Shown here one piece after another: positions 1 to 64,000 of a stretch of DNA of 64,000 nt (position 1 is its first letter; every line of letters starts with the position of its first letter). A program made the position numbers and the translations under genes. The stretch covers positions 5,198,001-5,262,000 of the forward strand of contig NZ_RJUU01000001.1 of assembly GCF_003751445.1 (NCBI RefSeq). The letters are read 5' to 3'. The stretch comes from Streptomyces sp. 840.1 (lineage in GTDB: Bacteria; Actinomycetota; Actinomycetes; Streptomycetales; Streptomycetaceae). The notes under the pieces were generated by a model. The model was not told where the DNA came from. It did no database searches and saw only the letters and a list, made by a program, of their open reading frames with translations.

Positions 1-1009
1 GGCGATGCTGGTGTACGCGGCGCTCGCCGCTCTGGTGATCTCAGGCCGGGTGCCGCTGGCGGCGGCAGGCACTGCGGTGGTGGCGGTGCAGGCCAGCCGC
101 ATGATGCTCGCCGGGCTCGTGACCGGGATGAACACCACCTACAAGACCGGTCTCTACCTCGGCGACTGGGCCGACTTCGTCGCGGACGGAGAACAGCGGA
201 CGCGGGCCAGGGAGTTCACCGGGACGGTCCCGGCGGAGCCGGACGTGCTCCTGGCCAAGGACATCACCTTCCACTACCCCGGGCACACCACCCCCGCCCT
301 GGACCGGGTGAGCGTGACCGTGCGGCGTGGCGAGACGCTGGCGATCGTCGGGGCAAACGGCTCGGGGAAGTCGACGCTGGCGAAGCTGCTGGCGGGCCTG
401 TACGAGCCGACTCAGGGAGCGGTCGAGTGGGGCGGCGTCGACCTGGCGACCGTTGACCCGGAGGCGGTGTGGGCGAAGCTGGCGATGCTGCCGCAGGACA
501 TCGCCCGGTGGCCGGTGGCTGCGCGGGAGAACATCACCCTCGGACAGGGCGACGGCGACGACCAAGCCGTGATGGAAGCCGCAAAGCTCGCAGGAGCCGA
601 CGTGGTGATCGAGCAGCTAGCCGACGGGCTGGACACCAACCTCGCGCCGTCGCAATGGGGCGGCCGGGACCTGTCCGGCGGACAGTGGCAGCGCCTGGCC
701 GGCGCGCGGGCCTTCTTCCGCAAGGACGCACCCGTGCTGATCTGCGACGAGCCGACTTCCGCGCTCGACCCCCGGGCTGAGGAGGCGATGTACGAGCGGA
801 TCCGGGCGTTGGGAGCCGGGCGAACGGTCATCCTCATCACCCACCGGCTGGGCTCGACCCGGAGTGCTGACCGGATCGTCGTGCTTGACCGCGGGCGACT
901 CATTGAGGAGGGCACCCACGAGTCCCTGCTCGGCCTGGACGGAGAGTACGCGGACATGTGGCGGACACAGGCCCAGACCTACGGAGAGCAGTTGCAACCC
1001 CAGCGGTAA
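1..1009 (+). CDS. ABC exporter, fused membrane/ATPase type (5' end outside window)
   Basis: Partial gene, open from position 2; its upstream part lies outside the window. What remains is the end of the transmembrane domain (hydrophobic residues about 1-50 from the ATG at 5) and a complete nucleotide-binding domain. Visible motifs are Walker A GANGSGKST, signature DLSGGQWQR, Walker B VLICDEPTSALD and the H-loop THR. The SGG-Q/E-W signature and the 'PQD..RWPV.A..NI' Q-loop region closely resemble the ABC protein at 35342-37330, so the two are paralogues. The substrate is unknown; the type belongs to peptide or drug exporters. A hairpin follows the stop. Confidence 0.9.
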   Translation, partial: AMLVYAALAALVISGRVPLAAAGTAVVAVQASRMMLAGLVTGMNTTYKTGLYLGDWADFVADGEQRTRAREFTGTVPAEPDVLLAKDITFHYPGHTTPALDRVSVTVRRGETLAIVGANGSGKSTLAKLLAGLYEPTQGAVEWGGVDLATVDPEAVWAKLAMLPQDIARWPVAARENITLGQGDGDDQAVMEAAKLAGADVVIEQLADGLDTNLAPSQWGGRDLSGGQWQRLAGARAFFRKDAPVLICDEPTSALDPRAEEAMYERIRALGAGRTVILITHRLGSTRSADRIVVLDRGRLIEEGTHESLLGLDGEYADMWRTQAQTYGEQLQPQR

Positions 1010-1020
1010 CGGGGAAGAGC

Positions 1021-1059
1021 GCAATCCCCCGGCTGGGATGGTCCTGGCCGGGGGATTGC
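1021..1059 (+). terminator. Hairpin terminator after ABC gene
   Basis: Perfect 13-bp inverted repeat: GCAATCCCCCGGC at 1021-1033 and its complement at 1047-1059, with a 13-nt loop. It starts 11 bp past the ABC stop codon. There is no U-tract, as is common for Streptomyces terminators. Confidence 0.75.
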
Positions 1060-1474
1060 TCATTGAGCCGGGGTGGACTACAGCGTCACCTACCCGCCAC
1101 TCTGGGTGAAGGCGATTTCACCGTCGGGCGTGATGGTGACGCGGGCGCCGTACACCGGTACCCCCAGCAATTAGGCGGTCGGGGGCCGCCGGGCGCACGG
1201 TGGGGGCTTCGCGGCGGTGGTGGCATGAGCGCGGGCCCATGGGCCGTCGGGGTGTGCGCAGGAGGTCTTCGTTGTCTGCAAGTGCCTCGGCCAGGGCGGC
1301 CAGATAGCAGTTTTCCGCCTGCCTCGTGCCCAATCGGCAGTCCGTTGAGGGGGCGAGCGTAAGCAGTTCGCCGGGGGCAGACAAGGAAGATCGCCCAAAG
1401 GACTGGTGGACGCTGCCACAGCATGTCAACCTAAACGACCTTCCCGAAAACCCCCAGGTCAGAGAGGGGATGCT
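1060..1474. other. Intergenic, possible gene remnant
   Basis: No convincing complete gene. On the minus strand, 1170-1090 reads a 26-codon frame ending in VTITPDGEIAFTQSGG. It looks like the C-terminal tail of a protein but has no ribosome-binding site, so it may be a remnant. The rest shows no recognisable structure. Confidence 0.3.
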
Positions 1475-1846
1475 GTGGCATTGGATGCGGCGCAACCTGG
1501 ATTCGCCACGACGGTCGCGGCCCTGCGGCTCCGCTCCTGGAAGCTGGGTGCCTATCAGCCGATGGACGTGATCGACCTGTTTCCGGACACCGACTTCACC
1601 CACATCGTGGACGACCGGGCCGACGTGCACGTCAGCTCGCGCGACGGCCGGTTCTACCTCGGCTACTTCCAGGACGGCCGTCCCGGCGGCCCTGACGAGG
1701 ACTGGGTGACGGGCGAGGGCTGGGTGATCGCCGTCGCCGGTACCGCGAATGTGCCGGGGTACCGGATGGCCTTCGGTACGGACACTCCGGCGGAGATCGT
1801 CGCAGCTGTCGTGACTCGGATCCTTGCCACCTCCCGGCCATCGTGA
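1475..1846 (+). CDS. Hypothetical protein, 123 aa
   Basis: Small soluble protein with no recognised catalytic motif. The GTG at 1475 is preferred over the longer reading from 1406 because a purine-rich ribosome-binding site (AGAGAGGGGA, 1461-1470) lies 4 bp upstream and the extra N-terminus is low-complexity. It is the first of three same-strand genes (1475-2985), the last of which encodes a DUF317 protein, so the group is probably one transcription unit of a kind common on Streptomyces plasmids and integrative elements. Its TDTPAEIVAAVVTRIL tail resembles the 'TP.ElV.A...L' ending of DUF317 domains, so it may be a diverged or shortened relative. Function unknown. Confidence 0.65.
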   Translation: MALDAAQPGFATTVAALRLRSWKLGAYQPMDVIDLFPDTDFTHIVDDRADVHVSSRDGRFYLGYFQDGRPGGPDEDWVTGEGWVIAVAGTANVPGYRMAFGTDTPAEIVAAVVTRILATSRPS

Positions 1847-1917
1847 CCTGCAGTCCCCATCCCCGCGTACGCTGCCTCTGCTCTCGCGGCCCTGTCCACT
1901 ACCGCTAGGAGAACGCC

Positions 1918-2220
1918 TTGGGCCCACACTCGCCCGAGATGACCGCCGGCGACATCCTCGACCTGCTGTCCGCCTGCGACCGCGACACGCCTGTCCGGCT
2001 CGCCATCAACCCCTTCTTCCCCATGGCCCACCGGATGGGCGCTGTGCACAACACGGTCGACGAGCGCGGCCGGCCGATGGTCTACATCGCCGAGTCCGAG
2101 GAGGCCGAGCAGTTCGGCCCCCTGCCGCCTGCGGTCGCCGTGGCTCTGACCTGGCAGGAGTCGGTCGAGGCACCCCGACGCCGCCGACGTGGCGCGACAG
2201 GGCCGAACACCGGCCAGTGA
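1918..2220 (+). CDS. Hypothetical protein, 100 aa
   Basis: Starts at TTG 1918 behind AGGAGA (1907-1912). It has a helical N-terminus (MTAGDILDLLSACDRDTPVRL) and a strongly basic C-terminus (RRRRRGATG). I do not recognise a family. It lies 71 bp after the preceding gene and is in the same reading frame as the following DUF317 gene, separated by its TGA stop at 2218, so the two are probably co-transcribed. A nucleic-acid contact through the basic tail is possible but not shown. Confidence 0.6.
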   Translation: MGPHSPEMTAGDILDLLSACDRDTPVRLAINPFFPMAHRMGAVHNTVDERGRPMVYIAESEEAEQFGPLPPAVAVALTWQESVEAPRRRRRGATGPNTGQ

Positions 2221-2247
2221 TCCATCCCCGAGCGTACGGAGGCGCCC

Positions 2248-2985
2248 CTGCACCCGCACCACCCCATCGAGCCCTCCCACTCCGACTCGCCGGGCCCGCT
2301 GTACTGGGTCACTCCGCGCCACCTGGCCGGCGATGACGGAGCCCTTGCCGAGCGGATCGGCGACACCCTGACTGGCCTCGGCTGGCGCATGTGGCCGACC
2401 TCCCGCAACACCCTGCTCTATGTGAGCCCGGACGGACTGCGCGGCGCCGAGTGGATCCTCGCCGCCTACCCGTTCGAGCTGGGCGGACTCCCGGTGGCCT
2501 GGCAGCTGTCGGCCCGTCCCCACGCCGCCTCGGCGCTGACCGAGTGGAACGCCTACTTCACTGCCGGCGTCCCGCACGAGGCCCTCGCCGACCTCCTGCT
2601 CGCACTCGACGCCTGCGCCACACCCGATGCCGGATTCGAGGGCGCCGAGTCGGTGCTCACCGCACTCGGCGCGCGGGGCTGGCTACGCGACATGGACCGC
2701 CCGCGCACCACCGCGACGGACCCCGGCTTCTCCGCCAGCGTCTCGCTTGAGATGCTGCCGCCGCTCATCCACGACGCCGACCCCCGGGATGACCTTCTGG
2801 GGTGGCAGGCATGGGCGGAACCCGTGCTGGGTTCGCCCTACCTGTGGTGTGCGAGCTTCAGCGCGAGCGCCCCTCACGAGCTGGTCGCCGCCTTCGCCTC
2901 CTCGCTCGCCGCACCCGGCCCGGTGCCGCGCCGGAGGCTGCCCGAAGGCACGGAGGGCCGCCTCACCGTCGTCCGCCGCAGCTGA
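2248..2985 (+). CDS. DUF317 domain protein (probable CTG start)
   Basis: About 245 aa with two DUF317-like halves: YWVTPRHLAGDDG near residues 17-30 and the hallmark WQAWAEPVLGSPYLW...FSASAPHELVAAFASSLA near residues 190-230. DUF317 proteins of unknown function are frequent on actinomycete conjugative and integrative elements. The first ATG in frame (2389) would cut off the conserved YWVTPRHLAG segment. No ATG, GTG or TTG lies between the upstream in-frame stop (2218) and that segment, but CTG 2248 sits 5 bp after GGAGG (2238-2242) and is the likely start. Confidence 0.75.
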   Translation: MHPHHPIEPSHSDSPGPLYWVTPRHLAGDDGALAERIGDTLTGLGWRMWPTSRNTLLYVSPDGLRGAEWILAAYPFELGGLPVAWQLSARPHAASALTEWNAYFTAGVPHEALADLLLALDACATPDAGFEGAESVLTALGARGWLRDMDRPRTTATDPGFSASVSLEMLPPLIHDADPRDDLLGWQAWAEPVLGSPYLWCASFSASAPHELVAAFASSLAAPGPVPRRRLPEGTEGRLTVVRRS

Positions 2986-3128
2986 CGACGAGCGCGGGCG
3001 GTCGAAGAACGGGATAGATGGGGTGATGCCCGCCCCTCCAGGCCCGGTGGTTCCACTCTCTTCATGGGAGCGGAACCGCCGGGCCTTAGCCGTACCTGCG
3101 TAGGGAAGGTGGCGGCGCCGGTGAATCC

Positions 3129-4232
3129 ATGATCCGGTCCCTGAATAGGATCGCTCTTGTGGCAGGCAAACTGATAGGCAAAGGACCACTGCGCGGCTAC
3201 CTCCTGGAGGAGGTGCTGGCCTGGTTGCTGCGATCCAGCGGCTTCGAAGTGCTCACGGCCAATGACGATAAGGACAAGGAGCCTTGGAAGGTCCTTAAAG
3301 AGGACAAGAATGGCTTGCTGGTCCGTGGGCGCGGGGCGTGGCACCAGGTTGATGCGCTCGGGCAGTTCCGGTACGTCCCGCCGTTCTCGCTGCCTGTCCG
3401 CTTGTTCGTTGAGGCGAAGTATCTGACCGCGACGCGAGTTGGTCTGCCGACCGTGCGTAACGGTCACGGCGTGATTCACGACGTGAACGAGGGCGAGACC
3501 ACTACGCTCACCGCTGCGGGTACGGGCCGGCCGAGGACGCGGTACCGCTACAACTACGCGATCTTCTCAACGTCAGGGTTCAGCAAGGAAGCCCAGGACT
3601 ACGCGCTGGCTCATCAGATATCCCTGATCGACCTCTCGGCTCCGGACTTCGCCGTGCTGCGGGATCTTGTCTGGATCGCGGCCGACACGATTCACGCAGC
3701 GCTGGAAGCCGCGCCTGCTGGCGAGCGGCCGAAGATGCACCAGATACGCGCGTACCTTCGTGGCCCGCTGCTGGATATGTACGCCGAGGACGCATACCTG
3801 CCCGATCAATTCCGCGAGCCGCTCGACGAACTTGCCCAGGCGCTGCACAGCCGGTCCACATTGGGCCTTGTGCTGGCCTTTCCCGCAGCACCGTTCGTTC
3901 TGGGACTGGCGTCGAATGACCTGTACGGGTTCGTGAATTACGCGAGAGAACACCCCACGCACGCCGTGCGCGTGCGGCGACTGCATCAGTCGGCTTCGCA
4001 TCCCGTCTGGGAACTGCGCTCGGCCGAGCACCCGGACGTATACGCGTTGCGGTTCAGCCTGCCGGAACGGGTGGAATCCTGGATCGTCGAGCAGGACGAA
4101 GGAATGCCCTCACGAACCCGGTATGTGAAAAGAAGCATGCTCTCGACCATGACCCTGTACTGGATGGACGGGGAGCATGCGCAGACATTCCAACTGCGTT
4201 ACGAGCCGGGCGAACTGCGCCTGGCGGGCTGA
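3129..4232 (+). CDS. PD-(D/E)XK restriction-endonuclease-like protein
   Basis: 367 aa. The N-terminal third carries a Mrr/endonuclease-fold pattern: a helix GYLLEEVLAWLLRSSGFEV (about 23-41), then GRGAWHQVDALGQF (catalytic D near residue 75) and LFVEAKYL (catalytic ExK near 95-98). This is the PD-(D/E)XK metal-dependent nuclease arrangement. The C-terminal 200 residues are unassigned and could recognise DNA or a partner. There is no methylase or helicase neighbour, so it is an orphan; a modification-dependent restriction or other defence role is inferred. The start is ATG 3129; GTG 3159 is an alternative. Confidence 0.75.
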   Translation: MIRSLNRIALVAGKLIGKGPLRGYLLEEVLAWLLRSSGFEVLTANDDKDKEPWKVLKEDKNGLLVRGRGAWHQVDALGQFRYVPPFSLPVRLFVEAKYLTATRVGLPTVRNGHGVIHDVNEGETTTLTAAGTGRPRTRYRYNYAIFSTSGFSKEAQDYALAHQISLIDLSAPDFAVLRDLVWIAADTIHAALEAAPAGERPKMHQIRAYLRGPLLDMYAEDAYLPDQFREPLDELAQALHSRSTLGLVLAFPAAPFVLGLASNDLYGFVNYAREHPTHAVRVRRLHQSASHPVWELRSAEHPDVYALRFSLPERVESWIVEQDEGMPSRTRYVKRSMLSTMTLYWMDGEHAQTFQLRYEPGELRLAG

Positions 4233-4244
4233 TCGGCGCAGAGG

Positions 4245-4301
4245 CCGAAAACTCGGTGTCCGGGCCTGTCTATCCGGCAGGCCCGGACACCGGGTTTTCG
4301 G
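4245..4301. terminator. Bidirectional terminator between convergent genes
   Basis: Long near-perfect inverted repeat: CCGAAAAC-T-CGGTGTCCGGGCCTG against CAGGCCCGGACACCG-G-GTTTTCGG, with a short loop at about 4268-4277. The A-rich and T-rich flanks make it work on both strands. It separates the convergent genes at 3129-4232 and 4315-5004. Confidence 0.9.
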
Positions 4302-4314
4302 ACGTTGGAGCGGG

Positions 4315-5004
4315 TCAGTGTGCGCTGCGTGCCTTGCTGAGCGCCTTGTCCAGGTAGGCGTCCACGAGGCCCGGCGAGCCGGAGACGATCACCAGGACGT
4401 TGCCGGTGCGGATCGCCGTCTGCTTGACGACGCTGTGCTGTCCGTCGGCGGAGTAGGTGAGCAGCTGACTCCACTGCTCGTCACCGAGGTCGGGCGCGGC
4501 CGTCTTCTCCGTGCCCATGCCGATGACGGCGCTGCCCGACGTCACCTGGTAGGACGGGCAGGAGATCATCGCGTTGTAGACCTTCCCGATGCCGTTGGAC
4601 AGCTTCGTTGCGCTGTCGCTGTACAGCTCCTCGCTCACCTCGGAGTGGGTGTTGCCGGTGTAGGTGAAGGATGCCTTCGCCTTGCGGGTGAAGTCGAGGG
4701 TGGCCCCCGTGGCCGTGTCGCTGTCGAGCTTCTCCAGCGCCGGGCAGCCGATGACGGTGACGTCGTCGTGCCGGTCAGCGGCCCGGGGCTTGCGGGTGTA
4801 GCCCTGGCCCAGGTCGCTCTCGTTCAACAGCCGCTTGTTCAGCTTGGCCGACGAGAGCGGCGCGGACGCGGAGGCGCTGTTACCGCCCCGGTGTGCGGAG
4901 GGCGCGGTCGAGGCGCCGGCGGGCTTGGTGCTGCGGGAGCAGCCCGTCAGGGCGATGACGGTGAAGGCGCTCAGGGCGAGGGCGGTCGTGGCGGAACGGC
5001 GCAT
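4315..5004 (-). CDS. Secreted lipoprotein, sensor-like domain
   Basis: 229 aa with a lipoprotein signal: basic MRRS, hydrophobic core, then lipobox LTGC with the lipidated Cys at residue 22. A Ser/Ala/Pro-rich linker (23-50) tethers a globular domain with two cysteines (in VIGCP and MISCPSY) likely to form a disulfide. The overall layout resembles the PknH-type extracellular sensor fold seen in actinobacterial lipoproteins; this assignment is tentative. It should sit on the outer face of the membrane. It is transcribed toward a strong terminator and has no obvious operon partner. Confidence 0.8.
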   Translation of the reverse strand: MRRSATTALALSAFTVIALTGCSRSTKPAGASTAPSAHRGGNSASASAPLSSAKLNKRLLNESDLGQGYTRKPRAADRHDDVTVIGCPALEKLDSDTATGATLDFTRKAKASFTYTGNTHSEVSEELYSDSATKLSNGIGKVYNAMISCPSYQVTSGSAVIGMGTEKTAAPDLGDEQWSQLLTYSADGQHSVVKQTAIRTGNVLVIVSGSPGLVDAYLDKALSKARSAH

Positions 5005-5097
5005 GCGGAAACCCCTGGTGATGCGAGATGGACGGTCTGACCAGGTCGGCCCCCCGGGTGCCGACGAACGCAGTGCTGGGGAAGGGGTTTCGCGACT

Positions 5098-5541
5098 TCA
5101 TTGGCCGAGGTGGCGCAGGCCCTCGTCGAGGGTGGGGTGGAAGTGGTCGACCGGACCGGAGTTGCGGTTGTACCAGGCGGTGTCCAGACGGGGCTCCTTG
5201 GCCTCGTGGCCGGCCTCGCAGCGCAGCCACACCGAGTCGTCACGCATGTTGAAGACGATCCAGTTCCGGTACGCGCCGCAGTGGCACTGGTGGACGTCGC
5301 CGTCGATGACGAGCGGCAGGTCCCAGCGCATCATGAACCCCGAGACGTCCTGGCGGGACGGAGCCTGGAAGTCCGCCGGCAGGAAGTCGGGCACCACCGT
5401 GGACTCCGGCGCGGCAGGTGCTGGCGCTGCGTGGGGGCCGGGGCAGTCCGGCAGCGGCAGCTGGGTGTGCATCGCCAGCACTGCCTGGCCGGCACGCTGG
5501 GCTTCACGGAATTCTCGGTCCGCACGGTTGCGTCGGAACAT
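5098..5541 (-). CDS. Hypothetical protein, 147 aa, cysteine/histidine-containing
   Basis: The N-terminal charged helix (MFRRNRADREFREAQRAG) is followed by a Pro/Ala linker and a C-terminal domain from about residue 55. That domain contains QCHCG and LRCEAGHEA, which could bind a zinc ion or form a small Cys/His fold. No family is recognised. It stands alone, 93 bp upstream of the divergently regulated-looking lipoprotein on the same strand. Weak ribosome-binding site (GGGAGACGGC). Confidence 0.65.
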   Translation of the reverse strand: MFRRNRADREFREAQRAGQAVLAMHTQLPLPDCPGPHAAPAPAAPESTVVPDFLPADFQAPSRQDVSGFMMRWDLPLVIDGDVHQCHCGAYRNWIVFNMRDDSVWLRCEAGHEAKEPRLDTAWYNRNSGPVDHFHPTLDEGLRHLGQ

Positions 5542-5967
5542 GCCGTCTCCCTCTCTCTCGTCTCGCCTGCACGAGGAGAGTGCCGCAACTCCCTGACCTG
5601 CTGCAACTCTAGAAATGTTGAATGCGGACGACTTGTCGGAGAGCTTCGGAACGGCACCCGTGGGCGGGGCGTGGGCCGCCTGTTTTCGTTCCAGATCGGT
5701 TGCGGCACGTGCCGTTTTGGGCGGACGGGCGTTGCCCAGAGCATGCGAAGTGCAGGTCCTTCAGCATTCCCGACGCAGCTGAGCGGCGCCTACTGGCTGG
5801 AGTCGCCGGTCACGGAGCACGCGACCGGCTACAGGTGCTCCGGCACCCGCGAGCCGCAGCCTGAACTGTGAGGTCGCCGGGTGCCGGAGGCGCGCACCAT
5901 CATGCTGTGCATCGCAGGCGCCACCGTGGTCATCGCGATGTGCGCCTCGGTGTTGTGAGCGCGGCGC
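5542..5967. other. Intergenic region upstream of 5541 and downstream of relaxase
   Basis: Contains one possible tiny membrane-peptide gene at 5881-5958 (listed separately). Nothing else is recognised. It marks the boundary between the mobilization operon and the leftmost genes. Confidence 0.5.
5881..5958 (+). CDS. Possible 25-aa membrane peptide
   Basis: Short frame starting GTG 5881 after GAGG (5870-5873). Residues 7-25 (IMLCIAGATVVIAMCASVL) form one hydrophobic segment. It ends at TGA 5956 just past the 3' end of the relaxase operon on the other strand. It may be a small membrane protein, or chance. Confidence 0.3.
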   Translation: MPEARTIMLCIAGATVVIAMCASVL

Positions 5968-7719
5968 TCAGCGCCGGGGTTCTCTCGTGCCGCTCCGCTT
6001 GGCCGAGGCGTTCTGCGACGGTGGCGTCGACTTCTTCCGCGTCTGTCCCTTCGATGCGGCAGCCCTTGCCGTACCGCTCTCCGGCGCAGTCGATGTGTCC
6101 GCAGGCAGATCCGCCATCCGCCGCAGCCGCCATACCAGCACGTCACTGATCGATTCTGCGGTCTCCAGCTCGCGGCGCTCCACGGCGCTCGCCAGGAGCG
6201 CGGCGGGGTCGTGGCCGACGTTCTCGACGTCGACGAGGGTGGCGGCCAGGGCGTACCAGCCGGGCTCGGCGAGGACCTGGCCGGCCAGCTCCGGCACCGC
6301 CTGTCGGAGATAGGCGGCCTGCTTGCGTTGGAGGGGCTGGGACAGGCGGCGACCGCGCTGGTGCATCACGCCGAGGTGCAGGGGCGCGGCGGCCTGGTAG
6401 GCGGCACGCAGGTGGTCGGCGGCCTGGCGGGCAGCAGCGGCCTGCTGGGCGTGCTCCTTCTTCCCGTGCCAGTGGGCGGCAGCCGTGACCAGGAAGAACG
6501 CCATGTCGATGAGCATGGCGGTGGTGGCACCGTCCTCCCCGCGGCCGAGGGCGGGACCGCCGTAGACGAGATCGCGGGCAGCCTGACGCAGGGCACGGTC
6601 GTGGCCGCGCTCGGCCTGGACGTGGGAGCGGGTCGCCCGCTCGAACGCCCAGGCGGCATCTTGCAGTTCACGGCGGGTGTGCGCGGCCGAGGTCTTGGCG
6701 AGCGCGTCGAGGACCTCGCCGGCTGCGGCGAGGTGCGCGGCGATCTGCCCGTCGTCGCCCTGGTCGAGGATCAGCACGGTCTGCCAGACCGCTGTCGTCG
6801 CCTGCCGCCGAGCGGCCGACGGGCTGATCCGGGGCGAGCCGGGGGAGCGGTCCGTGGTGGCGTCGCTGTGGTGACCGGAGGCGTCGGCAGCCCACCGCTT
6901 GCGGATGCGGGGCAGGGAGAGGTCGGGTGCCAGGGTGGAGCCGGAATAGTAGATCGGCTCCTGGTCCTCGTTGCGGTCGTCCACCAACCCGACCTTGTAG
7001 CCGAGCAGGTCGCCGGATGGTGCGGTGCGCTGGCGGATCAGGAGGCCGGCGGCGGTCAGGCGGTCGAAGAACTCCTCCTCGCTGGCGACTCCGGCTGCGG
7101 CGCGGCGCACGGTCTCGCGCAGCTCCTCGCGTGGGGTGCGTTCCTTGCCCTGGCGGTTCGCCTTGTGGCGTTCGGCGCTGGTGGGGCGCTTGGCGGCGGT
7201 TCCGTCGCCGACGTTCAACCGGCGTAGCCCGTAGTCGATTTCGACCTTTCGGGCTTCGGTCTGGGAGCGGGCGCCGTCCTGGCGGATGCGGGCCTGGCGG
7301 CCGTCCTCGCGTACGACGGTGGCGACGATGTGGATGTGATCGTCGGCGTGGCGGACGGCCGCCCAGCGGCAGGCGGCGTCGTCGCCTTCGGGGGCGATGC
7401 CGGTGGCGGCGACCATGCGGCGGGCGATGTCGGCCCACTGCTCGTCGGTGAGGATCGGATCCTCCGGCGCGGCGCGTACGGACAGGTGCCATACGTACTC
7501 GTCGGGCCTGGCGCTCTCGGGCAGAGCCATGACGGGCTGGTCGAGCAGGCGCTGCAGGTCGCCGTACGTGGCCTTCGAATTGTGGACGGGGTCGGGGGCC
7601 TGGCTGTCCCACGCGGCGACCAGGTGCGGATTGATGTGCTCCTCGGCCTTGCCGGGGCCGTACAGGTAGGCCACCAGTCCGCGGGTGTCATGGCCCATGT
7701 CGTGGACTCTGGGGATCAC
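5968..7719 (-). CDS. Relaxase / mobilization nuclease
   Basis: 583 aa. Relaxases nick oriT and stay covalently bound to the transferred strand. The N-terminal domain starts MIPRVHDMGHDTRGLVAYLYG and holds a HUH-type metal-binding motif in VRHADDHIHIVATVV (about residues 123-137), typical of MobP-like relaxases; a Tyr in the first 50 residues would be the nucleophile. The C-terminal half is Ala/Arg-rich helical and ends in basic KKST..KRSGTREPRR. The start overlaps the MobC stop by 4 bp (ATGA), so translation is coupled. With MobC it forms the relaxosome of a mobilizable element; no coupling protein is present. Confidence 0.9.
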   Translation of the reverse strand: MIPRVHDMGHDTRGLVAYLYGPGKAEEHINPHLVAAWDSQAPDPVHNSKATYGDLQRLLDQPVMALPESARPDEYVWHLSVRAAPEDPILTDEQWADIARRMVAATGIAPEGDDAACRWAAVRHADDHIHIVATVVREDGRQARIRQDGARSQTEARKVEIDYGLRRLNVGDGTAAKRPTSAERHKANRQGKERTPREELRETVRRAAAGVASEEEFFDRLTAAGLLIRQRTAPSGDLLGYKVGLVDDRNEDQEPIYYSGSTLAPDLSLPRIRKRWAADASGHHSDATTDRSPGSPRISPSAARRQATTAVWQTVLILDQGDDGQIAAHLAAAGEVLDALAKTSAAHTRRELQDAAWAFERATRSHVQAERGHDRALRQAARDLVYGGPALGRGEDGATTAMLIDMAFFLVTAAAHWHGKKEHAQQAAAARQAADHLRAAYQAAAPLHLGVMHQRGRRLSQPLQRKQAAYLRQAVPELAGQVLAEPGWYALAATLVDVENVGHDPAALLASAVERRELETAESISDVLVWRLRRMADLPADTSTAPESGTARAAASKGQTRKKSTPPSQNASAKRSGTREPRR

Positions 7720-8378
7720 GTGGCCGGGCGCTCGCTGTCCAGGTAGTGCTGGGTGAAGGTGTCCACGCGTCGAGCGGCACGGTGTACGGCGGAGAGGACC
7801 GCGTCGGCGTGCGGGGCGTCACCGCCTGAATTGAGCGTCTTGGCAACCTGGTTGACGTTGTTGCCGATCTGTCCGAGATGGCGCCGTAGGCTGAACAGCT
7901 CGGCGAGCATTTCGCGTTCGCCGGCGATTTCGGCGGCGGTGAGGTCGAGGTTGCGGGCGGCTTTGAGTGCGGTGCGTGCGAGGTAGTTGGCGACGCTCAT
8001 GTTGCAGGCGGCTGCGGCACGGACGAGGAGCTGGTACTCGGTGTCGTTCATGCGGCAGCTCGGCTGGTGCATGCGCTTCTTCTCGTCGCGCAGGCGCTCA
8101 CGCTGCTGAACACGGGGCTTCGGCGGTACGGCGTGGGTGCAATCGGTGCGGTGGCAGGAGTGGCTCTCCGCCTCCTCAGGATGCGAGCCGCCCTCGGCCG
8201 TATCCTGACGGATCGGCGCCCCCCGGTGCCGATCCGCTCCCGCCACCCCAGGGGCGGGAGACGCAAGAGCATTGCTCCCAACGGGAGCAATGCTCTTGCA
8301 CCAACTTGCTCGCAGTGAGGTCGAGTTGGATTCCGGCTCACCGTGCGTGTGAGTGGGGGATGTCGTGGGGATCGTCAT
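7716..8378 (-). CDS. MobC-like relaxosome accessory protein
   Basis: About 220 aa. The C-terminal 110 residues match the MobC family: NDTEYQLLVRAAAACNMSVANYLARTAL (ribbon-helix-helix-like) then LRRHLGQIGNNVNQVAKTLNSG. A Cys/His cluster (HSCHRTDCTHAV) precedes it. MobC proteins bind oriT, melt it and recruit the relaxase. The start ATG 8376-8378 overlaps the stop of the upstream small gene (ATGA), which favours it over the longer reading. Residues 1-100 are low-complexity and cover a perfect hairpin at 8263-8299, so the mature protein may begin later and the hairpin may be part of oriT. Confidence 0.8.
   Translation of the reverse strand: MTIPTTSPTHTHGEPESNSTSLRASWCKSIAPVGSNALASPAPGVAGADRHRGAPIRQDTAEGGSHPEEAESHSCHRTDCTHAVPPKPRVQQRERLRDEKKRMHQPSCRMNDTEYQLLVRAAAACNMSVANYLARTALKAARNLDLTAAEIAGEREMLAELFSLRRHLGQIGNNVNQVAKTLNSGGDAPHADAVLSAVHRAARRVDTFTQHYLDSERPAT
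8263..8299. repeat. Perfect 17-bp inverted repeat (oriT candidate)
   Basis: GCAAGAGCATTGCTCCC at 8263-8279, loop AAC, and the exact complement at 8283-8299. It lies inside the 5' part of the mobC reading frame, close to the relaxase operon. Inverted repeats of this kind are typical of relaxase-binding arms of oriT; a terminator or attenuator is the alternative. Confidence 0.7.
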
Positions 8379-8659
8379 CGGGTGCGGTTCCTCGTAGTGC
8401 GGACGCGGTGCTGGATCTCGGCGGCGAGTTCGACCAAGGCGGCCGGGCCGTCGAGGACGCGGACGGGGGCCTCGGGGCGGTCCTGCGTGAGCCACTGGCC
8501 ATTGGGGGCCAGCACGGCTCCGTGCAGGAACTGGTGCCGTACGAGCACTTCCGCCCAGGCGCCGGCCTCGGCGGTCGACGGGGTGCGCGTACGCGGGTGA
8601 CTCGCGGGAATGGTGGTCCTCCTTCGCAGGGGGTGGTGGCCCGGCATCGGCCGGGCCAC
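8375..8659 (-). CDS. Small mobilization-operon protein (about 78-94 aa)
   Basis: The conserved-looking part is AWAEVLVRHQFLHGAVLAPNGQWLTQ...ALVELAAEIQHRVRTTRN. Its stop overlaps the mobC start (ATGA), indicating coupled translation. The only strong ribosome-binding site (GAAGGAGG, about 8618-8625) lies inside the frame, 6 bp before ATT at 8609-8611, so an ATT start giving 78 residues is possible; ATG 8657-8659 has no good site. Function unknown; its position suggests an accessory DNA-processing role. Confidence 0.55.
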   Translation of the reverse strand: MARPMPGHHPLRRRTTIPASHPRTRTPSTAEAGAWAEVLVRHQFLHGAVLAPNGQWLTQDRPEAPVRVLDGPAALVELAAEIQHRVRTTRNRTR

Positions 8660-8705
8660 CGGTCGGAATGCGGCATCAGGTGCGTGACCTGCTTCTTTGC
8701 GGGGG

Positions 8706-8897
8706 TCAGCCGCACTCGGGGCAGCGGTCGAGGTGTCTGTTCAAGGCCCGCGCCATGTTCCGCTTCACTGAGAAGGCGTTCTTCGCGCTGGTCTTCGCCG
8801 ACGTCGATCCCTGGTGACGCTCGGAGTGACCGCGTAGAAAGCGGATGTCCTGCTCAAAGGCGGACTTGATGGTGGCGAACCGATGGCAGGTCTTCAC
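8706..8897 (-). CDS. Small basic protein ending in CPECG, 63 aa
   Basis: Begins GTG at 8895-8897, overlapping the stop of the upstream membrane-protein gene (GTGA). It is basic and helical, with HLDRCPECG at the C-terminus and CH near the N-terminus, which could form a small zinc site. No family is recognised. Position and overlap place it in the mobilization operon. Confidence 0.6.
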   Translation of the reverse strand: MKTCHRFATIKSAFEQDIRFLRGHSERHQGSTSAKTSAKNAFSVKRNMARALNRHLDRCPECG

Positions 8898-10663
8898 CGT
8901 GTCGTGCTCCTTGTCGTGGTGGTGGCCGCCTCGTCGCGCAGCCTCTGCAAGACCGGTGTCAGGCGGTCGTTCCGGCCGCCCTGGATGCCCTGGGCGCGGA
9001 GGATCTCCCGCACCTGGGGACGGGTGATCGACGCGTTGCCGTCCCGTTCCAGCAGCGCGGGCACGTGCGGACGAACCCGGTCGACCATCTGCTCGACGGT
9101 CAGCCGAGGGCCCTTCCGCGAGCGCTTGGGCTTCAAGGTGACCGGACGGTTTCGGGAGCCGCCCTTCGGCGACTGCTTTCGCCGCTGGGGGACGGTGTGG
9201 GGACGGTCCCCTTCGGGCTCGGTCCCCGCTTCGGTGTCGGGGTGTTCCTGGTCCCCGTCGTCGTTGGGGACGGTGTGGGGACGGTCCCCTTCGGGCTCGG
9301 TCCCCGCTTCGGTGTCGGGGTGTTCCTGGTCCCCGTCGTCGTTGGGGACGGTGTGGGGACGGTCCCCTTCGGGCTCGGTCCCCGCTTCGGTGTCGGGGTG
9401 TTCCCGGCCCTCGTCGTCATTGGGGACGGCCGCCGGGGAAGGGCCGCCGCCCCTCTGCGCTGCGACTTCGTGAACGTTGCCGCCCGCGCCGTCGTCGCTC
9501 TCCTCGGTCCCCGGGACCACGACGTGACCCTCCGTCTTCACCTCTTCTCCCTGGCTGGGCAGACGCGAGTCGCGCTCACCGAGGTGGTCCCCGTTGTCGT
9601 TGGGGACGGTGTGGGGACCGTCCCCAACGGGTTTGGCCGCCGTTCCCGTCTCGGCTGCGTCCCCGACAGTTCGGTTCCCGATCGAGGCCGCGATTCGGGG
9701 ACCGGCCTTGGGGACCGTCCCCGAATGGCTCGCGTGTTCCTCGGAGTTCATCCGAGTCCCCGGGGCCGCAGCGCGTGGGGACCGGTCCCCACAGTGGTCG
9801 TCCTGCCCCCACGAGGGCTGAGTCCATGGGGACGGCAAGGCGACGGAGGCGAGGGCTGCGGCATGCCGACGGGCGGCCAGCTGCTCCAGAAGCGCCCGAC
9901 GCTGATCAGGGTCGGTGCCGACCCTGGATCGTGAGAGGGCCGTCTCAAGCCGCCGCTCGATCCGGCGCCCGTAACGATTCGTGCGTTCCTTCTCCGGCAT
10001 CTTGGCCAGCCGCGAGGCGAGAGCCCCTGCCCGTTCCGTGGCGCGCTCCCGGGTGATCTGGGCGGCGTCGCGGTTGCGCGTGGCGACGCCCAGGCGCGAG
10101 AGGAGACGTTCCCGCACTTCGCGCCCGAGCGTCGCCAGCAGCCCCTGCGAGGCGGCGTCCGGCTTGTGCAGTCGCAGCTCGATACCCATGGCCAGATGCC
10201 AGAGCATGGCCGCCATGACCGGACCGACGATCGCTCGCACGGTGCCGCCGACCGGCCCTGATTCCGCGTACGCCGGGATGATCTGCACCCCGGTGAGCAC
10301 CCAGACCAGGGTGCCGGGAACGCCGGGTGCGCCTTGATTGCGCAGGTTCTGGCGGGCCAGGAGGGCGTTCGCGAACAGCGCCAGCTCGGCGGTGGAGAAG
10401 AAGGCAGCCCGTTGCACAGTGCCGGCCATGCCGAGGTAGTCAGCGGCGAAGAACCAGCTGGTCTCCGCGCTGTATGCCGTGCAGCCCAGTGCAGCGAGGG
10501 CGGCGACCCAGACCGTGGGGGTGCCGGCGCGCAAGCCACCTGCCTGTGTCCGGTTGCGTCGGATCGACCATCCGGCCAGCACCAGGGCTAGCACTCCGGC
10601 AGCTGCGACTGTGTAGACAGGATCGATACCGAGGGGCAGAGACATGGCGATGGGGTGAGTCAT
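8894..10663 (-). CDS. Membrane protein with repeat region (Spd-like), 589 aa
   Basis: Residues 1-165 hold about four to five hydrophobic segments (for example VYTVAAAGVLALVLAGW and TVWVAALAALGCTAYSA). A basic coiled region (about 175-265) and a long acidic, disordered region follow. That region has three 26-residue repeats containing EHPDTEAGTEPEGDRPHTV. The C-terminus (LTVEQMVDRVRPHVPALL..ITRPQVREILRAQGIQGGRNDRL) resembles a winged-helix DNA-binding fold. The layout recalls SpdB-type membrane proteins used in spread of Streptomyces plasmids; this is by analogy. Its start overlaps the whiB-like stop (ATGA) behind GAAAGG. Confidence 0.75.
   Translation of the reverse strand: MTHPIAMSLPLGIDPVYTVAAAGVLALVLAGWSIRRNRTQAGGLRAGTPTVWVAALAALGCTAYSAETSWFFAADYLGMAGTVQRAAFFSTAELALFANALLARQNLRNQGAPGVPGTLVWVLTGVQIIPAYAESGPVGGTVRAIVGPVMAAMLWHLAMGIELRLHKPDAASQGLLATLGREVRERLLSRLGVATRNRDAAQITRERATERAGALASRLAKMPEKERTNRYGRRIERRLETALSRSRVGTDPDQRRALLEQLAARRHAAALASVALPSPWTQPSWGQDDHCGDRSPRAAAPGTRMNSEEHASHSGTVPKAGPRIAASIGNRTVGDAAETGTAAKPVGDGPHTVPNDNGDHLGERDSRLPSQGEEVKTEGHVVVPGTEESDDGAGGNVHEVAAQRGGGPSPAAVPNDDEGREHPDTEAGTEPEGDRPHTVPNDDGDQEHPDTEAGTEPEGDRPHTVPNDDGDQEHPDTEAGTEPEGDRPHTVPQRRKQSPKGGSRNRPVTLKPKRSRKGPRLTVEQMVDRVRPHVPALLERDGNASITRPQVREILRAQGIQGGRNDRLTPVLQRLRDEAATTTTRSTTR
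9187..9425. repeat. Three tandem 78-bp repeats in coding sequence
   Basis: Identical landmarks recur exactly 78 bp apart (ACGGTGTGG at 9192, 9270 and 9348). Each unit encodes 26 residues of the membrane protein. The first two units look identical over their length and the third diverges at its 3' end. The frame is kept because 78 is a multiple of three. Confidence 0.95.
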
Positions 10664-11289
10664 GCGGCCTTTCGGAGAGCGGCGATCAGGGAGTGGGTCT
10701 GAACCTGGCGGGGCACCTGCACCGGCGAGGCGACGTCCTCGTCCTCGGCTGTTTCGTCGTCGTCGGCCGGCTCGGTCTCGTCGTCCTGGTCCCAGTAGCG
10801 GTCGCGGTCGGCTACAGCGTGCGCGGCGTTGCGCATCAGGTCACGCGCCCAGTCCAGGTCGAGCCGCAGCGTGAAGGCGAGGCGCTCGGGGCTCCAGCCT
10901 CGGACGTACGCGTGGCGGGTGGCGGCCTCGCGTTCGGCCTCGCTGAGGTGGATGTCGCGTCCTTCGAAGGCCGCCTTCACTCGGCTGTAGTCCAGGCGCT
11001 TGTTGACCTTGGCGTGCCAGGGGCGGCGCTCGTCCTCAGTGAGGCCGCCCCACATGCCGTGCCGGATCTCGTTGTCGAGGGCGTAGTCGAAGCACGCCTT
11101 CTTCACCGGGCACTGGCCGCAGATCGACTTGGCCTCGTCGATGGCCGCGCGGGCGCGGGCCGCGTGGAAGAACAGCGCGTCGATGACCCTGGGCGGCAGG
11201 TTGTGGCACAGGCCCCGGGCCTGCCAGCTGTGGTCAGCGATGCCCCGGATAGTCGGGGGCGGCGTGTGGTTGGTGGTGATGTGGCGCAA
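10660..11289 (-). CDS. WhiB-family transcriptional regulator
   Basis: 209 aa. Four cysteines that would bind a [4Fe-4S] cluster are visible: ARGLC near residue 28 and ICGQCPVKKAC near 57-66. The family turn motif GMWGGLTEDERR (about 79-90) follows. An acidic C-terminal extension (DDETEPADDDETAEDED) makes it longer than chromosomal Wbl proteins (80-130 aa), as is common for plasmid-borne members. The start is TTG 11289 with GGAG 6 bp upstream. As the head of the whiB-membrane-mob gene group it probably controls transfer functions. Confidence 0.9.
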   Translation of the reverse strand: MRHITTNHTPPPTIRGIADHSWQARGLCHNLPPRVIDALFFHAARARAAIDEAKSICGQCPVKKACFDYALDNEIRHGMWGGLTEDERRPWHAKVNKRLDYSRVKAAFEGRDIHLSEAEREAATRHAYVRGWSPERLAFTLRLDLDWARDLMRNAAHAVADRDRYWDQDDETEPADDDETAEDEDVASPVQVPRQVQTHSLIAALRKAA

Positions 11290-11437
11290 GGCAGTCTCCA
11301 GAGGGCGCCTTCGGAGTGCGCGGGGCGTTCGACACCGGCGGTGGCGGGGTGCGAGGTTGGCGCGGCGAGGCGGGCTCGGGGTACGGCAAGGGGCCGTACG
11401 TGAGGCGGAACGTTTTTATGGAGAGGTGAGGGCTGGG

Positions 11438-12124
11438 TCAGGCGGGTACTGCCTGCGCCTGAGCGGCCAGGGCGCCCTCGACACGGCCCGGATGCGGCTC
11501 GATCCGCGGTTTCGTGCTCCGGTCCCGGACACCGCCACCGCTGCGTTCACGGCAGGGCTCGCCTACTGCGGCGCGGCACCTCTCGCACGGGACGCTGAAG
11601 AGGTCGGGGCCTCCTGCGGCGATGGCGGCTTCGCGGGCAGCGCGGGCCGGCCGGAAGGGCGCCAGCTCGGCTCGTACGGTGGGTGGGACGTAGGCGCCGA
11701 CGGTGTCGAGCATGTCCTGCAGACGGGGACTCGGTTCCCCCGACGTGACCTCGCGGTGAGGCGACGGCGCTATCCGGCCGGTCACGACGGCCTTGCGGGT
11801 CGCGACAAGCTCCGCTCTCCAGGCTGCCGGATTGTCCGGGTCGGCCATCGGGGTCGGGTCGGTATGCCGGCGCAGCCGGTCGCGGTAGTGCGCGGTCCAC
11901 TCGCGGGCAACGTCGGCGGCGAGGATCGGGTACCGGGAGGCGATGACGCACTTGCGGACGATGTCGCGCACATCCCAGCCCTGGCCGGTGGCCATGGGCA
12001 CGCTGCCGAGCAGCTCGTGCCAGTTGTCGAGCTGGGATCGGGCCTCGCCTTCGTCCGTGCGGATGAGGCGGGGATCGATGCGGCCGACGTAGGTGAGCAC
12101 GGCAGCAACTTCACGACGGTTCAA
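11438..12124 (-). CDS. Zinc-finger domain protein of mobile-element type
   Basis: 229 codons from TTG 12122-12124, chosen because GGAG lies 8 bp upstream and the upstream gene stops at 12130. The N-terminal helical part (NRREVAAVLTYVGRIDPRLI...VRKCVIASRYPILAADVAREW) is followed by CERCRAAVGEPCRERSGGGVRD near the C-terminus. This resembles the short phage/plasmid zinc finger whose pattern is CxxC...GxPC. This type recurs on Streptomyces integrative elements beside winged-helix proteins, as here. Specific role unknown. Confidence 0.75.
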   Translation of the reverse strand: MNRREVAAVLTYVGRIDPRLIRTDEGEARSQLDNWHELLGSVPMATGQGWDVRDIVRKCVIASRYPILAADVAREWTAHYRDRLRRHTDPTPMADPDNPAAWRAELVATRKAVVTGRIAPSPHREVTSGEPSPRLQDMLDTVGAYVPPTVRAELAPFRPARAAREAAIAAGGPDLFSVPCERCRAAVGEPCRERSGGGVRDRSTKPRIEPHPGRVEGALAAQAQAVPA

Positions 12125-12129
12125 CGCAG

Positions 12130-13035
12130 TTACTCCGTTCCAGTCGGTTCGTCGACGGCGGCGAGCAGGGCGGCCATGTGCGCGTCGGCGCGGGTCATGC
12201 CGGCCTGCGGGGCGGAAGTCCCGCCGGGCAGGGCGTAGAGGCTCGGGCGCTGGGGTGTGGGGCTGTGCTCGCGGGCGATCCAGGACCGCCAGTCGCAAGC
12301 CCAGGCTGCGGTGGAGCGCGGGCCCCAGTCGGCTCGGTGGTGGCGCCACTTCTCGTCGGCGGCCTGGAGGCCGGGCTCGCCAAGGCGCGTGAGGTGTCCC
12401 TCCTGCTGAGCCCAACTCAGGCTCGCGTCGTCGACCTTCCATTCCCCTGCCGAGGTGAGAACGGCAGCACTACTGCTGCTGTACTTACGGTTCACCTTCG
12501 GTTCACTACGGTTCTGGGGGTCAGGGTCCGCCCCCCAGGGGGGTCGGCTTCCGCCCCCGGGAGGGGGCGGGTTCTGACGAGAGGGTGCAGGTTCAGCCCC
12601 GGTCAGTTCCTGACGACGGGGGTTGGATTCTGCCCCGGCCCTTGGCCAGATACCGTGCCTTCGCAGCCGTGCCGTGTCCAGCTCGGGTACTGGGTCGCTG
12701 TCGGTCAGGGGCTCGACGTACGCGTCGGGGTCGTCCTCCTTCACCGCCGCGACCTTGGCGAGCCACGCGGCGGCACGCGGCAGCCGGTAGACCGTGCTGT
12801 GCTGCGGGCCGTAGTAGTCGTCGAGCACCCTCAGCTCGCCGGCATCGGACAGTGCGGCGAGAGCGGCGCGGACGGCGTTGCGGCTGGCGTTCGTCCGCCG
12901 CATTAGTGAGCTGAGGGACGCCCAGGCGACGCACTGGTCGTCGGGTATTCGGTCGGCGATGGAGAGCAGGACCAAACGTGCGTTCCCGCGGCTGGTGCTG
13001 CTTTCCCAGGCCCACTCGCGCGTGTCCACGCTCAT
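12130..13035 (-). CDS. Winged-helix DNA-binding protein of mobile element
   Basis: 301 aa from ATG 13033-13035. Residues about 8-90 (REWAWESSTSRGNARLVLLSIADRI...WASLSSLMRRTNASRNAVRAALAALSDAGEL) form a GntR-like winged helix. The middle is Pro/Arg-rich and disordered, and the C-terminus (ADEKWRHHRADWGPRSTAAWACDWRSWI) is typical of replication/transfer-associated HTH proteins on actinomycete elements. The longer reading from 13287 has no supporting start. Five bases separate its stop from the next gene's start, so the two form one unit. Confidence 0.75.
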   Translation of the reverse strand: MSVDTREWAWESSTSRGNARLVLLSIADRIPDDQCVAWASLSSLMRRTNASRNAVRAALAALSDAGELRVLDDYYGPQHSTVYRLPRAAAWLAKVAAVKEDDPDAYVEPLTDSDPVPELDTARLRRHGIWPRAGAESNPRRQELTGAEPAPSRQNPPPPGGGSRPPWGADPDPQNRSEPKVNRKYSSSSAAVLTSAGEWKVDDASLSWAQQEGHLTRLGEPGLQAADEKWRHHRADWGPRSTAAWACDWRSWIAREHSPTPQRPSLYALPGGTSAPQAGMTRADAHMAALLAAVDEPTGTE

Positions 13036-13610
13036 GGGGCCACCGCCGGGTTGAGGTGGGTACTCAGGGCCTGCTCCGCGGCAAGGCTGCCGAGTCCTTG
13101 CTGTAGCAGAGCGACCGGTGCAGTAGCGGGGGCAGCTGCCGAGCGGGTCGGCGGCGCCGACCTTTTGCTCAGGGCAGGCGGCATGTAAGACTCTCCTCCG
13201 TAGTGATAGCCGCGCCGGTGTGCCCCGTGGAAGGGCCGGTGCGGTGAAGGTGGGCAGTCTCCGCCCTTGCCGGGGCGGGAGTGCCATACGCGTTCGGCGT
13301 CCGGGAGTTTGCCGCTCCCTGGCGCCGTCGCCGTTTTCGGGGCCTATGCGGCTCCGGTGGACCGTGCATTCACCATGTGGCTCCTTGCGTCATCTGCCGT
13401 CGGGCGGTGCCCGGCGAGGGACGACGAACATATGCACGGTCTGCAGCAAGGTCCAGACCTTCCTAAAGGACTCTCTACATGTCGCCGTCGGCGCCAGTGC
13501 CTAGCGGCGGCGGCCGCCTGTCGCGAGGGGTGCCGGTTCAGTGCATCGGCCTGTTCGGAGATGACGTTCACGACCCGGCCTTTCGCGCCCACGGATTGTA
13601 GATTTGAGTT

Positions 13611-13636
13611 GTCGGCCATGTGCTCACATGGCCGAC
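13611..13636. repeat. 11-bp inverted repeat
   Basis: GTCGGCCATGT, loop GCTC, then ACATGGCCGAC. A stable hairpin in the divergent intergenic region; it could be a terminator or a protein-binding site. Confidence 0.7.
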
Positions 13637-13732
13637 GTGAGTCCCTAAGCAGGAGCGGCAGCGTGGTGCCGCATCTGCTCCTGGAGGGAGGGCATGGATA
13701 GCCGGAAGGATCACTTCCGCTTCCCAGTCGAG

Positions 13733-13838
13733 AAGCTACGTGATGTAGCTTAGTGAGGCAAGGGGCGTTGGTGTGGGTAGCCCAGAAAGGTCTCCTTCAC
13801 TCCGCCACTGGGGAGTCCGTGATGTAGCTTGTTGAGGC
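13733..13838. promoter_or_regulatory. Palindrome and direct repeat upstream of XRE gene
   Basis: Palindrome AAGCTAC-GTGAT-GTAGCTT at 13733-13751. The 21-bp stretch 13739-13759, beginning CGTGATGTAGCTT and ending TGAGGC, recurs at 13818-13838 with two mismatches, 79 bp away. Spacing and position just before the regulator gene suggest operators, possibly autoregulatory. Confidence 0.6.
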
Positions 13839-13893
13839 GGGAGGGCATTGGAACCCACCTCCCCTGTTGACCCGCAACTCCAGGAGGCCCACC

Positions 13894-14721
13894 GTGCCAC
13901 CACGCCGCTTCGACGGTGAGGAGTTGCGAATCGCACGCCGGAAGACCGGGATGTCGCAGGCGCAGCTGGCCAAGGGGCTGGGGCTGACGGCGCATGTGAC
14001 CGTGGCGAACTGGGAGAATGGAAAGAGGTTCCCGTCGGCCGAGAAGTTGGGGGGCATCGCTGCCATTCTGGGCGTCGATGTCGACCGTTTGTTTCCGCGT
14101 GAGGGGCCGTGCGATCTCCTCGACCTGCGGTGCGACGCGGGATACACCCAGACGGCTGTCGCCCAGAAAGTCGAGGGCCTCAGCAGATTCGATCTCGGTG
14201 ACGCGGAGGGCGGGCGCCGGCGGCTGGCATCCGGTCTGATCGAACCACTGTCCCGCCTGTACGGCGTCGGGCGGGAAGCTCTGGAGGCTGCGCAGGACCG
14301 GAGCTTCCCCGGGCCTCCCACATCGTCATGGAAGCCGCAGAGTCTCGCTGAGAAACTGACCGATATGGCAAGCAACGCGTTCCCCGGCGATCCGGCATCC
14401 GAGGCGCTCTCGAATGCGGTCACTGCCAAGACGGGCACCCGGCTCACGGCGGCTCAGGTCGAGGAGCTGCTGGCCGGTCGATCTCCGGAGGACGTCTTTG
14501 CGGGGGGAACCGCAGAGGTAGTGCTCACCGCAATTGCCGCAGCCCTCGACGTACCCCGACTCAGTCTGGAGGGCCGGGCAGGTGCCGAAGGCCGCGTTCT
14601 GGCCGACCTTCGATACCTGGCCGCTCAGCACGACATTGCGTTGCTGGCGAGCGGCGACAACAGACTGTCACCGGCCATGCTCGCCGTCCTCGCCGACCTG
14701 GTCCCGCCAGCGGCGAAGTGA
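13894..14721 (+). CDS. XRE-family regulator with two HTH-like domains
   Basis: 275 aa. The start GTG 13894 follows AGGAGG (13882-13887) at ideal spacing. First HTH: ELRIARRKTGMSQAQLAKGLGLTAHVTVANWENGKRFPS (about 9-47). A second, weaker one follows in LLDLRCDAGYTQTAVAQKVEG..RFDLGDAEGGRRR. The C-terminal part (SLAEKLTDM...ALSNAVTAKTGTRLTAAQVEELLAGR) holds a further domain found in actinomycete XRE proteins. It is convergent with a membrane protein and a peptidase-like gene, an arrangement seen elsewhere in Streptomyces. It likely represses from the nearby palindrome. Confidence 0.85.
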   Translation: MPPRRFDGEELRIARRKTGMSQAQLAKGLGLTAHVTVANWENGKRFPSAEKLGGIAAILGVDVDRLFPREGPCDLLDLRCDAGYTQTAVAQKVEGLSRFDLGDAEGGRRRLASGLIEPLSRLYGVGREALEAAQDRSFPGPPTSSWKPQSLAEKLTDMASNAFPGDPASEALSNAVTAKTGTRLTAAQVEELLAGRSPEDVFAGGTAEVVLTAIAAALDVPRLSLEGRAGAEGRVLADLRYLAAQHDIALLASGDNRLSPAMLAVLADLVPPAAK

Positions 14722-14738
14722 ATTGAGCATCCGCCCTA

Positions 14739-16010
14739 CTACCTGGCCGTGGCCTGCATCGATACCGTGCGGCCGTCCAGGTTTTCTGCTGCGCCGGGCT
14801 GCCCCGCCCGCGTGTGGAGCGTATGCACGAGCTCCGAGTCGGCGAGCTCGACGTACACGCCGACGACCAGGACTAGCCAGTAGGCTTCCGCTCGCCTGTT
14901 TGCCAACGGCTTGCTCGGGAGCGCCCGCACAGCCTTGGGGTTGTGCCTGCCGGCTCTTGCGCTCGCCAATGCGGCGCTGATCCAGTACGCCTCAGCTGCA
15001 GGTTCGGGGTCGTCGTGATCTTCCGCCAGGCGCTGGGCGCAGGGGAAGAGTTCGGGCGTGGCGTGCTGACGCAGGTGCTCCACCGCATTGGCGATTTCCT
15101 GGATCCGCCGGTCCAGGCGCATGCTCAGCGGGGCCCAGAGCCGGAGAGCCTCCCTGAGCCGAGAGCCTGCCGGCTGCACCGCCAGATGCGGGAACTGCCG
15201 CACGAGGTCTGACCACAACGGAAAGAGCTTCTGATAGGTCCGCCATGCCGCCCACCGCTCAGAGAGGACGATCGTTGAAGGGATGGCGGCGCCCACAGCA
15301 AAGAGAAGGGCAACGGTCAGCGTCACGGAATCAGCGATCATGCGCATCGTGGCGGCGGTGGCCCCGGTGGGCTCCCACACCGTGATAATCCGCATCGCCG
15401 GGTAGACCGTGTAGATCAGCATGGCGGCCGACATGAAGGCCAGACCGATACGCAACGACCGATACTCGGCACGCCAGCCCGCCCTCGCCCATTGAAAGCA
15501 GGCCACACCCGCGACAGCGCCGAGATAGGCGTACGCAACGGTCAGGAACAGGCCGGCACCCCACTGCCCGGCATGGTCCGCGGCGAAGTCAGTGCTCGGC
15601 TCCGACCGGTCCACGGCCGTGAAGAACAGCACGACAAGGATTGCCAGCCACACGAACGCGAAGCCGTGAGCGATGCGACTCACCCAGCCGCTCACCGTCA
15701 TGTGCCGGGGCGGCGTCCCTCTGCCCGACGGCCCCCCGTAGGCCCCGATGACGTACTTCAGCCCCGCCGCGAGTGCACCGAAGGATGTCAAATACTTCAG
15801 CAGAGCCGAGAGATCGGTGACCGCCGAGTGGTCGAGCGCAAACTTCACCGGCGGAACCCTGCACCAGAGCGCAGCGGCGAAACCAGCGCAGGACATCCAC
15901 AGCGCCCTCTGCAGCGCATCGCCGTTCCAGAGGGAGGGGAGCCTCCACAGGGTGGTCGCGGTCATTACGACGGGTACGGCCCAGAGCAGAACATCCAGCA
16001 TGATGTGCAC
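14739..16010 (-). CDS. Multi-pass membrane protein, MAB_1171c-like
   Basis: 423 aa. Six to seven hydrophobic segments lie in residues 1-250 (such as LDVLLWAVPVVMTATTLW, FAFVWLAILVVLFFTAV and LTVALLFAVGAAIPSTIVL), followed by a soluble C-terminal region beginning WAAWRTYQKLFPLWSDLV. The pattern matches the MAB_1171c family of putative transporters, usually encoded next to an XRE regulator and an ImmA/IrrE-like protein, as here. The start GTG 16008-16010 immediately follows the upstream gene's TGA, so the two are translationally coupled. Transport activity is unproven. Confidence 0.75.
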   Translation of the reverse strand: MHIMLDVLLWAVPVVMTATTLWRLPSLWNGDALQRALWMSCAGFAAALWCRVPPVKFALDHSAVTDLSALLKYLTSFGALAAGLKYVIGAYGGPSGRGTPPRHMTVSGWVSRIAHGFAFVWLAILVVLFFTAVDRSEPSTDFAADHAGQWGAGLFLTVAYAYLGAVAGVACFQWARAGWRAEYRSLRIGLAFMSAAMLIYTVYPAMRIITVWEPTGATAATMRMIADSVTLTVALLFAVGAAIPSTIVLSERWAAWRTYQKLFPLWSDLVRQFPHLAVQPAGSRLREALRLWAPLSMRLDRRIQEIANAVEHLRQHATPELFPCAQRLAEDHDDPEPAAEAYWISAALASARAGRHNPKAVRALPSKPLANRRAEAYWLVLVVGVYVELADSELVHTLHTRAGQPGAAENLDGRTVSMQATAR

Positions 16011-16595
16011 TCACCGCGCTCGGAGCGTACGGCGTCGGCGAGGACCGAGCGGGTGCGACAAGGTGGCCTCCAGGCGACTGATCAGGTCGGTACCTGCGCC
16101 CGGTGCACGCACTCGGTGCTTGATCAGATACGCAGTAAGATCTGCTTCACACTCTTCGGCGTATGAGTACCGGGGCCGTGCCGGGATGACCTGGCGCGCT
16201 GCCGGTCCGGGGCCGATGGCCTGCCGCAAGGACTCGGACAGCTCGTAGGGCGCCAAGCCAAATGCCGGCTCCGTGCCGTGATCGAGCCACTCATGAGCCA
16301 ACTGATGCAAAATTCGGTGCTCAGTCTGATGCGGGGTTGGTCTCGGGTGGTAGATCACGTAATCAACGGTCTTCTCCCGGACGCGCAACCCACACGCGGC
16401 AGCCCCTGCGCCTTCTTGGTGATCTTCCAGCGCGATCAGCTGGATGCGCCGGCGCATTGATTCCTCGATCGACGTCACCAACGCAGAAATGCTGAACGGG
16501 TCAGGGAGCGGGAGAGCGGCAAGGCGCGAGTCGCACTCCTTCAACAAGTCGCGCATTTCGTCCGCCTTGCTCAGGGCCGTCAGCCGCAGCCTCAT
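16011..16595 (-). CDS. ImmA/IrrE-like peptidase-fold protein with altered active site
   Basis: 194 aa. The region DYVIYHPRPTPHQTEHRILHQLAHEWLDHG (about 90-119) aligns with the zinc-peptidase helix of ImmA/IrrE-type proteins often annotated as toxin components. The expected HExxH reads HQLAH: the two histidines remain but the catalytic Glu is Gln (CAG on the minus strand). It may therefore bind metal without cleaving, or have lost activity. It is coupled to the membrane protein that follows. The start ATG 16595 is uncertain; ATG 16556 is an alternative. Confidence 0.7.
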   Translation of the reverse strand: MRLRLTALSKADEMRDLLKECDSRLAALPLPDPFSISALVTSIEESMRRRIQLIALEDHQEGAGAAACGLRVREKTVDYVIYHPRPTPHQTEHRILHQLAHEWLDHGTEPAFGLAPYELSESLRQAIGPGPAARQVIPARPRYSYAEECEADLTAYLIKHRVRAPGAGTDLISRLEATLSHPLGPRRRRTLRAR

Positions 16596-16755
16596 CTGCC
16601 GTGCTCACATTCAGTCGGAAACCACTTGCGGGTGCATGGTGACGATATGCACAGAGGCTCATGGTCATGCGATCGGGGGGTGGCGCTATTCCGTTCTGCC
16701 CGGTTTGACCGAAGGGTGGCTGGTGCTAGGGCTGATCGAGTGTGCGGGATTCTGC

Positions 16756-17661
16756 TTACTGAACGGCTGCTCGGTCATCGACCGCAATCCCTGAACCGGG
16801 AAGGTCCAGAAGGCCGCCATTTGACCCCAGCGTGGCCCTGATCAGTCGAAGGGCCCGTGGATCGCGCACGCCGCGGGCCCGCAATTCATCCACGACGAGT
16901 CGAGCGGCCGACGCGGCCCCGGCCGCTGTCCGGTCGAAGTTGGCGTCCCACCAGCAGAGCACGGGCGCGAACCCATGCCATCCCCTTGCGATCATTCTGC
17001 GCAAGTGATCAGCGTCTCGATCCGTTCCATCTCGACGGTCGGCGAATACCGCAATGTCATCTCGCGGGCTGACCATGGCGATGAGTTGACCGTCGCCGTG
17101 GTCGATAGTGAAGCCGGCGTCGTCCTCGCCGATCAATGCCTCCAGGTGCTGGCACCATGCGCCCAGAAGGGTCTCCAGGGCGCCTTGGAGCTCATCCCAG
17201 CCTTGCGCGAGGGGGGTCTCTGGTGGGGGCTCGCCCGTTCCGCACGGCCGCAAGCGCCAAAGGTACGGAAGGTCGCCGCGGTTCCCTGCTTCCGGCCCGA
17301 GGTCCTCGGCGCCGGTTGAGAACCGCTTGGTGTCGGACGCCTCAACGGCAGGAAGCCCCCGCGCTGAAAGCTGCAGCCCACCACCGGTCCGTACATTCAG
17401 TATCACCGTGTGTGATGGAGTGTGCCAACGTATGTCCGGCCCGTTGACGCCCCCGCCGTACTGCGACGGCGGCCCGATTCGCTCAATAAGCGCAGCTAGT
17501 GACAGCTGGGATCGGCCGGCGTCGGCGGAATCCGGGAAGAGTGTTTCCCAGTGCCGATCGAGCGTGATCGGATCCCTATGGAGATCTGCCTCCGTAGGGT
17601 GATGCAGTAGGCGATGGGCCAGTACCGCAAGGGGAGGCCAGGCGGTTGCAACTGTATTCAT
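16756..17661 (-). CDS. Hypothetical protein, 301 aa
   Basis: Starts ATG 17659-17661 (MNTVATAWPPLAVLAHRLL). Soluble, with acidic and aromatic-rich segments (DDAGFTIDHGDGQLIAMVSPRDDIAVFADRR; GWHGFAPVLCWWDANFD). It has no signal peptide or membrane segment, and no family is recognised. It lies 160 bp upstream of the peptidase-like gene on the same strand and may belong to the same module, but there is no overlap to prove it. Confidence 0.7.
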   Translation of the reverse strand: MNTVATAWPPLAVLAHRLLHHPTEADLHRDPITLDRHWETLFPDSADAGRSQLSLAALIERIGPPSQYGGGVNGPDIRWHTPSHTVILNVRTGGGLQLSARGLPAVEASDTKRFSTGAEDLGPEAGNRGDLPYLWRLRPCGTGEPPPETPLAQGWDELQGALETLLGAWCQHLEALIGEDDAGFTIDHGDGQLIAMVSPRDDIAVFADRRDGTDRDADHLRRMIARGWHGFAPVLCWWDANFDRTAAGAASAARLVVDELRARGVRDPRALRLIRATLGSNGGLLDLPGSGIAVDDRAAVQ

Positions 17662-18258
17662 GCTGCAACCATGCCGCAAATGGGGTCGCGGATAAATACT
17701 GTGTGACGTACAGCGCACCTGCGGACCTTTAGTTCAGCGGTGTGGCGCGTGGTCGTATGTTCGCTCTCGTGCTTACTGGGTGAAAATGGTATGCATCGGA
17801 CTTCGCGCTGTCGCTGGCGATAGATGGATGCGGATTCCCTGTGGGGATCTTTGATGAATCAGCGGCCACTGGTGCTGGCGTATGTCGCATTGAACTTGGC
17901 GCGTGTCGAACGTCTTTGCCTTGCGAACCGAAGGGTGAGGGACCTGAAGGCTGCCGTTGGATGGGGAGTTGGCCTTTAGTTCGACTGGCTGGATTCAGAA
18001 GTGTCGCGCTTCTGGCGCACCTGGGGCAGGGGGCTCGTCAGTTTCCTACCGTGAGAGGATCTGGCGAGCGGCGCCAAGTCTCTCTTGCACGAGCGGGATC
18101 TCGTTGCCTTGGCGGATGATGCCAAGGACCAACTGCACAGGGGTCTGGGAGTTTATGAGTCCTCTATCTTCATGTCGCAGACCATATTTGATGGTTAGTC
18201 TGCGAAAAGACAGGGCTATGGCGTTGGCGAGTGCAGCCACCGTTGATCATCGCAAGCT
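17662..18258. other. Lower-GC intergenic region, decayed DNA
   Basis: Base composition falls compared with neighbours and frames are short. A 64-codon minus frame (18240-18046) contains FRRLTIKYGLRHED, faintly like the end of IS transposases, but this is too weak to call. I see no functional gene. Confidence 0.4.
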
Positions 18259-18430
18259 GTGTGGGCTGACGAAGAGGCGGTGGCCGCAGCTCCTAAGAGA
18301 GATCCCGGCCGTTGGCGCGAGGCATTCGAGACGACCGTGAGCCGCAAGGCGGGTCGGTTTGCCCGGGTCTACCCCCGACTACGAGCCCAAGTGGCTCTTG
18401 CTGGGCCCGGTGTTGGAAGCCGAGCCGTTC
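18259..18430 (+). pseudogene. Transposase N-terminal remnant (IS701-like)
   Basis: The frame reads GRWREAFETTVSRKAGRFARVYPRLRAQ, resembling the start of IS701-family DDE transposases (pattern W..F......GRFARVEPR.RA). Similarity stops after about 45 residues and no catalytic domain follows. No terminal repeats were found. Probably a truncated insertion-sequence relic. Confidence 0.4.
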
Positions 18431-18576
18431 CGCGTACTGCGAGGGCAGCTCGTAGTTGGCGCGGGCGTATTCACGGAACTTCGGGTACTCGCTCAGTGAA
18501 GAAGCTCTCCAACCTCGGTCTCCTGATCTCGTAACGCTGCCTTCCTGGGCGGTGGCCGGTGGGTGCGTAGCGTGAA

Positions 18577-19210
18577 GTGCGCCCCTCTCGTGCCGCGTTC
18601 AGAGCGCGCAGGCGTGCTGGAAGACGGAATCGAGCCGCTCTCGCCGTCCTCGAAGGGACTCTCGCCTCCGACGGCGCGAGTGTCCATCGCACGGCGGGGC
18701 CGGTCAGCTTCGTCGAATCTCTCCGCCGCTTCGAGCCGCTCCTCCACGCCACCACGACGGCCACCACCGACGACGACACCGGAGCGGCCGAACTCGTCGC
18801 CGCCCGTGACCTGCACAAGGACGACGCGAGCCCGCGGGCCGCCATCCTCCGCCACCGCACGCAGACACATCGCGCCTGGCTCCGCTCCATAGGAACGCCT
18901 CCGGCTCCAGCAGACGTGGCACCGGTTCTTCGCCGACGGTCAGTGCGACGTCCTCATCACGCCTGCGGCACCCACCGCCGCGATCCCGGCAGGAAGCCGA
19001 TCCCTTGCGGTCGACGGCACCGAACGGAGCTTCTTCGACCAGGCCGGCTGGGCCAACCTCACCAGCCACGTCGGTCTGCCCAGCCTGGTCATGCTTGTTG
19101 CGCACGGCGCCGACGGCCTCCCGATCGGTGTGCAGCTCGTGGGACCGTCCTATTCGGACCGGACCCTGGTGGCGATGGCCGAGCACCTGGTGCCCCTGCT
19201 CGGAGGGTAG
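18577..19210 (+). pseudogene. Amidase pseudogene (3' half, frameshifted)
   Basis: The first frame (about 18620-18895) gives FVESLRRFEPLLHATT...DLHKDDASPRAAILRHRTQTHRAWLR. The continuation is in another frame: LQQTWHRFFADGQCDVLITPAAPTAAIP...NLTSHVGLPSLVMLVAHGADGLPIGVQLVGPSYSDRTLVAMAEHL, ending at TAG 19208. This is the C-terminal half of an amidase-signature-family enzyme. The catalytic Lys and Gly/Ser-rich core are missing upstream. The frame breaks at about 18886-18905, where roughly 19 bases flanked by CTCCG appear inserted. Confidence 0.75.
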
Positions 19211-19460
19211 GCCGGGGGCGTCTTCGCACCATGGAGCCGATGACCTGCGTGCCACCGTCGTGGGTGGGGTGCGGCCACCCCTTCCACGATGTGGGCGGTC
19301 GGCGGCACAGGCGGCCGGCCGGCATGTCCTCCCGAGCCCAGTAGCCCTTCTTTCGAAGGTAGTTGCGGGAGATCTGCGAATGTGGCACCCGGGCCTACGC
19401 TCGACGGTCACGATGGTCACGAGACGCCGAAACGGCGTCCGTTGTAGCAGGGAGGAACGC

Positions 19461-20117
19461 GTGGAACCGTTCGTGCCGAGATTCCAAGGTGGCCCGTGGG
19501 TCAGTGGGATGCGAGCCCTGCACGTGTACGTGCTGCCTCGGCCTGGAGTGGATGACGAGCTGCTTGGCCTTACTGAGGCGTGCCGGCCGATCCTGGGTGA
19601 TTACCCGATCGATCCGCAGTGTGGCAGTGACCCGAGCGACGCCGGTCTCCTGCACCTCACGTGCGAGATGCTCGCCGATGCGCCGGCCTCCGAGTACGAC
19701 GAGGCGGCTCTGACGGAAGTCGTGGAAGCCTTGCGTGCGGAGCTGTCGGGCATGCCCGTGTTCACGACGGAGGTCGGTCCCCCCATCGGGAATGTTGCAG
19801 GGGTCGTGCTGGACGTCTGGCCGGAGGCGGACGCCGTTGCCCTCATTGAGCGGGTTCGGTCAGCGATCCGAAAAGCCCGTGGTGACGGGGCCCTTCAACA
19901 TTCCGGTGGACGTCCGCACATCTCGGGCGGCTACAGCTACGGCGCGGCCTCGTCTGACCCTCTTAACAGCGAGCTACGCAACAAGGTGGTCCCGCGCCGG
20001 GCCACGCTCCTCGTCGACCGCGTACACCTCCTCGACGTGGCGTGGACGTTCGATGAGGGCCTCGGCGGGTGGCGCATGACGTGGGAGCCGGTAGCGGAGA
20101 TCCTCTTGGGCCGCTGA
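19461..20117 (+). CDS. 2H phosphoesterase (2'-5' RNA ligase-like)
   Basis: 218 aa. GTG 19461 follows GGAGGA (19451-19456). The family signature is two HxT/S motifs: LLHLTCEML (about 59-67) and GRPHISGGYSYG (about 147-158). Such proteins hydrolyse or ligate 2',5' or cyclic phosphodiester bonds in RNA or nucleotides. The core opens with a short strand, ALHVYVLPRP, as in other members. The gene is single, downstream of the amidase pseudogene. The exact substrate cannot be read from the sequence. Confidence 0.75.
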   Translation: MEPFVPRFQGGPWVSGMRALHVYVLPRPGVDDELLGLTEACRPILGDYPIDPQCGSDPSDAGLLHLTCEMLADAPASEYDEAALTEVVEALRAELSGMPVFTTEVGPPIGNVAGVVLDVWPEADAVALIERVRSAIRKARGDGALQHSGGRPHISGGYSYGAASSDPLNSELRNKVVPRRATLLVDRVHLLDVAWTFDEGLGGWRMTWEPVAEILLGR

Positions 20118-20413
20118 GCGCTTTGGTTCCGTACCGTAGCGGTAGCCGCTCGCGTGGCACGGTGCGGCGAGGCGGTGGCCGTGCGGTGCTCAGGGTGAAG
20201 CGGCGGCGCGAGCCGGGTAGCGTGCCGGCAAGTGGACTACATGCAGAGGAGCCAGCGAGGCCAGGCAGGGCTGCTGCAAGGCCGACGTCCATCTCTGCGT
20301 CACCATGGTCTTCGGGCTGGACGAAGGAGGGGACGAATGCCTGACTGTGTCGGTAGGAGGGCGCGACAGGCCACCAGGGCGATCGAAGCGAGTCGCGCAG
20401 CCATACGGGCGTC

Positions 20414-20836
20414 ATGATGATCACGGTCTGGGCCCTGCTCGGGGCCATCGCCGCCCTGTTCGTCGCGGCCGTCATACGTGGAGCCGTACGCGCGGCCCGC
20501 GTCGCGATCAGGCAGGACCTGGTGTCTCTGGGCAGCATGCAGCAGCTCGCCGGCGCGCTGGCGCAGATGACGACCACCGCCTACGCCTTCGCGGCACCCT
20601 TCCTTAAGGAGCGGGAGTCCTGGATCGGCTGGCTGTGGTGGCGTACCCGGATAGGACCTGACGGGGAGGTCGAGCGAGACATGGGCTGGGCTCTGACGTA
20701 CCGGCGGGCGCGGAAAACCGCTGGGGCACCCCTCGACTGGCGGCTGGGCAGCGGCAGTGAGGTCGTTGTTGTCCCCAGGGACGCGCAGCTTCCGGCCGTC
20801 GAGGACCCGAGCGGCATCCCTTCACCGAAGCGTTGA
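20414..20836 (+). CDS. Small membrane-anchored hypothetical protein
   Basis: 140 aa. One N-terminal transmembrane helix (ITVWALLGAIAALFVAAVI, residues 3-21) precedes a basic stretch, then a cytoplasmic domain with aromatic-rich WIGWLWWRTRIGPDGEVERDMGW. The first codons overlap no other gene and the ribosome-binding site is weak. No family is recognised. The 296 bp upstream and 249 bp downstream carry no recognisable gene. Confidence 0.5.
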   Translation: MMITVWALLGAIAALFVAAVIRGAVRAARVAIRQDLVSLGSMQQLAGALAQMTTTAYAFAAPFLKERESWIGWLWWRTRIGPDGEVERDMGWALTYRRARKTAGAPLDWRLGSGSEVVVVPRDAQLPAVEDPSGIPSPKR

Positions 20837-21085
20837 AGCCCAGGGCGTGCTGGAATGCACCCCCGTGCGCTGGAGTGTAGCGACGTGCAAAGGCAGGCCC
20901 TGGATCTTGGGTGTGCGTACGTCACTCGGCCTTGGAAGAGGTGATCTCCCTGTTGCCGTTGTACGCCACCGCATCTTCGTCGTCAGCGGTTCGAACCGAG
21001 TGAAGAGACCATCGAGGACTTGGGGCAAAACGATACCCGCCGACACCATTTACCCGCCGATCCTGGAAGCACTGGAGGAAGACGT

Positions 21086-21496
21086 ATGACCGAACTGACC
21101 GCAGCGCAGCGGCCGGGGATCTCCGCCGCGATCGTGGTCCACGAGAACCGCGTCCTGATGGTGCGGCGCAAGATCTCTGAGGGCCAGTTGTCCTGGCAGT
21201 TCCCCGCCGGCGAGATCGAAGACGGGGAGACGTCCGAGCAGGCGGCCGTACGCGAGACGTATGAAGAGGTCGGCCTGACCGTGACCCCGGTCAAGTCCCT
21301 CGGTGGACGGGTCCACCCCAAGAGCGGAAGGAACATGTCGTACACCGCCTGCACGGTCGTCTCCGGTACCGCTTACGTGGCGGACACCGACGAGCTGGCC
21401 GAACTGGAGTGGGTTGCGCTGGCCGACATCCCGGAGTTCGTTCCTTACGGCCTCTTCAAGCCGGTACAGGCCCATCTCGACAGCGTGCTGACGTAG
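21086..21496 (+). CDS. NUDIX hydrolase
   Basis: 136 aa, starting ATG 21086 behind GGAGGA. A complete NUDIX box (G-x5-E-x7-RE-x2-EE-x-G) reads [23 protein letters not shown] at about residues 42-64, preceded by LSWQFPA. NUDIX enzymes cleave nucleoside diphosphates linked to other groups. It is monocistronic and convergent with the large minus-strand operon that ends at 21605. It could be a stand-alone housekeeping or sanitising enzyme, or a further part of that NUDIX-rich locus. Confidence 0.9.
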
Positions 21497-21604
21497 CCAC
21501 CGGCGGGGAGGCGAGGGCCTACCTCAGCTCCTCGAACTTCGAGGTGCAGGGCAATGTACTGGATCTCAGGTGTGCCACCGCTGCAGGCCGCCCTCACCCG
21601 CTCT

Positions 21605-22417
21605 CTACCAGTCTGACAAGGGCAGCGTGCCCACAGTGAGGAAGAACGTGACGGCATAGGTAAAGCGACCTGCGTGCACGGCATCGTCGAACTGAGCCAC
21701 GAACCGGTCGGCGTCCACGGTGTGGAGGTACCCCCGGTCTGCGGCGGCGTGGGCCCAGGTCCGCAGGCCCATGACATTGTCGGCCGCCGACGGGTCGCGC
21801 ACGACCAGAGTCCGGGCTTCCACCATGATGTCGTGGATGCCGCGGGCCGCGAGCAATCCGGCGTGCCGGTGGGCCAGGGAACCGTTGCGCAGGCCCACGT
21901 CCGCCCTGAAGCGCAGCACCCGGCGGGCTAGCTCTTGGTCGTCGATGTCGAGTACCTGAGTGTCGTAGTCCGGGTCTGCCAAGGCAACCCGGCCGCCGGG
22001 GCGCACCACCCGCACCATCTCATCTAGCAACCGGGCCGGTTCGACGACGTGCTGCAAGACCCGGTCCGCCCAGGCGCCGTCGAACTGACCTGCTGAGAAC
22101 GGCAGCCGGTGCCCGTCCGCGACAGCGGCGTGGGACAGTCCTCGGTCCCGTGCCTGCGCGATCATCGTCAAGGAGCTGTCGACCGCGACGACCTCGGCCC
22201 CACTGCCCGAGCGCAGGGCCACAGCGGCGTCCCCGGTACCCGCTCCGATCTCAAGGAACAGCCCGCCGGGCTCGGCCCGCAGAAACTCTTGCAACCGCTG
22301 CTTGTAAGCGGCATAGAAGGGCTCCGCACTTAACCTGTCCAGGATCTGAACCCACTCAGCGGGCCTGGGCTGTGTGTCCACCGACGTGAAACCGTGAGCA
22401 TCACCGTGATCGTTCAT
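21605..22417 (-). CDS. SAM-dependent methyltransferase (class I)
   Basis: 270 aa. Motif I LFLEIGAGTGDAAVAL (about 53-68), an acidic loop VVAVDSS, a motif II region LPFSAGQFDGAWADRVLQHV (about 104-123) and the motif III-like VVRPGGRVALADPDYD show a UbiE/Methyltransf_11-type small-molecule methyltransferase. The C-terminal 100 residues probably form the substrate lid. It is the last gene of the minus-strand array, 61 bp downstream of a dioxygenase gene, so co-transcription is likely but not forced by overlap. Substrate unknown. Confidence 0.85.
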   Translation of the reverse strand: MNDHGDAHGFTSVDTQPRPAEWVQILDRLSAEPFYAAYKQRLQEFLRAEPGGLFLEIGAGTGDAAVALRSGSGAEVVAVDSSLTMIAQARDRGLSHAAVADGHRLPFSAGQFDGAWADRVLQHVVEPARLLDEMVRVVRPGGRVALADPDYDTQVLDIDDQELARRVLRFRADVGLRNGSLAHRHAGLLAARGIHDIMVEARTLVVRDPSAADNVMGLRTWAHAAADRGYLHTVDADRFVAQFDDAVHAGRFTYAVTFFLTVGTLPLSDW

Positions 22418-22478
22418 AGGAGCACGCTAAGCGTGCCAACCAAGCCGGTGGAATTATGCGGTCACAGCAATAGCGCTT

Positions 22479-23330
22479 CTAGGCCGCACCGGAAGTCCAC
22501 GGGCCGGTCTGCCACCAGGAGCGGATGGGTGCGGCTCCGCTGCCTTTGGCGAGCGATCCGTCCGGTCGGCGGTCGGGTAGGCCCAGGAGCTGCTGCTCGA
22601 TGGGGGTGAGGGCGGGGTTTTTCCGGAGGTCTGTGGTGGGGTCGTCGACGAGGTGGAGCCAGCGGTATCCGTACTGGAGCATGAGGGCGATGCGAGGGCG
22701 GCCGGAACGGTTGATGCCTCCGGTGTGCCAGGTGCGGTTCTCGAAGAGCACTGCGTCGGTTCCGGTGATGTGGGGGGTGGTGGCGCCGGGTGGGTCGATG
22801 GCGCCGGCGGGGACGACGGGCTCTTCGGTGAGGCGGTGGCTGCCGGGGAGGAACATGGTCAGCCCGCAGTCGGGGGTGACGGGGGTGAGGTAGTGGGCGG
22901 CTTTGATGGCCATGCGGGGGGTGTGGGGGAATCCGAGGTCGGCGGTGACGCCGTACATGTCGCGGTGCCAGCCGTGGCGTTCGGGGATGCGGATGGTGCG
23001 GGGCGGGCCGCTGGGCAGGGCGATGAGGTGGGCGGAGAGCAGGTGGATGTTCGGGCTGAGGAGCCGGACGACGGTGGGCAGGACGGCCGGGTTGGCGAGG
23101 AGCGGGAGGAAGGCGCGGTCGAGGTTGAGGCATCCGCGGAAGCCGTCCTTGCCGTCGCCTCCTCGGTCGCGGCCCTGGGTGATGTCGCTGGCCAGCAGCT
23201 TCTCGGCGGCGGTCAGGAGCCGGTCGCGCAGGTCCGGGGTGATTGCGTCACGGATGACCGCGTACCCGTCGCGTTCGAAGGCGTCGAGGGTGCTGGCGTC
23301 GGGGGCGGCGGGCGGCGACGGGGTGCTCAT
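22479..23330 (-). CDS. Phytanoyl-CoA dioxygenase (PhyH)-family oxygenase
   Basis: 283 aa from ATG 23328-23330, which overlaps the stop of the phosphoketolase gene (ATGA). Fe(II)/2-oxoglutarate features are the typical opening FERDGYAVIRDAITPDLRDRLL, the iron-binding HxD in HGWHRDMYGV (about 131-140), and the distal His in LFENRTWHTGGINRSGRPRIAL with the 2OG-binding Arg. Such enzymes hydroxylate, desaturate or halogenate small molecules. It is paired with a second family member at 26102-26872, suggesting two oxidative steps in one pathway. Confidence 0.85.
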   Translation of the reverse strand: MSTPSPPAAPDASTLDAFERDGYAVIRDAITPDLRDRLLTAAEKLLASDITQGRDRGGDGKDGFRGCLNLDRAFLPLLANPAVLPTVVRLLSPNIHLLSAHLIALPSGPPRTIRIPERHGWHRDMYGVTADLGFPHTPRMAIKAAHYLTPVTPDCGLTMFLPGSHRLTEEPVVPAGAIDPPGATTPHITGTDAVLFENRTWHTGGINRSGRPRIALMLQYGYRWLHLVDDPTTDLRKNPALTPIEQQLLGLPDRRPDGSLAKGSGAAPIRSWWQTGPWTSGAA

Positions 23331-25444
23331 GCCGATAGCTCCTTCGGGGGGTCGGTGAGGGTGGTGGCGAGCTGCCACAGACCGGCGTCGTCGAGGCCGC
23401 AGAGTCGGCGGAGGTGTTCCTGGGAGACGGGGCGGCCGGGGTCGCGGTAGCCGAGGACGGTGAGCCGCGGCCCGGGGTGGCGGTGGCCGAGGAGGGCGTG
23501 GATGTCGGCGGGGTGTCCGCTGGTGGCCAGGACGATCGGCGCTTGGGTGCCGAAGTGGCGGGCGAACGCGTCCAAGCCGAGGGCGAGGGGGCGGGTGCCG
23601 TTCTCGGCGAGGGCCGTGAGGTCGTGGACGTGGACGTACCGCAGGCGCAGGCCGGGGCGTTCGTCGCGGAGTCGTCGGGCGAGGGTGGTCAGGGCCTCGG
23701 CGGGCAGGTCGCCGGCGGAGGCGAGGATCAGGTCGGGTTCGCCGGGTCCGGGGTGGGTCAGGTGGGGCCAGGTCGCGATGCCGTGCCGCAGTTCCTCGTC
23801 GAGGGTCTCCTGCGGGTGGTGGACGGTCGTGTGCTTGCCGGCGACGACGATGGTGCACCGGTCGAGCTTGCGCAGGGCGAAGGTGAGCGCGGCGGCGGTA
23901 CGCGCCGGGTCGGCGGGGGTGAGGACATGGAGCGTGGGGTCGCCGCCGGCCAGTAGTGCCGAGGTGAGGCTGGGGTTTTGGTGGGTGATCGTGTTGTGCC
24001 AGCTCAGGCTGGTCAGGAGGTAGACGAGGCTGGGTAGCGGTGCGAGCCCGGCGTGCCGGCGCACGGAGCGGTGCTTGAGCTGCTGCTGGATGAGGCTGAG
24101 GGTGATGGGCGCGAACGCCTCGTAGGTGGCGACGAGTGCGTGGCGGCCGGTCTCCGTGTAGCCCTGGGCCCAGGCGTGGCAGAGCTCCTCGTTGAGCACT
24201 TCCACCGCCCAGGGCACCGGGCGTCCGTGCTCGTCGGTGAGGTCGAGGCGGTTGGAGGCCAGCTCGTCGGGGCTGAACACCCGGAACGGTCCCTGCTCGG
24301 CACGGGCCCGCAGGACCTCGGGGACCACCTGCGCGAACGGGCGGCCGGCGGCGTATCTGGCGACCTGGGTGGAGGCGGCGACGCATCCGCGCGGCGCCGG
24401 GAGGCCGTCGGGCTCGGGCCGGGGCAGTGGGAGCGCGGGGAGCAGGTGCGGTCGGGGCCGGCCGCTGGGGGTGAGGAGCTGGGTGGGCTGGTAGGAGGCC
24501 AGCCAGTCGGAGAGCGCGTCGAACTCGGCGGGTTGGGCGGCCGGGTCGCGCAGCGGTGTCTTGTGGACCGCCGGGGTGCCAGCGAGGTGGGCGGGTGTGC
24601 CGTGGCCTTTGTCCAGGGTGAGGACCAGGACGCTGGAGGGTTCCGGAATGCCCAGGGGCTGGGCGGTGCAGAGCGCTTCGGCCACCGCTTGGCGGAGCTG
24701 GTGGATGTCGAGGCCGTCGCTGTAGACGGGCCGGTGGCCGAGGCCGGTGAAATAGGCGGTGAGTTCGGCGCGGCTCAGGGTGGACAGCACGCTCGGCCCG
24801 CCCATGCGCATCCCGTTGAGCAGGACGACGGGAAGGACGGTGCCGTGGTCGCCCGTACCGTGCAGCGCGCGGGTGGCGATCCAGGATGCGGCGGTTGTCC
24901 CGGTCTCGCACTCTCCGTCGCCGATCAGGACCACGGACAGCCGGTGGGGCGCGTCGAGGACGGTTCCCTGCCCGATCGCGAGGGCGGGGCCGAGTTGGCC
25001 TCCGGTGTGCGGGTGGCCGGGGATCATCGGGGTGATCTCCCCACCGATGTCGGCTCGGGGGAAGCCGACGACCAGTTCGCGCAGCCCGGCGGCGTCCTGG
25101 TGCAGGTGGGGGTAAGCGTGGCCGAGTTGGCCGGTGAGGTAGGCGTGGGCGAGGGCGGAGGGTCCGGCGTGTCCGGCGCCGTGCAGGACGTGCAGCTCGT
25201 AGTCGTCGGGGACGGCCGCCTGGAGCGGGCCCAGGGCGGCGAGTATCCGGTTGACGGGCGGGCACACCCCCCAGTGGCCGGATGGTCGGGTCTTGACGTC
25301 GGCCGGGGTCAAGGGCCGGGCCAGAAGCGGGTTGTCGCGGAGATAGAGCTGGGCGAGACAGAGGTAGTCGAGCGCGTCGGCGACGGCGGCCACCGAAGCG
25401 TCGGGCACCAGGCGGTTCGTGCGGCGGGCGAGGTCAGCCCACAT
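23327..25444 (-). CDS. Phosphoketolase-like TPP enzyme (XFP family)
   Basis: 705 aa, slightly shorter than usual phosphoketolases (about 790). Phosphoketolases split xylulose-5-P or fructose-6-P to acetyl phosphate. Family landmarks: LRDNPLL, GHWGVCPPVNRILAAL, HGAGHAGPSALAHAYLTG, TPP motif GDGECETG with a downstream LLNG, EVLNEELCHAWAQGYTETGRHALVATYEAF (matching the catalytic Glu region), and THQNP near the substrate site (SHQDP in classical enzymes). The start ATG 25442-25444 is chosen over 25489 because AGGAGA lies 6 bp upstream; it overlaps the YrdC-like gene by 11 bp. Location inside a biosynthetic-looking operon suggests a specialised substrate. Confidence 0.85.
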   Translation of the reverse strand: MWADLARRTNRLVPDASVAAVADALDYLCLAQLYLRDNPLLARPLTPADVKTRPSGHWGVCPPVNRILAALGPLQAAVPDDYELHVLHGAGHAGPSALAHAYLTGQLGHAYPHLHQDAAGLRELVVGFPRADIGGEITPMIPGHPHTGGQLGPALAIGQGTVLDAPHRLSVVLIGDGECETGTTAASWIATRALHGTGDHGTVLPVVLLNGMRMGGPSVLSTLSRAELTAYFTGLGHRPVYSDGLDIHQLRQAVAEALCTAQPLGIPEPSSVLVLTLDKGHGTPAHLAGTPAVHKTPLRDPAAQPAEFDALSDWLASYQPTQLLTPSGRPRPHLLPALPLPRPEPDGLPAPRGCVAASTQVARYAAGRPFAQVVPEVLRARAEQGPFRVFSPDELASNRLDLTDEHGRPVPWAVEVLNEELCHAWAQGYTETGRHALVATYEAFAPITLSLIQQQLKHRSVRRHAGLAPLPSLVYLLTSLSWHNTITHQNPSLTSALLAGGDPTLHVLTPADPARTAAALTFALRKLDRCTIVVAGKHTTVHHPQETLDEELRHGIATWPHLTHPGPGEPDLILASAGDLPAEALTTLARRLRDERPGLRLRYVHVHDLTALAENGTRPLALGLDAFARHFGTQAPIVLATSGHPADIHALLGHRHPGPRLTVLGYRDPGRPVSQEHLRRLCGLDDAGLWQLATTLTDPPKELSA

Positions 25445-26087
25445 GCGGTTCTCCTGCCGGGGTGAGAGCGGCTTCGACTGCGCGGGCATGGACGGTGCCT
25501 TCCCGCTCCAGGCGCGCGGCGGCGCCCGAGGGGCAGTCGACGATGGTCATGTGGCGGCCGTGCGGGCAGATCCCGCCGTCGATGACCGCGGCGATTCCGG
25601 CCGCCGTGGTCCGCTGGAAGGCGGAGACCTGGCCGGCGGTGAGCGCCGGGTGGTCTGCGTCTCCGGCGGCGGGGGTGGAGATGCTGCACACGGCGGCGGC
25701 CAGCGGTTCGCCGGCCAGAGCGACGAGCTGGCCCAGGATCCCGTCGGGGCATCCAACGAGCGCGGGGGAGCCGACCGCCGCGATGGGCTCGGTGCCCTGC
25801 TTCCATGGAAGCCGCAGCGCGAGGTCCCCCGGCCACAGACCGCGGGCCAGCAGGCGTGCGTCGCCGCTCAGGTTGAACAAGGTCTCGGCCGTGGCTGGGG
25901 AGTCGAGCAGGAGCAGCAGCGGTTTGGCTGTGGGGCGCTGCTTCGCGCGGAAGACCGTGCTGGTGGCCGCAGGGTCGGCGGCACGGGCGCACAGCATGTA
26001 CCAGCGGGGCGAAGGCACGGCGACCACCTGCCCGGCGGCCAGGAGCTGGACCGTGTCGGGGAGCTGGGTGGGGGTGAGAACGTCCAC
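25434..26087 (-). CDS. YrdC/Sua5-like carbamoyl-adenylate domain protein
   Basis: 217 aa from GTG 26085-26087 (AAGGGA upstream). It resembles threonylcarbamoyl-AMP synthase: VAVPSPRWYMLC (in place of the P-T-[DE]-T-Y strand), FRAKQRPTAKPLLLLL (the KxR...KPL nucleotide-binding lysines) and VIDGGICPHGRHMTIVDC (GG...ST-V-D region). The usual SSAN-x-SG motif is replaced by ICSISTPAAGD. Housekeeping Sua5 makes the tRNA t6A precursor; a divergent copy within an enzyme operon more likely activates or carbamoylates a pathway intermediate. That role is inferred. Confidence 0.75.
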   Translation of the reverse strand: MDVLTPTQLPDTVQLLAAGQVVAVPSPRWYMLCARAADPAATSTVFRAKQRPTAKPLLLLLDSPATAETLFNLSGDARLLARGLWPGDLALRLPWKQGTEPIAAVGSPALVGCPDGILGQLVALAGEPLAAAVCSISTPAAGDADHPALTAGQVSAFQRTTAAGIAAVIDGGICPHGRHMTIVDCPSGAAARLEREGTVHARAVEAALTPAGEPHVG

Positions 26088-26101
26088 GGTGATCTTCCCT
26101 T

Positions 26102-26872
26102 TCACACGGTGTTGGGGCGGGCGAAGGTGGCGAGCGCGGGGTACTCCAGCCACGGGTCCGACAGGGCGCGCAGGGCGAGATCGGGGTGCTGGGCGTGGCT
26201 GACGCGGAAGTACGCCATCACCCTGGGTGTGCTGCTGGTGTTGAGGCCGACCCGGTGCGGGACGAGGTGGTGCATCACGACCACGTCGCCGGGCTCGGCG
26301 GTGAGGGCGATGCCGTCCTGGGCGTCGATGTCGTTGGGAGTCTGGGCCGGCTGTCCCAGGACCCAGTCCGTGGCGAAGTAGCGGGCCATCCGGCGGTGCC
26401 CGCCGGGCACGTAGTGCAGAGCGCCGGCGTCCGCGGTGGCGCTGCCGTCCAGGACGATGCCGACGATGAAGGTGAACGTGCGCAGGTCGCGCGGTTCCAG
26501 GTGGGGGCAGGAGACGCCGTCGACGTGCATCGTCTTCACCGGCTGCTGCGCGCCGTCGGGTAGCCGGACCTGGATCTGCGCCCGGGTGACGGGGGCCGTG
26601 GTCGCCGGACTTATCAGGTCTCCGGCCAGCTCTGCCAGGCCGCTTCGCTGGTAGAGGGCGAGGAGGTCTGGGTGTTCTTCCAGCTCGGGCGCGAAGCTGC
26701 GTTCGGTGTAGGCGGCGAGCCGCGCGGGGTCGTACGCCTCGTTCAGCCAATCGCCGATGAGGTCGCGGGCCTGGGACACGAGGTCGCCGTGGATCAGGCC
26801 ACGGCGTATGAGAACGCCGTCGTCGATGAATCGGCGCCGATCTTCGTCGTTCCACGTCACGGGTCGGGACAT
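26102..26872 (-). CDS. PhyH-family 2-oxoglutarate dioxygenase
   Basis: 256 aa from ATG 26870-26872 with AGGAG upstream. It opens with DRRRFIDDGVLIRRGLIHGDLV, the family start. The iron site is HxD in VKTMHVDGVSCPHLEP (about 114-129) and the distal His in VVMHHLVPHRVGLNTSSTPRVM (about 196-217) with its Arg. It is related to but clearly distinct from the PhyH protein at 22479-23330. It lies 14 bp upstream of the YrdC-like gene. Likely performs one oxidation in the operon's pathway; product unknown. Confidence 0.85.
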   Translation of the reverse strand: MSRPVTWNDEDRRRFIDDGVLIRRGLIHGDLVSQARDLIGDWLNEAYDPARLAAYTERSFAPELEEHPDLLALYQRSGLAELAGDLISPATTAPVTRAQIQVRLPDGAQQPVKTMHVDGVSCPHLEPRDLRTFTFIVGIVLDGSATADAGALHYVPGGHRRMARYFATDWVLGQPAQTPNDIDAQDGIALTAEPGDVVVMHHLVPHRVGLNTSSTPRVMAYFRVSHAQHPDLALRALSDPWLEYPALATFARPNTV

Positions 26873-26948
26873 GGTGGATCTCCTTCCGGAAGGACGGAAC
26901 TGGGCCGGGGCGGCAGGGGAGCCGCCCCGGCAAGGGGCAGGGGTCGGG

Positions 26949-27728
26949 TCAGCCGCGCCGGCCGAGGACGACCTGGAAGGATGCGTGCTCGATCAGGCCG
27001 CCGGCTGCGGCGTGCCTGTCGAGCAGAGCGCGGGCGCGGTGCTCGAAGTCGTCGACTCGCTCGCCGAACAGCGGCCGGGCGGCGAAGGAGGTCGAGTACA
27101 GGTAGCCGATTACCGATTCGGTGCTCCACTCCCGCTCGATGGCGATGGTGTGCTCCTCGACCTGGCCGAAGGCGGACTCGGCGAGGATTTCGCTGTACGG
27201 CCGGTCGTGCGCCGCGTACTTCTTGCCGACTCCGGCCTGCCGCTCCTGGCCCAGGTACTCCTGGATCAGGGCCCGCAAGGCGTCGGTCCATTCGGTGCGT
27301 GCGGTCCACAGACTGCCGTCGCCCATGACCGCGACGGTCGCGTCCGGTGCGGTCATGTCCTCCAGACGCGACAGCACCACGTCCTGGTCCATCCAGTGGA
27401 AGGCGCGGCAGACCGTGACGAGGTCGGCCCGGTAGGAGGCGGGCGGGGCGAACTCCTCGGCCGGCGCGTTGTGCAGCCGGACGGTGACCGGCAGACCGGC
27501 GAGAGCCTTGTTGGCCTCGCCGAGCATGCCCGGGTCCTGCTCGACGACGTCGATCTCCGTCACCTGTCCGGCCAGGGCCAGGGGGACCTGCCCGGTGCCG
27601 GACCCGAGGTCGAGCAAGGCCCGGTGTTCCTTGCCGGCCACCCGATGCGCGAGCAGCTCGACGGCTTCCTTCGGGATGCCGGGCCGGTAGGTGGCGTAGT
27701 ACGGGGCGGTGGTGTCGAACTGACTCAC
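26949..27728 (-). CDS. SAM-dependent methyltransferase
   Basis: 259 aa from GTG 27726-27728, overlapping the HAD gene stop (GTGA). The opening SQFDTTAPYYATYRPGIPKEAVELL is typical of UbiE-like enzymes. Motif I is ALLDLGSGTGQVPLALAG, and an aspartate-containing second strand IDVVEQDPGM and DLVTVCRAFHWMDQ follow. Small-molecule O-, N- or C-methylation is expected. The longer in-frame reading to 27881 is rejected because it overlaps the HAD coding region. Confidence 0.85.
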   Translation of the reverse strand: MSQFDTTAPYYATYRPGIPKEAVELLAHRVAGKEHRALLDLGSGTGQVPLALAGQVTEIDVVEQDPGMLGEANKALAGLPVTVRLHNAPAEEFAPPASYRADLVTVCRAFHWMDQDVVLSRLEDMTAPDATVAVMGDGSLWTARTEWTDALRALIQEYLGQERQAGVGKKYAAHDRPYSEILAESAFGQVEEHTIAIEREWSTESVIGYLYSTSFAARPLFGERVDDFEHRARALLDRHAAAGGLIEHASFQVVLGRRG

Positions 27729-28426
27729 GATGTAGCGCTCCTGGTGATGCGGGTTGACGGGAGGAGGGTTTGCTCGATGTGTCGGACCGCGTGGGCGAGG
27801 TCCGGAACGACCGTGACCTGGCCGGGGTGCTCGGCCAGCAGTCGGATCTCTTTGGCCGTCGGCGGGCGCGAGGTGATCCACAGGGCCTGCGCTTCGGCGG
27901 CGAGGGCGCCGTGCACGTCGTAGTCGAAGCTGTCGCCTACGTGCAGAACCTCCGCGGGATCGCGGCCGTGCAGTCGAGCGACAGTCTGCACAGCAGCCGG
28001 GTCAGGTTTGGCGAACCCGAGCTGCCACGACGGGTAATGGGCTTGGAGGTGGGGGGCGAGGAGGGCGGCGACGTCGGTCTCCCGTTCGTCCCAGTGGCTC
28101 ACATTCGACAAGGTGACCACCGGTAGGACTCGGGCGATCCGTGCCACCGCCTCCACCGCGCCGGGCCACAGGGCGAAGCCGGGCGGACGGTGATCGTGGG
28201 GGAAGGCGGACGCTGCAATGCCCAGGGCGGCGCACACGCTCTGCGGTCCGGTCGCGTCGCTGCGCGGGTCCAGGGCGTGCAGGATCTGCTGGGCGATCTG
28301 CTTCGCCTGCCGGGCCGGTAGCGGGGACAGTTCCACCAGGCGCTGCGTCAGCGTCGTCCCGGACGGCTCGCCCAGGGTGTATCCGACGTCGAGGCTCACC
28401 AGCCGCACGAGTGGCGCCGGGCTCAC
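27725..28426 (-). CDS. HAD-superfamily hydrolase-like protein
   Basis: 233 aa from GTG 28424-28426, overlapping the upstream stop (GTGA). HAD motifs: I is SLDVGYTLGE (nucleophile Asp kept, but the +2 acid Asp of DxDxT is Gly), II VTLSNVSHW (Thr/Ser), III lysine in LGFAKPDPAAV, IV VGDSFDYDVHGALAA. The cap domain lies between I and II. Loss of the +2 Asp argues against a standard phosphatase; dehalogenase-like or altered chemistry is possible. It acts within the operon, perhaps on a phosphorylated or activated intermediate. Confidence 0.8.
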   Translation of the reverse strand: MSPAPLVRLVSLDVGYTLGEPSGTTLTQRLVELSPLPARQAKQIAQQILHALDPRSDATGPQSVCAALGIAASAFPHDHRPPGFALWPGAVEAVARIARVLPVVTLSNVSHWDERETDVAALLAPHLQAHYPSWQLGFAKPDPAAVQTVARLHGRDPAEVLHVGDSFDYDVHGALAAEAQALWITSRPPTAKEIRLLAEHPGQVTVVPDLAHAVRHIEQTLLPSTRITRSATS

Positions 28427-28875
28427 GAAAGACCACCCGCCAGGGCCGCGATGATCATGGCGATCCGCTCGGTGCGCACAGGACCGGAGCTGGCTTCGCC
28501 GAGGAAGGTCAGAAGCTGCCGGGCCTCGGCCGGCGACCAGCCGGTGGTGTCGACACCGGCCCCGGCTGCCGCCTGGGCGAGGTCGTCGGGGATCGCCGGC
28601 GGGCGCGCACCATGCGGTAGCAGCAGCGTGCCGCTCCACTCCTCGCCGACCTGCGCTGGCGGCAGGACCGCGCCGAGAGGCGAAAGGACGGTGACGTCGT
28701 CGAACGTCATTATGCGGACCGGGAGTTCGGGCAGGCGCACCGGCTGGTCGAGGCGCAGGGTCGCGGACAGAAAGGTATCGTGCCCGCGCAGCCGCTCGTC
28801 CACGACGAGCAACACCCTCCCTCCGCGCTGCTCCAGGAGGCCGTGGACCGCCAGCTCTCCCGTGTGCATGGGCAT
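28423..28875 (-). CDS. Unknown operon protein, 150 aa
   Basis: Starts ATG 28873-28875 sharing one base with the stop of the racemase-like gene (TAATG), and its stop overlaps the HAD start (GTGA). The sandwiched position makes it certain to be co-translated. Residues 1-90 are strand-rich (GELAVHGLLEQRGGRVLLVVDERL...DVTVLSPLG); the C-terminal third is helical (WSPAEARQLLTFLGEA). No family is recognised. Small size and tight coupling suggest a subunit or partner of the flanking enzymes. Confidence 0.8.
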   Translation of the reverse strand: MPMHTGELAVHGLLEQRGGRVLLVVDERLRGHDTFLSATLRLDQPVRLPELPVRIMTFDDVTVLSPLGAVLPPAQVGEEWSGTLLLPHGARPPAIPDDLAQAAAGAGVDTTGWSPAEARQLLTFLGEASSGPVRTERIAMIIAALAGGLS

Positions 28876-29924
28876 TACCGGCGCACCTCCATCCCGAGGC
28901 CGGGCCGGTCAGGAAGAGCGACGTGCCCGCCGTCCGGCTGGAGCGTTCCGCGCAGCGCCCGCTGGCGGCGCGGCTCCCACACCACCTGGTACTCCACCGC
29001 GCCTGCCGCACGGGGGAAGGCGGCGGCCAGGTGCAGGGCGGGCAGGAACGCCCGGCCGTGCAGGTGGACAGGCACCCCCGCGTCGTGGGCGGCGCCCAGC
29101 CAGGACAGGGCTTCGGTGATGCCGCCGCACCACACCGCGTCGAACGTGAACGCTTCCGGCCGGCAGTGCTTCAGCAGGGCCCTGACGTCCTCCACATGGG
29201 ACAGCCGCTCGCCGAACGCGACCCGCAGTCCTTTCGCCCGCCTGCGCAGATGCGTGTATGCGCATCGGTCGGTCAGCGCGAGCGGGTCCTCCACCCAGCG
29301 CACCGCCTCCGGGGCCAGGAGCGGTGCGACCTCCATGGCCCGCAGGTGGCCCCATGTGCCCAGGGCGTCCACCGCCACGCTCTGTCCCGCCCACGTAGCC
29401 GCCCGCTCTGCCAGCCGTGCCATTTCAAGGGCTTCCGCTTCCCGCAGTGCCCACTTGGTGAAGGCGAACCCCTCGCCGGCGGTGGCCTTGACCGACTCGG
29501 CGGCCGATGTGGCGGCCAGGTCCAGGGAGAGCCAGGACGCGTAGACCGGCACCTGCCGCGCGGGGCGGTCACTGAGCAGGGCCGCGACCGGGAGGTCGGC
29601 GAGGCGACCGTGCAGGTCCCACACCGCGCAGTCCAGCGCCCCCACCGCCCAGCGCCCGAGCCCCGCCGAGTGCGGACCGAGTTCGGCCATGAGCCTGCGC
29701 AGCACTCTCGTGTGGTCGGTCACGGAGTGCCGCAGCACGCTCTGTCCGAGCCGGGTGGCGACCAGTGCGGCGGGCAGCTCGTCGACCGGGGCGAACACCC
29801 CGGCCACTCCGCGGGCCTCGACCACCACCGCGAAGCGGCTGTCGCCCGCTTCCCACGGACCCCCCACGCTGTCATCGAGGCGCTCGACCCGCACACGGTC
29901 GATGACCGTGCTACCGAGGTCCAT
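28875..29924 (-). CDS. Enolase-superfamily enzyme, mandelate racemase-like
   Basis: 349 aa. The (beta/alpha)7 barrel positions are readable: FTKWAL (catalytic-lysine strand), metal ligands in VAVDALGTWG (Asp), RWVEDPLA (Glu) and VAFGERLSH (Glu), then TFDAVWCGG (Asp) and VPVHLHGRAF (His), and GAVEYQVV (Glu). The Asp-His pair places it with the mandelate racemase subgroup, which abstracts a proton alpha to a carboxylate (racemases, acid-sugar dehydratases). The start ATG 29922-29924 overlaps the radical-SAM-like gene by 14 bp. Substrate presumably a pathway carboxylate. Confidence 0.85.
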   Translation of the reverse strand: MDLGSTVIDRVRVERLDDSVGGPWEAGDSRFAVVVEARGVAGVFAPVDELPAALVATRLGQSVLRHSVTDHTRVLRRLMAELGPHSAGLGRWAVGALDCAVWDLHGRLADLPVAALLSDRPARQVPVYASWLSLDLAATSAAESVKATAGEGFAFTKWALREAEALEMARLAERAATWAGQSVAVDALGTWGHLRAMEVAPLLAPEAVRWVEDPLALTDRCAYTHLRRRAKGLRVAFGERLSHVEDVRALLKHCRPEAFTFDAVWCGGITEALSWLGAAHDAGVPVHLHGRAFLPALHLAAAFPRAAGAVEYQVVWEPRRQRALRGTLQPDGGHVALPDRPGLGMEVRR

Positions 29925-31029
29925 CGATGAGGTCCTCTCCCGCGTAGGTGAAGTACCACAGCGGCCGGTAGCACTCCCAGCCCACCGGCCTCAGCCCGGT
30001 CGACGCCATGGACCGCTCGATGGCCGTACGCGCCTGCAGGTAGTAATCCAGGCCCTCCGCACCCGGCGTCCGCATGCCCTGCATCAGCACCGTGTGCGCC
30101 TGGAAAATCTGGAAGTTCGGGAACGCGTTGATCACGTCCACCAGCGCGGTCACCCCACGCACGAGGTCCTCCATCGGATCCAGCCCGACGATGTACGTAT
30201 ACGAGGTGTCCAGCCCCGCCACCCGCGCCCGCGCAAGCAGGTCCGGGAATTCCTGCGGCCGCAGATCGGCCTTGGTCGACTTCATCAGGGCCTCCCGCCG
30301 GGTGAAGTGCTCCACGGTCAGCCTGAGCACGAACGGCGACACCACCGACGCGATGGTCCTGAACGCCTCATCGCTGCGCAGCACGGAAGTGAGGAAGCCG
30401 ATCCGGGCTCCGACGCCGGCCCGTTCCAGAGCAGGCCGCAGTGCGGTCAGGTGCGCGACAGCGGCCTCCTCCCGCTCGAAACACCCAGTGGAGACGGTGA
30501 CCTCGGTCAGTTCGGCCAGGTCGTGGCGGGGGTGCTGCTCGCCAAGGGCACGCAGCAGGTCGTCGAGCCCCTGCTCCTCCTGCAGCCGTGGGTCGGCGGC
30601 GGCCTCCAGGGTGTTGGGGCACCAACCACACCCGACGCATCGGCTGCGCGCGTTGGGGTTGAGGGTCGCGGCCCGGCCGCCGTTGCGGAAGTACCCTCCG
30701 ACCGCCTCGTCGGCGTCGATGCGCTCGACGTGCGCGACCACCTCTCCGTTCAGATACAGCTCGTCGCCCCGGAGCTGGAACGGGCTGGCCGGCCGGTTCA
30801 GGGGGACGATGATCTGCCAGGCGACGTCGGGGCGGCGCACGAGGCGGAGGTTGACCCGGGCCCGGTGACGGTCCTGGTCGGAGCTGATCCCGTACAGGTT
30901 GACGGCGATCAGCACCACGTCCTCGACAGGTACTCCGTGGCGCAGGGCAGCCCGCTCCAGGTTATGCAGGCGTTCGGAGCCGACGGCGGCGTCGGATGAT
31001 ATGGGTCGGTGTATGGAGAGAGGCGACAT
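29911..31029 (-). CDS. Radical-SAM-like enzyme with CX2CX2C cluster motif
   Basis: 372 aa from ATG 31027-31029 (GGAG upstream). After an N-terminal domain of about 120 residues comes ARSRCVGCGWCPNTLE, three cysteines spaced CX2CX2C rather than the radical-SAM CX3CX2C. The following sequence looks like a radical-SAM barrel: TEVTVSTGCF, LRLTVEHFTRREALMKSTKADLR, then GLDTSYTYIVGLDPMEDLVRG. The fold call is from this pattern only. It could generate a 5'-deoxyadenosyl radical with an unusual cluster site, or hold an FeS cluster with other chemistry. It heads the catalytic part of the operon. Confidence 0.7.
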   Translation of the reverse strand: MSPLSIHRPISSDAAVGSERLHNLERAALRHGVPVEDVVLIAVNLYGISSDQDRHRARVNLRLVRRPDVAWQIIVPLNRPASPFQLRGDELYLNGEVVAHVERIDADEAVGGYFRNGGRAATLNPNARSRCVGCGWCPNTLEAAADPRLQEEQGLDDLLRALGEQHPRHDLAELTEVTVSTGCFEREEAAVAHLTALRPALERAGVGARIGFLTSVLRSDEAFRTIASVVSPFVLRLTVEHFTRREALMKSTKADLRPQEFPDLLARARVAGLDTSYTYIVGLDPMEDLVRGVTALVDVINAFPNFQIFQAHTVLMQGMRTPGAEGLDYYLQARTAIERSMASTGLRPVGWECYRPLWYFTYAGEDLIDGPR

Positions 31030-31130
31030 GGAGACTCCAACTTGGCGGTGAGCGGTGGGGTGTTGTACCCGGTGGCGCGGCACCTACGTTGTGCCGAGGG
31101 AGGGCGTCGGCGGTGTGGCAAATGCGCCGC

Positions 31131-32303
31131 CTACTTGGTCGGCGCGAAGGCAGTGAAGTGGGTCGGCGGGTGGTCGATGGCCAGGTCGGGTCGCCATGCG
31201 GTGAGGATCTGGGCGCTGCATTCGAACAGGCCGTCGGGAAGCTGATCGAGAGGGTGCCAGGCCCAGTCGCCGATGCTCTCGTCCGGTTGTGTGGCCGGTT
31301 GCCCCTGCCAGGCGTGGACGAGCGCGCCGACGGTCACCCGCAGGATGCCTTCGACGTGGTCGACGAGCGTGCCCAGGAGCCTGACGTCGCCGGGGCGGGC
31401 GATCAGGCCGGTTTCCTCACTGAGTTCGCGGACCGCGGTCTGTTCGAAGGACTCGCCGGCCTCGACGGTTCCGCCGGGCAGTTCGAGGGTGCCGCGACGA
31501 TGACGGCCGAGGAGGAGCCCCTGCTCGCTGACGAGGATGGCGCCCACGCCGACGGCGGCGTGCGCCACCGGCGGCCGGGTGCTGCGAGGGCGGCTGGAGA
31601 CCCGCGCCGGCCGGTCGGGAAGGCGCCGGGCGCGGATGAGCTGCTGGACGACTGCGGCGCTCTCGTCGGGGTGCGGGAACAGATCGATGGTCTCGACGCG
31701 GAAGCCGTACTCGGTGAGCAGGTCCTCCCACAACTGTGGTGCCAAGACCCACATCTGTGTGGGCAGGGGCGGGTCGTCGCGCATCAGGATCATCTGCTCG
31801 CGCGGCGCTACCTCCGTGGACGGGCCGCGGCCGTGCAGGTCGGTGTGAAGGAGCGAGAGAATCAGCGGGGCTCCGGGACACAGCCCGTCGCGCAGCGCCG
31901 GCAGCGAGTGGTGCGGGTCGATGAAGGCGAGCGTCCCGATCGCGTACGCGGCTTCGAAGGGCTCGGTTTCGTTCAGGCAGCTGACTACGTCTCCCTGGAG
32001 GAACTCCGTACCTTCGACGTCCGCGTGGGTGGAGATGGCGCGTTCGTGCTGGGTCGGAGAGAGTTCGATCCCGGTGACGCGGGCTCCGCAGGCTTGGGCG
32101 ACGTGAACCGCGTGGTGGCCGGCTCCGGAGCCGACGTCCAAGACACGGCGCCCGGTGATGTCACCAAGGACTTCGGCTCCCGGTCCGACCCCGTCCCAGG
32201 GCGTCCAGGCGAGCTGCTCGGGGATGGGCGGGGTGTAGGCACGGGCCAATTGGCGCTGACCGTAGGTCTGCCAGGCCCGGGTGTTGGTCTCCTCGACGGG
32301 CAC
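31131..32303 (-). CDS. Methyltransferase-NUDIX fusion protein
   Basis: 390 aa from GTG 32301-32303, five bases after AGGAGG; the longer reading to 32378 lacks such a site. Residues 1-225: class I methyltransferase with motif I RRVLDVGSGAGHHAVHV (about 50-66), TGIELSPTQHERA and AYAIGTLAFIDPHHSLP. Residues about 245-390: NUDIX domain with a perfect box GGTVEAGESFEQTAVRELSEETGL. The junction is a Pro/Arg-rich linker (ARRLPDRPARVSSRPRSTR). Such a fusion would pair methyl transfer with hydrolysis of a pyrophosphate-linked compound. It is one of four NUDIX genes in this operon. Confidence 0.85.
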   Translation of the reverse strand: MPVEETNTRAWQTYGQRQLARAYTPPIPEQLAWTPWDGVGPGAEVLGDITGRRVLDVGSGAGHHAVHVAQACGARVTGIELSPTQHERAISTHADVEGTEFLQGDVVSCLNETEPFEAAYAIGTLAFIDPHHSLPALRDGLCPGAPLILSLLHTDLHGRGPSTEVAPREQMILMRDDPPLPTQMWVLAPQLWEDLLTEYGFRVETIDLFPHPDESAAVVQQLIRARRLPDRPARVSSRPRSTRPPVAHAAVGVGAILVSEQGLLLGRHRRGTLELPGGTVEAGESFEQTAVRELSEETGLIARPGDVRLLGTLVDHVEGILRVTVGALVHAWQGQPATQPDESIGDWAWHPLDQLPDGLFECSAQILTAWRPDLAIDHPPTHFTAFAPTK

Positions 32304-32377
32304 GATTGCCTCCTGAGTGGGCGGGTGTTCGGGGGTCAGGTATGTGTGATCAGGTAGACGGGCCCCGCGCCGCGCCA

Positions 32378-32632
32378 TCAGCTGCTGCCATGTCGCGAGG
32401 TCGTGGACGGCGATGCTTGCGCGGCGGTGTCGTGTTCCCTGAGCACGTTCCGGCGGATCACGTCCTGGCCGACGATCGGGATTCCGCGGCCGTGGTGATC
32501 TCGCAGGCCCTGGGCCACGCTTGACTCGCCTGACGCCGAGTTGCCGCGAATCAGCACGAGGCGGGTGCCCTCACGGCCGACCGCAGTCGCGGTGGACAGA
32601 CGACGGAGTGAGCCGCTCGGTGTGCCGCTCAC
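32378..32632 (-). pseudogene. Truncated P-loop kinase remnant
   Basis: 84 codons from GTG 32630-32632, overlapping the triple-NUDIX stop (GTGA). It reads LVLIRGNSASGESSVAQGL, the P-loop of an AAA/zeta-type small-molecule kinase, but the essential Walker A lysine (GNSASGKSS) is Glu. QDVIRRNVLREHDT follows, then the sequence leaves the family and stops about 100 residues early. The intact start and coupling suggest a gene that recently lost its 3' part and its function. Confidence 0.7.
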
Positions 32633-34119
32633 GCGGGCCAGCCCGTCTCGCTGTACAGCTCCCCGTTCCGGATCTTTTCGATGGCCGCTCGGGTGTAGGG
32701 GACGAGGTTGTCGGGGAGCGCGGCAGGATCCCAGAATTTCCACTGGGTGCACTTGTCCGGCTCGCGTAGCTCTGGCTCGCCGCTCCAGGCGCGGGCGCGG
32801 AAAAACAGGCCCATGCGGGGCCGGTCCCCGGCCTTGTCGATGTGGTGGACGATGTGGACCAGCTCGACATCCTGGCGCTCGATACGCAGACCAGCTTCCT
32901 CCCGCACCTCCCTGATCAGGGCGGAGATGGCGCTCTCCTGCTCGCAGTGGCCGGCCAAGGCGTGCCAGGTGGAGGGCGCGAACGCGGAGTTGGGGTGGCG
33001 TAGCCCGAGCAGCACCGTTCCGTCGGGCCGCTCCAGGTAGAGGTGGACGCCGATGACGTTGAGGACTGTGCCGTGCGGTGAAGCTCGGTGCTCCTCCTGC
33101 GGTGCGCGCCCGCTCTGGGGCGCGGTGTTGGCCGGGCTGCTGGCGGCGTGGCGGCGTACGAGGTCGCTGGTGGTGTCCGCGATACGCAATCGATGGAGGT
33201 CGTCGGGGGCGAACCAAGCGAGCATGACCCCTTCCGTCAGGTGGAGTTCGCGGGGATCACCGTTCCAGCGGCTGGCGTAGATGGCGATGGGCACGGTCGC
33301 GCCGGCATCGTCGGAGGCGTACTCGGTGCCGACCGGCGTCAGGGCGGAGAGGTGGAGGCCGGCTTCCTCGGCCAGTTCGCGCCGCGCGGTGTGCTCCAGG
33401 GTGGCGTCCTGGGGCTCTCGGCCGCCGCCCAGCAGCGACCACATGCCCGGCTCCCAGATCTGGCCGGGGAAGTAGTCGCGCAGATGGAGCAGGTACTCGC
33501 CGCGGTCGTTGTAGATCAGGGCCGAGGCGTTGGCCGCCTCCGGTTCAGGTCCAACCTGGAGCGGTAGCTTGAGGAGCTTCTCGCGCAGGGTCGGGGAGGA
33601 CACCCGGTCCGCGGAGCGCCACTCGATGCCGCCCACCTCTTCCTCCTGCAGCACCACCGGCACTTCGTCCGCGGTGTGCAGACGGAAGAGGAATCGCAGG
33701 TCGAAGTGGACGTGTCCGGGCTCGCCTTTGCTCGGGCGGGCGTCCATGTCGTGAATGTCGATGTCCAGCGGCACGGTTTCGTAGCCGGGCCACGGCGTGA
33801 CGGCCTGGGGTGCGATCCCGGTCTCCTCGTGCAGCTCCCGCAGCGCCGCTGCTGCCAGGGACTTGTCGGAGAGCTCCGTGTGTCCGCCCGGGGGGAGGAC
33901 CTTCCCGCTCGCCAGGTGCAGCACGTGCAGGACGTGGCCGAGCGGGTCGATGATGATTGCGGCGCAGGTGACGTGCCCGGTGAAGGTGGAACGGCTGGCG
34001 ATATCGTCGCCGGCCCGATCGAGGGCGGCCAGGAAGGCGCCGAGCTGCTTGCGCTCGTGAGGGTGGCGCGCGAGATAGGTGTCGACGGTGGTGCGGATGT
34101 GGTCGTGCGACAGCGGCAT
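32629..34119 (-). CDS. Triple-NUDIX-domain protein
   Basis: 496 aa with three NUDIX domains. Boxes: GGHTELSDKSLAAAALRELHEETGI (about 77-101), GGGREPQDATLEHTARRELAEEAGL (about 231-255) and AGHCEQESAISALIREVREEAGL (about 386-408). The third box is one residue short between the first Gly and Glu. Domain 3 ends EPDK...W...LVPYTRAAIE..NGELYSETGWP, very like the end of the single-NUDIX protein at 37327, so these are duplicated copies. Three such domains in one chain is rare. Expected activity is hydrolysis of nucleoside diphosphate-X compounds; substrate unknown. ATG 34117-34119. Confidence 0.9.
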   Translation of the reverse strand: MPLSHDHIRTTVDTYLARHPHERKQLGAFLAALDRAGDDIASRSTFTGHVTCAAIIIDPLGHVLHVLHLASGKVLPPGGHTELSDKSLAAAALRELHEETGIAPQAVTPWPGYETVPLDIDIHDMDARPSKGEPGHVHFDLRFLFRLHTADEVPVVLQEEEVGGIEWRSADRVSSPTLREKLLKLPLQVGPEPEAANASALIYNDRGEYLLHLRDYFPGQIWEPGMWSLLGGGREPQDATLEHTARRELAEEAGLHLSALTPVGTEYASDDAGATVPIAIYASRWNGDPRELHLTEGVMLAWFAPDDLHRLRIADTTSDLVRRHAASSPANTAPQSGRAPQEEHRASPHGTVLNVIGVHLYLERPDGTVLLGLRHPNSAFAPSTWHALAGHCEQESAISALIREVREEAGLRIERQDVELVHIVHHIDKAGDRPRMGLFFRARAWSGEPELREPDKCTQWKFWDPAALPDNLVPYTRAAIEKIRNGELYSETGWPA

Positions 34120-34176
34120 GGGGCTACCTCAGAGGTACGTGGAGCGGGACGAGTCGAGGCGGGGTGGTCGTTCGGG

Positions 34177-35316
34177 TCAGCTCAGCCGCATCCCCTCCGG
34201 GGGGATCTCCTCGATGGCGGCGGCGCGAGCGCTGGGCAGGCCCCATCGCTCCCGTGCTGTCTCCACCGCGAGCTGGGCTTGCCGCGCTCCGGGCGGTCCC
34301 CAGCCCAGCAGGGCGGCTGCCTGGGCGGGAGTGGCGAGCAGGCGTGCGAAGGGTCGGCCGGTGGCGGGGTCGACGGCCGCCGGCCCGATGGCGGTGACCG
34401 GGGCGGCCAGGCGGAGCCGGGCGTTGGGCCCCACCCCGCCGTAGACCTCGCCGGTCTCGTCCAGCACCCACCCCAGGCGTACCGGTTCGGTCAGAGTGAG
34501 TTGGGCTTCCTCGGCGGCTTCCCGATGGAGGGTGTCCTCGGGGGTGGCGTCAACCTTCTCGACGGTGCCGCCGGGCAGCATGGGCAGCGCGCCTTGAGAC
34601 CCGGGATCGGCAACGAGCACTACCCTGCCGTCGGGGACGAAGCACCACGCCCAGGCTTGCTGCACGGGGAGCTGACCGGGCACGGGGGTCCGGTTCAGAG
34701 GGCTGTCCCACATGGGGCGGTAGCGGACGTGGACGTCATGGTGATCGAGGGCCGGTACGTCGAGGATGTGCCGGCCGTCGGCGAGGTGGGCGGTACCGGC
34801 GCCGCCGAGGCGGGCACGGTAGGCGGCGAGCATGATCTGCCCGTCCACGGGGAGCAGACGGTGCACCGCGTCCCTGGTCTCGAAGAAGGCGAAATCGGAA
34901 AGTTCCTTGGGAGGCAGACGGATCGCCTGTACCTCGTCGGGAGTGAGGGTGCCGCCGTCGAAGATGTAGCGGATCTCTCCGGGACAGGGCATGCCGGGCT
35001 TGATGTCGGGGTGGTGCGGTGAAAGGGAGTGGATGGCGAGAACGTCCGGCAGGGCCAGGTCCTGGAGGCCCAGTTCCTCGGCGATCTCGCGCCGGCAGGC
35101 GTTCAACGGGTGCTCGCCGGGTTCGGCAGCGCCCCCGGGCAGCAGCCACCGGTCGTCCTCGCGGTAGGTGGGATTCACCAGCAGGACCCGGCCGACCTGG
35201 TCGGTGACGATCGCGGCGGCGCTGAGCCACACCGCGTGGCGGGACGCGGCGTACTGCGCGTCCGAGAGGGCAGCCTTCGGCGGGACGTGATCAGAAGGCG
35301 AGACGGAAGAGGCCAC
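34177..35316 (-). CDS. Double-NUDIX-domain protein
   Basis: 379 aa from GTG 35314-35316. Domain 1 has a perfect box, GGAAEPGEHPLNACRREIAEELGL (about 57-80). Domain 2 has GGTVEKVDATPEDTLHREAAEEAQL (about 244-268), where the first Glu is Asp and the final Gly is Gln, so its catalysis may be weakened. The C-terminal 100 residues (VTAIGPAAVDPATGRPFARLLATPAQAAALLGWG) are conserved-looking but unassigned. The gene lies between the exporter and the triple-NUDIX gene. The longer reading to 35832 is antisense-like extension into the exporter and is rejected. Confidence 0.85.
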   Translation of the reverse strand: MASSVSPSDHVPPKAALSDAQYAASRHAVWLSAAAIVTDQVGRVLLVNPTYREDDRWLLPGGAAEPGEHPLNACRREIAEELGLQDLALPDVLAIHSLSPHHPDIKPGMPCPGEIRYIFDGGTLTPDEVQAIRLPPKELSDFAFFETRDAVHRLLPVDGQIMLAAYRARLGGAGTAHLADGRHILDVPALDHHDVHVRYRPMWDSPLNRTPVPGQLPVQQAWAWCFVPDGRVVLVADPGSQGALPMLPGGTVEKVDATPEDTLHREAAEEAQLTLTEPVRLGWVLDETGEVYGGVGPNARLRLAAPVTAIGPAAVDPATGRPFARLLATPAQAAALLGWGPPGARQAQLAVETARERWGLPSARAAAIEEIPPEGMRLS

Positions 35317-35341
35317 GGGCTCTGCCTTTCGGTGGGGCGGG

Positions 35342-37330
35342 TCATGCCTTGTCTGCGACGCTGGGTGAAGCAGGCTTGGGGATGTGCGGGGTCGGGGCGT
35401 ACTGGGCGGCCTGTGTGTCGAACATGGCTGCATATCGGCCACGTGCGGCGATGAGGTCGTCGTGTGTGCCGTGTTCGGCGAGGCGCCCTTGGTTGAGGAC
35501 GTAGATGTGGTCGGCGTGGCGGACGCCGGACATCCGGTGGGTGACCAGGACGACGGCCCGGTGCGGGGCGGCGAGGCGGCGGATGCGGTCGAAGGCAGCG
35601 ATCTCGGCTTCGGGGTCGAGCGCGGAGGTCGGCTCGTCAACGATGAGGACGCTGTCCGCCTGCGATGTTGAGCTGCGCCAGTGGGTGCGGGCCAGGCCGA
35701 CCTTCTGCCATTCGCCGCCGGAGAGTTCGATGGCTCCGCGGAACATGCGCCCGAGCATGCTGTCCAGGCCGTTGGGGAGTTTGGCGGTGACGGATCCGGC
35801 GCCGGCGTAGTCGACCGACGTCTGCAGGTCATGCATGGAGGCGACGTGCCCGGGGCGGCCGATGCGGATGTTCATCGCGGCGGTCACGGGCCACCGTTGG
35901 AAGTCCTGGGTGAGGAGCGAGACGCGGTCGAAGACCTGGGAGCGCTCCAGCCCGGAGACGTCGAACTCACCCCACCTCACGGATCCGGCGTGAGGGAGGA
36001 GCAGACCGGAGAGGATCTTCATCAAGGTGCTCTTGCCGGAGCCGTTTTCACCCACCACGGCGATGACCGACCCCATGGGGAAGGTGAGCGTCACGTCGTC
36101 CAGGGCCGGTGCGTCGCGGTCGGGATACTGGTAGGTGACGTGCTCCAGGGAGACCTGCCTGACTTGGTCGGGGACGGGGCTACCGGTCCGCGGGATAGCG
36201 CGTTGAGCGGCCTCGATCAGGAACTGTCCGTGATCGCGGACGTAGAGGGACTCCTCGTGCAGCTGGTTGATATTCATCACCAGTGCGCCCAGGCTCGCCG
36301 AGCCGGTCCGTACCGCGATCACGGCAGTGCCGGCGACGGCGAGGCTCATGTGTCCGGCCATGATCAGCCAGATCATGGTGCCGTAGGTGGCGGCCATCGC
36401 CAGCCCGGACAGCGCGGAGGCGACCCATTCGGTGACGGCCTTGCTGGAGGCCAGCCGCTCCTGCTCCGATTCCGCGCTCGCGGCCATGCGCCGGTACCGC
36501 TCAAGGAGGAAGGGGCCGACGGCGTGGATTCGCACTTCTTGCGCGGCGGTGCGCTCGGTGAGGAGGTTGCCGATGAGGCGGCTGGCCCGCTGGTGCTCGA
36601 TCCAGCTCATCACGGATACGTAGCGTTCCTGCGCTACTCGCATGGCGCCCCATCCGCGGGGGGCTGCGATAACTAGCAGCATCGGCAGGAGGGTGGGGTT
36701 CAGGACGGTGAGGACGCCCGCTGTGGCGATCAGTGAGATGGTGCTGTTCAGCGCGGAGACGCAGGCGCCGATCATGCGGCGGGCAGAGGCGGGCCCGTAC
36801 TGGGCGATGTCGATCAGGCGGCGGAAGTCCGGATCGTCGATGGCTTCGAGTTCGACCGAGGTTGCGGCGGCCAGGTACTGCGTCGTGGCGATCCGCTCCA
36901 CAACCGGTTCGAGGCGTCCCGCTCGGGATGTCGACCAGCCGGCCAGAGCGGAGTTCACGACGGCGACGCCTGCGGCGGCGAGCAGCCCCGGCAGGAGGGC
37001 GTGCAGCCGGTCGACCGTGTCGCCGGCCCCCAGCAGCGCGTGCATGACCGCGTTGATGGCGAGGAGGCCGACCGCGGCGGCGATGCCCTGGCCGAGTTCG
37101 CTGACCGCCACGGCGACGAGTGCTCGGCGATCCGCACTCCAGGCCATCCGCAGGGTGGCGCTGACGAGTCCGGGCATCTGGCGCAGGGCCGAGCGCATGG
37201 TCAAGTCCAGGCGGGCATGTTCGTGTTGGGACCAGCCCATGTCGTAGCGCAGGGGCCCGCCGAAGAGTTCTCGCTCTGCGTCGGAGACCTGTGGCTCCGC
37301 CACGCGGACCTTGCCGAAGAATCGCTTCAC
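35342..37330 (-). CDS. ABC exporter, fused membrane/ATPase half-transporter
   Basis: 662 aa from GTG 37328-37330, overlapping the NUDIX stop (GTGA). The N-terminal membrane domain (about 50-370) has hydrophobic segments such as LGQGIAAAVGLLAINAVMHAL, LLPGLLAAAGVAVVNSAL and LISLIATAG. The ATPase domain has Walker A VVGENGSGKSTLMK, Q-loop LLTQDFQRWPV, signature IELSGGEWQKVGLA, Walker B SVLIVDEPTSALD and H-loop VTHRM. It probably works as a homodimer exporting the operon's product, or a peptide. It is closely related to the partial ABC protein at the window's left edge. Confidence 0.9.
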   Translation of the reverse strand: MKRFFGKVRVAEPQVSDAERELFGGPLRYDMGWSQHEHARLDLTMRSALRQMPGLVSATLRMAWSADRRALVAVAVSELGQGIAAAVGLLAINAVMHALLGAGDTVDRLHALLPGLLAAAGVAVVNSALAGWSTSRAGRLEPVVERIATTQYLAAATSVELEAIDDPDFRRLIDIAQYGPASARRMIGACVSALNSTISLIATAGVLTVLNPTLLPMLLVIAAPRGWGAMRVAQERYVSVMSWIEHQRASRLIGNLLTERTAAQEVRIHAVGPFLLERYRRMAASAESEQERLASSKAVTEWVASALSGLAMAATYGTMIWLIMAGHMSLAVAGTAVIAVRTGSASLGALVMNINQLHEESLYVRDHGQFLIEAAQRAIPRTGSPVPDQVRQVSLEHVTYQYPDRDAPALDDVTLTFPMGSVIAVVGENGSGKSTLMKILSGLLLPHAGSVRWGEFDVSGLERSQVFDRVSLLTQDFQRWPVTAAMNIRIGRPGHVASMHDLQTSVDYAGAGSVTAKLPNGLDSMLGRMFRGAIELSGGEWQKVGLARTHWRSSTSQADSVLIVDEPTSALDPEAEIAAFDRIRRLAAPHRAVVLVTHRMSGVRHADHIYVLNQGRLAEHGTHDDLIAARGRYAAMFDTQAAQYAPTPHIPKPASPSVADKA

Positions 37331-37797
37331 TCGCTGTCTCCCTGTGTCGGCCAGTTCAGAGCCCGGTAGGACGGGCCGTGGGTGAGCATGCGGAAGACGG
37401 CGGTGGTGTACGGGTGGCAGTCCGGCGGGGGCTTCTCCAATGGCACCCAGAACAAGTCCTCGTGCTTGTCCGGCTCGGCGTTGTGCGGCTCGCCCGCCCA
37501 CGACTGGGCGACGAAGACCGCGGTGATCCGGTCCGGGCCGTCGCCGGGGTCATGGTGGTGAATGAGGCCGCAGAACTCCTGTTGCCCGGCGCCGATGCGG
37601 ACCCCCGTCTCTTCCTCTGCTTCGCGCCGCGCGGCGTGGTCGAGGGTTTCGCCCGCTTGCAGATGGCCACCCACGACGGTGAGCTGACCCGGTGCGAGGG
37701 CCGCGTCCGGTCTGCGACGTACGCACAGGGCGGCGCCGTTCGCGCGGAGCAGGACCTGGGCCACGTCGGCGATCAGCAGGTGAGGCGCGTCGCTCAT
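37327..37797 (-). CDS. NUDIX hydrolase (MutT-like)
   Basis: 156 aa. Box GGHLQAGETLDHAARREAEEETGV at about residues 42-65, a perfect G-x5-E-x7-RE-x2-EE-x-G. The tail EPDKHEDLFWVPLEKPPPDCHPYT...YRALNWP parallels domain 3 of the triple-NUDIX protein. The start overlaps the kinase stop (ATGA) and its stop overlaps the exporter start, so expression of the kinase, NUDIX protein and exporter is coupled. Confidence 0.9.
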   Translation of the reverse strand: MSDAPHLLIADVAQVLLRANGAALCVRRRPDAALAPGQLTVVGGHLQAGETLDHAARREAEEETGVRIGAGQQEFCGLIHHHDPGDGPDRITAVFVAQSWAGEPHNAEPDKHEDLFWVPLEKPPPDCHPYTTAVFRMLTHGPSYRALNWPTQGDSE

Positions 37798-38669
37798 AGA
37801 CGGCCGTCCTGCACCAGGCGTTCGACGGTACGCCGGCCGCGCGCGGTCACGAGCGGGTCGCCGTGCCGGGGGCCGTAGACCAGAGCGCTGGCGGCGTCAG
37901 CTGCTGCGAACGCTGTCAGCGCACATTCCTCTGACTCGGACAGAGGCCGGCCGTATCCCTCGAACAGGGCGGTCCGCAGTTCGGGATGATCTGGCCACAG
38001 CGAGGTGGCGAGTCTGACGAAGTCCGTGACGCGGGGGCCCGGTTCGCTGCGCTCGAAGTCGATCAATACGCAGCGCCGGCCGTTCCAGAGCAGGTTGCGT
38101 TCCCAGAAGTCCCCGTGCCGCCACCCGGCCGGTAGCGGTTCGCACCCGGGCAGCCCGGTCACCAGGTGCCGCAGAACGTTGGCTTCCGTAGTGGACATGT
38201 GTTCGCGGGCCTCGGCGAGGTGCTTGTCCAGGCCGGCCACCGTGTTCTCGATGACTGCGCTGGCTTCCGGTTGGCTGAGGGGGCCGGTCATCGCGTCGTG
38301 GAAGCGGCGCAGGAGCTGGCCGGCTTGCCGGTGGGCCGTACGTCGGCGCGGTGGTGACTCCTCTTCCTTCAGCGGCTGACCGTCCACGGCGGTCAGGATC
38401 AGGGCGAGCAGCTGCGCGGAGCTGTCCCGCAGCTGCGGGGCGTTGCTGTGCCCGAGGTGAGGAACGGCCTCCCGGTAGGCGCGGGTCTCGCGCGTGTAGA
38501 GGATCGGCCCCGGCGCCACCTTCACGAAGTGGGCGCCCGCGGGGCCGGTCACCCTCCACACCTGGGAGTTGGCGCGGTCGTGCGAGGAGTCCCGCACATC
38601 GTCCAAGGGGCCCAGCACGCTCTCCACCCAGGCGTGGAGGGGCGAGGGAAGGCGAGCCGATTCCGTCAC
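37794..38669 (-). CDS. Aminoglycoside phosphotransferase-family kinase
   Basis: 291 aa from GTG 38667-38669. The kinase catalytic loop GWRHGDFWERNLLW (HxDxxxxN, about 183-196) and the metal-binding VLIDFERSEPGPRVTDF (DFE) are intact. The N-lobe has FVKVAPGP (ATP-contact lysine) and the CHK-like TRETRAYREAVPHL. It may phosphorylate a pathway intermediate or confer self-protection by modifying the product. Its start overlaps the stop of the 47-aa peptide gene (GTGA). Confidence 0.85.
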   Translation of the reverse strand: MTESARLPSPLHAWVESVLGPLDDVRDSSHDRANSQVWRVTGPAGAHFVKVAPGPILYTRETRAYREAVPHLGHSNAPQLRDSSAQLLALILTAVDGQPLKEEESPPRRRTAHRQAGQLLRRFHDAMTGPLSQPEASAVIENTVAGLDKHLAEAREHMSTTEANVLRHLVTGLPGCEPLPAGWRHGDFWERNLLWNGRRCVLIDFERSEPGPRVTDFVRLATSLWPDHPELRTALFEGYGRPLSESEECALTAFAAADAASALVYGPRHGDPLVTARGRRTVERLVQDGRL

Positions 38670-38809
38670 GCCAGGGACCTCATATCCGGTCGTGAACCGT
38701 CGGCGAGCAGGGCGCGGCGGCCGGAGGCGAGGTGAAGGCTGGCACCCGAGGAGGCGGCGGTGTTTTCGAACGCAGGATGAACGAGCGCAGGGCGGCGTAC
38801 GGGATGCAT
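38666..38809 (-). CDS. 47-aa peptide at head of NUDIX-rich operon
   Basis: ATG 38807-38809 with GAGGAG 6 bp upstream, one of the best ribosome-binding sites in the region. The stop overlaps the kinase start (GTGA), so it is translated and coupled. The peptide starts MHPVRRPALVHPAFENTAAS and continues SGASLHLASGRRALLADGSR. It has no signal peptide, cysteines or hydrophobic helix. It might be a leader controlling translation of the operon, a ribosomally made precursor for modification by operon enzymes, or a small regulatory protein. I cannot choose between these. Confidence 0.65.
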   Translation of the reverse strand: MHPVRRPALVHPAFENTAASSGASLHLASGRRALLADGSRPDMRSLA

Positions 38810-39133
38810 GGGAGCTCCTCGGGGCGAGATGCGGACAGGTGATCGGGTAACGGTGGGTGTGCTGTCGCCGTAACGGGTGGAGGCGGGCGAAATCTAGAAC
38901 CTGATTTCGAATACCGGGCCCTCTCCTTGTGTGGTCAGGCGGGGCGGGTCGTGATGCTTTGTTCGATCACTCATGTGGGTTGGGGTACCTCCTGCGGGGG
39001 ATTGCCGGAGGCCGCCTGGTCGGTCACGGCGTGGCGAGGTCCGGGCCGCGGGCGCGGGCGGACGGCCGAGGTCGAGCACAGCGGTCACGGGACTTTTCGG
39101 CGGGGCAGCTAGGGGGAACGTGAGCCTTGGCCG
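38810..39133 (-). promoter_or_regulatory. Leader/promoter region of the large operon
   Basis: No protein gene seen. It separates the operon's first start (38809) from the stop of the upstream HTH gene (39134), so the operon promoter should lie here. A comparatively AT-rich patch (about 38885-38915, TAGAACCTGATTTCGAATA on the plus strand) is the best promoter candidate. No clear operator repeat is visible. Confidence 0.4.
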
Positions 39134-39385
39134 TCAGCGCGGCGCCTGTAGACCACCGTCCGCCGATCGACGCGTGGGACGCATGTCGCCGCCCCGCGGG
39201 CGGAACTTGACGCCGGAGAGGCCGAGGCGTTGGTGGACGTAGCCGAACGACCGTCCCGATTCCTCAGTGAGGCGGCGAATAGTGGCGCCGTCGTCGTACC
39301 GCTTCCGCAACTCGGAGTCGATGAGCTCCTGCTGCTCGGGGGTGGCCCTCTTTCGGCGCTTCGGCCAGTCAAATTCGTCAGGCAC
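39134..39385 (-). CDS. Small helix-turn-helix protein, 83 aa
   Basis: GTG 39383-39385 with AAGGGA upstream. Residues 18-60 (EQQELIDSELRKRYDDGATIRRLTEESGRSFGYVHQRLGLSG) form a single HTH. The flanks are basic (PKRRKR; KFRPRGG). This is a common type of short HTH protein in Streptomyces accessory DNA. It sits immediately upstream of the large operon in the same direction and is a candidate regulator of it. Confidence 0.8.
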   Translation of the reverse strand: MPDEFDWPKRRKRATPEQQELIDSELRKRYDDGATIRRLTEESGRSFGYVHQRLGLSGVKFRPRGGDMRPTRRSADGGLQAPR

Positions 39386-39418
39386 GTGTCTATCCCTTGC
39401 GAAGAGTGGTGGCCGTCT

Positions 39419-40237
39419 TCATCGGTTCAGGGCGGTGAGGTTGAGGACGGCGACCGCGGGGAGGTGGTCGCCGAGGGCCTGGGTGATGGGGGTGTCCACC
39501 ACCAGGTGCTCGTGGATCGCCGGGGCCAGAAGGGGGGACACGAGCACGTAGTCCGACCGGCGGTCCCACTTCTCGTTGCCGCCCCAGTGGCCGGCCGTAC
39601 GTGGTGGAGTGAGCCCGAGGTACCGCGGGGGGTCAATGAATCCTGCGTTCATCAGCGCGTGCATAGCGCGGCGGTCCGTGCCCCCGTAGCTGCCGTCGGA
39701 CAGCATCTGCCGGTGTCGGGAGTGCAGGTGGGCCGCAACCTGCTCCCAGTCGGCCGGGTCCGGGTCGCCGAGTCCCGAGGTGTTCAGGTCGCCGATGAGC
39801 AGAGAGTGCTCGTCGGCAGAGGCATACTCCGTCAGCCACCCCGCCTCCTTCAGCCGTGCGGAGGGTGCGAAGGGATGAAGGTGTGTGTGCAGGACCTGCA
39901 TAGCGAACCCGTCGACCTTCAGCAAGGCGCGGGAAGCGGTGTGGTGGAACCGGCCTCCGGAGATGTCCGGCTGGAACCGTGCGCAGCTGACCCGCGGCCA
40001 TCGGTAGAAGAGCACGAGATGGCAGCCGTGGCTTTTCGACGGCGCGAACAACGCCTGCATCCCCAGCGTCTCCGCAGTGGCGTGGAGCCGGGCATGGTCC
40101 TGCCGTTCCCAGTGCTTGGCCTCCTGAATTCCCAGCACGTCGAGGTCGAGGGATGCCAGGAGTTCCATCTGTCCGGCCCAGCGGTCTTCGCCGCCGTCCA
40201 TGATGTTGTAGGAGCCGACGCGGAGAAGGCTGCTCAT
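39419..40237 (-). CDS. Endonuclease/exonuclease/phosphatase (EEP)-family protein
   Basis: 272 aa from ATG 40235-40237. The metal-dependent EEP active site is complete: GSYNIMDGG (Asn), LGIQEAKHW (Glu), QVLHTHLHPF (His), LLIGDLNTSG (Asp/Asn), RRSDYVLVS (Asp) and GDHLPAVAVL (Asp-His). Enzymes of this fold cut phosphodiesters in DNA, RNA, lipids or small molecules. No signal peptide is present, so it acts in the cytoplasm. Its start overlaps the DUF5999 gene stop (ATGA). Confidence 0.85.
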   Translation of the reverse strand: MSSLLRVGSYNIMDGGEDRWAGQMELLASLDLDVLGIQEAKHWERQDHARLHATAETLGMQALFAPSKSHGCHLVLFYRWPRVSCARFQPDISGGRFHHTASRALLKVDGFAMQVLHTHLHPFAPSARLKEAGWLTEYASADEHSLLIGDLNTSGLGDPDPADWEQVAAHLHSRHRQMLSDGSYGGTDRRAMHALMNAGFIDPPRYLGLTPPRTAGHWGGNEKWDRRSDYVLVSPLLAPAIHEHLVVDTPITQALGDHLPAVAVLNLTALNR

Positions 40238-40452
40238 GCCGACCTCTGCATCTCCGCGCCCGCGAGCTGCTGGCGGCACGGTGCGACGATGCTTCCGTCC
40301 GGCAGGAGCTGACCGGTTTCCTCGAACAGCAGAACGCCGTTGCACGGCAGTTCCCACCCTTGTTCGGGGTGGGCGGCGGAGACGCGGACAGCCTGACGGT
40401 CGGGCGCGTCACCCGTGGGACACGGCGGGGTGTGCTTGCACATCGTGCTCAT
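40234..40452 (-). CDS. DUF5999 family protein
   Basis: 72 aa. It matches the small DUF5999 pattern: MCKHTPPCPTGDAPDRQAVRV, then HPEQGWELPCNGVLLFEETGQLLPDG. Conserved Cys residues (two near the N-terminus, one in the middle) suggest metal binding. Widespread in Streptomyces, function unknown. AAGGA precedes ATG 40450-40452. Translationally coupled to the EEP gene. Confidence 0.8.
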   Translation of the reverse strand: MSTMCKHTPPCPTGDAPDRQAVRVSAAHPEQGWELPCNGVLLFEETGQLLPDGSIVAPCRQQLAGAEMQRSA

Positions 40453-40530
40453 CGTCCTTTCGGAGCGAAGTAGGAAAGGTGGAACTCGCCGGCACCGGGC
40501 TGCCGCGAGGAATGAAGGAAGGTCGCTTCG

Positions 40531-41106
40531 TCATGCGGCCCCCGCGAGTACGACGGTCGGAGCGTCCTCGGCAAGGTGGTCAGGCGCGTTACGGCGACGC
40601 GCCCTCTCCAGGGCCGCAGCGATCGATGTCAGCCCGACGGTGGCCCTGCGCTCGTCCAGCGACTCCGGTGCGCGCAGCGGACACAGCGTGACGCCCTCGG
40701 GATTCAGCAGGAGCTGGGTTCCGTGCTCCTGGCGGCGCCCGCTGTTGATGAGGGTGCGGTCGTAAAGGTGTGCCCAGTGCTGGATGCGTGCGTCGTGCGC
40801 TTGGACTGCGCGCTGAAGCAGGGTGGTGGCTGCCCGCTGAAAGTCGGGTTCATCGTCGGCGTGAAGGGCCAGGCTCCATGCGGCGTGCGCCCCTTCCGGG
40901 CCGACGAGGCGGTGGCCGGGCCAGCCGTGCTCGGTCAGGATGCGGCGCAGCACTTTGGTGTCGGCGTGGTCGGCATGCCGGCCCTGGCCGAGTCGGACGG
41001 CGTCGAGGTGGTTGCGCACGCGCCCCGCCCGGCGCATTGCCGCTTTCGTGGCTCGGTCGATGAGTTCGCGGGTGAGGTCCGGCAGCTGCGGTTCGGCTGC
41101 CGTCAC
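40531..41106 (-). CDS. DUF6624-like protein
   Basis: 191 aa from GTG 41104-41106. The core ILTEHGWPGHRLVGPEGAHAAWSLALHADDEPDFQR...RDRTLINSGRRQEHGTQLL region follows the DUF6624 pattern (GWP..LVG..A..AAWL..QHAD). Function unknown. The start overlaps the upstream stop (GTGA). A 78-bp gap separates it from the DUF5999 gene. Confidence 0.7.
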   Translation of the reverse strand: MTAAEPQLPDLTRELIDRATKAAMRRAGRVRNHLDAVRLGQGRHADHADTKVLRRILTEHGWPGHRLVGPEGAHAAWSLALHADDEPDFQRAATTLLQRAVQAHDARIQHWAHLYDRTLINSGRRQEHGTQLLLNPEGVTLCPLRAPESLDERRATVGLTSIAAALERARRRNAPDHLAEDAPTVVLAGAA

Positions 41107-41744
41107 GAGACAGTCCGGCTGTCTTCGGCGGACTGCGGTTCGTGGACCCGACAGTCGATGAGCGCGCCCAGTCCAGGGCGCTGCTCGGCGGTGAGTTCGA
41201 GGCGAGCGGCCTGCTCCTCGTGCTGCCCCGTGCCCGACCCCCGTACGTCCCAGCCCATGTCGGTGAGCCGCCGAAGGAACGGGGCGATCGGATCAACGTC
41301 GAAGGGACGCCGGGCCAGGGCCTCGGCCCGTACGAGCGGCAGATCGAGTCGGGCGGCGAAGTCGGAGGACCACAGGGTGATCAGCCGGATGGTGTCGTCG
41401 GAGCGGCCGGGCAGGGTACGGACACAGCTCAGGAAGAGGCACGGGCCGTCGCCCCATCCGAGGTCGGGGGTGCGCTGCGGGATTATGCAGGCCAGCATCA
41501 GCCCGTCCTCGAACAGGCCGGCCGGTCTCGTCTGCGGGTCGCGGTACAGGGCCGAGATGTCGGCTCGGGATACAGGCAGGCCGCGCATAGTGAGCCAGCG
41601 CTGCCGGTCCTGGACGAGCGCGGCGGCCTCGTCCCGTTCGGCGTCGGTGTGAAGGGACCGCATCTCGTACACCGCCGGCATCTCCGGCGTTCGCTGGAGC
41701 AGGGAAGACGGCTCGGTGGCCGGGGAGTCGAGTGACGGGCTCAT
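41103..41744 (-). CDS. GNAT-like acetyltransferase-fold protein (tentative)
   Basis: 213 aa from ATG 41742-41744, overlapping the upstream HTH gene stop (ATGA). Central part: ERDEAAALVQDRQRWLTMRGLPVSRADISALYRD...GLFEDGLMLACIIPQ, then SCVRTLPGRSDDTIRLITLWSSDFA. This resembles divergent actinomycete N-acetyltransferase domains, but the acetyl-CoA-binding R/Q-x-x-G-x-G/A signature is not evident. The C-terminal tail is acidic. It might be a fold-only relative. Co-expressed with the HTH and DUF6624 genes. Confidence 0.55.
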   Translation of the reverse strand: MSPSLDSPATEPSSLLQRTPEMPAVYEMRSLHTDAERDEAAALVQDRQRWLTMRGLPVSRADISALYRDPQTRPAGLFEDGLMLACIIPQRTPDLGWGDGPCLFLSCVRTLPGRSDDTIRLITLWSSDFAARLDLPLVRAEALARRPFDVDPIAPFLRRLTDMGWDVRGSGTGQHEEQAARLELTAEQRPGLGALIDCRVHEPQSAEDSRTVS

Positions 41745-42289
41745 CGGCCTGCTCCGCGCTCCACCGTGCTGGTCGGCCGCGCGCCGAGCAGACCCCATGC
41801 ATGTGCCAGAACGACGAGCTGGGTGACGTCGCCGGCCCCGGTAGCGTCGAGCAGGTCGACGAGTGCGGACCGAACGTCAGCGGGGGCGATCCTGGCGGCG
41901 AGCGCGATGTCGCGGGCGGCGGTGTGCTCAGCGACAGCCTTCAACATCTGATGCTGCTCCGGGCTGAGTTCCGGCATTGGCCTGTCCGACGTGGGTAACG
42001 CGACCTGCTGCGCCGAGAGCAGGAGGTGCACGAGCACCGGCAGTTTGCAGCGAGGGGGGCAGTGCACGCTCGCGCGGATCTCGTGGACGTACTGGCGGAT
42101 GGTGTTGGCCGACAGGCCGGTCTCCGCCGCGATGTTTCGGGGGTCCAGGCCGTTCACGAGGTGTTGGGCGATGCTCTGGTGGGTCGGTTTCAGGGGTGTG
42201 ATCGGCGGGCTGCCGGCTGTTAGGGGTGAGGGCAGGGCGCCGATGCGTCGGACGGACGGGGTGGACAGGTTGATGTCCTTGTACGTCAT
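41741..42289 (-). CDS. Double-HTH regulator, LuxR-type helices
   Basis: 182 aa from ATG 42287-42289 (GAGAAAG upstream). The first HTH is QSIAQHLVNGLDPRNIAAETGLSANTIRQYVHEIRASV (about 40-77). A second, weaker one is ELSPEQHQMLKAVAEHTAARDIALAARIAPADVRSALVDLL (about 110-150). Each resembles a LuxR/sigma-4-type helix-turn-helix, but no sensor domain is present. The next gene upstream (42298-42813) has the same architecture, so the two may act as a pair. Confidence 0.7.
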   Translation of the reverse strand: MTYKDINLSTPSVRRIGALPSPLTAGSPPITPLKPTHQSIAQHLVNGLDPRNIAAETGLSANTIRQYVHEIRASVHCPPRCKLPVLVHLLLSAQQVALPTSDRPMPELSPEQHQMLKAVAEHTAARDIALAARIAPADVRSALVDLLDATGAGDVTQLVVLAHAWGLLGARPTSTVERGAGR

Positions 42290-42297
42290 GTGCTTTC

Positions 42298-42813
42298 TCA
42301 CTTCTTCGACTGCAACTGGGGGACAGCGGTTCGCGACCGGGGAAGGGTGCTGTCTGTCTGCGTTTGCGACGCCATGGGTGCGAGCTCGTGCTGCCACAGG
42401 CGTGCCACCAGATGGGCGGAGGTTCGGGCCTCCATCAGTTGCCTCAGCTTGTGGCAGTCCGCAATGAGGCGGCTGTATGGGAGACGTCGCTCGTTCGCTA
42501 TCTCCACGGCTTGCATGCCGTCGGACAGCGGAGCGATCAAGTAGCGCAGGTTCTTGGGGACACGGACCGGCAGGTCAGGTGGTGGCGATACCCAGATGGC
42601 GTCGGACATGCAGGCCACCGCGATCAGTCTGGTGTCCGCGCAGGGCGGCGTGCCCAGCCTGGTTCTCGCCCGACAGAGCATCGCGTTGAGGGACTTGGGA
42701 CTGATGCCCAGCCTGAGTGCGACCTCCTCGCGCCGATAGCCGTCGGCCAGCGCCTGCAGGGTGTCTTCTTGGCGATTAGTCAATAAAATTCGGCGGGTGT
42801 GGGTCCTGATCAC
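42298..42813 (-). CDS. Double-HTH regulator, LuxR-type helices
   Basis: 171 aa from GTG 42811-42813. The first HTH, LTNRQEDTLQALADGYRREEVALRLGISPKSLNAMLCRARTRLG (about 11-54), is LuxR-like. A second helical region (QAVEIANERRLPYSRLIADCHKLRQLM) repeats the layout of the downstream gene. Eight base pairs separate it from that gene. With the four genes that follow it forms a co-oriented run reaching 39419. It likely controls this run. Confidence 0.7.
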   Translation of the reverse strand: MIRTHTRRILLTNRQEDTLQALADGYRREEVALRLGISPKSLNAMLCRARTRLGTPPCADTRLIAVACMSDAIWVSPPPDLPVRVPKNLRYLIAPLSDGMQAVEIANERRLPYSRLIADCHKLRQLMEARTSAHLVARLWQHELAPMASQTQTDSTLPRSRTAVPQLQSKK

Positions 42814-42864
42814 TGCTCTTCCTCGTGTCGTGGGCTGTACGGACTGGGTACTCAGGGGCGTTGT

Positions 42865-44130
42865 TTACGGGGCGTCTGCGGCAGTGAGATCGGGTGCTGC
42901 AGAGGCCACTTCGGCGGCGAGGCGTTCGGACCACTGGATCGGGTCCTCGCCGAAGGCGGCGTCGGCGAGGCGTATTCGCTGGACTTCGCCGGTACCGGCG
43001 GGTGGGTAGGTGTGCTGGATGTCGCGCCACAGGCGCTGGAGGACGTAGTCGCGGTCGAGCGCGTGGGCACCGTGCAGCTCCATGGCGTCCTGGGCTGACG
43101 TCATCGCCCACTGGTGACCGAGGTACTTGGCGTTGATCAGGTCGGCGTCGCAGGACAGACCCTGATCGAGGAGGTGCACGGACTGGTAGGCGAGGATGCG
43201 TCCGGCGCGCAGACGGGCTTCCATATCACCGACGCGGTCCCGCAGGACCGGCAGATTGGACAGGTGGCCCCGGTAGCGGGGGCGTGCCTGGAGGTGAGCG
43301 GTCGTGGTGGCGACGACTGTCTCGTGGATGCCGAGGCTGACCGCGGCCAGGTTGGGCCGGCCATACAGGATGCTGCTGCTCTGGGCCACGCTCAGCCCTT
43401 GGCCGATCTCTCCGACCACGTTGTCCGCGGGGACGGTGACGTGGTCGAGGTCGAGGCGGCCGGCGGAAAAGCCGTGCAGGCCGAGGCCGGGACGGTGGCG
43501 GGAGACGGACAGCCCGTGGCGGTCGGTTTCGACCATGAACGCGGTCAGCGCCTGCGAGGTGCGTACTCCGGCCTTGGCGGTCCGGGCGACTACGAGGTGA
43601 GCTCCCGCGAGGTGGCTGTTGCCGATGTGGACCTTGCTGCCGGTGATCACCCACTGGTTGCCGACGCGCTCGGCGGTGGTTTCGATGCCGCCGATGTGCC
43701 CGCCGGCGACCGGTTCGGTCACGGCGATCGACAAGAGCATTGACCCGTCCGCCACCCCCGGCAGCCAGCGGGTCTTCTGCTCATGGGTGGCGAAATGCAG
43801 GAGTGCTCCGACGGGGATCAGGGTGGCCTGCAGGATGGTCGCGGCAGCCGCCGAGACGCAGGCGATGCGGTGGATCAGTACCGTCTTCGCCACATGGCCG
43901 GCGCCCAGACCGCCGTAGTCGGACGGGACGGTGACGGCGAACCAGCCCCGCGCGGCCATCAGAGCGGCGACCTTGCGCTCCACCCTGCCCGGGGCAGCTT
44001 CCATCCGCACGGCGCGCGGTGCTACGTGCTCGGCTGCGAAGGCATCCGCCTCGGTCCACAGAAGTTCGTGGTGGGCGGTGAGATACGGGCGCAGCGCCGG
44101 AGGCGGTGTGGTGGGTGTGGCGGGCGGCAT
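42865..44130 (-). CDS. Acyl-CoA dehydrogenase-family flavoprotein, catalytic Glu missing
   Basis: 421 aa, full family length. Recognisable parts: GWFAVTVPSDYGGLG, SIAVTEPVAGGHIGGIETTAERVGNQWVITGSKVHIGNSHLAG (FAD-binding middle domain), DRVGDMEARLRAGRILAYQSV and GAHALDRDYVLQRLWRDI. The catalytic-base loop usually YEGT-x-E-I-Q reads PPAGTGEVQRI, so the base Glu is Ala. The alternative isovaleryl-type position (Y-E-R-L) reads YGRPNL. It may therefore not be an ordinary dehydrogenase; flavin oxygenase-type or non-CoA chemistry is possible. It lies beside the conservon. Confidence 0.85.
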   Translation of the reverse strand: MPPATPTTPPPALRPYLTAHHELLWTEADAFAAEHVAPRAVRMEAAPGRVERKVAALMAARGWFAVTVPSDYGGLGAGHVAKTVLIHRIACVSAAAATILQATLIPVGALLHFATHEQKTRWLPGVADGSMLLSIAVTEPVAGGHIGGIETTAERVGNQWVITGSKVHIGNSHLAGAHLVVARTAKAGVRTSQALTAFMVETDRHGLSVSRHRPGLGLHGFSAGRLDLDHVTVPADNVVGEIGQGLSVAQSSSILYGRPNLAAVSLGIHETVVATTTAHLQARPRYRGHLSNLPVLRDRVGDMEARLRAGRILAYQSVHLLDQGLSCDADLINAKYLGHQWAMTSAQDAMELHGAHALDRDYVLQRLWRDIQHTYPPAGTGEVQRIRLADAAFGEDPIQWSERLAAEVASAAPDLTAADAP

Positions 44131-44211
44131 GGTCGTCCCTCTCCCTGGGTGAAGGTCGCACGGTGGGGCGGCCGGGGGTTGCGGCTCCCTGGTGGGGGTG
44201 GTGGAACGGGC

Positions 44212-44850
44212 CTATCGGGCGAGTGCGGGGGCCATGCGGGCCATGGCCTGAGCGCCGGCGGTGATGGTGACGTCCCTGATCCGTCGGGCTTCGCGCAGAG
44301 GCCGGCGCTCGGGGTCGATGACACACACCGTGCCCAGCACGAGCCCGCTTTCGTGGATGAGGGGCGCGCCGAAGTAGGAGCGAATATTGACCGCGTCGAC
44401 CACGTGGTTGCCGCTGAAACGAGGGCTTGCGTGCACGTCGTGCAGTGGGAGGGCCTTCTTGCGGGCCACGACCTCCGGGCACCAGCCGTGGTCGTGGCTC
44501 ATGGTGCGGCCGACGATGACGTACCCGCTGTCCGCGGGTGGCTGATGCAGGCCGACGAAGGTCTGCCTTTCCAGGAACAGATTGACGAACCCGTACAGGA
44601 ACCCGGCCAGCGTGGCCATATTGCGGGCCAGTTCGTCGAAGTCGTCGCTGGCAGTGGTGGGCACGCCCAGGCGCTCAAGCAGCTCGTACCGTTGCTCCAG
44701 CTCGGTTGTCTGCTGAGTCTGGTGGCCGGTGACGGTGGCGCCGGTCGGGATGGACAGCCCCTGGTCGGTGTCCCGCATACGGTGTGGCAAGGACAGCGCG
44801 GGCGCGGCAGCTAGGGGTGCGAGGTAGTGGTCGCTGGGCTGATGTGGCAT
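44212..44850 (-). CDS. GAF-domain protein (conservon-associated)
   Basis: 212 aa. GAF domain from about residue 50 to 205: YELLERLGVPTTASDDFDELARNMATL, FVGLHQPPADSG, MSHDHGWCPEVVARKKALPLHDVH, YFGAPLIHESGLVLGTVCVID. It is stand-alone with no output domain. Its start shares one base with the CvnD stop (TGATG), so it is part of the conservon operon. Likely a ligand or redox sensor feeding the GTPase/kinase module. Confidence 0.8.
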   Translation of the reverse strand: MPHQPSDHYLAPLAAAPALSLPHRMRDTDQGLSIPTGATVTGHQTQQTTELEQRYELLERLGVPTTASDDFDELARNMATLAGFLYGFVNLFLERQTFVGLHQPPADSGYVIVGRTMSHDHGWCPEVVARKKALPLHDVHASPRFSGNHVVDAVNIRSYFGAPLIHESGLVLGTVCVIDPERRPLREARRIRDVTITAGAQAMARMAPALAR

Positions 44851-45515
44851 CAGGCGTCCTGGAGGGTGGTGGTGGGCGCGCGGTGAACGCGGCTCGCCGC
44901 CGTGTTCCTCGCTGCGTGGTCGACGAGGGTCAGCAGGACGCCTGCGACGTGGTCCGGGTCGCGGGCGTCGCAGGTGAGTACCGGTACGGAGGGGTGAAGT
45001 TCGAGTGCGGTGCGGACCTGTTCGGGCGGGTAGCGGTGTGCTCCGTCGAACTGGTTGATGGCGACGACGAAGGGCAGAGCGATGTCTTCGAAGAAGCTGA
45101 CGGGAGTGAAGCTGCTCTCCAGGCGGCGGGTGTCGACCAGGACGACCGCGCCGACGGCTCCACGGGAGAGGTCGTACCAGAGGTCGACGAACCGGTCCTG
45201 GCCGGGCGTGCCGAACAGGAACAGCTCCAGGGCATCAGGGCCGGGCAGCGTGAGGCGGCCGAAGTCGAAGGCGACCGTGGTGGTGGTCTTGGCCTCGACG
45301 CCCTGCAGGCTGTCCACGTCGGTGCTCGCCTCGGTCAGGTATTCCTCCGTGCTCAGGGGCGGGATCTCGCTGATCGCTCCCACGGCGGTGGTCTTGCCCG
45401 CGCCGAAGCCCCCAGCGATCACGATCTTCAGCGCGACCGGTGCGTCGGCGTGCGGGCGCGACGGAATCCGGGGCGCCACGGCCGGGTCAGCCGGCTTGGG
45501 GGTAGGCGTTGGCAT
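44850..45515 (-). CDS. Conservon GTP-binding protein (CvnD type)
   Basis: 221 aa. G1 is KIVIAGGFGAGKTTAVGAI, G3 LFLFGTPGQDRF and G4 VAINQFDG, with the long conservon-specific insert STEEYLTEAS...GVEAKTTTTVAFDFGRL. Conservons are thought to act as membrane-linked G-protein-like signalling complexes in Streptomyces. It overlaps the DUF742 gene by 29 bp. Confidence 0.9.
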   Translation of the reverse strand: MPTPTPKPADPAVAPRIPSRPHADAPVALKIVIAGGFGAGKTTAVGAISEIPPLSTEEYLTEASTDVDSLQGVEAKTTTTVAFDFGRLTLPGPDALELFLFGTPGQDRFVDLWYDLSRGAVGAVVLVDTRRLESSFTPVSFFEDIALPFVVAINQFDGAHRYPPEQVRTALELHPSVPVLTCDARDPDHVAGVLLTLVDHAARNTAASRVHRAPTTTLQDA

Positions 45516-45900
45516 TGGGCCACTTCCTCTTCAGGCCCGCAGCGAGGGCCGCCAGTAACTGGGTGGAGGGACCGGCATCCGATTGCGTATCGGATGCGGC
45601 ATACGGGGTGGTGATGGGGACGACCAGGGCGTTGGCGTCCAAGAGGTCCGAGACGAGGATCTTGACGGTGGCGACCGGGCGGCGGAGCCGGCCCGCCAGC
45701 TCGGTCACCGAACGCCGACGCTCTCGACACAGGGCGAGGATCTCTTCGCATGCCTCGGCCTGTGCCGGGCCGGGCCGCCCCGGTCCGGTGTACAGCACGG
45801 TTTCCAGCCCGAGCAGGTGCCGGGACCTGGTACGCCCGCCCGTCAGGGTGTAGGTCCGCACGAACGCTGCTTCTTCGGCCGTGCGGCCGTGCACGGTCAC
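45487..45900 (-). CDS. DUF742 protein (CvnC type)
   Basis: 137 aa. DUF742 pattern: FVRTYTLTGGRTRSRHLLGLETVL, EEILALCRERRRSVTELAGRLRRPVATVKILVSDLLDANALVV (winged-helix-like). It is the third gene of the conservon; the start GTG overlaps the roadblock gene stop (GTGA). Confidence 0.9.
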   Translation of the reverse strand: MTVHGRTAEEAAFVRTYTLTGGRTRSRHLLGLETVLYTGPGRPGPAQAEACEEILALCRERRRSVTELAGRLRRPVATVKILVSDLLDANALVVPITTPYAASDTQSDAGPSTQLLAALAAGLKRKWPNANAYPQAG

Positions 45901-46403
45901 CGGACCTCAGGACCCGTGCCGACGCGGACGGGGACCAGCATGGACTTGGCGAACTTGCCGACGAGGCGACCCATCTCGAAGCCCACCAGGCCGGCGTCGG
46001 CGTCCGTGCCGGCGATGACGGCGAGGATCGTCTCCACCTGACCGCGTGCGTCGCCGGGGCTGTTGTCGAAGGCCGCGCTGCGTCCGGCGCTCTGGACGAA
46101 GATCAGGCAGTCGTCCCGCTCGATCACGACCTGCTTGGCCGGGTTCCTCCTGTTGCTGGGGCCTGTGATGCTCGCTGCGAGGGAAGCCACTCCGCTGAGT
46201 CCGGCCGACAGTTCGTCCGCCCAGTCCTTGTCGACCTCGCTGTCCAGCAGCCGCAGCCCGTCCCGCGACAGCAGGACGGCGTGCGTGACGCCGGGAGTGT
46301 CGGAGACGAACTGACGGAGCAGCCAGGCCGTTTTGTCCTGTTGCTCGCGTGGCGTCATCTCGGATACGGGCGTCGCGTTGTTCATCTCGGGTTGGGTGCT
46401 CAT
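45897..46403 (-). CDS. Roadblock/LC7-domain protein (CvnB type)
   Basis: 168 aa. Roadblock fold: WLLRQFVSDTPGVTHAVLLSRDGLRLLDSE, SGLSGVASLAASITG, CLIFVQSAGRSAAF and VLAVIAGTDADAGLVGFEM-like strands. It acts as a GTPase-regulating partner in conservons. The N-terminus is short and hydrophilic. It lies 74 bp downstream of the kinase-like gene. Confidence 0.9.
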   Translation of the reverse strand: MSTQPEMNNATPVSEMTPREQQDKTAWLLRQFVSDTPGVTHAVLLSRDGLRLLDSEVDKDWADELSAGLSGVASLAASITGPSNRRNPAKQVVIERDDCLIFVQSAGRSAAFDNSPGDARGQVETILAVIAGTDADAGLVGFEMGRLVGKFAKSMLVPVRVGTGPEVR

Positions 46404-46477
46404 AGGGGTCGCTCCAGAAGAGGAAGGGCCATTGGATGCCGACGGGCACCCAGGAACGTGGAGGGGAAGGAAGTGGT

Positions 46478-47998
46478 TCAGGGGCTGGATCGCTCTGTCG
46501 AAGCGGTCGGGGAGCCGGCGCTGCCGCCGGTCTGGATGCCGTTGCGGAAGGCGCCTGCGAGCCCAGGCGTCGGCGCGGCTACGGGGGCTTGCTCCCGCTC
46601 GCGTGGTGGACGGAACGAGCCGGCCTGCCGCCTACGCGTGGGAAGAGCGGGCACACGAGCAGAACGGCCTGTCGGCCCGGCACCCGGTGCCCCAGTCGTG
46701 CCCGGGTGCGTGACCTGGCCTGCTGTCGGGACGGCCGGTGCCGCGGCATCCTGCCGCACCGACGGCTTGGAGAGGCCGACTTCCCCGGCGAGTGCGTCAG
46801 AGTCCTCGACGGAGGGAACCTCTGTGAGAAGCCGTGCCGGAATGACGACCAGCGCCGTGGTGCCACCCGTGACGTTCTCCTGCAGGAGAACGTCCATCCC
46901 GTGCGCGGCGGCGATCTTCGCGGCGACCAGCAGGCCGAGCTGCCCTGCCCGCACCTGGCCGCTGACGTCGACTGCATCGGGGGCCTTGAGCAAGTGGTTC
47001 ATCTGTGCGCGGGTCTGCGGGTGCATGGGGATGGCCCGGTCCTCGACCTCGACCGCCAGCCCGGCCGGCACCCGCTGCGCCCGCACAATCACCTTCGTCG
47101 CCGGATCGGAGCACTCGCACGCGTTCTCGATCAGTTCGGCCAACAGGTGCGTCAGGTCCGGGCCTACGTGTCCGGGAAGGCCCAGCTCACCGCCGACGGA
47201 ACCGGCCGCGACCACCACGCGCGGGTACTGCACCACCTCGGAGACCGCGCCGCGCAGCGTGGTCGTGACGGAGACCGGTCGGCGCACGCTGCGCAGGGAC
47301 TGTCCGCCCAGCACCGCCGTGCTCTCCACCTGACGACGCATTCGCGTCACGAGGTGATCAATCGTGAAGATCTCCGAGAGCAGCTCCGGGTCATCGGTCT
47401 GCATCTCCAGCTGACTGAGTGCTTCCAGAGCTTTCCCGACCAGGGCGTGCTCCCTCATCGCCAGGTGGCGCAGCACGTCCAGGAGGACAACGGACTGGGA
47501 CTCGTCGTGCACACGTATCAGCGAGGCGACGGCCTGCACTTGGAGCGCACCCAACGCCTTGCCGAGCTCGGCGGTCGCACTGGCCGGCTGCGGCCTCTGC
47601 ATGTCCGGCAGCGGCGGCCGCGCCCCTCGGCACAGTTCCTCCGCCGACCACAGCATCGACTTCTCGACGGCCGCCGCAACCCCTGCGACCGCGGTCAGCT
47701 CAGCTGTCCGTCGTTCTTCTACGGCCGCGTGCACGGCGCCAGCGGCCGTTCGCACTCCGCGGGCCGCCACCAGCGCGACGACGGTCAGCCCACAGACCAG
47801 GCCGACCATCAGCCAACCGAGACCCACCACGGCTGTCGACCACACGGCGATCACGGCGCCCAGCAGGACCGTATGGAACAGCAGGGGCAACACCACGGCA
47901 CGACGGACGCGGTGCTCCGTGAAGGCGTCGGTCCGCTGGGGCCGACGTCTGCGGTGGCCGGTACCGGCCGGCCGTGCTGGGAAGGCGCTGTCAGGCAT
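46478..47998 (-). CDS. Conservon sensor histidine kinase-like protein (CvnA type)
   Basis: 506 aa. Two membrane helices near the N-terminus (about 33-80: VVLPLLFHTVLLGAVIAVW and LGWLMVGLVCGLTVVALVAA). The ATPase domain has N-box DLTHLLAELIENACECSDP, a degenerate G1 box EVEDRAIPM and G2 GQLGLLVAAKIAAAHG. A Pro/Arg-rich tail follows. Conservon kinases usually lack a clear phospho-accepting His, as here. The start ATG 47996-47998 has GAGGA upstream. Confidence 0.9.
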   Translation of the reverse strand: MPDSAFPARPAGTGHRRRRPQRTDAFTEHRVRRAVVLPLLFHTVLLGAVIAVWSTAVVGLGWLMVGLVCGLTVVALVAARGVRTAAGAVHAAVEERRTAELTAVAGVAAAVEKSMLWSAEELCRGARPPLPDMQRPQPASATAELGKALGALQVQAVASLIRVHDESQSVVLLDVLRHLAMREHALVGKALEALSQLEMQTDDPELLSEIFTIDHLVTRMRRQVESTAVLGGQSLRSVRRPVSVTTTLRGAVSEVVQYPRVVVAAGSVGGELGLPGHVGPDLTHLLAELIENACECSDPATKVIVRAQRVPAGLAVEVEDRAIPMHPQTRAQMNHLLKAPDAVDVSGQVRAGQLGLLVAAKIAAAHGMDVLLQENVTGGTTALVVIPARLLTEVPSVEDSDALAGEVGLSKPSVRQDAAAPAVPTAGQVTHPGTTGAPGAGPTGRSARVPALPTRRRQAGSFRPPREREQAPVAAPTPGLAGAFRNGIQTGGSAGSPTASTERSSP

Positions 47999-48025
47999 GG
48001 GAATCCTCGTCAGAGTGGGGTGTGG

Positions 48026-49921
48026 CTAGGCGTGCTGCGGAGTGAGGCGTATGCCGGTCTGACCCGTTCCGCGAGAGGTCGCCAGGGGTGCCGGAACCGT
48101 GCCCAAGTCCTGGGTGGACGGGGTCGACAGCCGATGAAGGAGCAGAGCACTCGCCACCACGCCCATGTGGCTGAACGCTTGGGGGAAGTTCCCGAGCTGG
48201 CGCAGTCGGACGGGGTCGTACTCCTCGGCGAGGAGCCCGAGGTCGTTGCGCAGCGCGAGAAGACGTTCGAACAGTGCGTGTGCGTCGTCCAGTTGGCCGG
48301 TCAGGGCAAGGGCGTCCACGAGCCAGAAGGAGCAGAGGAGGAAGGCGCCCTCATCGCCTTCCAGCCCGTCAACTCCTACGTGTTGGCCGGCAGTCCGGTA
48401 CCGGTACACGAGCCCGTCCGCTGTGGACAGCTCACTGCGAACGGCGTTCACGGTGCCGATGACGCGCGGGTCGTCGGGCGGAAGGAACCCGACGCGGGGG
48501 ATCAACAGCGTGGCGGCGTCCAGCTCCATCGAGCCGTAGGACTGGGTGAAGGTATTGCGCTCCGGGTCGAACCCCTTGGTGCACACCTCGTGGTGGATCG
48601 TCTCGCGCAGCTCGACCAGAGGATCCAGGTCCATGTCCAGGGCGCCGGCCTCCACCAGGCGAACGGTCCGGTCGATGGCCACCCAGGCCATCACCTTGGA
48701 GTGCACGAAATGCCGGCGTTTCCCGCGGATCTCCCAGATTCCCTCATCGGGCTTCTGCCAGCGTTGGACCAGGTGCTCGACGAGCCGCTGGTGCAGGGCC
48801 GCGGTGTCGGCGCAGTGGGCGACACCGTTCTCGTGCGCGAGGTACAGGGTCTCGATCACCTCGCCGTACACGTCGAGCTGCAGCTGGTCCGCCGCCCCGT
48901 TACCGACCCGCACCGGGGCTGATCCCTCGTATCCCGGAAGCCACGGCAGCACCCGCTCCGGCACATCGCGCTCCCCGGTGATCCCGTACATGATCTGCAG
49001 GTTCTCCGGATCACCGGCCACCGCACGCAATAGCCACCGCCGCCACGCCTCGGCCTCCTGCCGGTATCCGGTCCCCAGCAGCGCGGCCAGGCTCGTGGAG
49101 GCATCCCGCAGCCAGGTGAAGCGGTAGTCCCAGTTCCGGCCGCCGCCGATCTCCTCGGGCAGCGACGTGGTCGGCGCCGCGACGATTCCGCCGCTCGGCC
49201 CGTAGGTCAGCGCCTTCAGGGTGATCACGGACCGCACCACTGCCTCGCGGTAGGGCCCGTCGTAGGTGCATTCCCGCGTCCAGTCCCGCCAGAAGGAGAG
49301 CGTCTCGGCGAGCGCGGCCTTCAGGTCAGGAACTTCGGGCGCAGCGCCGTGTGAAGGGCACCAACTGAGTACGAACGCCACGCGCTGGTCGGCGGCGACC
49401 TTGAAACTGCTGACGACGACGCCGTCCTTCTCGACCTGCTGGACGTTGGTGTCGAGCCACAGCGCGTCCGCGCCGGCCTCCGAGACCATGCGTGCGCCCA
49501 CTGCGTGAATCCACGGGCTGACGCTGCCGTATCCCGGTTTCGGACGCATGGCCGAGACCATCGCCACCTCGCCGGTCACCCCCTCGACGATCCGGACTAT
49601 CTGAGGGGCCCCGTCACGCGGCGGCATCAGATCGAGCACCCGGGCCGACCCCGTCGGGGTGCGCCACACCGATTCGAGGACGAGCGAGTCGCCGCAGTAC
49701 CCGCGCTCGGCGACCGCACCGGCGTTCGGCTGGTCAGCAGGCGGGGCCGGAGCGATCTGCCAGGAGCCGTGCTCCTGCGTGCCGAGCAGGCCGGGGAAGA
49801 CTGCTGGCGAATCGAAGCGGGGCAGGCACAGCCAGTCGATCGAGCCGTCGTCGCAGACGTGGGCACTGGTCTGCATGTCGCCGATCAGGCCGTACTGCTC
49901 GATACGCGGAAGACGTTTCAT
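48026..49921 (-). CDS. Glycoside hydrolase family 15 (glucoamylase/trehalase-like)
   Basis: 631 aa from ATG 49919-49921. The N-terminal beta domain starts IEQYGLIGDMQTSAHVCDDGSIDWLCLPRFDSP; the (alpha/alpha)6 barrel has EEIGGGRNWDYRFTWLRDAST, LQLDVYGEVIETLYLAHENG and GIWEIRGKRRHFVHSKVMAWVAIDR, ending NFPQAFSHMGVV. This is a close fit to actinobacterial GH15 enzymes, which hydrolyse trehalose or alpha-glucans. There is no signal peptide, so it is cytoplasmic. It lies just downstream of the conservon start on the same strand but 28 bp apart from its promoter side; an independent unit is likely. Confidence 0.9.
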   Translation of the reverse strand: MKRLPRIEQYGLIGDMQTSAHVCDDGSIDWLCLPRFDSPAVFPGLLGTQEHGSWQIAPAPPADQPNAGAVAERGYCGDSLVLESVWRTPTGSARVLDLMPPRDGAPQIVRIVEGVTGEVAMVSAMRPKPGYGSVSPWIHAVGARMVSEAGADALWLDTNVQQVEKDGVVVSSFKVAADQRVAFVLSWCPSHGAAPEVPDLKAALAETLSFWRDWTRECTYDGPYREAVVRSVITLKALTYGPSGGIVAAPTTSLPEEIGGGRNWDYRFTWLRDASTSLAALLGTGYRQEAEAWRRWLLRAVAGDPENLQIMYGITGERDVPERVLPWLPGYEGSAPVRVGNGAADQLQLDVYGEVIETLYLAHENGVAHCADTAALHQRLVEHLVQRWQKPDEGIWEIRGKRRHFVHSKVMAWVAIDRTVRLVEAGALDMDLDPLVELRETIHHEVCTKGFDPERNTFTQSYGSMELDAATLLIPRVGFLPPDDPRVIGTVNAVRSELSTADGLVYRYRTAGQHVGVDGLEGDEGAFLLCSFWLVDALALTGQLDDAHALFERLLALRNDLGLLAEEYDPVRLRQLGNFPQAFSHMGVVASALLLHRLSTPSTQDLGTVPAPLATSRGTGQTGIRLTPQHA

Positions 49922-50142
49922 CGTGCGGATCTCCGTAGGCCCCGTGATTCCGGGGGGCGGTTTCGGGGCCGTGAAAGCGGCCGGGAACGATAGATATGGA
50001 TGACCGGGGCGGCGGAGGTTCGATCCGTCCCAGCGCGCGTCCTCGTCCTGGGATACTGCGCGGCCGGTTGCTCGGGCACTGCGCAGGATCGGCCATGCCG
50101 TCGGGCCGAGGAGCGCCCCGGTCAGAACGACCCCGGTGACGG

Positions 50143-50643
50143 TCAGGTCCTGGGTAGCGACGCGGCCAGCACGAGGCAGCCGATGGCGACGGCGAAGACC
50201 GAGCCGCGCACCACGTTGATCCGCGGCTTCCACCAACGCCGCCTCCGGGGCAACGTTGTGGACGAGGCACCACCGTGAGTTCGCACGGTCGTAACGAGTG
50301 CCTGGGTAGCCTCGGCCAGCTTGACCAGGTGCACCCTGCTGGACATGTGGCCCTCGGGAACGCTCGCCGAAGCGAGCTGCTGCGCGGCGACCAAGGCGGG
50401 CGCCCCCGGTGGAGCCACCACTCCGAGTTGGCTGATGTGACCGCGAAGACGCCTGACGAGGTCCTCCACGTCGCCGGCGGTCTCCGGCAGCGGCGAGTCC
50501 TCGTCCAGCACGAGCGCCACCGTCTCCGCCGCGGCAACGGCTCGATCCCGCTGCCCAGTCGCCGACCCCGTAGTGATGTGGCCACGACTGCTTCGACCAC
50601 CGCGGTGACAGGTCTCCCGATGCGGGGCCAGCGAGGGATACAT
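50143..50643 (-). CDS. DUF6415-like protein with C-terminal membrane helix
   Basis: 166 aa from ATG 50641-50643 with AGGAG 6 bp upstream. The middle (DSPLPETAGDVEDLVRRLRGHISQLGVVAPPGAP...VHLVKLAEATQAL) resembles the DUF6415 family found beside Streptomyces natural-product and regulator genes. A basic WWKPR segment then precedes a terminal hydrophobic stretch (VVRGSVFAVAIGCLVLAASL). Divergent from the TPR regulator, sharing its 188-bp upstream region. Function unknown. Confidence 0.55.
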   Translation of the reverse strand: MYPSLAPHRETCHRGGRSSRGHITTGSATGQRDRAVAAAETVALVLDEDSPLPETAGDVEDLVRRLRGHISQLGVVAPPGAPALVAAQQLASASVPEGHMSSRVHLVKLAEATQALVTTVRTHGGASSTTLPRRRRWWKPRINVVRGSVFAVAIGCLVLAASLPRT

Positions 50644-50831
50644 GACCAACTCCTGTATGGATCAAGCCAAGTTGAATGAGATCTGCCGTGAGCTGTCGAC
50701 GACTGACGTGCAATCTGAGTGACCCGGCCGCTACGTTGAGCGAACCGCAATTCCCCGCCGAGGGGTATGCCTGCACGGTCCGCAAGGCCGTCAAAGGCGT
50801 CAAAGATCATTTCGGACCCGAGGGGCAGACC

Positions 50832-52220
50832 ATGGCCCGTGAGCGAAACGTCGCCCTTGCCGCGCTCCTGCGGGAAGCAGGCTGGTCGCAGCCCCAAGCT
50901 GCTGCTGCGGTCGCCCGCGTCGCAGCGGAGGGCGGGGTACGAGAGCTGGAGGCTGTCTCCCGCTCGCACATCGCCATGTGGGTCCAGGGCACGAAGCCCA
51001 GCGGAAGAGCGCGGCATATCCTGCGCGAGACGCTGTCCCGTAGGCTCCGCCGCCCACTCACGCTGGCAGACCTCGGGCTGGAGGAAGAGCCGACAGGCAC
51101 GACTGACAGCAGTTCCGACTGGAGCGTCGACCCTCTGACCGTGCTGGCTGAGCTGGGAAGCGACGATCTGGACATGCACCGACGCAAGCTGCTGGCAACC
51201 GCCGCGTACTCCGCTGCCGGCCTCGCATTGCCCACCGCCTCGTGGTGGGCAACCGCCCCTGCCGCAGCGGCGAAGCGCCCTGCGGTCACCCCCCGGCAGG
51301 TGGCGCAGGCCGACATCGACGACGTCCGCAACCTCACGACCTTCTACTCCGCCCGCGACCAACAGCGCGGCGGAGCCTCCGGGCGCTCGGCCCTGGCCGG
51401 CCACCTCCGCGACGAAGCAGTTCCCCTGCTCGGCAGCCGATTTCCTACGGTCAAGCACCGCCAGGACACCTACTCCGCAGTTGCGGAGATGACCTATCTC
51501 GCCGGCTGGATGGCCTTCGACGCCTCCGAGCACCGCACGGCCCAGCGATACCTCACCCTTGCCGCCCGCATCGCGGCCGAAGCCGGGGATGGGCCCCTCG
51601 GCGGCCACATCCTGCGCGCCCTCGCACACCAGGCAGTGGACCTCGGCCACCCACGCAGAGCACTCGCACTGGCCGATGCCTCCATGTCCCAAGACCGCTA
51701 CGGCCAGGCAAGTCAACGTGAGAAGGCCCTGCTCGCGATCGTTCACGCCAGAGCCCTCGCGGCCGACGGCGACGGAGCCGGCACCCTCGCAGCCATCAGC
51801 CGCGCGGAGCGGGATTTCTCCCGCGCCGACCTTGACGAAGCACCAGGCCGTGTCGGCTTCTTCCAGGAAGCCTCCCTCGCCCACGAGACCGCCTGTGCTT
51901 TGCGTGACATGGGCCAGCCACTCGATGCGGAAACCCATTTCCAACGCAGCGTCACTACTCGCCGCCGACAGCAGTACGCCCGCACCCACAGCGTGACTCT
52001 CGGCTACCTCGGCGCCGTCCAGGTGCAGCAAGGACATCTCGACGAGGCGTGCGCCACGTGGAACCGGGCTCTCGATGCCATGGCCGGCGTCCAGTCCGGC
52101 CGCGCTCGCGACGTCATCGTCCGGATGCAGAGCGACCTCTCGCCCGTTCGGCAACGCGGCGGCCGCCATGTCACCGAACTGGACCGCCGAGCGCGGGAGA
52201 TGCTGCGGGCCATATGCTGA
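50832..52220 (+). CDS. TPR-containing regulator (NsdA-like organisation)
   Basis: 462 aa from ATG 50832. The N-terminal 75 residues (LAALLREAGWSQPQAAAAVARVA...SHIAMWVQGTKPSGRARHIL) form an XRE-like HTH. MHRRKLLATAAYSAAGLALPTASWWA is the odd hydrophobic linker typical of Streptomyces TPR regulators. Several helical repeats follow (for example HILRALAHQAVDLGHPRRALALADAS). Proteins of this layout control sporulation or antibiotic production. An earlier in-frame start at 50676 is not supported. Confidence 0.75.
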   Translation: MARERNVALAALLREAGWSQPQAAAAVARVAAEGGVRELEAVSRSHIAMWVQGTKPSGRARHILRETLSRRLRRPLTLADLGLEEEPTGTTDSSSDWSVDPLTVLAELGSDDLDMHRRKLLATAAYSAAGLALPTASWWATAPAAAAKRPAVTPRQVAQADIDDVRNLTTFYSARDQQRGGASGRSALAGHLRDEAVPLLGSRFPTVKHRQDTYSAVAEMTYLAGWMAFDASEHRTAQRYLTLAARIAAEAGDGPLGGHILRALAHQAVDLGHPRRALALADASMSQDRYGQASQREKALLAIVHARALAADGDGAGTLAAISRAERDFSRADLDEAPGRVGFFQEASLAHETACALRDMGQPLDAETHFQRSVTTRRRQQYARTHSVTLGYLGAVQVQQGHLDEACATWNRALDAMAGVQSGRARDVIVRMQSDLSPVRQRGGRHVTELDRRAREMLRAIC

Positions 52221-52292
52221 CCGTGGAACGTGCTCGTCGCCTGGCGTGGCGGCTGCCAAGAGTGCAACTTTGAAGGTGAGGACGGAGCCTCG

Positions 52293-52775
52293 ATGGCGAT
52301 GTACGAGGTCGAATCGATTGCCACCGTGGTTGGGGGCCACACTCGCGTTCAGGACGACTACCAGGGCGGGGTCGAATCTGTCATCCGGTTCAACGACGCC
52401 TACCCCCTGGAAACGCTGCAGGGCATCGAGGAGTTCTCGCACCTGACGGTCACGTGGCGCTTCCACCTGGCGCGGCCCGAGGACGTCCAGCTGCACGCGC
52501 GCAGCCCACGAGGAAACCCGAAGTGGCCTGCGACCGGAACGTTCGTTCACCGCAACCACCGGCGACCCAACCAACTGGCCGTCAGTTACCCAAAGCTGCT
52601 CGGGGTGGAGGGCCGGGACCTTCTCGTCACGGATCTCGACGCCGTCGAAGGCACGCCGGTCATCGACCTGGCCCCCTACTTCGAGCAGATGGGGCCCCGA
52701 AGCTACGTCCGCCAGCCGGCATGGCCAGGCGAGATGCTTGCAACCTACTGGCTGGACACAACGGAACGTCCCTAG
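52293..52775 (+). CDS. TsaA/TrmO-like tRNA methyltransferase family protein
   Basis: 160 aa from ATG 52293 (GGAG 5 bp upstream). TrmO-type beta-barrel: YEVESIATVVGGHTRVQDDYQGG, GIEEFSHLTVTWRFH, ARSPRGNPKWPATGTFVHRNHRRPNQLAVS, LLGVEGRDLLVTDLDAVEGTPVIDLAPYF. TrmO methylates the t6A base of tRNA with SAM, but many homologues are uncharacterised. It ends at TAG 52773; an FGE-like domain continues in the same frame. It follows the TPR regulator by 73 bp. Confidence 0.85.
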   Translation: MAMYEVESIATVVGGHTRVQDDYQGGVESVIRFNDAYPLETLQGIEEFSHLTVTWRFHLARPEDVQLHARSPRGNPKWPATGTFVHRNHRRPNQLAVSYPKLLGVEGRDLLVTDLDAVEGTPVIDLAPYFEQMGPRSYVRQPAWPGEMLATYWLDTTERP

Positions 52776-53237
52776 CCTCCCGCGTACTGGCCCGATGGCC
52801 ACTGCCCCGTCACGCTGGCTACCCACCCCGTGGTGTGGGTGACGTGGCACGACGCGACGGCGTACGCCCGATGGGCAGGCAAGTCCCTTCCCTCCGCGAG
52901 GCAGTGGGAGAAGTCGGCTCGTGGACAGCGCGGTCGCATCTACGCCTGGGGTATCGAGCCGACGGCCGCGAAGGCGAATACGGCTGAGGCCGGCATCGAT
53001 GCGACGACCCCGGTCTCCCGCTTCCAGTCCGGCGCCAGTCCGTTCGGGATCTTCGACATGTGCGGCAAGGTCTGGGAGTGGTGCTCCAGCGAGGAGGATC
53101 CCGGCAGCAGGCAGTACCAGCTGAAGGGCTCCGCGTTCACGTCTCCGTTCGAACGGGCAGCGCCGTCCCTGCTGAACGCCGCCGCTGCGTCGATGAAGGA
53201 AAACGACACAGGATTCCGCTGCGCTGCGCTCGCGTAA
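52776..53237 (+). pseudogene. FGE-sulfatase-modifying-like domain, N-terminally truncated
   Basis: Open frame directly after the TrmO stop and in the same phase. It reads PPAYWPDGHCPV...HPVVWVTWHDATAYARWAGKSLPSARQWEKSARG, then FGIFDMCGKVWEWCSSEED and NDTGFRCAALA. These are landmarks of the formylglycine-generating-enzyme/EgtB fold, but only the last about 150 of 280 residues are present. A start at GTG 52830 gives 135 aa. The reactive cysteine pair of true FGE is not visible. It may be a dead fragment, or the second half of a TrmO-FGE protein split by TAG. Confidence 0.65.
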
Positions 53238-53356
53238 CTCGGGCACCGTGACGGACTCGCAGATCCGACGCCGACGGTCGCGAACCATGGCGCCAACCAC
53301 CAACGCGCTGCCAGAGCCGGGCGAGTCCCCGCTCCTCGTGGTGCGGTTGCCGGTCA

Positions 53357-53827
53357 TCAGCCTGCCGCCAATTCCAGCTCGCACCATGTGGTGGCGCCGC
53401 CGTTCTCGACACCCCAGGTACCTCGCCCCACTTCGGCGAGCGACTGCACGAGAACAAGGCCGCGGCCGTCTTCGTCGGCGTCACGGGACACCTTGGGACG
53501 GGCGTGGCAGCTAGGTACACCGTCGTGAACGTCGATGCGTAGGAAGCCCGCCCGGAGCGAGAGAATCACAGCGACCTCCCGGCCGCCACTGTGCACGATG
53601 GCGTTGGTGACCAGCTCGGAGACGATCAAGACCGCCTCGTCAGCGACGTAGGCCAACCCGCTGGCGCTCAGGCGCTGCCGGGCCCGACGTCGCATGACGC
53701 CGACCATCTCGGCGTCCTCGGGCGGCGGAAGCTCACCTGGCGGCCGTTGCCTGATATCGAACGTGGAACGCATGAGGTTGCCGTTGCGGTGGGGGCCGCA
53801 GTGCGGTCGTACGGTAGCCGTTGTCAT
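53357..53827 (-). CDS. RsbW-like ATP-binding protein (anti-sigma kinase fold)
   Basis: 156 aa from ATG 53825-53827 with GAGGACGTG upstream. HATPase pattern: DEAVLIVSELVTNAIVHSGG (N-box), FLRIDVHDGVPS (G1), EDGRGLVLVQSLAEVGRG (G2). Short single-domain proteins of this kind are very numerous in Streptomyces and resemble anti-sigma factors. The start overlaps the upstream gene's stop by one base (TGATG). Confidence 0.85.
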   Translation of the reverse strand: MTTATVRPHCGPHRNGNLMRSTFDIRQRPPGELPPPEDAEMVGVMRRRARQRLSASGLAYVADEAVLIVSELVTNAIVHSGGREVAVILSLRAGFLRIDVHDGVPSCHARPKVSRDADEDGRGLVLVQSLAEVGRGTWGVENGGATTWCELELAAG

Positions 53828-54471
53828 CACGTCCTCTGGGGGGCTCGGAGGACCACTCGGACCGCGGATACCGCCCTGCTGAGGGGGCTCCGCTCGTCGT
53901 CGAGGGCGAGAAGGGAACGTGCTTCGGCAAGGCAGCGGACCAGTTGCACCGGAGCGGTGAGCAGAGGGGCGCCGCCTATGGCCGAATCGGTGCTGGGTGC
54001 CTCTAGCCACTCCACCGGCACGCCCTGCGCCGACGGCGCGAGCCCGGGGATACGAACCGCGTGGCCGGTCCCGAGGCACGTCGGAACGGCACTCCGGTTG
54101 AGCCAGGAATCCCCGGCGACCAATCTGCCCCAGCGGGCTGCTGTGCCGGACGGGACGAGGACTGCTGCCGTGGTCAGGTTTGTGAAGCGGACCGCCGGCC
54201 CGACGGTCTGTTCGTACCGGTACAAAATGTCGTACGCCAGCTCAATGAGGGGGCGGGGTGCCAATACGACATCGAAGGTGATGCCGGTCGGCAGCCGCCG
54301 TGGGAAGTTGGGCGTACGACGCCAGGCGCTCATGGATTCCGCTGGGGAGGGAGTGGCTGAGGCGAACCACTCGGACAGGCGCTCGGGCTCGCCAGCCACG
54401 GTGCAGGTGTCCATGAGCCCCTCCCCGGTCGGCATCCGATCCTTGAGGACGCGCAGTGCGTCCGGCGTCAC
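53827..54471 (-). CDS. Hypothetical protein (primase/polymerase-like N-domain, tentative)
   Basis: 214 aa. AWRRTPNFPRRLPTGITFDVVLAPRPLIELAYDILYRY, VLVPSGTAARWGRLV and GTGHAVRIPG recall a Streptomyces family sometimes annotated as bifunctional primase/polymerase-related. I see no catalytic Asp triad, so the name is only a pointer. Co-translated with the RsbW-like protein downstream. Start at ATG or GTG near 54471. Confidence 0.5.
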   Translation of the reverse strand: MTPDALRVLKDRMPTGEGLMDTCTVAGEPERLSEWFASATPSPAESMSAWRRTPNFPRRLPTGITFDVVLAPRPLIELAYDILYRYEQTVGPAVRFTNLTTAAVLVPSGTAARWGRLVAGDSWLNRSAVPTCLGTGHAVRIPGLAPSAQGVPVEWLEAPSTDSAIGGAPLLTAPVQLVRCLAEARSLLALDDERSPLSRAVSAVRVVLRAPQRT

Positions 54472-54661
54472 CTAGTGCATCTGAAGGGGTGGGGGCGGGA
54501 ACAGGTCTTTTCACCTGAACCTTGGCCGCCCCCTACCCGCCTTTCACCCGCCCTTTTGCCTGCCATTTCCGTCTCACCAGCGCTTTCGCTGACGACGCCT
54601 CACGAAGCCCGCGCGATCCCCGCTACGGTGAGCAGAGACCAGTCGGTAAAGGGGGTATCCG

Positions 54662-55987
54662 GTGAGCCGTAGCCCGATGAGAGCGTTACGCGAGAGGCGC
54701 AACCGAACCCAGGCAAAGGCGGTCGACGAACTGAACTCGCTAGCGGAGCGGCTTGCCGCCGAGAAGCGGGTCTCGAAGTGTCCGACCTTCACCGTTCGCC
54801 AGCTGTCAAAGTGGGAACGCGAGACGAAGCCGCGCCCGTATCCGCACCCAGACACACGGGTGGTCCTTGAGCTGTACTTCCGGCGCTCAGTTGAGGAACT
54901 GGGGCTCCGTCCGGGCACCGGAGAAGACCCTCCTTCGGCTGCTGCTGTGCCTGTCGTGACGCCGGCCCCGCTCATCGAGCAGTCGGCAGCTGCGGTCCCG
55001 CTATTCGGCGGAGGCGACCTGGACTCGCCACCATGGCTGGCTCAAATGGCGACCGACGCGGCCAGCTCCGCGGACTGGAAGATCGCCGAGGACGAGGTCG
55101 ATCTCCTCCGTGAGGCTGCGGATGACATGGACGCGCAAGACCAGCAGTTCGGCGGCAACCGTCTCTGGCGGCCGACGCGTGCTCATCTGCTGTGGGTACA
55201 TCACATGATCGACCGCGGGATCTACGACGATCGGCTCGGCGAGCAACTGCATGCCCTGGCAGGTAAGTTCACTACCAGCCTCGGCTGGTTCTCCTACGAT
55301 GCGGGGCTCCAGGCTAAGGCTCGCCAGTACTTCTCCGAGGCTCTGAATGCCGCGATGTTGACAGGCGACGATGTGCTCGCCAGTCGCACGTTGAGCAACA
55401 TGGCTCGTCAGGCCGTGGACCTGGACAAGGGGCGAGAAGCGATCCGCTTCGCCCGGCTCGCGCAGACGCACGCAGGTTTGTGGCGGGCGCCGACGCGTGT
55501 CACGGCGCTCTTGGCTATCCGTGAGGCACAGGGGCACGCCCGGGTCGGAGACGCCTTTAACTGCGAGTCTGCGATCAAGCGGGCCTGGAAGGAATGGGAA
55601 CGCGGGTCAGGCGACCGCGATCCTGATTGGACAACATTCCTCAACCAGGCCGAATTGGTGTGCCTGGAGGGGATGTGTCGACTTGATCTCGGACAGACTG
55701 CCCGCGCCCAGCAGCTTCTGGCGAAGTCGGAGAAGCTGCAGGACGTGGCGCACTCGCGGAACAGAGGGATGTGTCTCGGCCGGCTCGCGACCGCGGCCAT
55801 CGGCGCGGGGGACATCGACCACAGCGTTGATGCCGCGAGGGAGGCCATTGCACTGATCCGGACCGCTGGGATGTCTTCCGCTCGGGCAGTCCAGCAACTG
55901 AAGATCGTCCACGATGGACTGGCCCCTCAGCACCGCGCCCGCGGGGTAGGGGACCTGCTCGAAGAAATCCGCGCAGTCGTCGCGTGA
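54662..55987 (+). CDS. TPR-containing transcriptional regulator
   Basis: 441 aa from GTG 54662 (AAAGGGGG upstream). The N-terminal basic HTH region (MRALRERRNRTQAKAVDELNSLAERLA..TVRQLSKWERETKPRPYPHPDTRVVLELYF) is followed by helical repeats from about 120, such as QLHALAGKFTTSLGWFSYDAGLQAKARQYFSEALNAA and RTLSNMARQAVDLDKGREAIRFARLAQ. Similar in layout to the gene at 50832. It precedes a GNAT and a GGCT-like gene on the same strand. Confidence 0.8.
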   Translation: MSRSPMRALRERRNRTQAKAVDELNSLAERLAAEKRVSKCPTFTVRQLSKWERETKPRPYPHPDTRVVLELYFRRSVEELGLRPGTGEDPPSAAAVPVVTPAPLIEQSAAAVPLFGGGDLDSPPWLAQMATDAASSADWKIAEDEVDLLREAADDMDAQDQQFGGNRLWRPTRAHLLWVHHMIDRGIYDDRLGEQLHALAGKFTTSLGWFSYDAGLQAKARQYFSEALNAAMLTGDDVLASRTLSNMARQAVDLDKGREAIRFARLAQTHAGLWRAPTRVTALLAIREAQGHARVGDAFNCESAIKRAWKEWERGSGDRDPDWTTFLNQAELVCLEGMCRLDLGQTARAQQLLAKSEKLQDVAHSRNRGMCLGRLATAAIGAGDIDHSVDAAREAIALIRTAGMSSARAVQQLKIVHDGLAPQHRARGVGDLLEEIRAVVA

Positions 55988-56003
55988 TGCGGCAAGAGGA
56001 GAG

Positions 56004-56558
56004 ATGAAACCAGTGGATGCGGAGTACCAGCGGTACGACGGGGCGTCGGTTAAGGCCATCACCGACGAGCTGGTCGAGGTGTACGCCAGGGTGTACGACA
56101 CGCCCCGGTATATCAGCGACCCGTTCTTCTCTGTCGACTCCTTCAGGGAGCGGCTGGAGGCTTCCTTCGGAAGCGAGGGCTTCGAGACGGTAACTGCGCG
56201 CAGAGAAGGGCAGATCATCGGGTACGTGCACGGCGCTACGTTGCCCGCCGACAAGCCCTGGTGGCTCTCCCTCGGCGACCGGAGGCCGGTGCAGCTCAAG
56301 GCCCTTGCCGGCGACCGTCAGGTCTTCTGGCTCCGAGAGCTGATGGTCCTCCCCGAGTACCAGGGCCAGGGCCTCGGTAGGAAGATCCATGACACGGTGA
56401 TCTCGGGACGCGCGGAGAGTGCAACCACCCTGACATGCATCATCGACAACCAGCCGGCGCACGATGCCTATCTGCGATGGGGGTACATGGTGATGGGTGA
56501 GATCAAGCACGCCCCCGAGTCGCCGAACTACAACGCCATGTACCTGCCCAGCTCGTGA
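56004..56558 (+). CDS. GNAT-family N-acetyltransferase
   Basis: 184 aa from ATG 56004 behind GAGGA. Motif A FWLRELMVLPEYQGQGLGRKIHDTV (about 108-132) holds the acetyl-CoA-binding Q-x-x-G-x-G; earlier strands include VTARREGQIIGYVHG. It lies 16 bp after the TPR regulator and is likely co-transcribed with it. Acceptor substrate unknown. Confidence 0.85.
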   Translation: MKPVDAEYQRYDGASVKAITDELVEVYARVYDTPRYISDPFFSVDSFRERLEASFGSEGFETVTARREGQIIGYVHGATLPADKPWWLSLGDRRPVQLKALAGDRQVFWLRELMVLPEYQGQGLGRKIHDTVISGRAESATTLTCIIDNQPAHDAYLRWGYMVMGEIKHAPESPNYNAMYLPSS

Positions 56559-57058
56559 CGACCGGAATGATCATGTATCAAGCAACCGCACAGACGACCC
56601 CGGCCACGGCGACTTCCGGTAGCCGTTGCAGACTCTCCCCGGACGCCGCGACCCTGTTCGCGTACGGGACGCTCCAGTTCGATGTCGTCCTCGAAGCGCT
56701 GATCGGCCGGATACCGCAGCAGGTGTCGGCCAGCGCGCCTGGCTGGCGCGCGGCGTCCCTGGAGGCGCGTGTCTACCCCGGGCTCGTGGCGGCGCCCGAC
56801 TCCGTGGCACCCGGCGTACTGTTCACCGACCTCAGCCGGAGAGAGTGGGCGATCCTCGACGCCTTCGAGGATGACCGCTACGACCTGAACGAGGTGACGC
56901 TGTCCTCCGGCGGGCGAGGACTCGCCTATATCTGGCCGGACGGCGAGGTCCTCGACGAGGACTGGAACGCCGAGCAGTTCCGTACCCGTCACCTTGAGGA
57001 GTACGCCGCGCGGTGTGCACGGATTGCCCCGGGGTTGATCGCCAGAGCTGCCCACTGA
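56555..57058 (+). CDS. Gamma-glutamylcyclotransferase (AIG2)-like protein
   Basis: 167 aa; start GTG 56555 overlaps the GNAT stop (GTGA). LFAYGTLQFDVVL (about 34-46) is the substrate-binding YGTL loop; VLFTDLSRREWAILDAFEDDRYD holds the conserved D-x-x-E region with the general-acid Glu/Asp. Fits GGCT/AIG2-like enzymes acting on gamma-glutamyl amines. Confidence 0.85.
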   Translation: MTTGMIMYQATAQTTPATATSGSRCRLSPDAATLFAYGTLQFDVVLEALIGRIPQQVSASAPGWRAASLEARVYPGLVAAPDSVAPGVLFTDLSRREWAILDAFEDDRYDLNEVTLSSGGRGLAYIWPDGEVLDEDWNAEQFRTRHLEEYAARCARIAPGLIARAAH

Positions 57059-58486
57059 ACCGGGTGACGAACGTACGCGCAGCCACCCCGGAGCGTCAGG
57101 GGGAGTGGCTGCTGCATGCCATCCCGCGGCTGTGAGACGGCTTCTTCAGGGGCGGCCCCTGTCCACTAGGCGACGGGGGACTGCGGTACGAAGGGCGGCG
57201 TCGGCCGGGTGTGGCTGTCGCGCGCTGCATGGGCTCACCCATCTCATTGCGGGTGGGTAGCTGAACTGTTTGGCCCCGTGTGAACCTCCAGGTGGGAGCG
57301 CGCAACTCCCCTGAGGGACTCGCAGGCTTGTGTCGCCGAGACGGATTCCGGACCGGCAGCGAGCCCGAGGTCCTGGAGCGCGGCCGGCCGCGGACGGTCC
57401 AGCTATCGAGTTCCTTCTCTACGTCTCCCCGCAGGTCCCTGGGACCTCGCGGATGATCGTCGAACACCGCGCTGTCGCCCCGATCGCCGCTCGACTACGT
57501 GAGCCCGTCAACGATCCCGCCGCCCAGCGGTTGCTGCGTCTCGACCGAGGCGTGAACTGTGCGGCGACTGCCACACCGCTTGCTCGGTGCGTGCCGCCTA
57601 CGACGAGGCCGAATCCCACCTGCTGTCGCACCGGCGGTGTTCGGACCGATAGCAGACCTGCTGCAAACGTGAGGATGAGTGGTCCCGTCGATGATGACCA
57701 GGCCCTGGTCGACGAGGTCGCGCGGATGATCCGCGCCGAAGGCGCCGACCTCCTCCCGCCAAGGTAGGCGAAGCCCTCACCGTGGCAGGCCCAAGGGCGG
57801 ATTCGCCCACGGCAGACGAGAAAGAGCCCCGAAGGACTGGAACCTCTCCCGGAGACCATGTCAACGTACAACCTCCCCGAGAACCAGAAATACCAGGTCA
57901 GAGACGCTCCAAGCAGAGCGGGTGTCAGCGTCCGGCGCTGGCCCCGTACCCCGTCTCGCTCCATGGTCCCTAACAGGGAGGCCCACCTGCTGAATGCCGT
58001 ACTTCGATCGGCCCGCGTCACCGCTTCGATCCTCCCAGCGCTTGGCGCCACGAACGTATAGACCCCTCAGACGAAAGCTGACTACGCCGTCCTGTCCACG
58101 GCCCCGTGCCTTGGCGTCTGCGCCGTCGGCCCTATCGGCGAGGACCGAGTGCAGCGCGGGCATTGCCAAGACCTGCGGGTCGCGCACTTCGCGGCTGAGT
58201 CCCGTCGCATCAGCCGAGCCCTTGGTACCCCGAACGCGTCGCGAACCGCAACCTTGGCCCTCCCACCGAGGGCGGCTGGTGGTCCCGGTCGAAGACGCTA
58301 TCCACCCCGCGCTCACGCCTTACAGGCTGACCTTTCAACTGTCGTGCGCGGGGCGGAATATAGCCCACGATCCCCGGTTACCGAAACCGGGGATTCTCCG
58401 GATCGTTTAGGGCGTCCTCACCGACTGCTTGGCGGTGGATCGAGTGCGGACTGGTCGTCGTCCTGCCCTATCCATCGGAGCCTGCC
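57059..58486. other. 1.4-kb region without clear genes
   Basis: Frames on both strands are short or of shadow type. One plus-strand stretch to TAG 57650 reads ELCGDCHTACSVRAAYDEAE...SHRRCSDR, like a small Cys-rich protein end, but has no good start. A hairpin lies at 58370-58394. Likely decayed or regulatory DNA at the element's integration end. Confidence 0.45.
58370..58394. repeat. 10-bp inverted repeat upstream of xis
   Basis: ATCCCCGGTT, loop ACCGA, then AACCGGGGAT. Position 93 bp before the excisionase start suggests a terminator for upstream transcription or an excisionase/integrase regulatory site. Confidence 0.75.
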
Positions 58487-58708
58487 GTGTGTGAAAAATT
58501 GCTATCGATACAGAGCGTTGCGGAAATTTTGGATGTCAGTCGACGCTCGGTGTATCGGTACATAGCTCTGGGTGAGCTTTCGGCTATCGATCTGCGCACG
58601 GGCACGGAACGCTCTCGCGTAAGAGTTTCCGGAAGGGACGTAAAGGCTCTCGTTGAGCGGCGCACTAGCTCGTCCGGTTCGTCTTCCTCCGCCTCTCAGG
58701 CAAGTTAG
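58487..58708 (+). CDS. Excisionase-like HTH protein
   Basis: 73 aa from GTG 58487 (GGAG 6 bp upstream). Excisionase/MerR-type HTH: LLSIQSVAEILDVSRRSVYRYIALGELSAIDL followed by VRVSGRDVKALVERR. Directional control of integrase-mediated excision is the usual role. It lies 40 bp before the integrase gene on the same strand and is likely co-transcribed. It is less GC-rich than its neighbours, suggesting foreign origin. Confidence 0.85.
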   Translation: MCEKLLSIQSVAEILDVSRRSVYRYIALGELSAIDLRTGTERSRVRVSGRDVKALVERRTSSSGSSSSASQAS

Positions 58709-58748
58709 CCCCGCATGTCTAATAGCTAGATGAATTGAGAAAGGTGAG

Positions 58749-59885
58749 ATGGCTTACCTGCGTAAACTTCCATCGGGGAAGTGGCAAGCGACCGTAAGGA
58801 CGCCGGCGGGCGATCGGGATACGGAGACCTTTACGCTTAAGGACCAGGCGCGTGATTGGGCGGCTGGGAGAGAGGCTCAATTCCGGCGGGGTGTGCACCG
58901 GGATCCTCGTGCTGGAAAGATTAAGTTTCGCGAGTGGCATGACCGCTGGTGGGATGCGCGGATTGCCGAGCCTCATACGCTGCGCGGGGACGCCTCGGCC
59001 ATGCGCAACCATGTCATGCCCCATTGGGCGGACTGGGAAATGCGGACTATAGGTCGCATTGACGTGCAGACGTGGGTCCGCAAGCTGATGCTCGAGAAAA
59101 AGGGTGCATCAGCAATTCGGCGATCGTATAACTTGATGCACTCGCTGATGCAGGCTGCAGTCGATGAAGACCTAATCCCAGTTACGCCATGCAGGCGCAT
59201 AGACTTGCCGCCGGTAGTAGTAAAACCTCCGGAGTGGTTTACGCTCAATCAAGCCCAGGCGATTCTTGATGGGCTTTCACGGCCGTGGCAGACGATGGCC
59301 CTTTTGGGCTTCTATACCGGCCTCCGGTGGGGGGAATTGGCAGGGCTCCATGGTAAGAGGATTGACTGGCGTAGGTCGCGGCTATTCGTTGTCGAGGTCA
59401 ATACGAAGTCGGGCATCAAGGAGTATCCCAAGACTGCAAAGAGTCGCCGGGAGGTTCCCCTGCCAGACCACGTGCTAGATGCCCTGGCAAGTCACATGCA
59501 TGGGAGGGATCGTGACGGTGTCGTCTTCACCACTGTCACTAAGGGGCGTGCCGGCCGATTGCTTGACGACGGAAATTGGCGGCGCCAGACGTGGTGGCCT
59601 GCTGTACGTGCGGCTTGCTATCTCGAAGCGGGTGGCAGGCAGCGAGCTGTCCCCGAGTATCCGCCGCACTCGATGCGTCACACGTGCGCTTCGTGGCTTG
59701 TGCAAAAGGGGGTGTCCCTATACGAGGTGCAGCACCTGTTGGGGCACGAGAGCTATCAGACGACCCAGCGCTACGCCCACCTCGCACCTGATGCGCACGA
59801 GGCGGTTCTCGGGGCGTGGACACGGCTCGAATCGCAGCTCATAGTTCCCACGGGAACTTCCCGCGTATTGGCTGGGGCGCAGTGA
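58749..59885 (+). CDS. int: Site-specific tyrosine integrase
   Basis: 378 aa. Arm-binding AP2-like start (YLRKLPSGKWQATVRTPAGDRDTETF), a core SAM-like domain (about 60-160) and the catalytic domain with TGLRWGELAGL (Arg), HSMRHTCASW (H-x-x-R), HLLGHESYQTT (His) and nucleophile Tyr in TTQRYAHL. All catalytic residues are present. With the excisionase it forms the int/xis module of an integrative element. Its end is followed by a terminator and the trmA-like 3' fragment, the presumed attachment site. Confidence 0.95.
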   Translation: MAYLRKLPSGKWQATVRTPAGDRDTETFTLKDQARDWAAGREAQFRRGVHRDPRAGKIKFREWHDRWWDARIAEPHTLRGDASAMRNHVMPHWADWEMRTIGRIDVQTWVRKLMLEKKGASAIRRSYNLMHSLMQAAVDEDLIPVTPCRRIDLPPVVVKPPEWFTLNQAQAILDGLSRPWQTMALLGFYTGLRWGELAGLHGKRIDWRRSRLFVVEVNTKSGIKEYPKTAKSRREVPLPDHVLDALASHMHGRDRDGVVFTTVTKGRAGRLLDDGNWRRQTWWPAVRAACYLEAGGRQRAVPEYPPHSMRHTCASWLVQKGVSLYEVQHLLGHESYQTTQRYAHLAPDAHEAVLGAWTRLESQLIVPTGTSRVLAGAQ

Positions 59886-59920
59886 TTGCAAGCCGGTCCC
59901 TTGATGCTTCGTATATTGTC

Positions 59921-59957
59921 AGCCCTGCCGGTTCGTTCCGAAACGGCAGGGCTTTTC
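59921..59957 (+). terminator. Rho-independent-type terminator after integrase
   Basis: AGCCCTGCCG and CGGCAGGGCT arms separated by 13 nt, followed by TTTT. It begins 36 bp after the integrase stop. Confidence 0.9.
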
Positions 59958-60116
59958 ATGTGGTCGTGGGGTGGGCGGGCCTACGTGTTTCGCTGGTCGA
60001 GCAGGCAGCAGTGCGATACCTCCCGCTGCCACGCATCGCCATGAAAGTGACGCACGTATGACGCACGGGGCCTATGGGCGCAGGCGGGATACGCCTTCTG
60101 ACCTGCACGTTCCCTT

Positions 60117-60200
60117 GTGATTGACCCACTGCACATCTTCCCGATGACGCACCATGTGGAGTGCGTGGCGATCCTTGAGCCGGTGAAGAAGGACGACTGA
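60117..60200 (+). pseudogene. 3' end of TrmA-family RNA methyltransferase gene (probable att site)
   Basis: 27 codons ending at TGA 60198. They read PLHIFPMTHHVECVAILEPVKKDD, the typical C-terminus of TrmA-type SAM-dependent RNA methyltransferases (FPMTHHVECVA...). An in-frame TGA lies nine codons upstream, so only the tail is present. Lying 232 bp past the integrase, it fits a displaced target-gene 3' end created by integration. Confidence 0.65.
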
Positions 60201-60867
60201 CCTGCCGTTTCGCTTGTGCGCGCCAGGTGCGGTGTGGGCGTTACGGGCGATATCTTGACACTGAAATGGCGCTCGTTCTGATGGGGCGCCAGGTGCGCAT
60301 TGGGCGGGTCAGGTGGCGCCAATGCTGCGAGTGACGATGTGACGCCGAGGGCTGGTGACGCTCAATGCGGGGGCCCCGGATCGTGCAGATCAGATGTCCC
60401 GGAAAGGGCTCGGCGGCCCTGTGAGCTGTGCAGACTCGTGGCACAGGCTGTCTGACTTGGGGAAACGCTCTTTCTCTTCTTTCACCCTCGTACCGTTTGA
60501 TGTAGCCAAAAGTCCTAGAGGAGTCCCACGCGCGAGTGGCGAACGAAGCGACAGGGGTAGATGTGACGCCACGTGGGGCAGAACGGAGCGTCGCCGCCCG
60601 AGAGGGCGGTGGCCAGGGCGCCCCTCAGTGCCTGTCAAAGCACCGCGCTCTGTTGAGCCTGCGGCTAAGTCGTTCGTCTGGGGCGCGGGTTGCAGAGGAG
60701 GCGCTGACAGAGGGGAGGGGCTGCCGTAGCCTTGAAGTACACCGGCTCCGGAGGCTGTCGCTCTTCTGTCTTTACCGCACGGGAGCGGTGTATCTGATAG
60801 ACCGTTAGATGTGCGGTCCCAAGCGTGCCCAGGAGGTCTAGATGTCCCTTTTGGGTCGTATGTCAGC
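60201..60867. other. Intergenic region between att fragment and IS element
   Basis: No supportable gene. Frames here are short or Pro/Arg-rich shadows, and no tRNA or rRNA was seen. If the fragment at 60117-60200 is the right attachment site, this is resident chromosome. Confidence 0.4.
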
Positions 60868-60870
60868 CTA

Positions 60871-61821
60871 GGCGCTGTCCGGCGGATCATGGGCGGAGCC
60901 GTAAGCGGACTGCCGCTGCGGTGACCGTGCCGTGGAAGACGTAGGCCCTCTTGTCGTAACGGGTCGCGACAGCGCGGCAGTTCTAGAGTCGGTTGATGGT
61001 CCGCTCGACCTCGTTGCGCCGCCGATAGCGCTCGCGGTCGAAGCCGGCAGGTCTGCCGCCCGCGCTGCCTCTGCGCCGACGGTCGGCCCGCTGGTCCTTC
61101 GGCTCGGGGATCGTGTGCTTGATGCGCCGTCTTCGCAGGTAGCGGCAGTTTCGGCGGGAGCTGTAAGCCTTGTCGCCGCTGACGTGAGCGGGCCTGGTCC
61201 GGGGATGCCCGACCAGCGGGCGGGGAACCCGAATCCGGTCCAGGACTTCGATCATCTGCGGGGCGTCACCCCACTGACCTGGAGTGATCAGTAGAGCCAT
61301 GGGGCGGCAGCCGCCTTCACCGGCGAGGTGGATCTTGGAGGTCGGACCGCCCCGGGACCGTCCGAGTCCCTCATCGGGGCGGTGGTGCCGGGGCGTCGTC
61401 CTTTCTTCGGGACCCGCAGCCTGGCCTTGCGGGCGCCGGCCGCGTGCTGGTGGGCCCGGCAGGACGTCGAGTCGACGCCGACCATGCCCCAGTCGATCCG
61501 CCCCGCCAGGTCGGCGTCGGCCTGGACCGCGCGCAAGAGCCGGTCCCAGGTGCTGTCCGCCGACCAGCGGCGATGCCGTTCATAGATGGTCTTCCACGAG
61601 CCGTAGCGTTACGGCAGATCACGCCACGGAATACCGGTGCGGACCCGGAACAGAATCCCGTTCAGCACGGTCCGGTGATCCTTCCACCGGCCGCCCCTGG
61701 CCACCCGGCGAAGGCAGATGCGGCTCCAGCAGCGACCACTCGCGATTCGTCAGATCCCCCCGACCCATGACCCAACCAACGAGCGACCGGTCGGAAAGTC
61801 ACATGATCCGCCGGACACGCC
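60871..61821. mobile_element. IS5-family insertion sequence, decayed
   Basis: 951 bp bounded by imperfect inverted repeats: GGCGCTGTCCGGCGGATCAT at 60871 and, on the other strand from 61821, GGCGTGTCCGGCGGATCATG. Both sides are flanked by the 3-bp target duplication CTA (60868-60870 and 61822-61824), as in the IS427 group. It carries a broken transposase. Confidence 0.85.
60888..61768 (-). pseudogene. IS5-family transposase pseudogene
   Basis: Begins [19 protein letters not shown] at 61768, then shifts frame to [25 protein letters not shown]. It is interrupted by TAA before RYGSWKTIYERHRRW, continues DADLAGRIDWGMVGVDST, then shifts again to GLGRSRGGPTSKIHLAGEGG and ALLITPGQWGD...VSGDKAYSSRRNCRYLRR. 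A TAG splits NRL from NCRAVATRYDKRAYVFHGTV. Clearly DDE-type IS5 but with several lesions, so inactive. Confidence 0.85.
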
Positions 61822-63357
61822 CTAGGCATGGATCGGGGGGAGGCCGTAGCGACTGACGGCCAGGTAAGTTTCCGGGGTGGCCGCCTCGAGAAGACCTTGG
61901 TCACCCGTCAGGTCGAGCTCCGGTTCCTCGGGACGGCGCAGCAGGTCGCTCCAGTCGCTCGTCGCTCCACCCTCGTAGGCTTCCCGGAGCAGGGAGCGCA
62001 GCCGAGGGCGGGCTTCCTCCTGCTGTTCGTGGAAAATCCGCCGCTGGGTAAGCCGCTGCTCGTCCTGAGCGTCTTCGCTGCCCCGCTCGTCGACGGCCAG
62101 CTGGTTCTCGGCGCGCAGCCCCGGGGTGCGCCAAGCGATCGCGAGATCTTCCTCGTGGAGGCGCGCGCAGACGGCGAACAGCTTCCGGGACATACCGAGA
62201 TGTACCTCGGTGCTGGGGATACGACAGGTGAGGAAGTCGTCGATCCCCCAGGAACGGATCTGGGCACGTGAGAGGTGCGACTTGCCGTGAAGTGCCGCTC
62301 CGCGGAGGTCGTCCCGCATGGCGAGGGTGCGGTCGTCCTTCTCCAGCGGTGTGGTCAGTCCGTGGCGTCGGTGGCGCGAAGTGCGGTCGGCCGGCACCGG
62401 CACCGTGCGCAACTGCGAGGCCGACGCGGAGCGCAGCGCCAGGTAGACGAGCATCTGGGCGCGGGCCGCGCCGATGAGCGCGTCGTCGTTCTCGCCGAGG
62501 TGGTCTTCGAGGTTGCCCTCGCCCACTGCTGCCTCGCCGTCGGGGTCGGATCCGGCCGGGGGAAGGGGCGGCTGGCCGGGGTACAGCGCGTGGTCGATAG
62601 TCAGGAACAGGTCGTCCCCGGGCCGCACGGCGGCTCCAACCAGGACGCTGCGGTGCGCGTACGAGCCGAGGACCTTGCTCCCGGCCCCCAGCTGCGCCCA
62701 CCCGTCGCGCAGGGTTTTGAAGTCGCAGATACCGCCCTTGGCCTCGATCAGCCAGTACACCTTCTCCGCCTCGTGCCGTCCCCACAGGTCCGGCAGCTTC
62801 CTCTTGGGGTCCTTGAAGGTGGCGCTCAGGGCGGGGATGGGGCCGCCGAGTTCGAGGTGCTCGGTCTGCCCCAGACCCAGCAGCGAGCGGCAGACCCACT
62901 CGGTCATCGTCATGCCCAGCCGGTAGGCGGCAGCGCTCTTCGCGGTGCGCTCGGTGCCGTACGCGTAGACCGGGTTCAGCGTCAGGCGCTGGCCCGTGGC
63001 ACCCGGCACGGGGGGCTGATGCTCGAAGGGGTGCGCACCGAGGTAGGCATACAACGGGGCGACTCGGGCGACGAGCTCCCCGTGTGCGTACTGCGGCTGG
63101 TTCTGCAGGTGCGGGGTGATGTCGCGGCCGACCTCAGTGGCCGCCTTGATGATCTCCCGCCACGTGGTGGTCGGGGCATACCAGCCGTCCGCCTTCGGGA
63201 ACCCGTCCGTCGCGCTCCACGCCTTGTGCTCGGCCGTCCGCCACTGCTTCCTGGGCTTGGCCGCAGGCCCGGTACGAAACAGGACCGGTATGTCGAAGCT
63301 GTCGGCGTAGGTGAGTGGCGGCTCGTCGGGGACGTGCGCGGGGATCATCGGCGTCAT
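61822..63357 (-). CDS. PD-(D/E)XK nuclease-like protein
   Basis: 511 aa from ATG 63355-63357. A nuclease core is seen at LPDLWGRHEAEKVYWLIEAKGGICDFKTL (about 201-229): PD, then ExK in a hydrophobic strand. The 140 residues before it hold GMTMTEWVCRSLLGLGQTEHLEL, the helix expected ahead of that core. The C-terminal part (LHEEDLAIAWRTPGLRAENQLAVDERGSEDAQ) is helical and charged. Its stop codon TAG coincides with the IS target duplication. Orphan restriction or defence role is inferred. Confidence 0.65.
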   Translation of the reverse strand: MTPMIPAHVPDEPPLTYADSFDIPVLFRTGPAAKPRKQWRTAEHKAWSATDGFPKADGWYAPTTTWREIIKAATEVGRDITPHLQNQPQYAHGELVARVAPLYAYLGAHPFEHQPPVPGATGQRLTLNPVYAYGTERTAKSAAAYRLGMTMTEWVCRSLLGLGQTEHLELGGPIPALSATFKDPKRKLPDLWGRHEAEKVYWLIEAKGGICDFKTLRDGWAQLGAGSKVLGSYAHRSVLVGAAVRPGDDLFLTIDHALYPGQPPLPPAGSDPDGEAAVGEGNLEDHLGENDDALIGAARAQMLVYLALRSASASQLRTVPVPADRTSRHRRHGLTTPLEKDDRTLAMRDDLRGAALHGKSHLSRAQIRSWGIDDFLTCRIPSTEVHLGMSRKLFAVCARLHEEDLAIAWRTPGLRAENQLAVDERGSEDAQDEQRLTQRRIFHEQQEEARPRLRSLLREAYEGGATSDWSDLLRRPEEPELDLTGDQGLLEAATPETYLAVSRYGLPPIHA

Positions 63358-63471
63358 GGGGCAACCCTGGCACGAGCCTCGACGCCCCGGGGACCAGGCG
63401 GCGGGCTCCGGCCCCGCTCGACGGCTACCCGCCGCCGTCTTTGGGCTGCTTCGCGTGGCTAGGCCTTGGGA

Positions 63472-64000
63472 GTGACCGACCTTTCCACGCTGCTCGGAGA
63501 CCCCTCCGAGCAGCGTCTGTGTATCTCCTACACCGACGATCTCGCGATGCCCCACAGGCCGACACGCTGGAGCGGTGGGACGTGGCCGTCATCCATGAGG
63601 AGAGGATGGTTGGGTCGATCAGCTTCTATCGGGTGCATCTCGACCGGGGCATGAACGCGGTCCGGGTCATGGAGGAGGCGTCCGAAGAGCTCGACGAGAT
63701 TGCCCAGGCCCTGCTGGATTCCGAGGACAGGAAACTTCACCGAGGACGCTGGCGGGTGGCTTCCGTATGTGGGTTCCTCCCTGCTCGTCATGGACAAAGT
63801 GACCCTGGATGAGCCGTGGCGCGGGCACGGCTCGGCACCATCCTCGCCACGGAGGCGATCCACAGGCTCACGACTGGCTGCCGGGCCGTCGCGTGCCCGC
63901 CCGGTGTGACCGACTTCAGCAGCGACCGCCTGAGGAACCGGACGGAGTGGAACCGGGTGACCGCCAAGATCGCCAAAGGATGGGCCAGCATCGGGTTCCG
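63472..64000 (+). pseudogene. Frameshifted hypothetical gene (runs off window)
   Basis: Successive pieces in different frames make one protein-like sequence: VTDLSTLLGDPSEQRLCISYTDDL, then LERWDVAVIHEERMVGSISFYRVHLDRGMNAVRVMEEASEELDEIAQALLD, then GWLPYVGSSLLVMDKVTLDEPWRGHG, then LGTILATEAIHRLT...CPPGVTDFSSDRLRNRTEWNRV. At least three frame changes. The LLVMDKVTLDEPWRGHGLG segment looks like the acetyl-CoA loop of a GNAT-type protein. Confidence 0.6.

Follow-up and report, generated by a model that had tools for sequence, protein, structure and literature searches.

The minus-strand operon at 21605-38669 of the window (the whole stretch of 64,000 nucleotides of Streptomyces sp. 840.1 DNA that was analysed) is real, comprises 16 well-supported genes and is built in two parts, a conserved core at 22479-31029 and an exchangeable block of NUDIX, exporter and kinase genes upstream. 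On balance we favour reading the core as one copy of a mobile actinobacterial cassette for specialised metabolism. Its product is probably a small molecule made from a phosphorylated sugar or nucleotide via radical and phosphoketolase-like enzymes.

Codon-model gene calling places 16 minus-strand genes at 21605-38627, or to 38669 with a longer start of the last gene (Table 1). The first-pass annotation had listed 18 reading frames with many overlaps; 16 of these are supported, a 47-aa ORF weakly so, and the remainder are not, and the gene coordinates bear out the overlaps (8 of 15 junctions, by 1-14 nt). The core encodes a radical-SAM-fold enzyme, an enolase-superfamily enzyme, a small OmdA-like protein (g27), a HAD protein, a methyltransferase, a YrdC protein, a phosphoketolase homologue (XFP) and two PhyH dioxygenases. 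Pfam domains agree with the earlier assignments of XFP, Sua5/YrdC, two PhyH, HAD, APH, methyltransferase and enolase-superfamily (mandelate-racemase-like) proteins and with the count of seven NUDIX domains in four proteins (1 + 3 + 2 + 1); an ABC domain is also matched. Among the compared loci, the accessory methyltransferase of cluster c92 is limited to the window and L042, a near relative. A 26-aa ORF (38894-38974) lies inside the upstream stretch.

Table 1. Features of the operon and its upstream flank, in window coordinates
Feature	Position	Strand	Evidence
Class I methyltransferase, accessory	21605..22417	-	Pfam Methyltransf_11 7e-20; cluster c92
PhyH-type Fe/2OG dioxygenase (PhyH21)	22479..23330	-	PF05721 4e-16
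Phosphoketolase homologue (XFP)	23327..25444	-	PF09364/PF03894/PF09363
Sua5/YrdC-family protein	25434..26105	-	PF01300 1e-16
Second PhyH-type dioxygenase (PhyH24)	26102..26872	-	PF05721 2e-11
Class I methyltransferase (core)	26949..27728	-	PF13649 2e-9
HAD-family hydrolase (core)	27725..28408	-	PF00702 8e-9
g27, OmdA-like	28423..28875	-	Without Pfam match; AF2 model pLDDT 79
Enolase-superfamily enzyme, mandelate racemase/muconate lactonising-like	28875..29924	-	PF13378 1e-31
Radical-SAM-fold enzyme	29911..31029	-	Predicted structure, Foldseek/VIA matches
Methyltransferase-NUDIX fusion, accessory	31131..32303	-	PF00293 2e-20, PF13649
Apparent AAA_33 kinase gene remnant	32345..32629	-	Sequence by eye against relatives; DNA match
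Three-NUDIX-domain protein, accessory, A-type	32629..34119	-	PF00293 5e-40, 3 stretches
Two-NUDIX-domain protein, accessory, A-type	34177..35232	-	PF00293, 2 stretches
ABC exporter, permease-ATPase fusion	35342..37330	-	PF00005 6e-21; NCBIfam exporter families below cut-off
Single-NUDIX protein, strict Nudix box	37327..37797	-	PF00293 1e-18
APH-like kinase	37794..38669	-	PF01636 6e-25
47-aa ORF, weakly supported	38666..38809	-	Counterpart only in S. globisporus (L024/L044)
Upstream stretch, possible promoter/leader	38745..39005	.	79% identity in S. globisporus

The core homologues are not scattered: of the 27 named actinobacterial loci whose radical enzyme is full-length, 25 keep phosphoketolase, enolase, HAD and methyltransferase genes within 10 kb. 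The neighbourhood is found in Streptomyces, Actinoplanes, Salinispora, Nocardia, Saccharopolyspora, Geodermatophilus, Actinomadura and Streptacidiphilus, in three architectures (A, B and C), with some copies on plasmids, and its distribution is sparse (20/295 genus genomes and 5/394 class genomes, the own genome being counted in both). Of the 295 genus genomes, 10 have a near-full-length g27 match, precisely those that carry a full-length A- or B-type radical enzyme. A PhyH dioxygenase accompanies the core in nearly all cases, but was not found in the plasmid copies of Nocardia farcinica and M. intracellulare. Counts over 29 loci exclude repeat copies from a genome already included (L024, L026, L029, L031, L036, L069, L071), contig-limited L022 and L061, L027 (no XFP), L072-L076, L047 and L049 (fragmentary by gene caller, though with the full set by tblastn), and decayed or fragment loci (L025, L032, L033, L037-L041, L066, L068). 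Over these 29, the identities of five core genes correlate with r of 0.81-0.97, to which relatedness alone contributes; for each of the 10 pairs, 0 of 500 permutations was as high. Recurrence of the gene set across genera, like the concentration of NUDIX matches in this stretch, is more than chance. The set is coherent and conserved without a PKS, NRPS or terpene core, as the first-pass annotation had it, and the view of the operon as undescribed holds provisionally, no description having been found in the titles and abstract openings of the papers listed in literature searches.

The window’s type is a mosaic of two of these architectures, in which the phosphoketolase and one PhyH derive from a different branch than the remaining core; the basis for this is the outgroup-rooted XFP tree, the identities and the gene content. 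In the rooted tree the long branches of B and the outgroup join, which drew a warning from the tree tool; trees of the other core genes have no outgroup, and an unrooted tree in which C forms a single clade will always set A and B together against it. As to gene content, PhyH21 is common to C-type and absent from B-type loci, whereas PhyH24 is common to B-type and absent from C-type loci.

The radical enzyme has no Pfam or NCBIfam match, and a PDB sequence search returned one chance-level row (E 0.62). Its predicted structure is nevertheless a TIM-barrel-type radical SAM fold (Foldseek/VIA: lipoyl synthase, biotin synthase, MqnE), consistent with its earlier description as radical-SAM-like. 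Three cysteines spaced CX2CX2C (C131, C134, C137) and a further one, C183, are invariant in 74 sequences, and the canonical CX3CX2C is absent. The model is less certain around the cluster motif (pLDDT about 50-68, residues 121-150), and CX2CX2C might not hold a radical-SAM cluster in the usual manner. Passages of a paper found by a literature search for CX2CX2C with radical SAM concern ferredoxin motifs.

In the phosphoketolase homologue XFP_N, XFP and XFP_C exceed their gathering scores (200.7, 98.4 and 70.9 bits), and it matches PDB phosphoketolase 8io8 at 6.4e-87, yet it scores 518 bits against a cut-off of 777 for the best NCBIfam phosphoketolase model. Cluster copies keep GHWG (28/28), GxGH (29/29) and HxxP (29/29), which we take to be active-site motifs. 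The cluster enzyme may perform other ThDP chemistry, because what is presumably an active-site loop of three residues is deleted in 28 of the 28 copies that have sequence at this point, and the IHEGGELG motif, whose His is kept in 6/6 A copies, has it replaced in B (0/15 kept) and most C copies (3/8 kept). Both this homologue and the cluster YrdC are far outscored by separate genes of the own genome, where a separate phosphoketolase reaches 552.7 bits for XFP_N (199.3 here) and two other Sua5 genes reach 172.7 and 160.6 bits (61.5 here). The cluster YrdC falls below the TIGR00057 cut-off (62.6 against 123.2), and TETVYGL, presumably the substrate loop of TsaC/Sua5, has become xxRWYM in 20/20 copies.

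Among the other core enzymes, both dioxygenases largely conserve their catalytic residues, PhyH21 keeping HxD...H and Arg (H122, D124, H202 and R213 in 14 rows) and PhyH24 conserving H116, D118, H206 and R217 in 22 rows. The enolase-superfamily enzyme keeps the metal ligands and Asp-His dyad (D186, E212, E239, D262, H289) and the first Lys of KxK, the second being lost. Of the 27 named loci whose radical enzyme is full-length, 26 carry the core methyltransferase; L061, the one without it, reaches the end of its contig. HAD is likewise present in 26/27. The HAD motif reads D7-x-G9-x-T11 with Gly conserved at position 9; phosphatase activity is not certain because the second Asp of DxDx(T/V) is missing, and its REG-2-like and nucleotidase-like NCBIfam matches are all below cut-off. 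The g27 model is a beta-barrel with three helices, for which a PDB search gave no match at E 0.001 or better; its C-terminal half is related to the OmdA-like domain (hhalign to the c16 C-terminus, prob 96). In relatives this domain is fused to HAD (L046 and L027; reverse order in L074) or, in 10 C-type loci from 9 genomes, to GGDEF, and these fusions tie it to phosphate or nucleotide handling. The GGDEF motif is intact in 11/11 copies and may serve signalling, not biosynthesis.

The upstream block is less constant. Within the 8.84 Mb genome 38 NUDIX matches were counted, 30 elsewhere and 8 in this stretch, the eighth being a plus-strand gene at 21086-21496. By a profile built partly from proteins of these loci, NUDIX genes lie near 6/6 A-type, 10/15 B-type and 3/8 C-type loci. 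The earlier proposal that NUDIX hydrolysis is the defining chemistry is not supported by these counts, since the genes are missing from 5/15 B and 5/8 C loci and A- and B-type NUDIX are different proteins; NUDIX as pathway core was rejected on this variable presence. The three-domain protein keeps RExxEE without matching the strict Nudix box, and the two-domain protein has a strict first and a degenerate second box. Within the window’s own type the exporter and NUDIX genes are shuffled and persist after core loss. The AAA_33 kinase gene, apparently a remnant here with a DNA match to L023 from 32420, is intact in L023/L044, where the kinase is fused to a peptidase M15. Anti-phage defence was also rejected, PADLOC on 10 proteins having given nothing beyond generic models of NUDIX (two) and methyltransferase (one).

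A pathway can be proposed on sugar-phosphate or nucleotide substrates, as had been suggested earlier. Radical and thiamine-diphosphate enzymes would assemble the carbon skeleton, starting from a phosphorylated ketose or a nucleotide's sugar, with the phosphoketolase homologue cutting the C2-C3 bond to leave an activated acyl group. The enolase-superfamily enzyme may take a proton beside a carboxylate, dehydrating or epimerising a sugar acid, HAD with its OmdA-like partner would remove phosphate, methyltransferase and PhyH would methylate and hydroxylate, and YrdC may use ATP to activate bicarbonate or a carboxylate. Export of the product would fall to the upstream block, with NUDIX and kinase handling phosphorylated or nucleotide forms in self-protection or late hydrolysis. 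The sequence of these steps is a guess. Support for the scheme comes from the predicted radical SAM fold and from XFP, enolase and PhyH, whose catalytic residues are largely kept. More tentatively, this may be an unrecognised pathway class, in which an atypical CX2CX2C radical SAM enzyme and a repurposed phosphoketolase make the skeleton from an unusual phosphorylated ketose or nucleotide-borne sugar, assisted by a neofunctionalised YrdC and a phosphatase-serving OmdA-type protein, and which has spread over actinobacteria partly on plasmids in three architectures that swap phosphoketolase-PhyH pairs and so alter the product.

Two other explanations are unlikely, though each deserves weight. 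The locus could turn GTP or another nucleotide into an analogue of a nucleoside or nucleotide, HAD acting as 5′-nucleotidase and NUDIX/HD pyrophosphohydrolases protecting the producer; NUDIX enrichment near A and B loci relative to the 30 matches elsewhere, HD-domain and second HAD genes beside 9/15 B cores and NUDIX c10 beside 10/15, the intact GGDEF motif, a nucleoside hydrolase and pyrF near the Nocardia plasmid copy, and the TubG and Pur7 precedents considered below all point that way. However, core gene content includes no nucleoside-core enzyme common to the three types, and NUDIX is missing from 10/29 loci. The thymidylate-synthase and carbamoyltransferase genes of L033 adjoin a decayed C-type copy, reduced to the radical enzyme and a 12% enolase remnant, as neighbours, not members, and a nucleoside cluster deduced from L033 was rejected. 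For hydantocidin, another idea considered, the papers listed in a search included none on its cluster. Comparably doubtful is that the NUDIX/exporter/APH block is a separate system merely lying upstream of the core in A-type genomes. Its gene content varies between A-type loci and it is still present in L032, L037, L038/L069 and L068, which have just a fragment of the radical enzyme, but protection and export genes outlasting a lost biosynthesis would give the same picture, and in A-type loci the block shares strand, close spacing and upstream position with the core.

Primary or regulatory metabolism, as a carbon-catabolism or c-di-GMP-linked module, is improbable. Phosphoketolase and sugar-acid dehydratase families are usually catabolic and C-type loci carry a GGDEF domain, but the distribution is sparse, sometimes plasmid-borne and often decayed, and the own genome holds a separate canonical-scoring phosphoketolase. 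Least probable by a small step is a RiPP pathway in which a small precursor peptide is the substrate of the radical SAM enzyme, methyltransferase, MftE-like creatininase-type peptidase (B-type) and exporter. The one B-type creatininase scanned is nearest MftE, below cut-off (134.8 against 172), an FxLD-system methyltransferase in A-type L044 exceeds its cut-off (385.9 against 320), and small ORFs lie at 38666-38809 and 38894-38974. The 47-aa ORF, which would correspond to the small peptide noted in the first pass, has weak support, and counterparts of the window’s small ORFs are seen in S. globisporus alone. The 1493 small ORFs from the window and the named loci gave no listed family that spans types; the widest is found in 5 B loci that are close relatives, where the frames overlap. 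Scanned core proteins have no RRE-type Pfam domain, and the phosphoketolase and enolase-superfamily enzymes would have no obvious role.

If the cassette reading is true, the focus moves to the core, away from the NUDIX proteins, and the core would be a new natural-product core overlooked by class-rule mining on PKS, NRPS, terpene and RiPP signatures, with an uncommon radical enzyme and a phosphoketolase serving biosynthesis instead of sugar breakdown. For assigning genes to chemical steps, a comparative design is at hand in the three architectures together with the mosaic type.

The radical enzyme is about 9-19% identical to lipoyl synthase, biotin synthase, MqnE and HydG in aligned rows, and differs in its CX2CX2C spacing, N-terminal beta-rich part and lack of a Pfam or NCBIfam family. 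Like phosphoketolases 8io8 and 3ai7, the homologue has three XFP domains and GHWG, GxGH, HxxP, SNRL-type and (T/S)HxxP motifs, but it has 705 aa (PDB rows 796-845), lacks the three-residue loop preceding the HN motif, stays below NCBIfam cut-offs and is encoded within a biosynthetic operon. YrdC shares its fold family and KxR motif with Sua5/YrdC threonylcarbamoyl-AMP synthase, but has RWYM for TETVYGL and TAN/TVN/TIN/CSI for SAN, the last presumably a TsaC/Sua5 functional motif.

At the pathway level, no precursor peptide or RRE was found here and the window copy has no creatininase, unlike mycofactocin, with which B-type loci nevertheless share the pairing of a radical SAM enzyme with a creatininase-family protein (MftE family). 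NUDIX proteins act in nucleoside pathways, as described for TubG (tubercidin) and Pur7 (puromycin). Here, in contrast, there are seven NUDIX domains, NUDIX is not conserved with the core and no common nucleoside-building enzyme was found; a NUDIX enzyme and an exporter within the operon are what this locus has in common with those clusters.

The radical-SAM-fold enzyme (rSAM) of the cassette, used as bait, matches 20 of the 295 genus genomes, own genome counted. In the own genome and 10 others of these 20 it is found together with the phosphoketolase homologue (XFP), the enolase-superfamily enzyme (MRE), the HAD protein and the methyltransferase (MTase), with XFP covered to 75% in one of the 10 (L036). 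Single genomes among the 20 have a locus cut by a contig end (L022), lack XFP (L027), or retain the radical enzyme with an MRE remnant (L033), and six, judged from the 20 kb read around the match, hold a piece of the radical enzyme only (18-86% of the enzyme), accompanied in one case by a sliver of a PhyH gene. Named GTDB contigs provide at least 30 matching loci, several from the same genomes as loci of the genus set. Among the matches listed, 3 of the 30 are fragments and 27 cover at least 95% of a query; the five core genes lie within 10 kb in 25 of these 27 (XFP at 75% in L067), while L061 runs off its contig and L066 is without XFP and HAD. Class-wide, matches are confined to 5 of 394 genomes and 4 of 137 genera, the own genome and one genus relative among them, and eight plasmid records match the radical enzyme, seven of these with a coverage of 80% or more.

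The loci can be divided into three architectures. The window's type, A, has the order rSAM-MRE-g27-HAD-MTase-PhyH24-YrdC-XFP-PhyH21, B-type loci have rSAM-XFP-MRE-g27-HAD-MTase-creatininase-PhyH24-YrdC, and C-type loci have rSAM-MRE-HAD-[GGDEF+g27]-XFP-PhyH21-MTase. PhyH24, YrdC and a free-standing g27 are thus common to A and B, and PhyH21 adjoining XFP is common to A and C. Mean identities place A nearer to B (A-B/A-C: rSAM 0.61/0.42, MRE 0.42/0.28, HAD 0.38/0.26, methyltransferase 0.48/0.29), whereas those of XFP are reversed (A-C 0.53, A-B 0.42). When the other phosphoketolase of the own genome serves as the root, the XFP tree, for which the tool warned of long branches, unites A and C in one clade (100/98.8) and a grouping of A with B is rejected (p-AU 0.0075). 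The window core is therefore most simply regarded as a mosaic. The plasmid copies from Nocardia farcinica (pNF1, L072) and M. intracellulare (L074) are sparse and C-like, and no PhyH gene was seen in either; pNF1 has two further radical SAM genes in its place. It also carries a second methyltransferase, with a nucleoside hydrolase and pyrF nearby. B-type loci of Actinoplanes/Salinispora (L046-L048) have an acetamidase/formamidase-family gene near the core and two of them (L047/L048) an amino-acid permease, the L048 copy having been scanned in both cases.

Within XFP, the motifs GHWG (28 of 28), GxGH and HxxP (29 of 29 each) are retained in every copy with sequence at the site, and all 28 copies that can be judged lack a three-residue loop; the His of the motif IHEGGELG is kept in 6/6 A, 0/15 B and 3/8 C copies. 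MRE retains what we take to be the metal ligands, the Asp-His dyad and the first Lys of KxK, the second Lys being lost. Both PhyH proteins retain HxD...H and an Arg, the HAD motif is DxGxT, and in YrdC an xxRWYM loop replaces TETVYGL in 20/20 cluster copies. The own genome has separate XFP and Sua5 genes that score far better than the cassette copies.

The small protein g27 has no match in a Pfam search, and a PDB fold search with its predicted model gave nothing significant. Of the 295 genus genomes, 10 give near-full-length matches (E <1e-50), and these are precisely the ones whose A- or B-type radical enzyme is full-length. In three C-type genus genomes the match covers the C-terminal half; weak matches (E 1e-8 to 1e-3) were obtained from 28 others, none of them starting before model position 61. 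The GGDEF protein of C-type loci ends in a region homologous to this half of g27, and itself has a weak OmdA match (E 0.003) and an intact GGDEF motif in 11/11 aligned copies. Moreover, L046 and L027 each have g27 fused ahead of HAD, and on the plasmid L074 the C-terminal part of g27 sits behind HAD. The recurrence of such fusions suggests that g27 works jointly with HAD and a nucleotide-using domain.

The first-pass annotation had proposed a NUDIX-rich operon. NUDIX genes are enriched near the cassette, at 6/6 A, 10/15 B and 3/8 C loci (14-21 kb read per locus, 35 kb for the window; the loci are related and form no independent sample), against 30 further matches across the own genome, yet they are not part of the core. 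The A-type block is reshuffled, with an FxLD-system methyltransferase, a kinase-peptidase M15 fusion, an ASCH-NUDIX protein and differing exporters, and it persists beside fragmentary copies of the radical enzyme (L032, L037, L038/L069, L068); retained protection or export genes would explain this, as would an independent system. In S. globisporus (L024) the FxLD methyltransferase occupies the slot of the window's two-NUDIX gene, and these unrelated proteins (the former from L024/L044) have a C-terminal tail EGM(Q/R)LS in common, as if the two-NUDIX gene had been replaced and its 3' end left behind. Further features of the window are compiled in the table; relatives of its helix-turn-helix-like gene adjoin decayed cassette copies, hinting at a shared chromosomal site.

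Features of the window and their relatives
Position	Strand	Feature	Remark
12130-13035		Helix-turn-helix-like gene (by eye)	Relatives 61% and 55% identical (L032, L037)
13200-13330	+	Scr6925, Streptomyces small RNA	Rfam match
21086-21496	+	Eighth NUDIX gene, strict Nudix box	Opposite strand, just beyond operon; homologue 68% identical in B-type locus L031/L059
28423-28875	-	g27	
34177-35232	-	Two-NUDIX gene	
38745-39005		Upstream stretch, possibly leader peptide or promoter region	79% identical in S. globisporus
38894-38974		26-aa ORF within this stretch, plausible ribosome-binding site	S. globisporus counterpart of same length and stop, about half of residues differ
44212-47998		Conservon-like set; Pfam matches to a histidine-kinase-like ATPase and to Roadblock, ATP/GTP-binding and GAF proteins	Upstream of acyl-CoA dehydrogenase gene

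Among the open-access papers listed by the literature searches, none describes this gene set in its title or at the start of its abstract, and with respect to those papers the cluster is provisionally called undescribed. The gene set, predicted fold, residues and co-occurrence are established, and a pathway may be proposed from them. XFP would cleave a ketose phosphate, whether free or carried on a nucleotide, to give an activated acyl unit that the radical enzyme would rearrange or couple; MRE may act beside a carboxylate, HAD and g27 would dephosphorylate, the methyltransferase and PhyH proteins are candidate tailoring enzymes, YrdC may activate an acid or bicarbonate, and the upstream block would provide export and hydrolysis of phosphorylated forms. 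The main rival is a nucleoside product, since NUDIX enzymes are on record in nucleoside pathways, namely TubG (PMC6112128) and Pur7 (PMC11641026).
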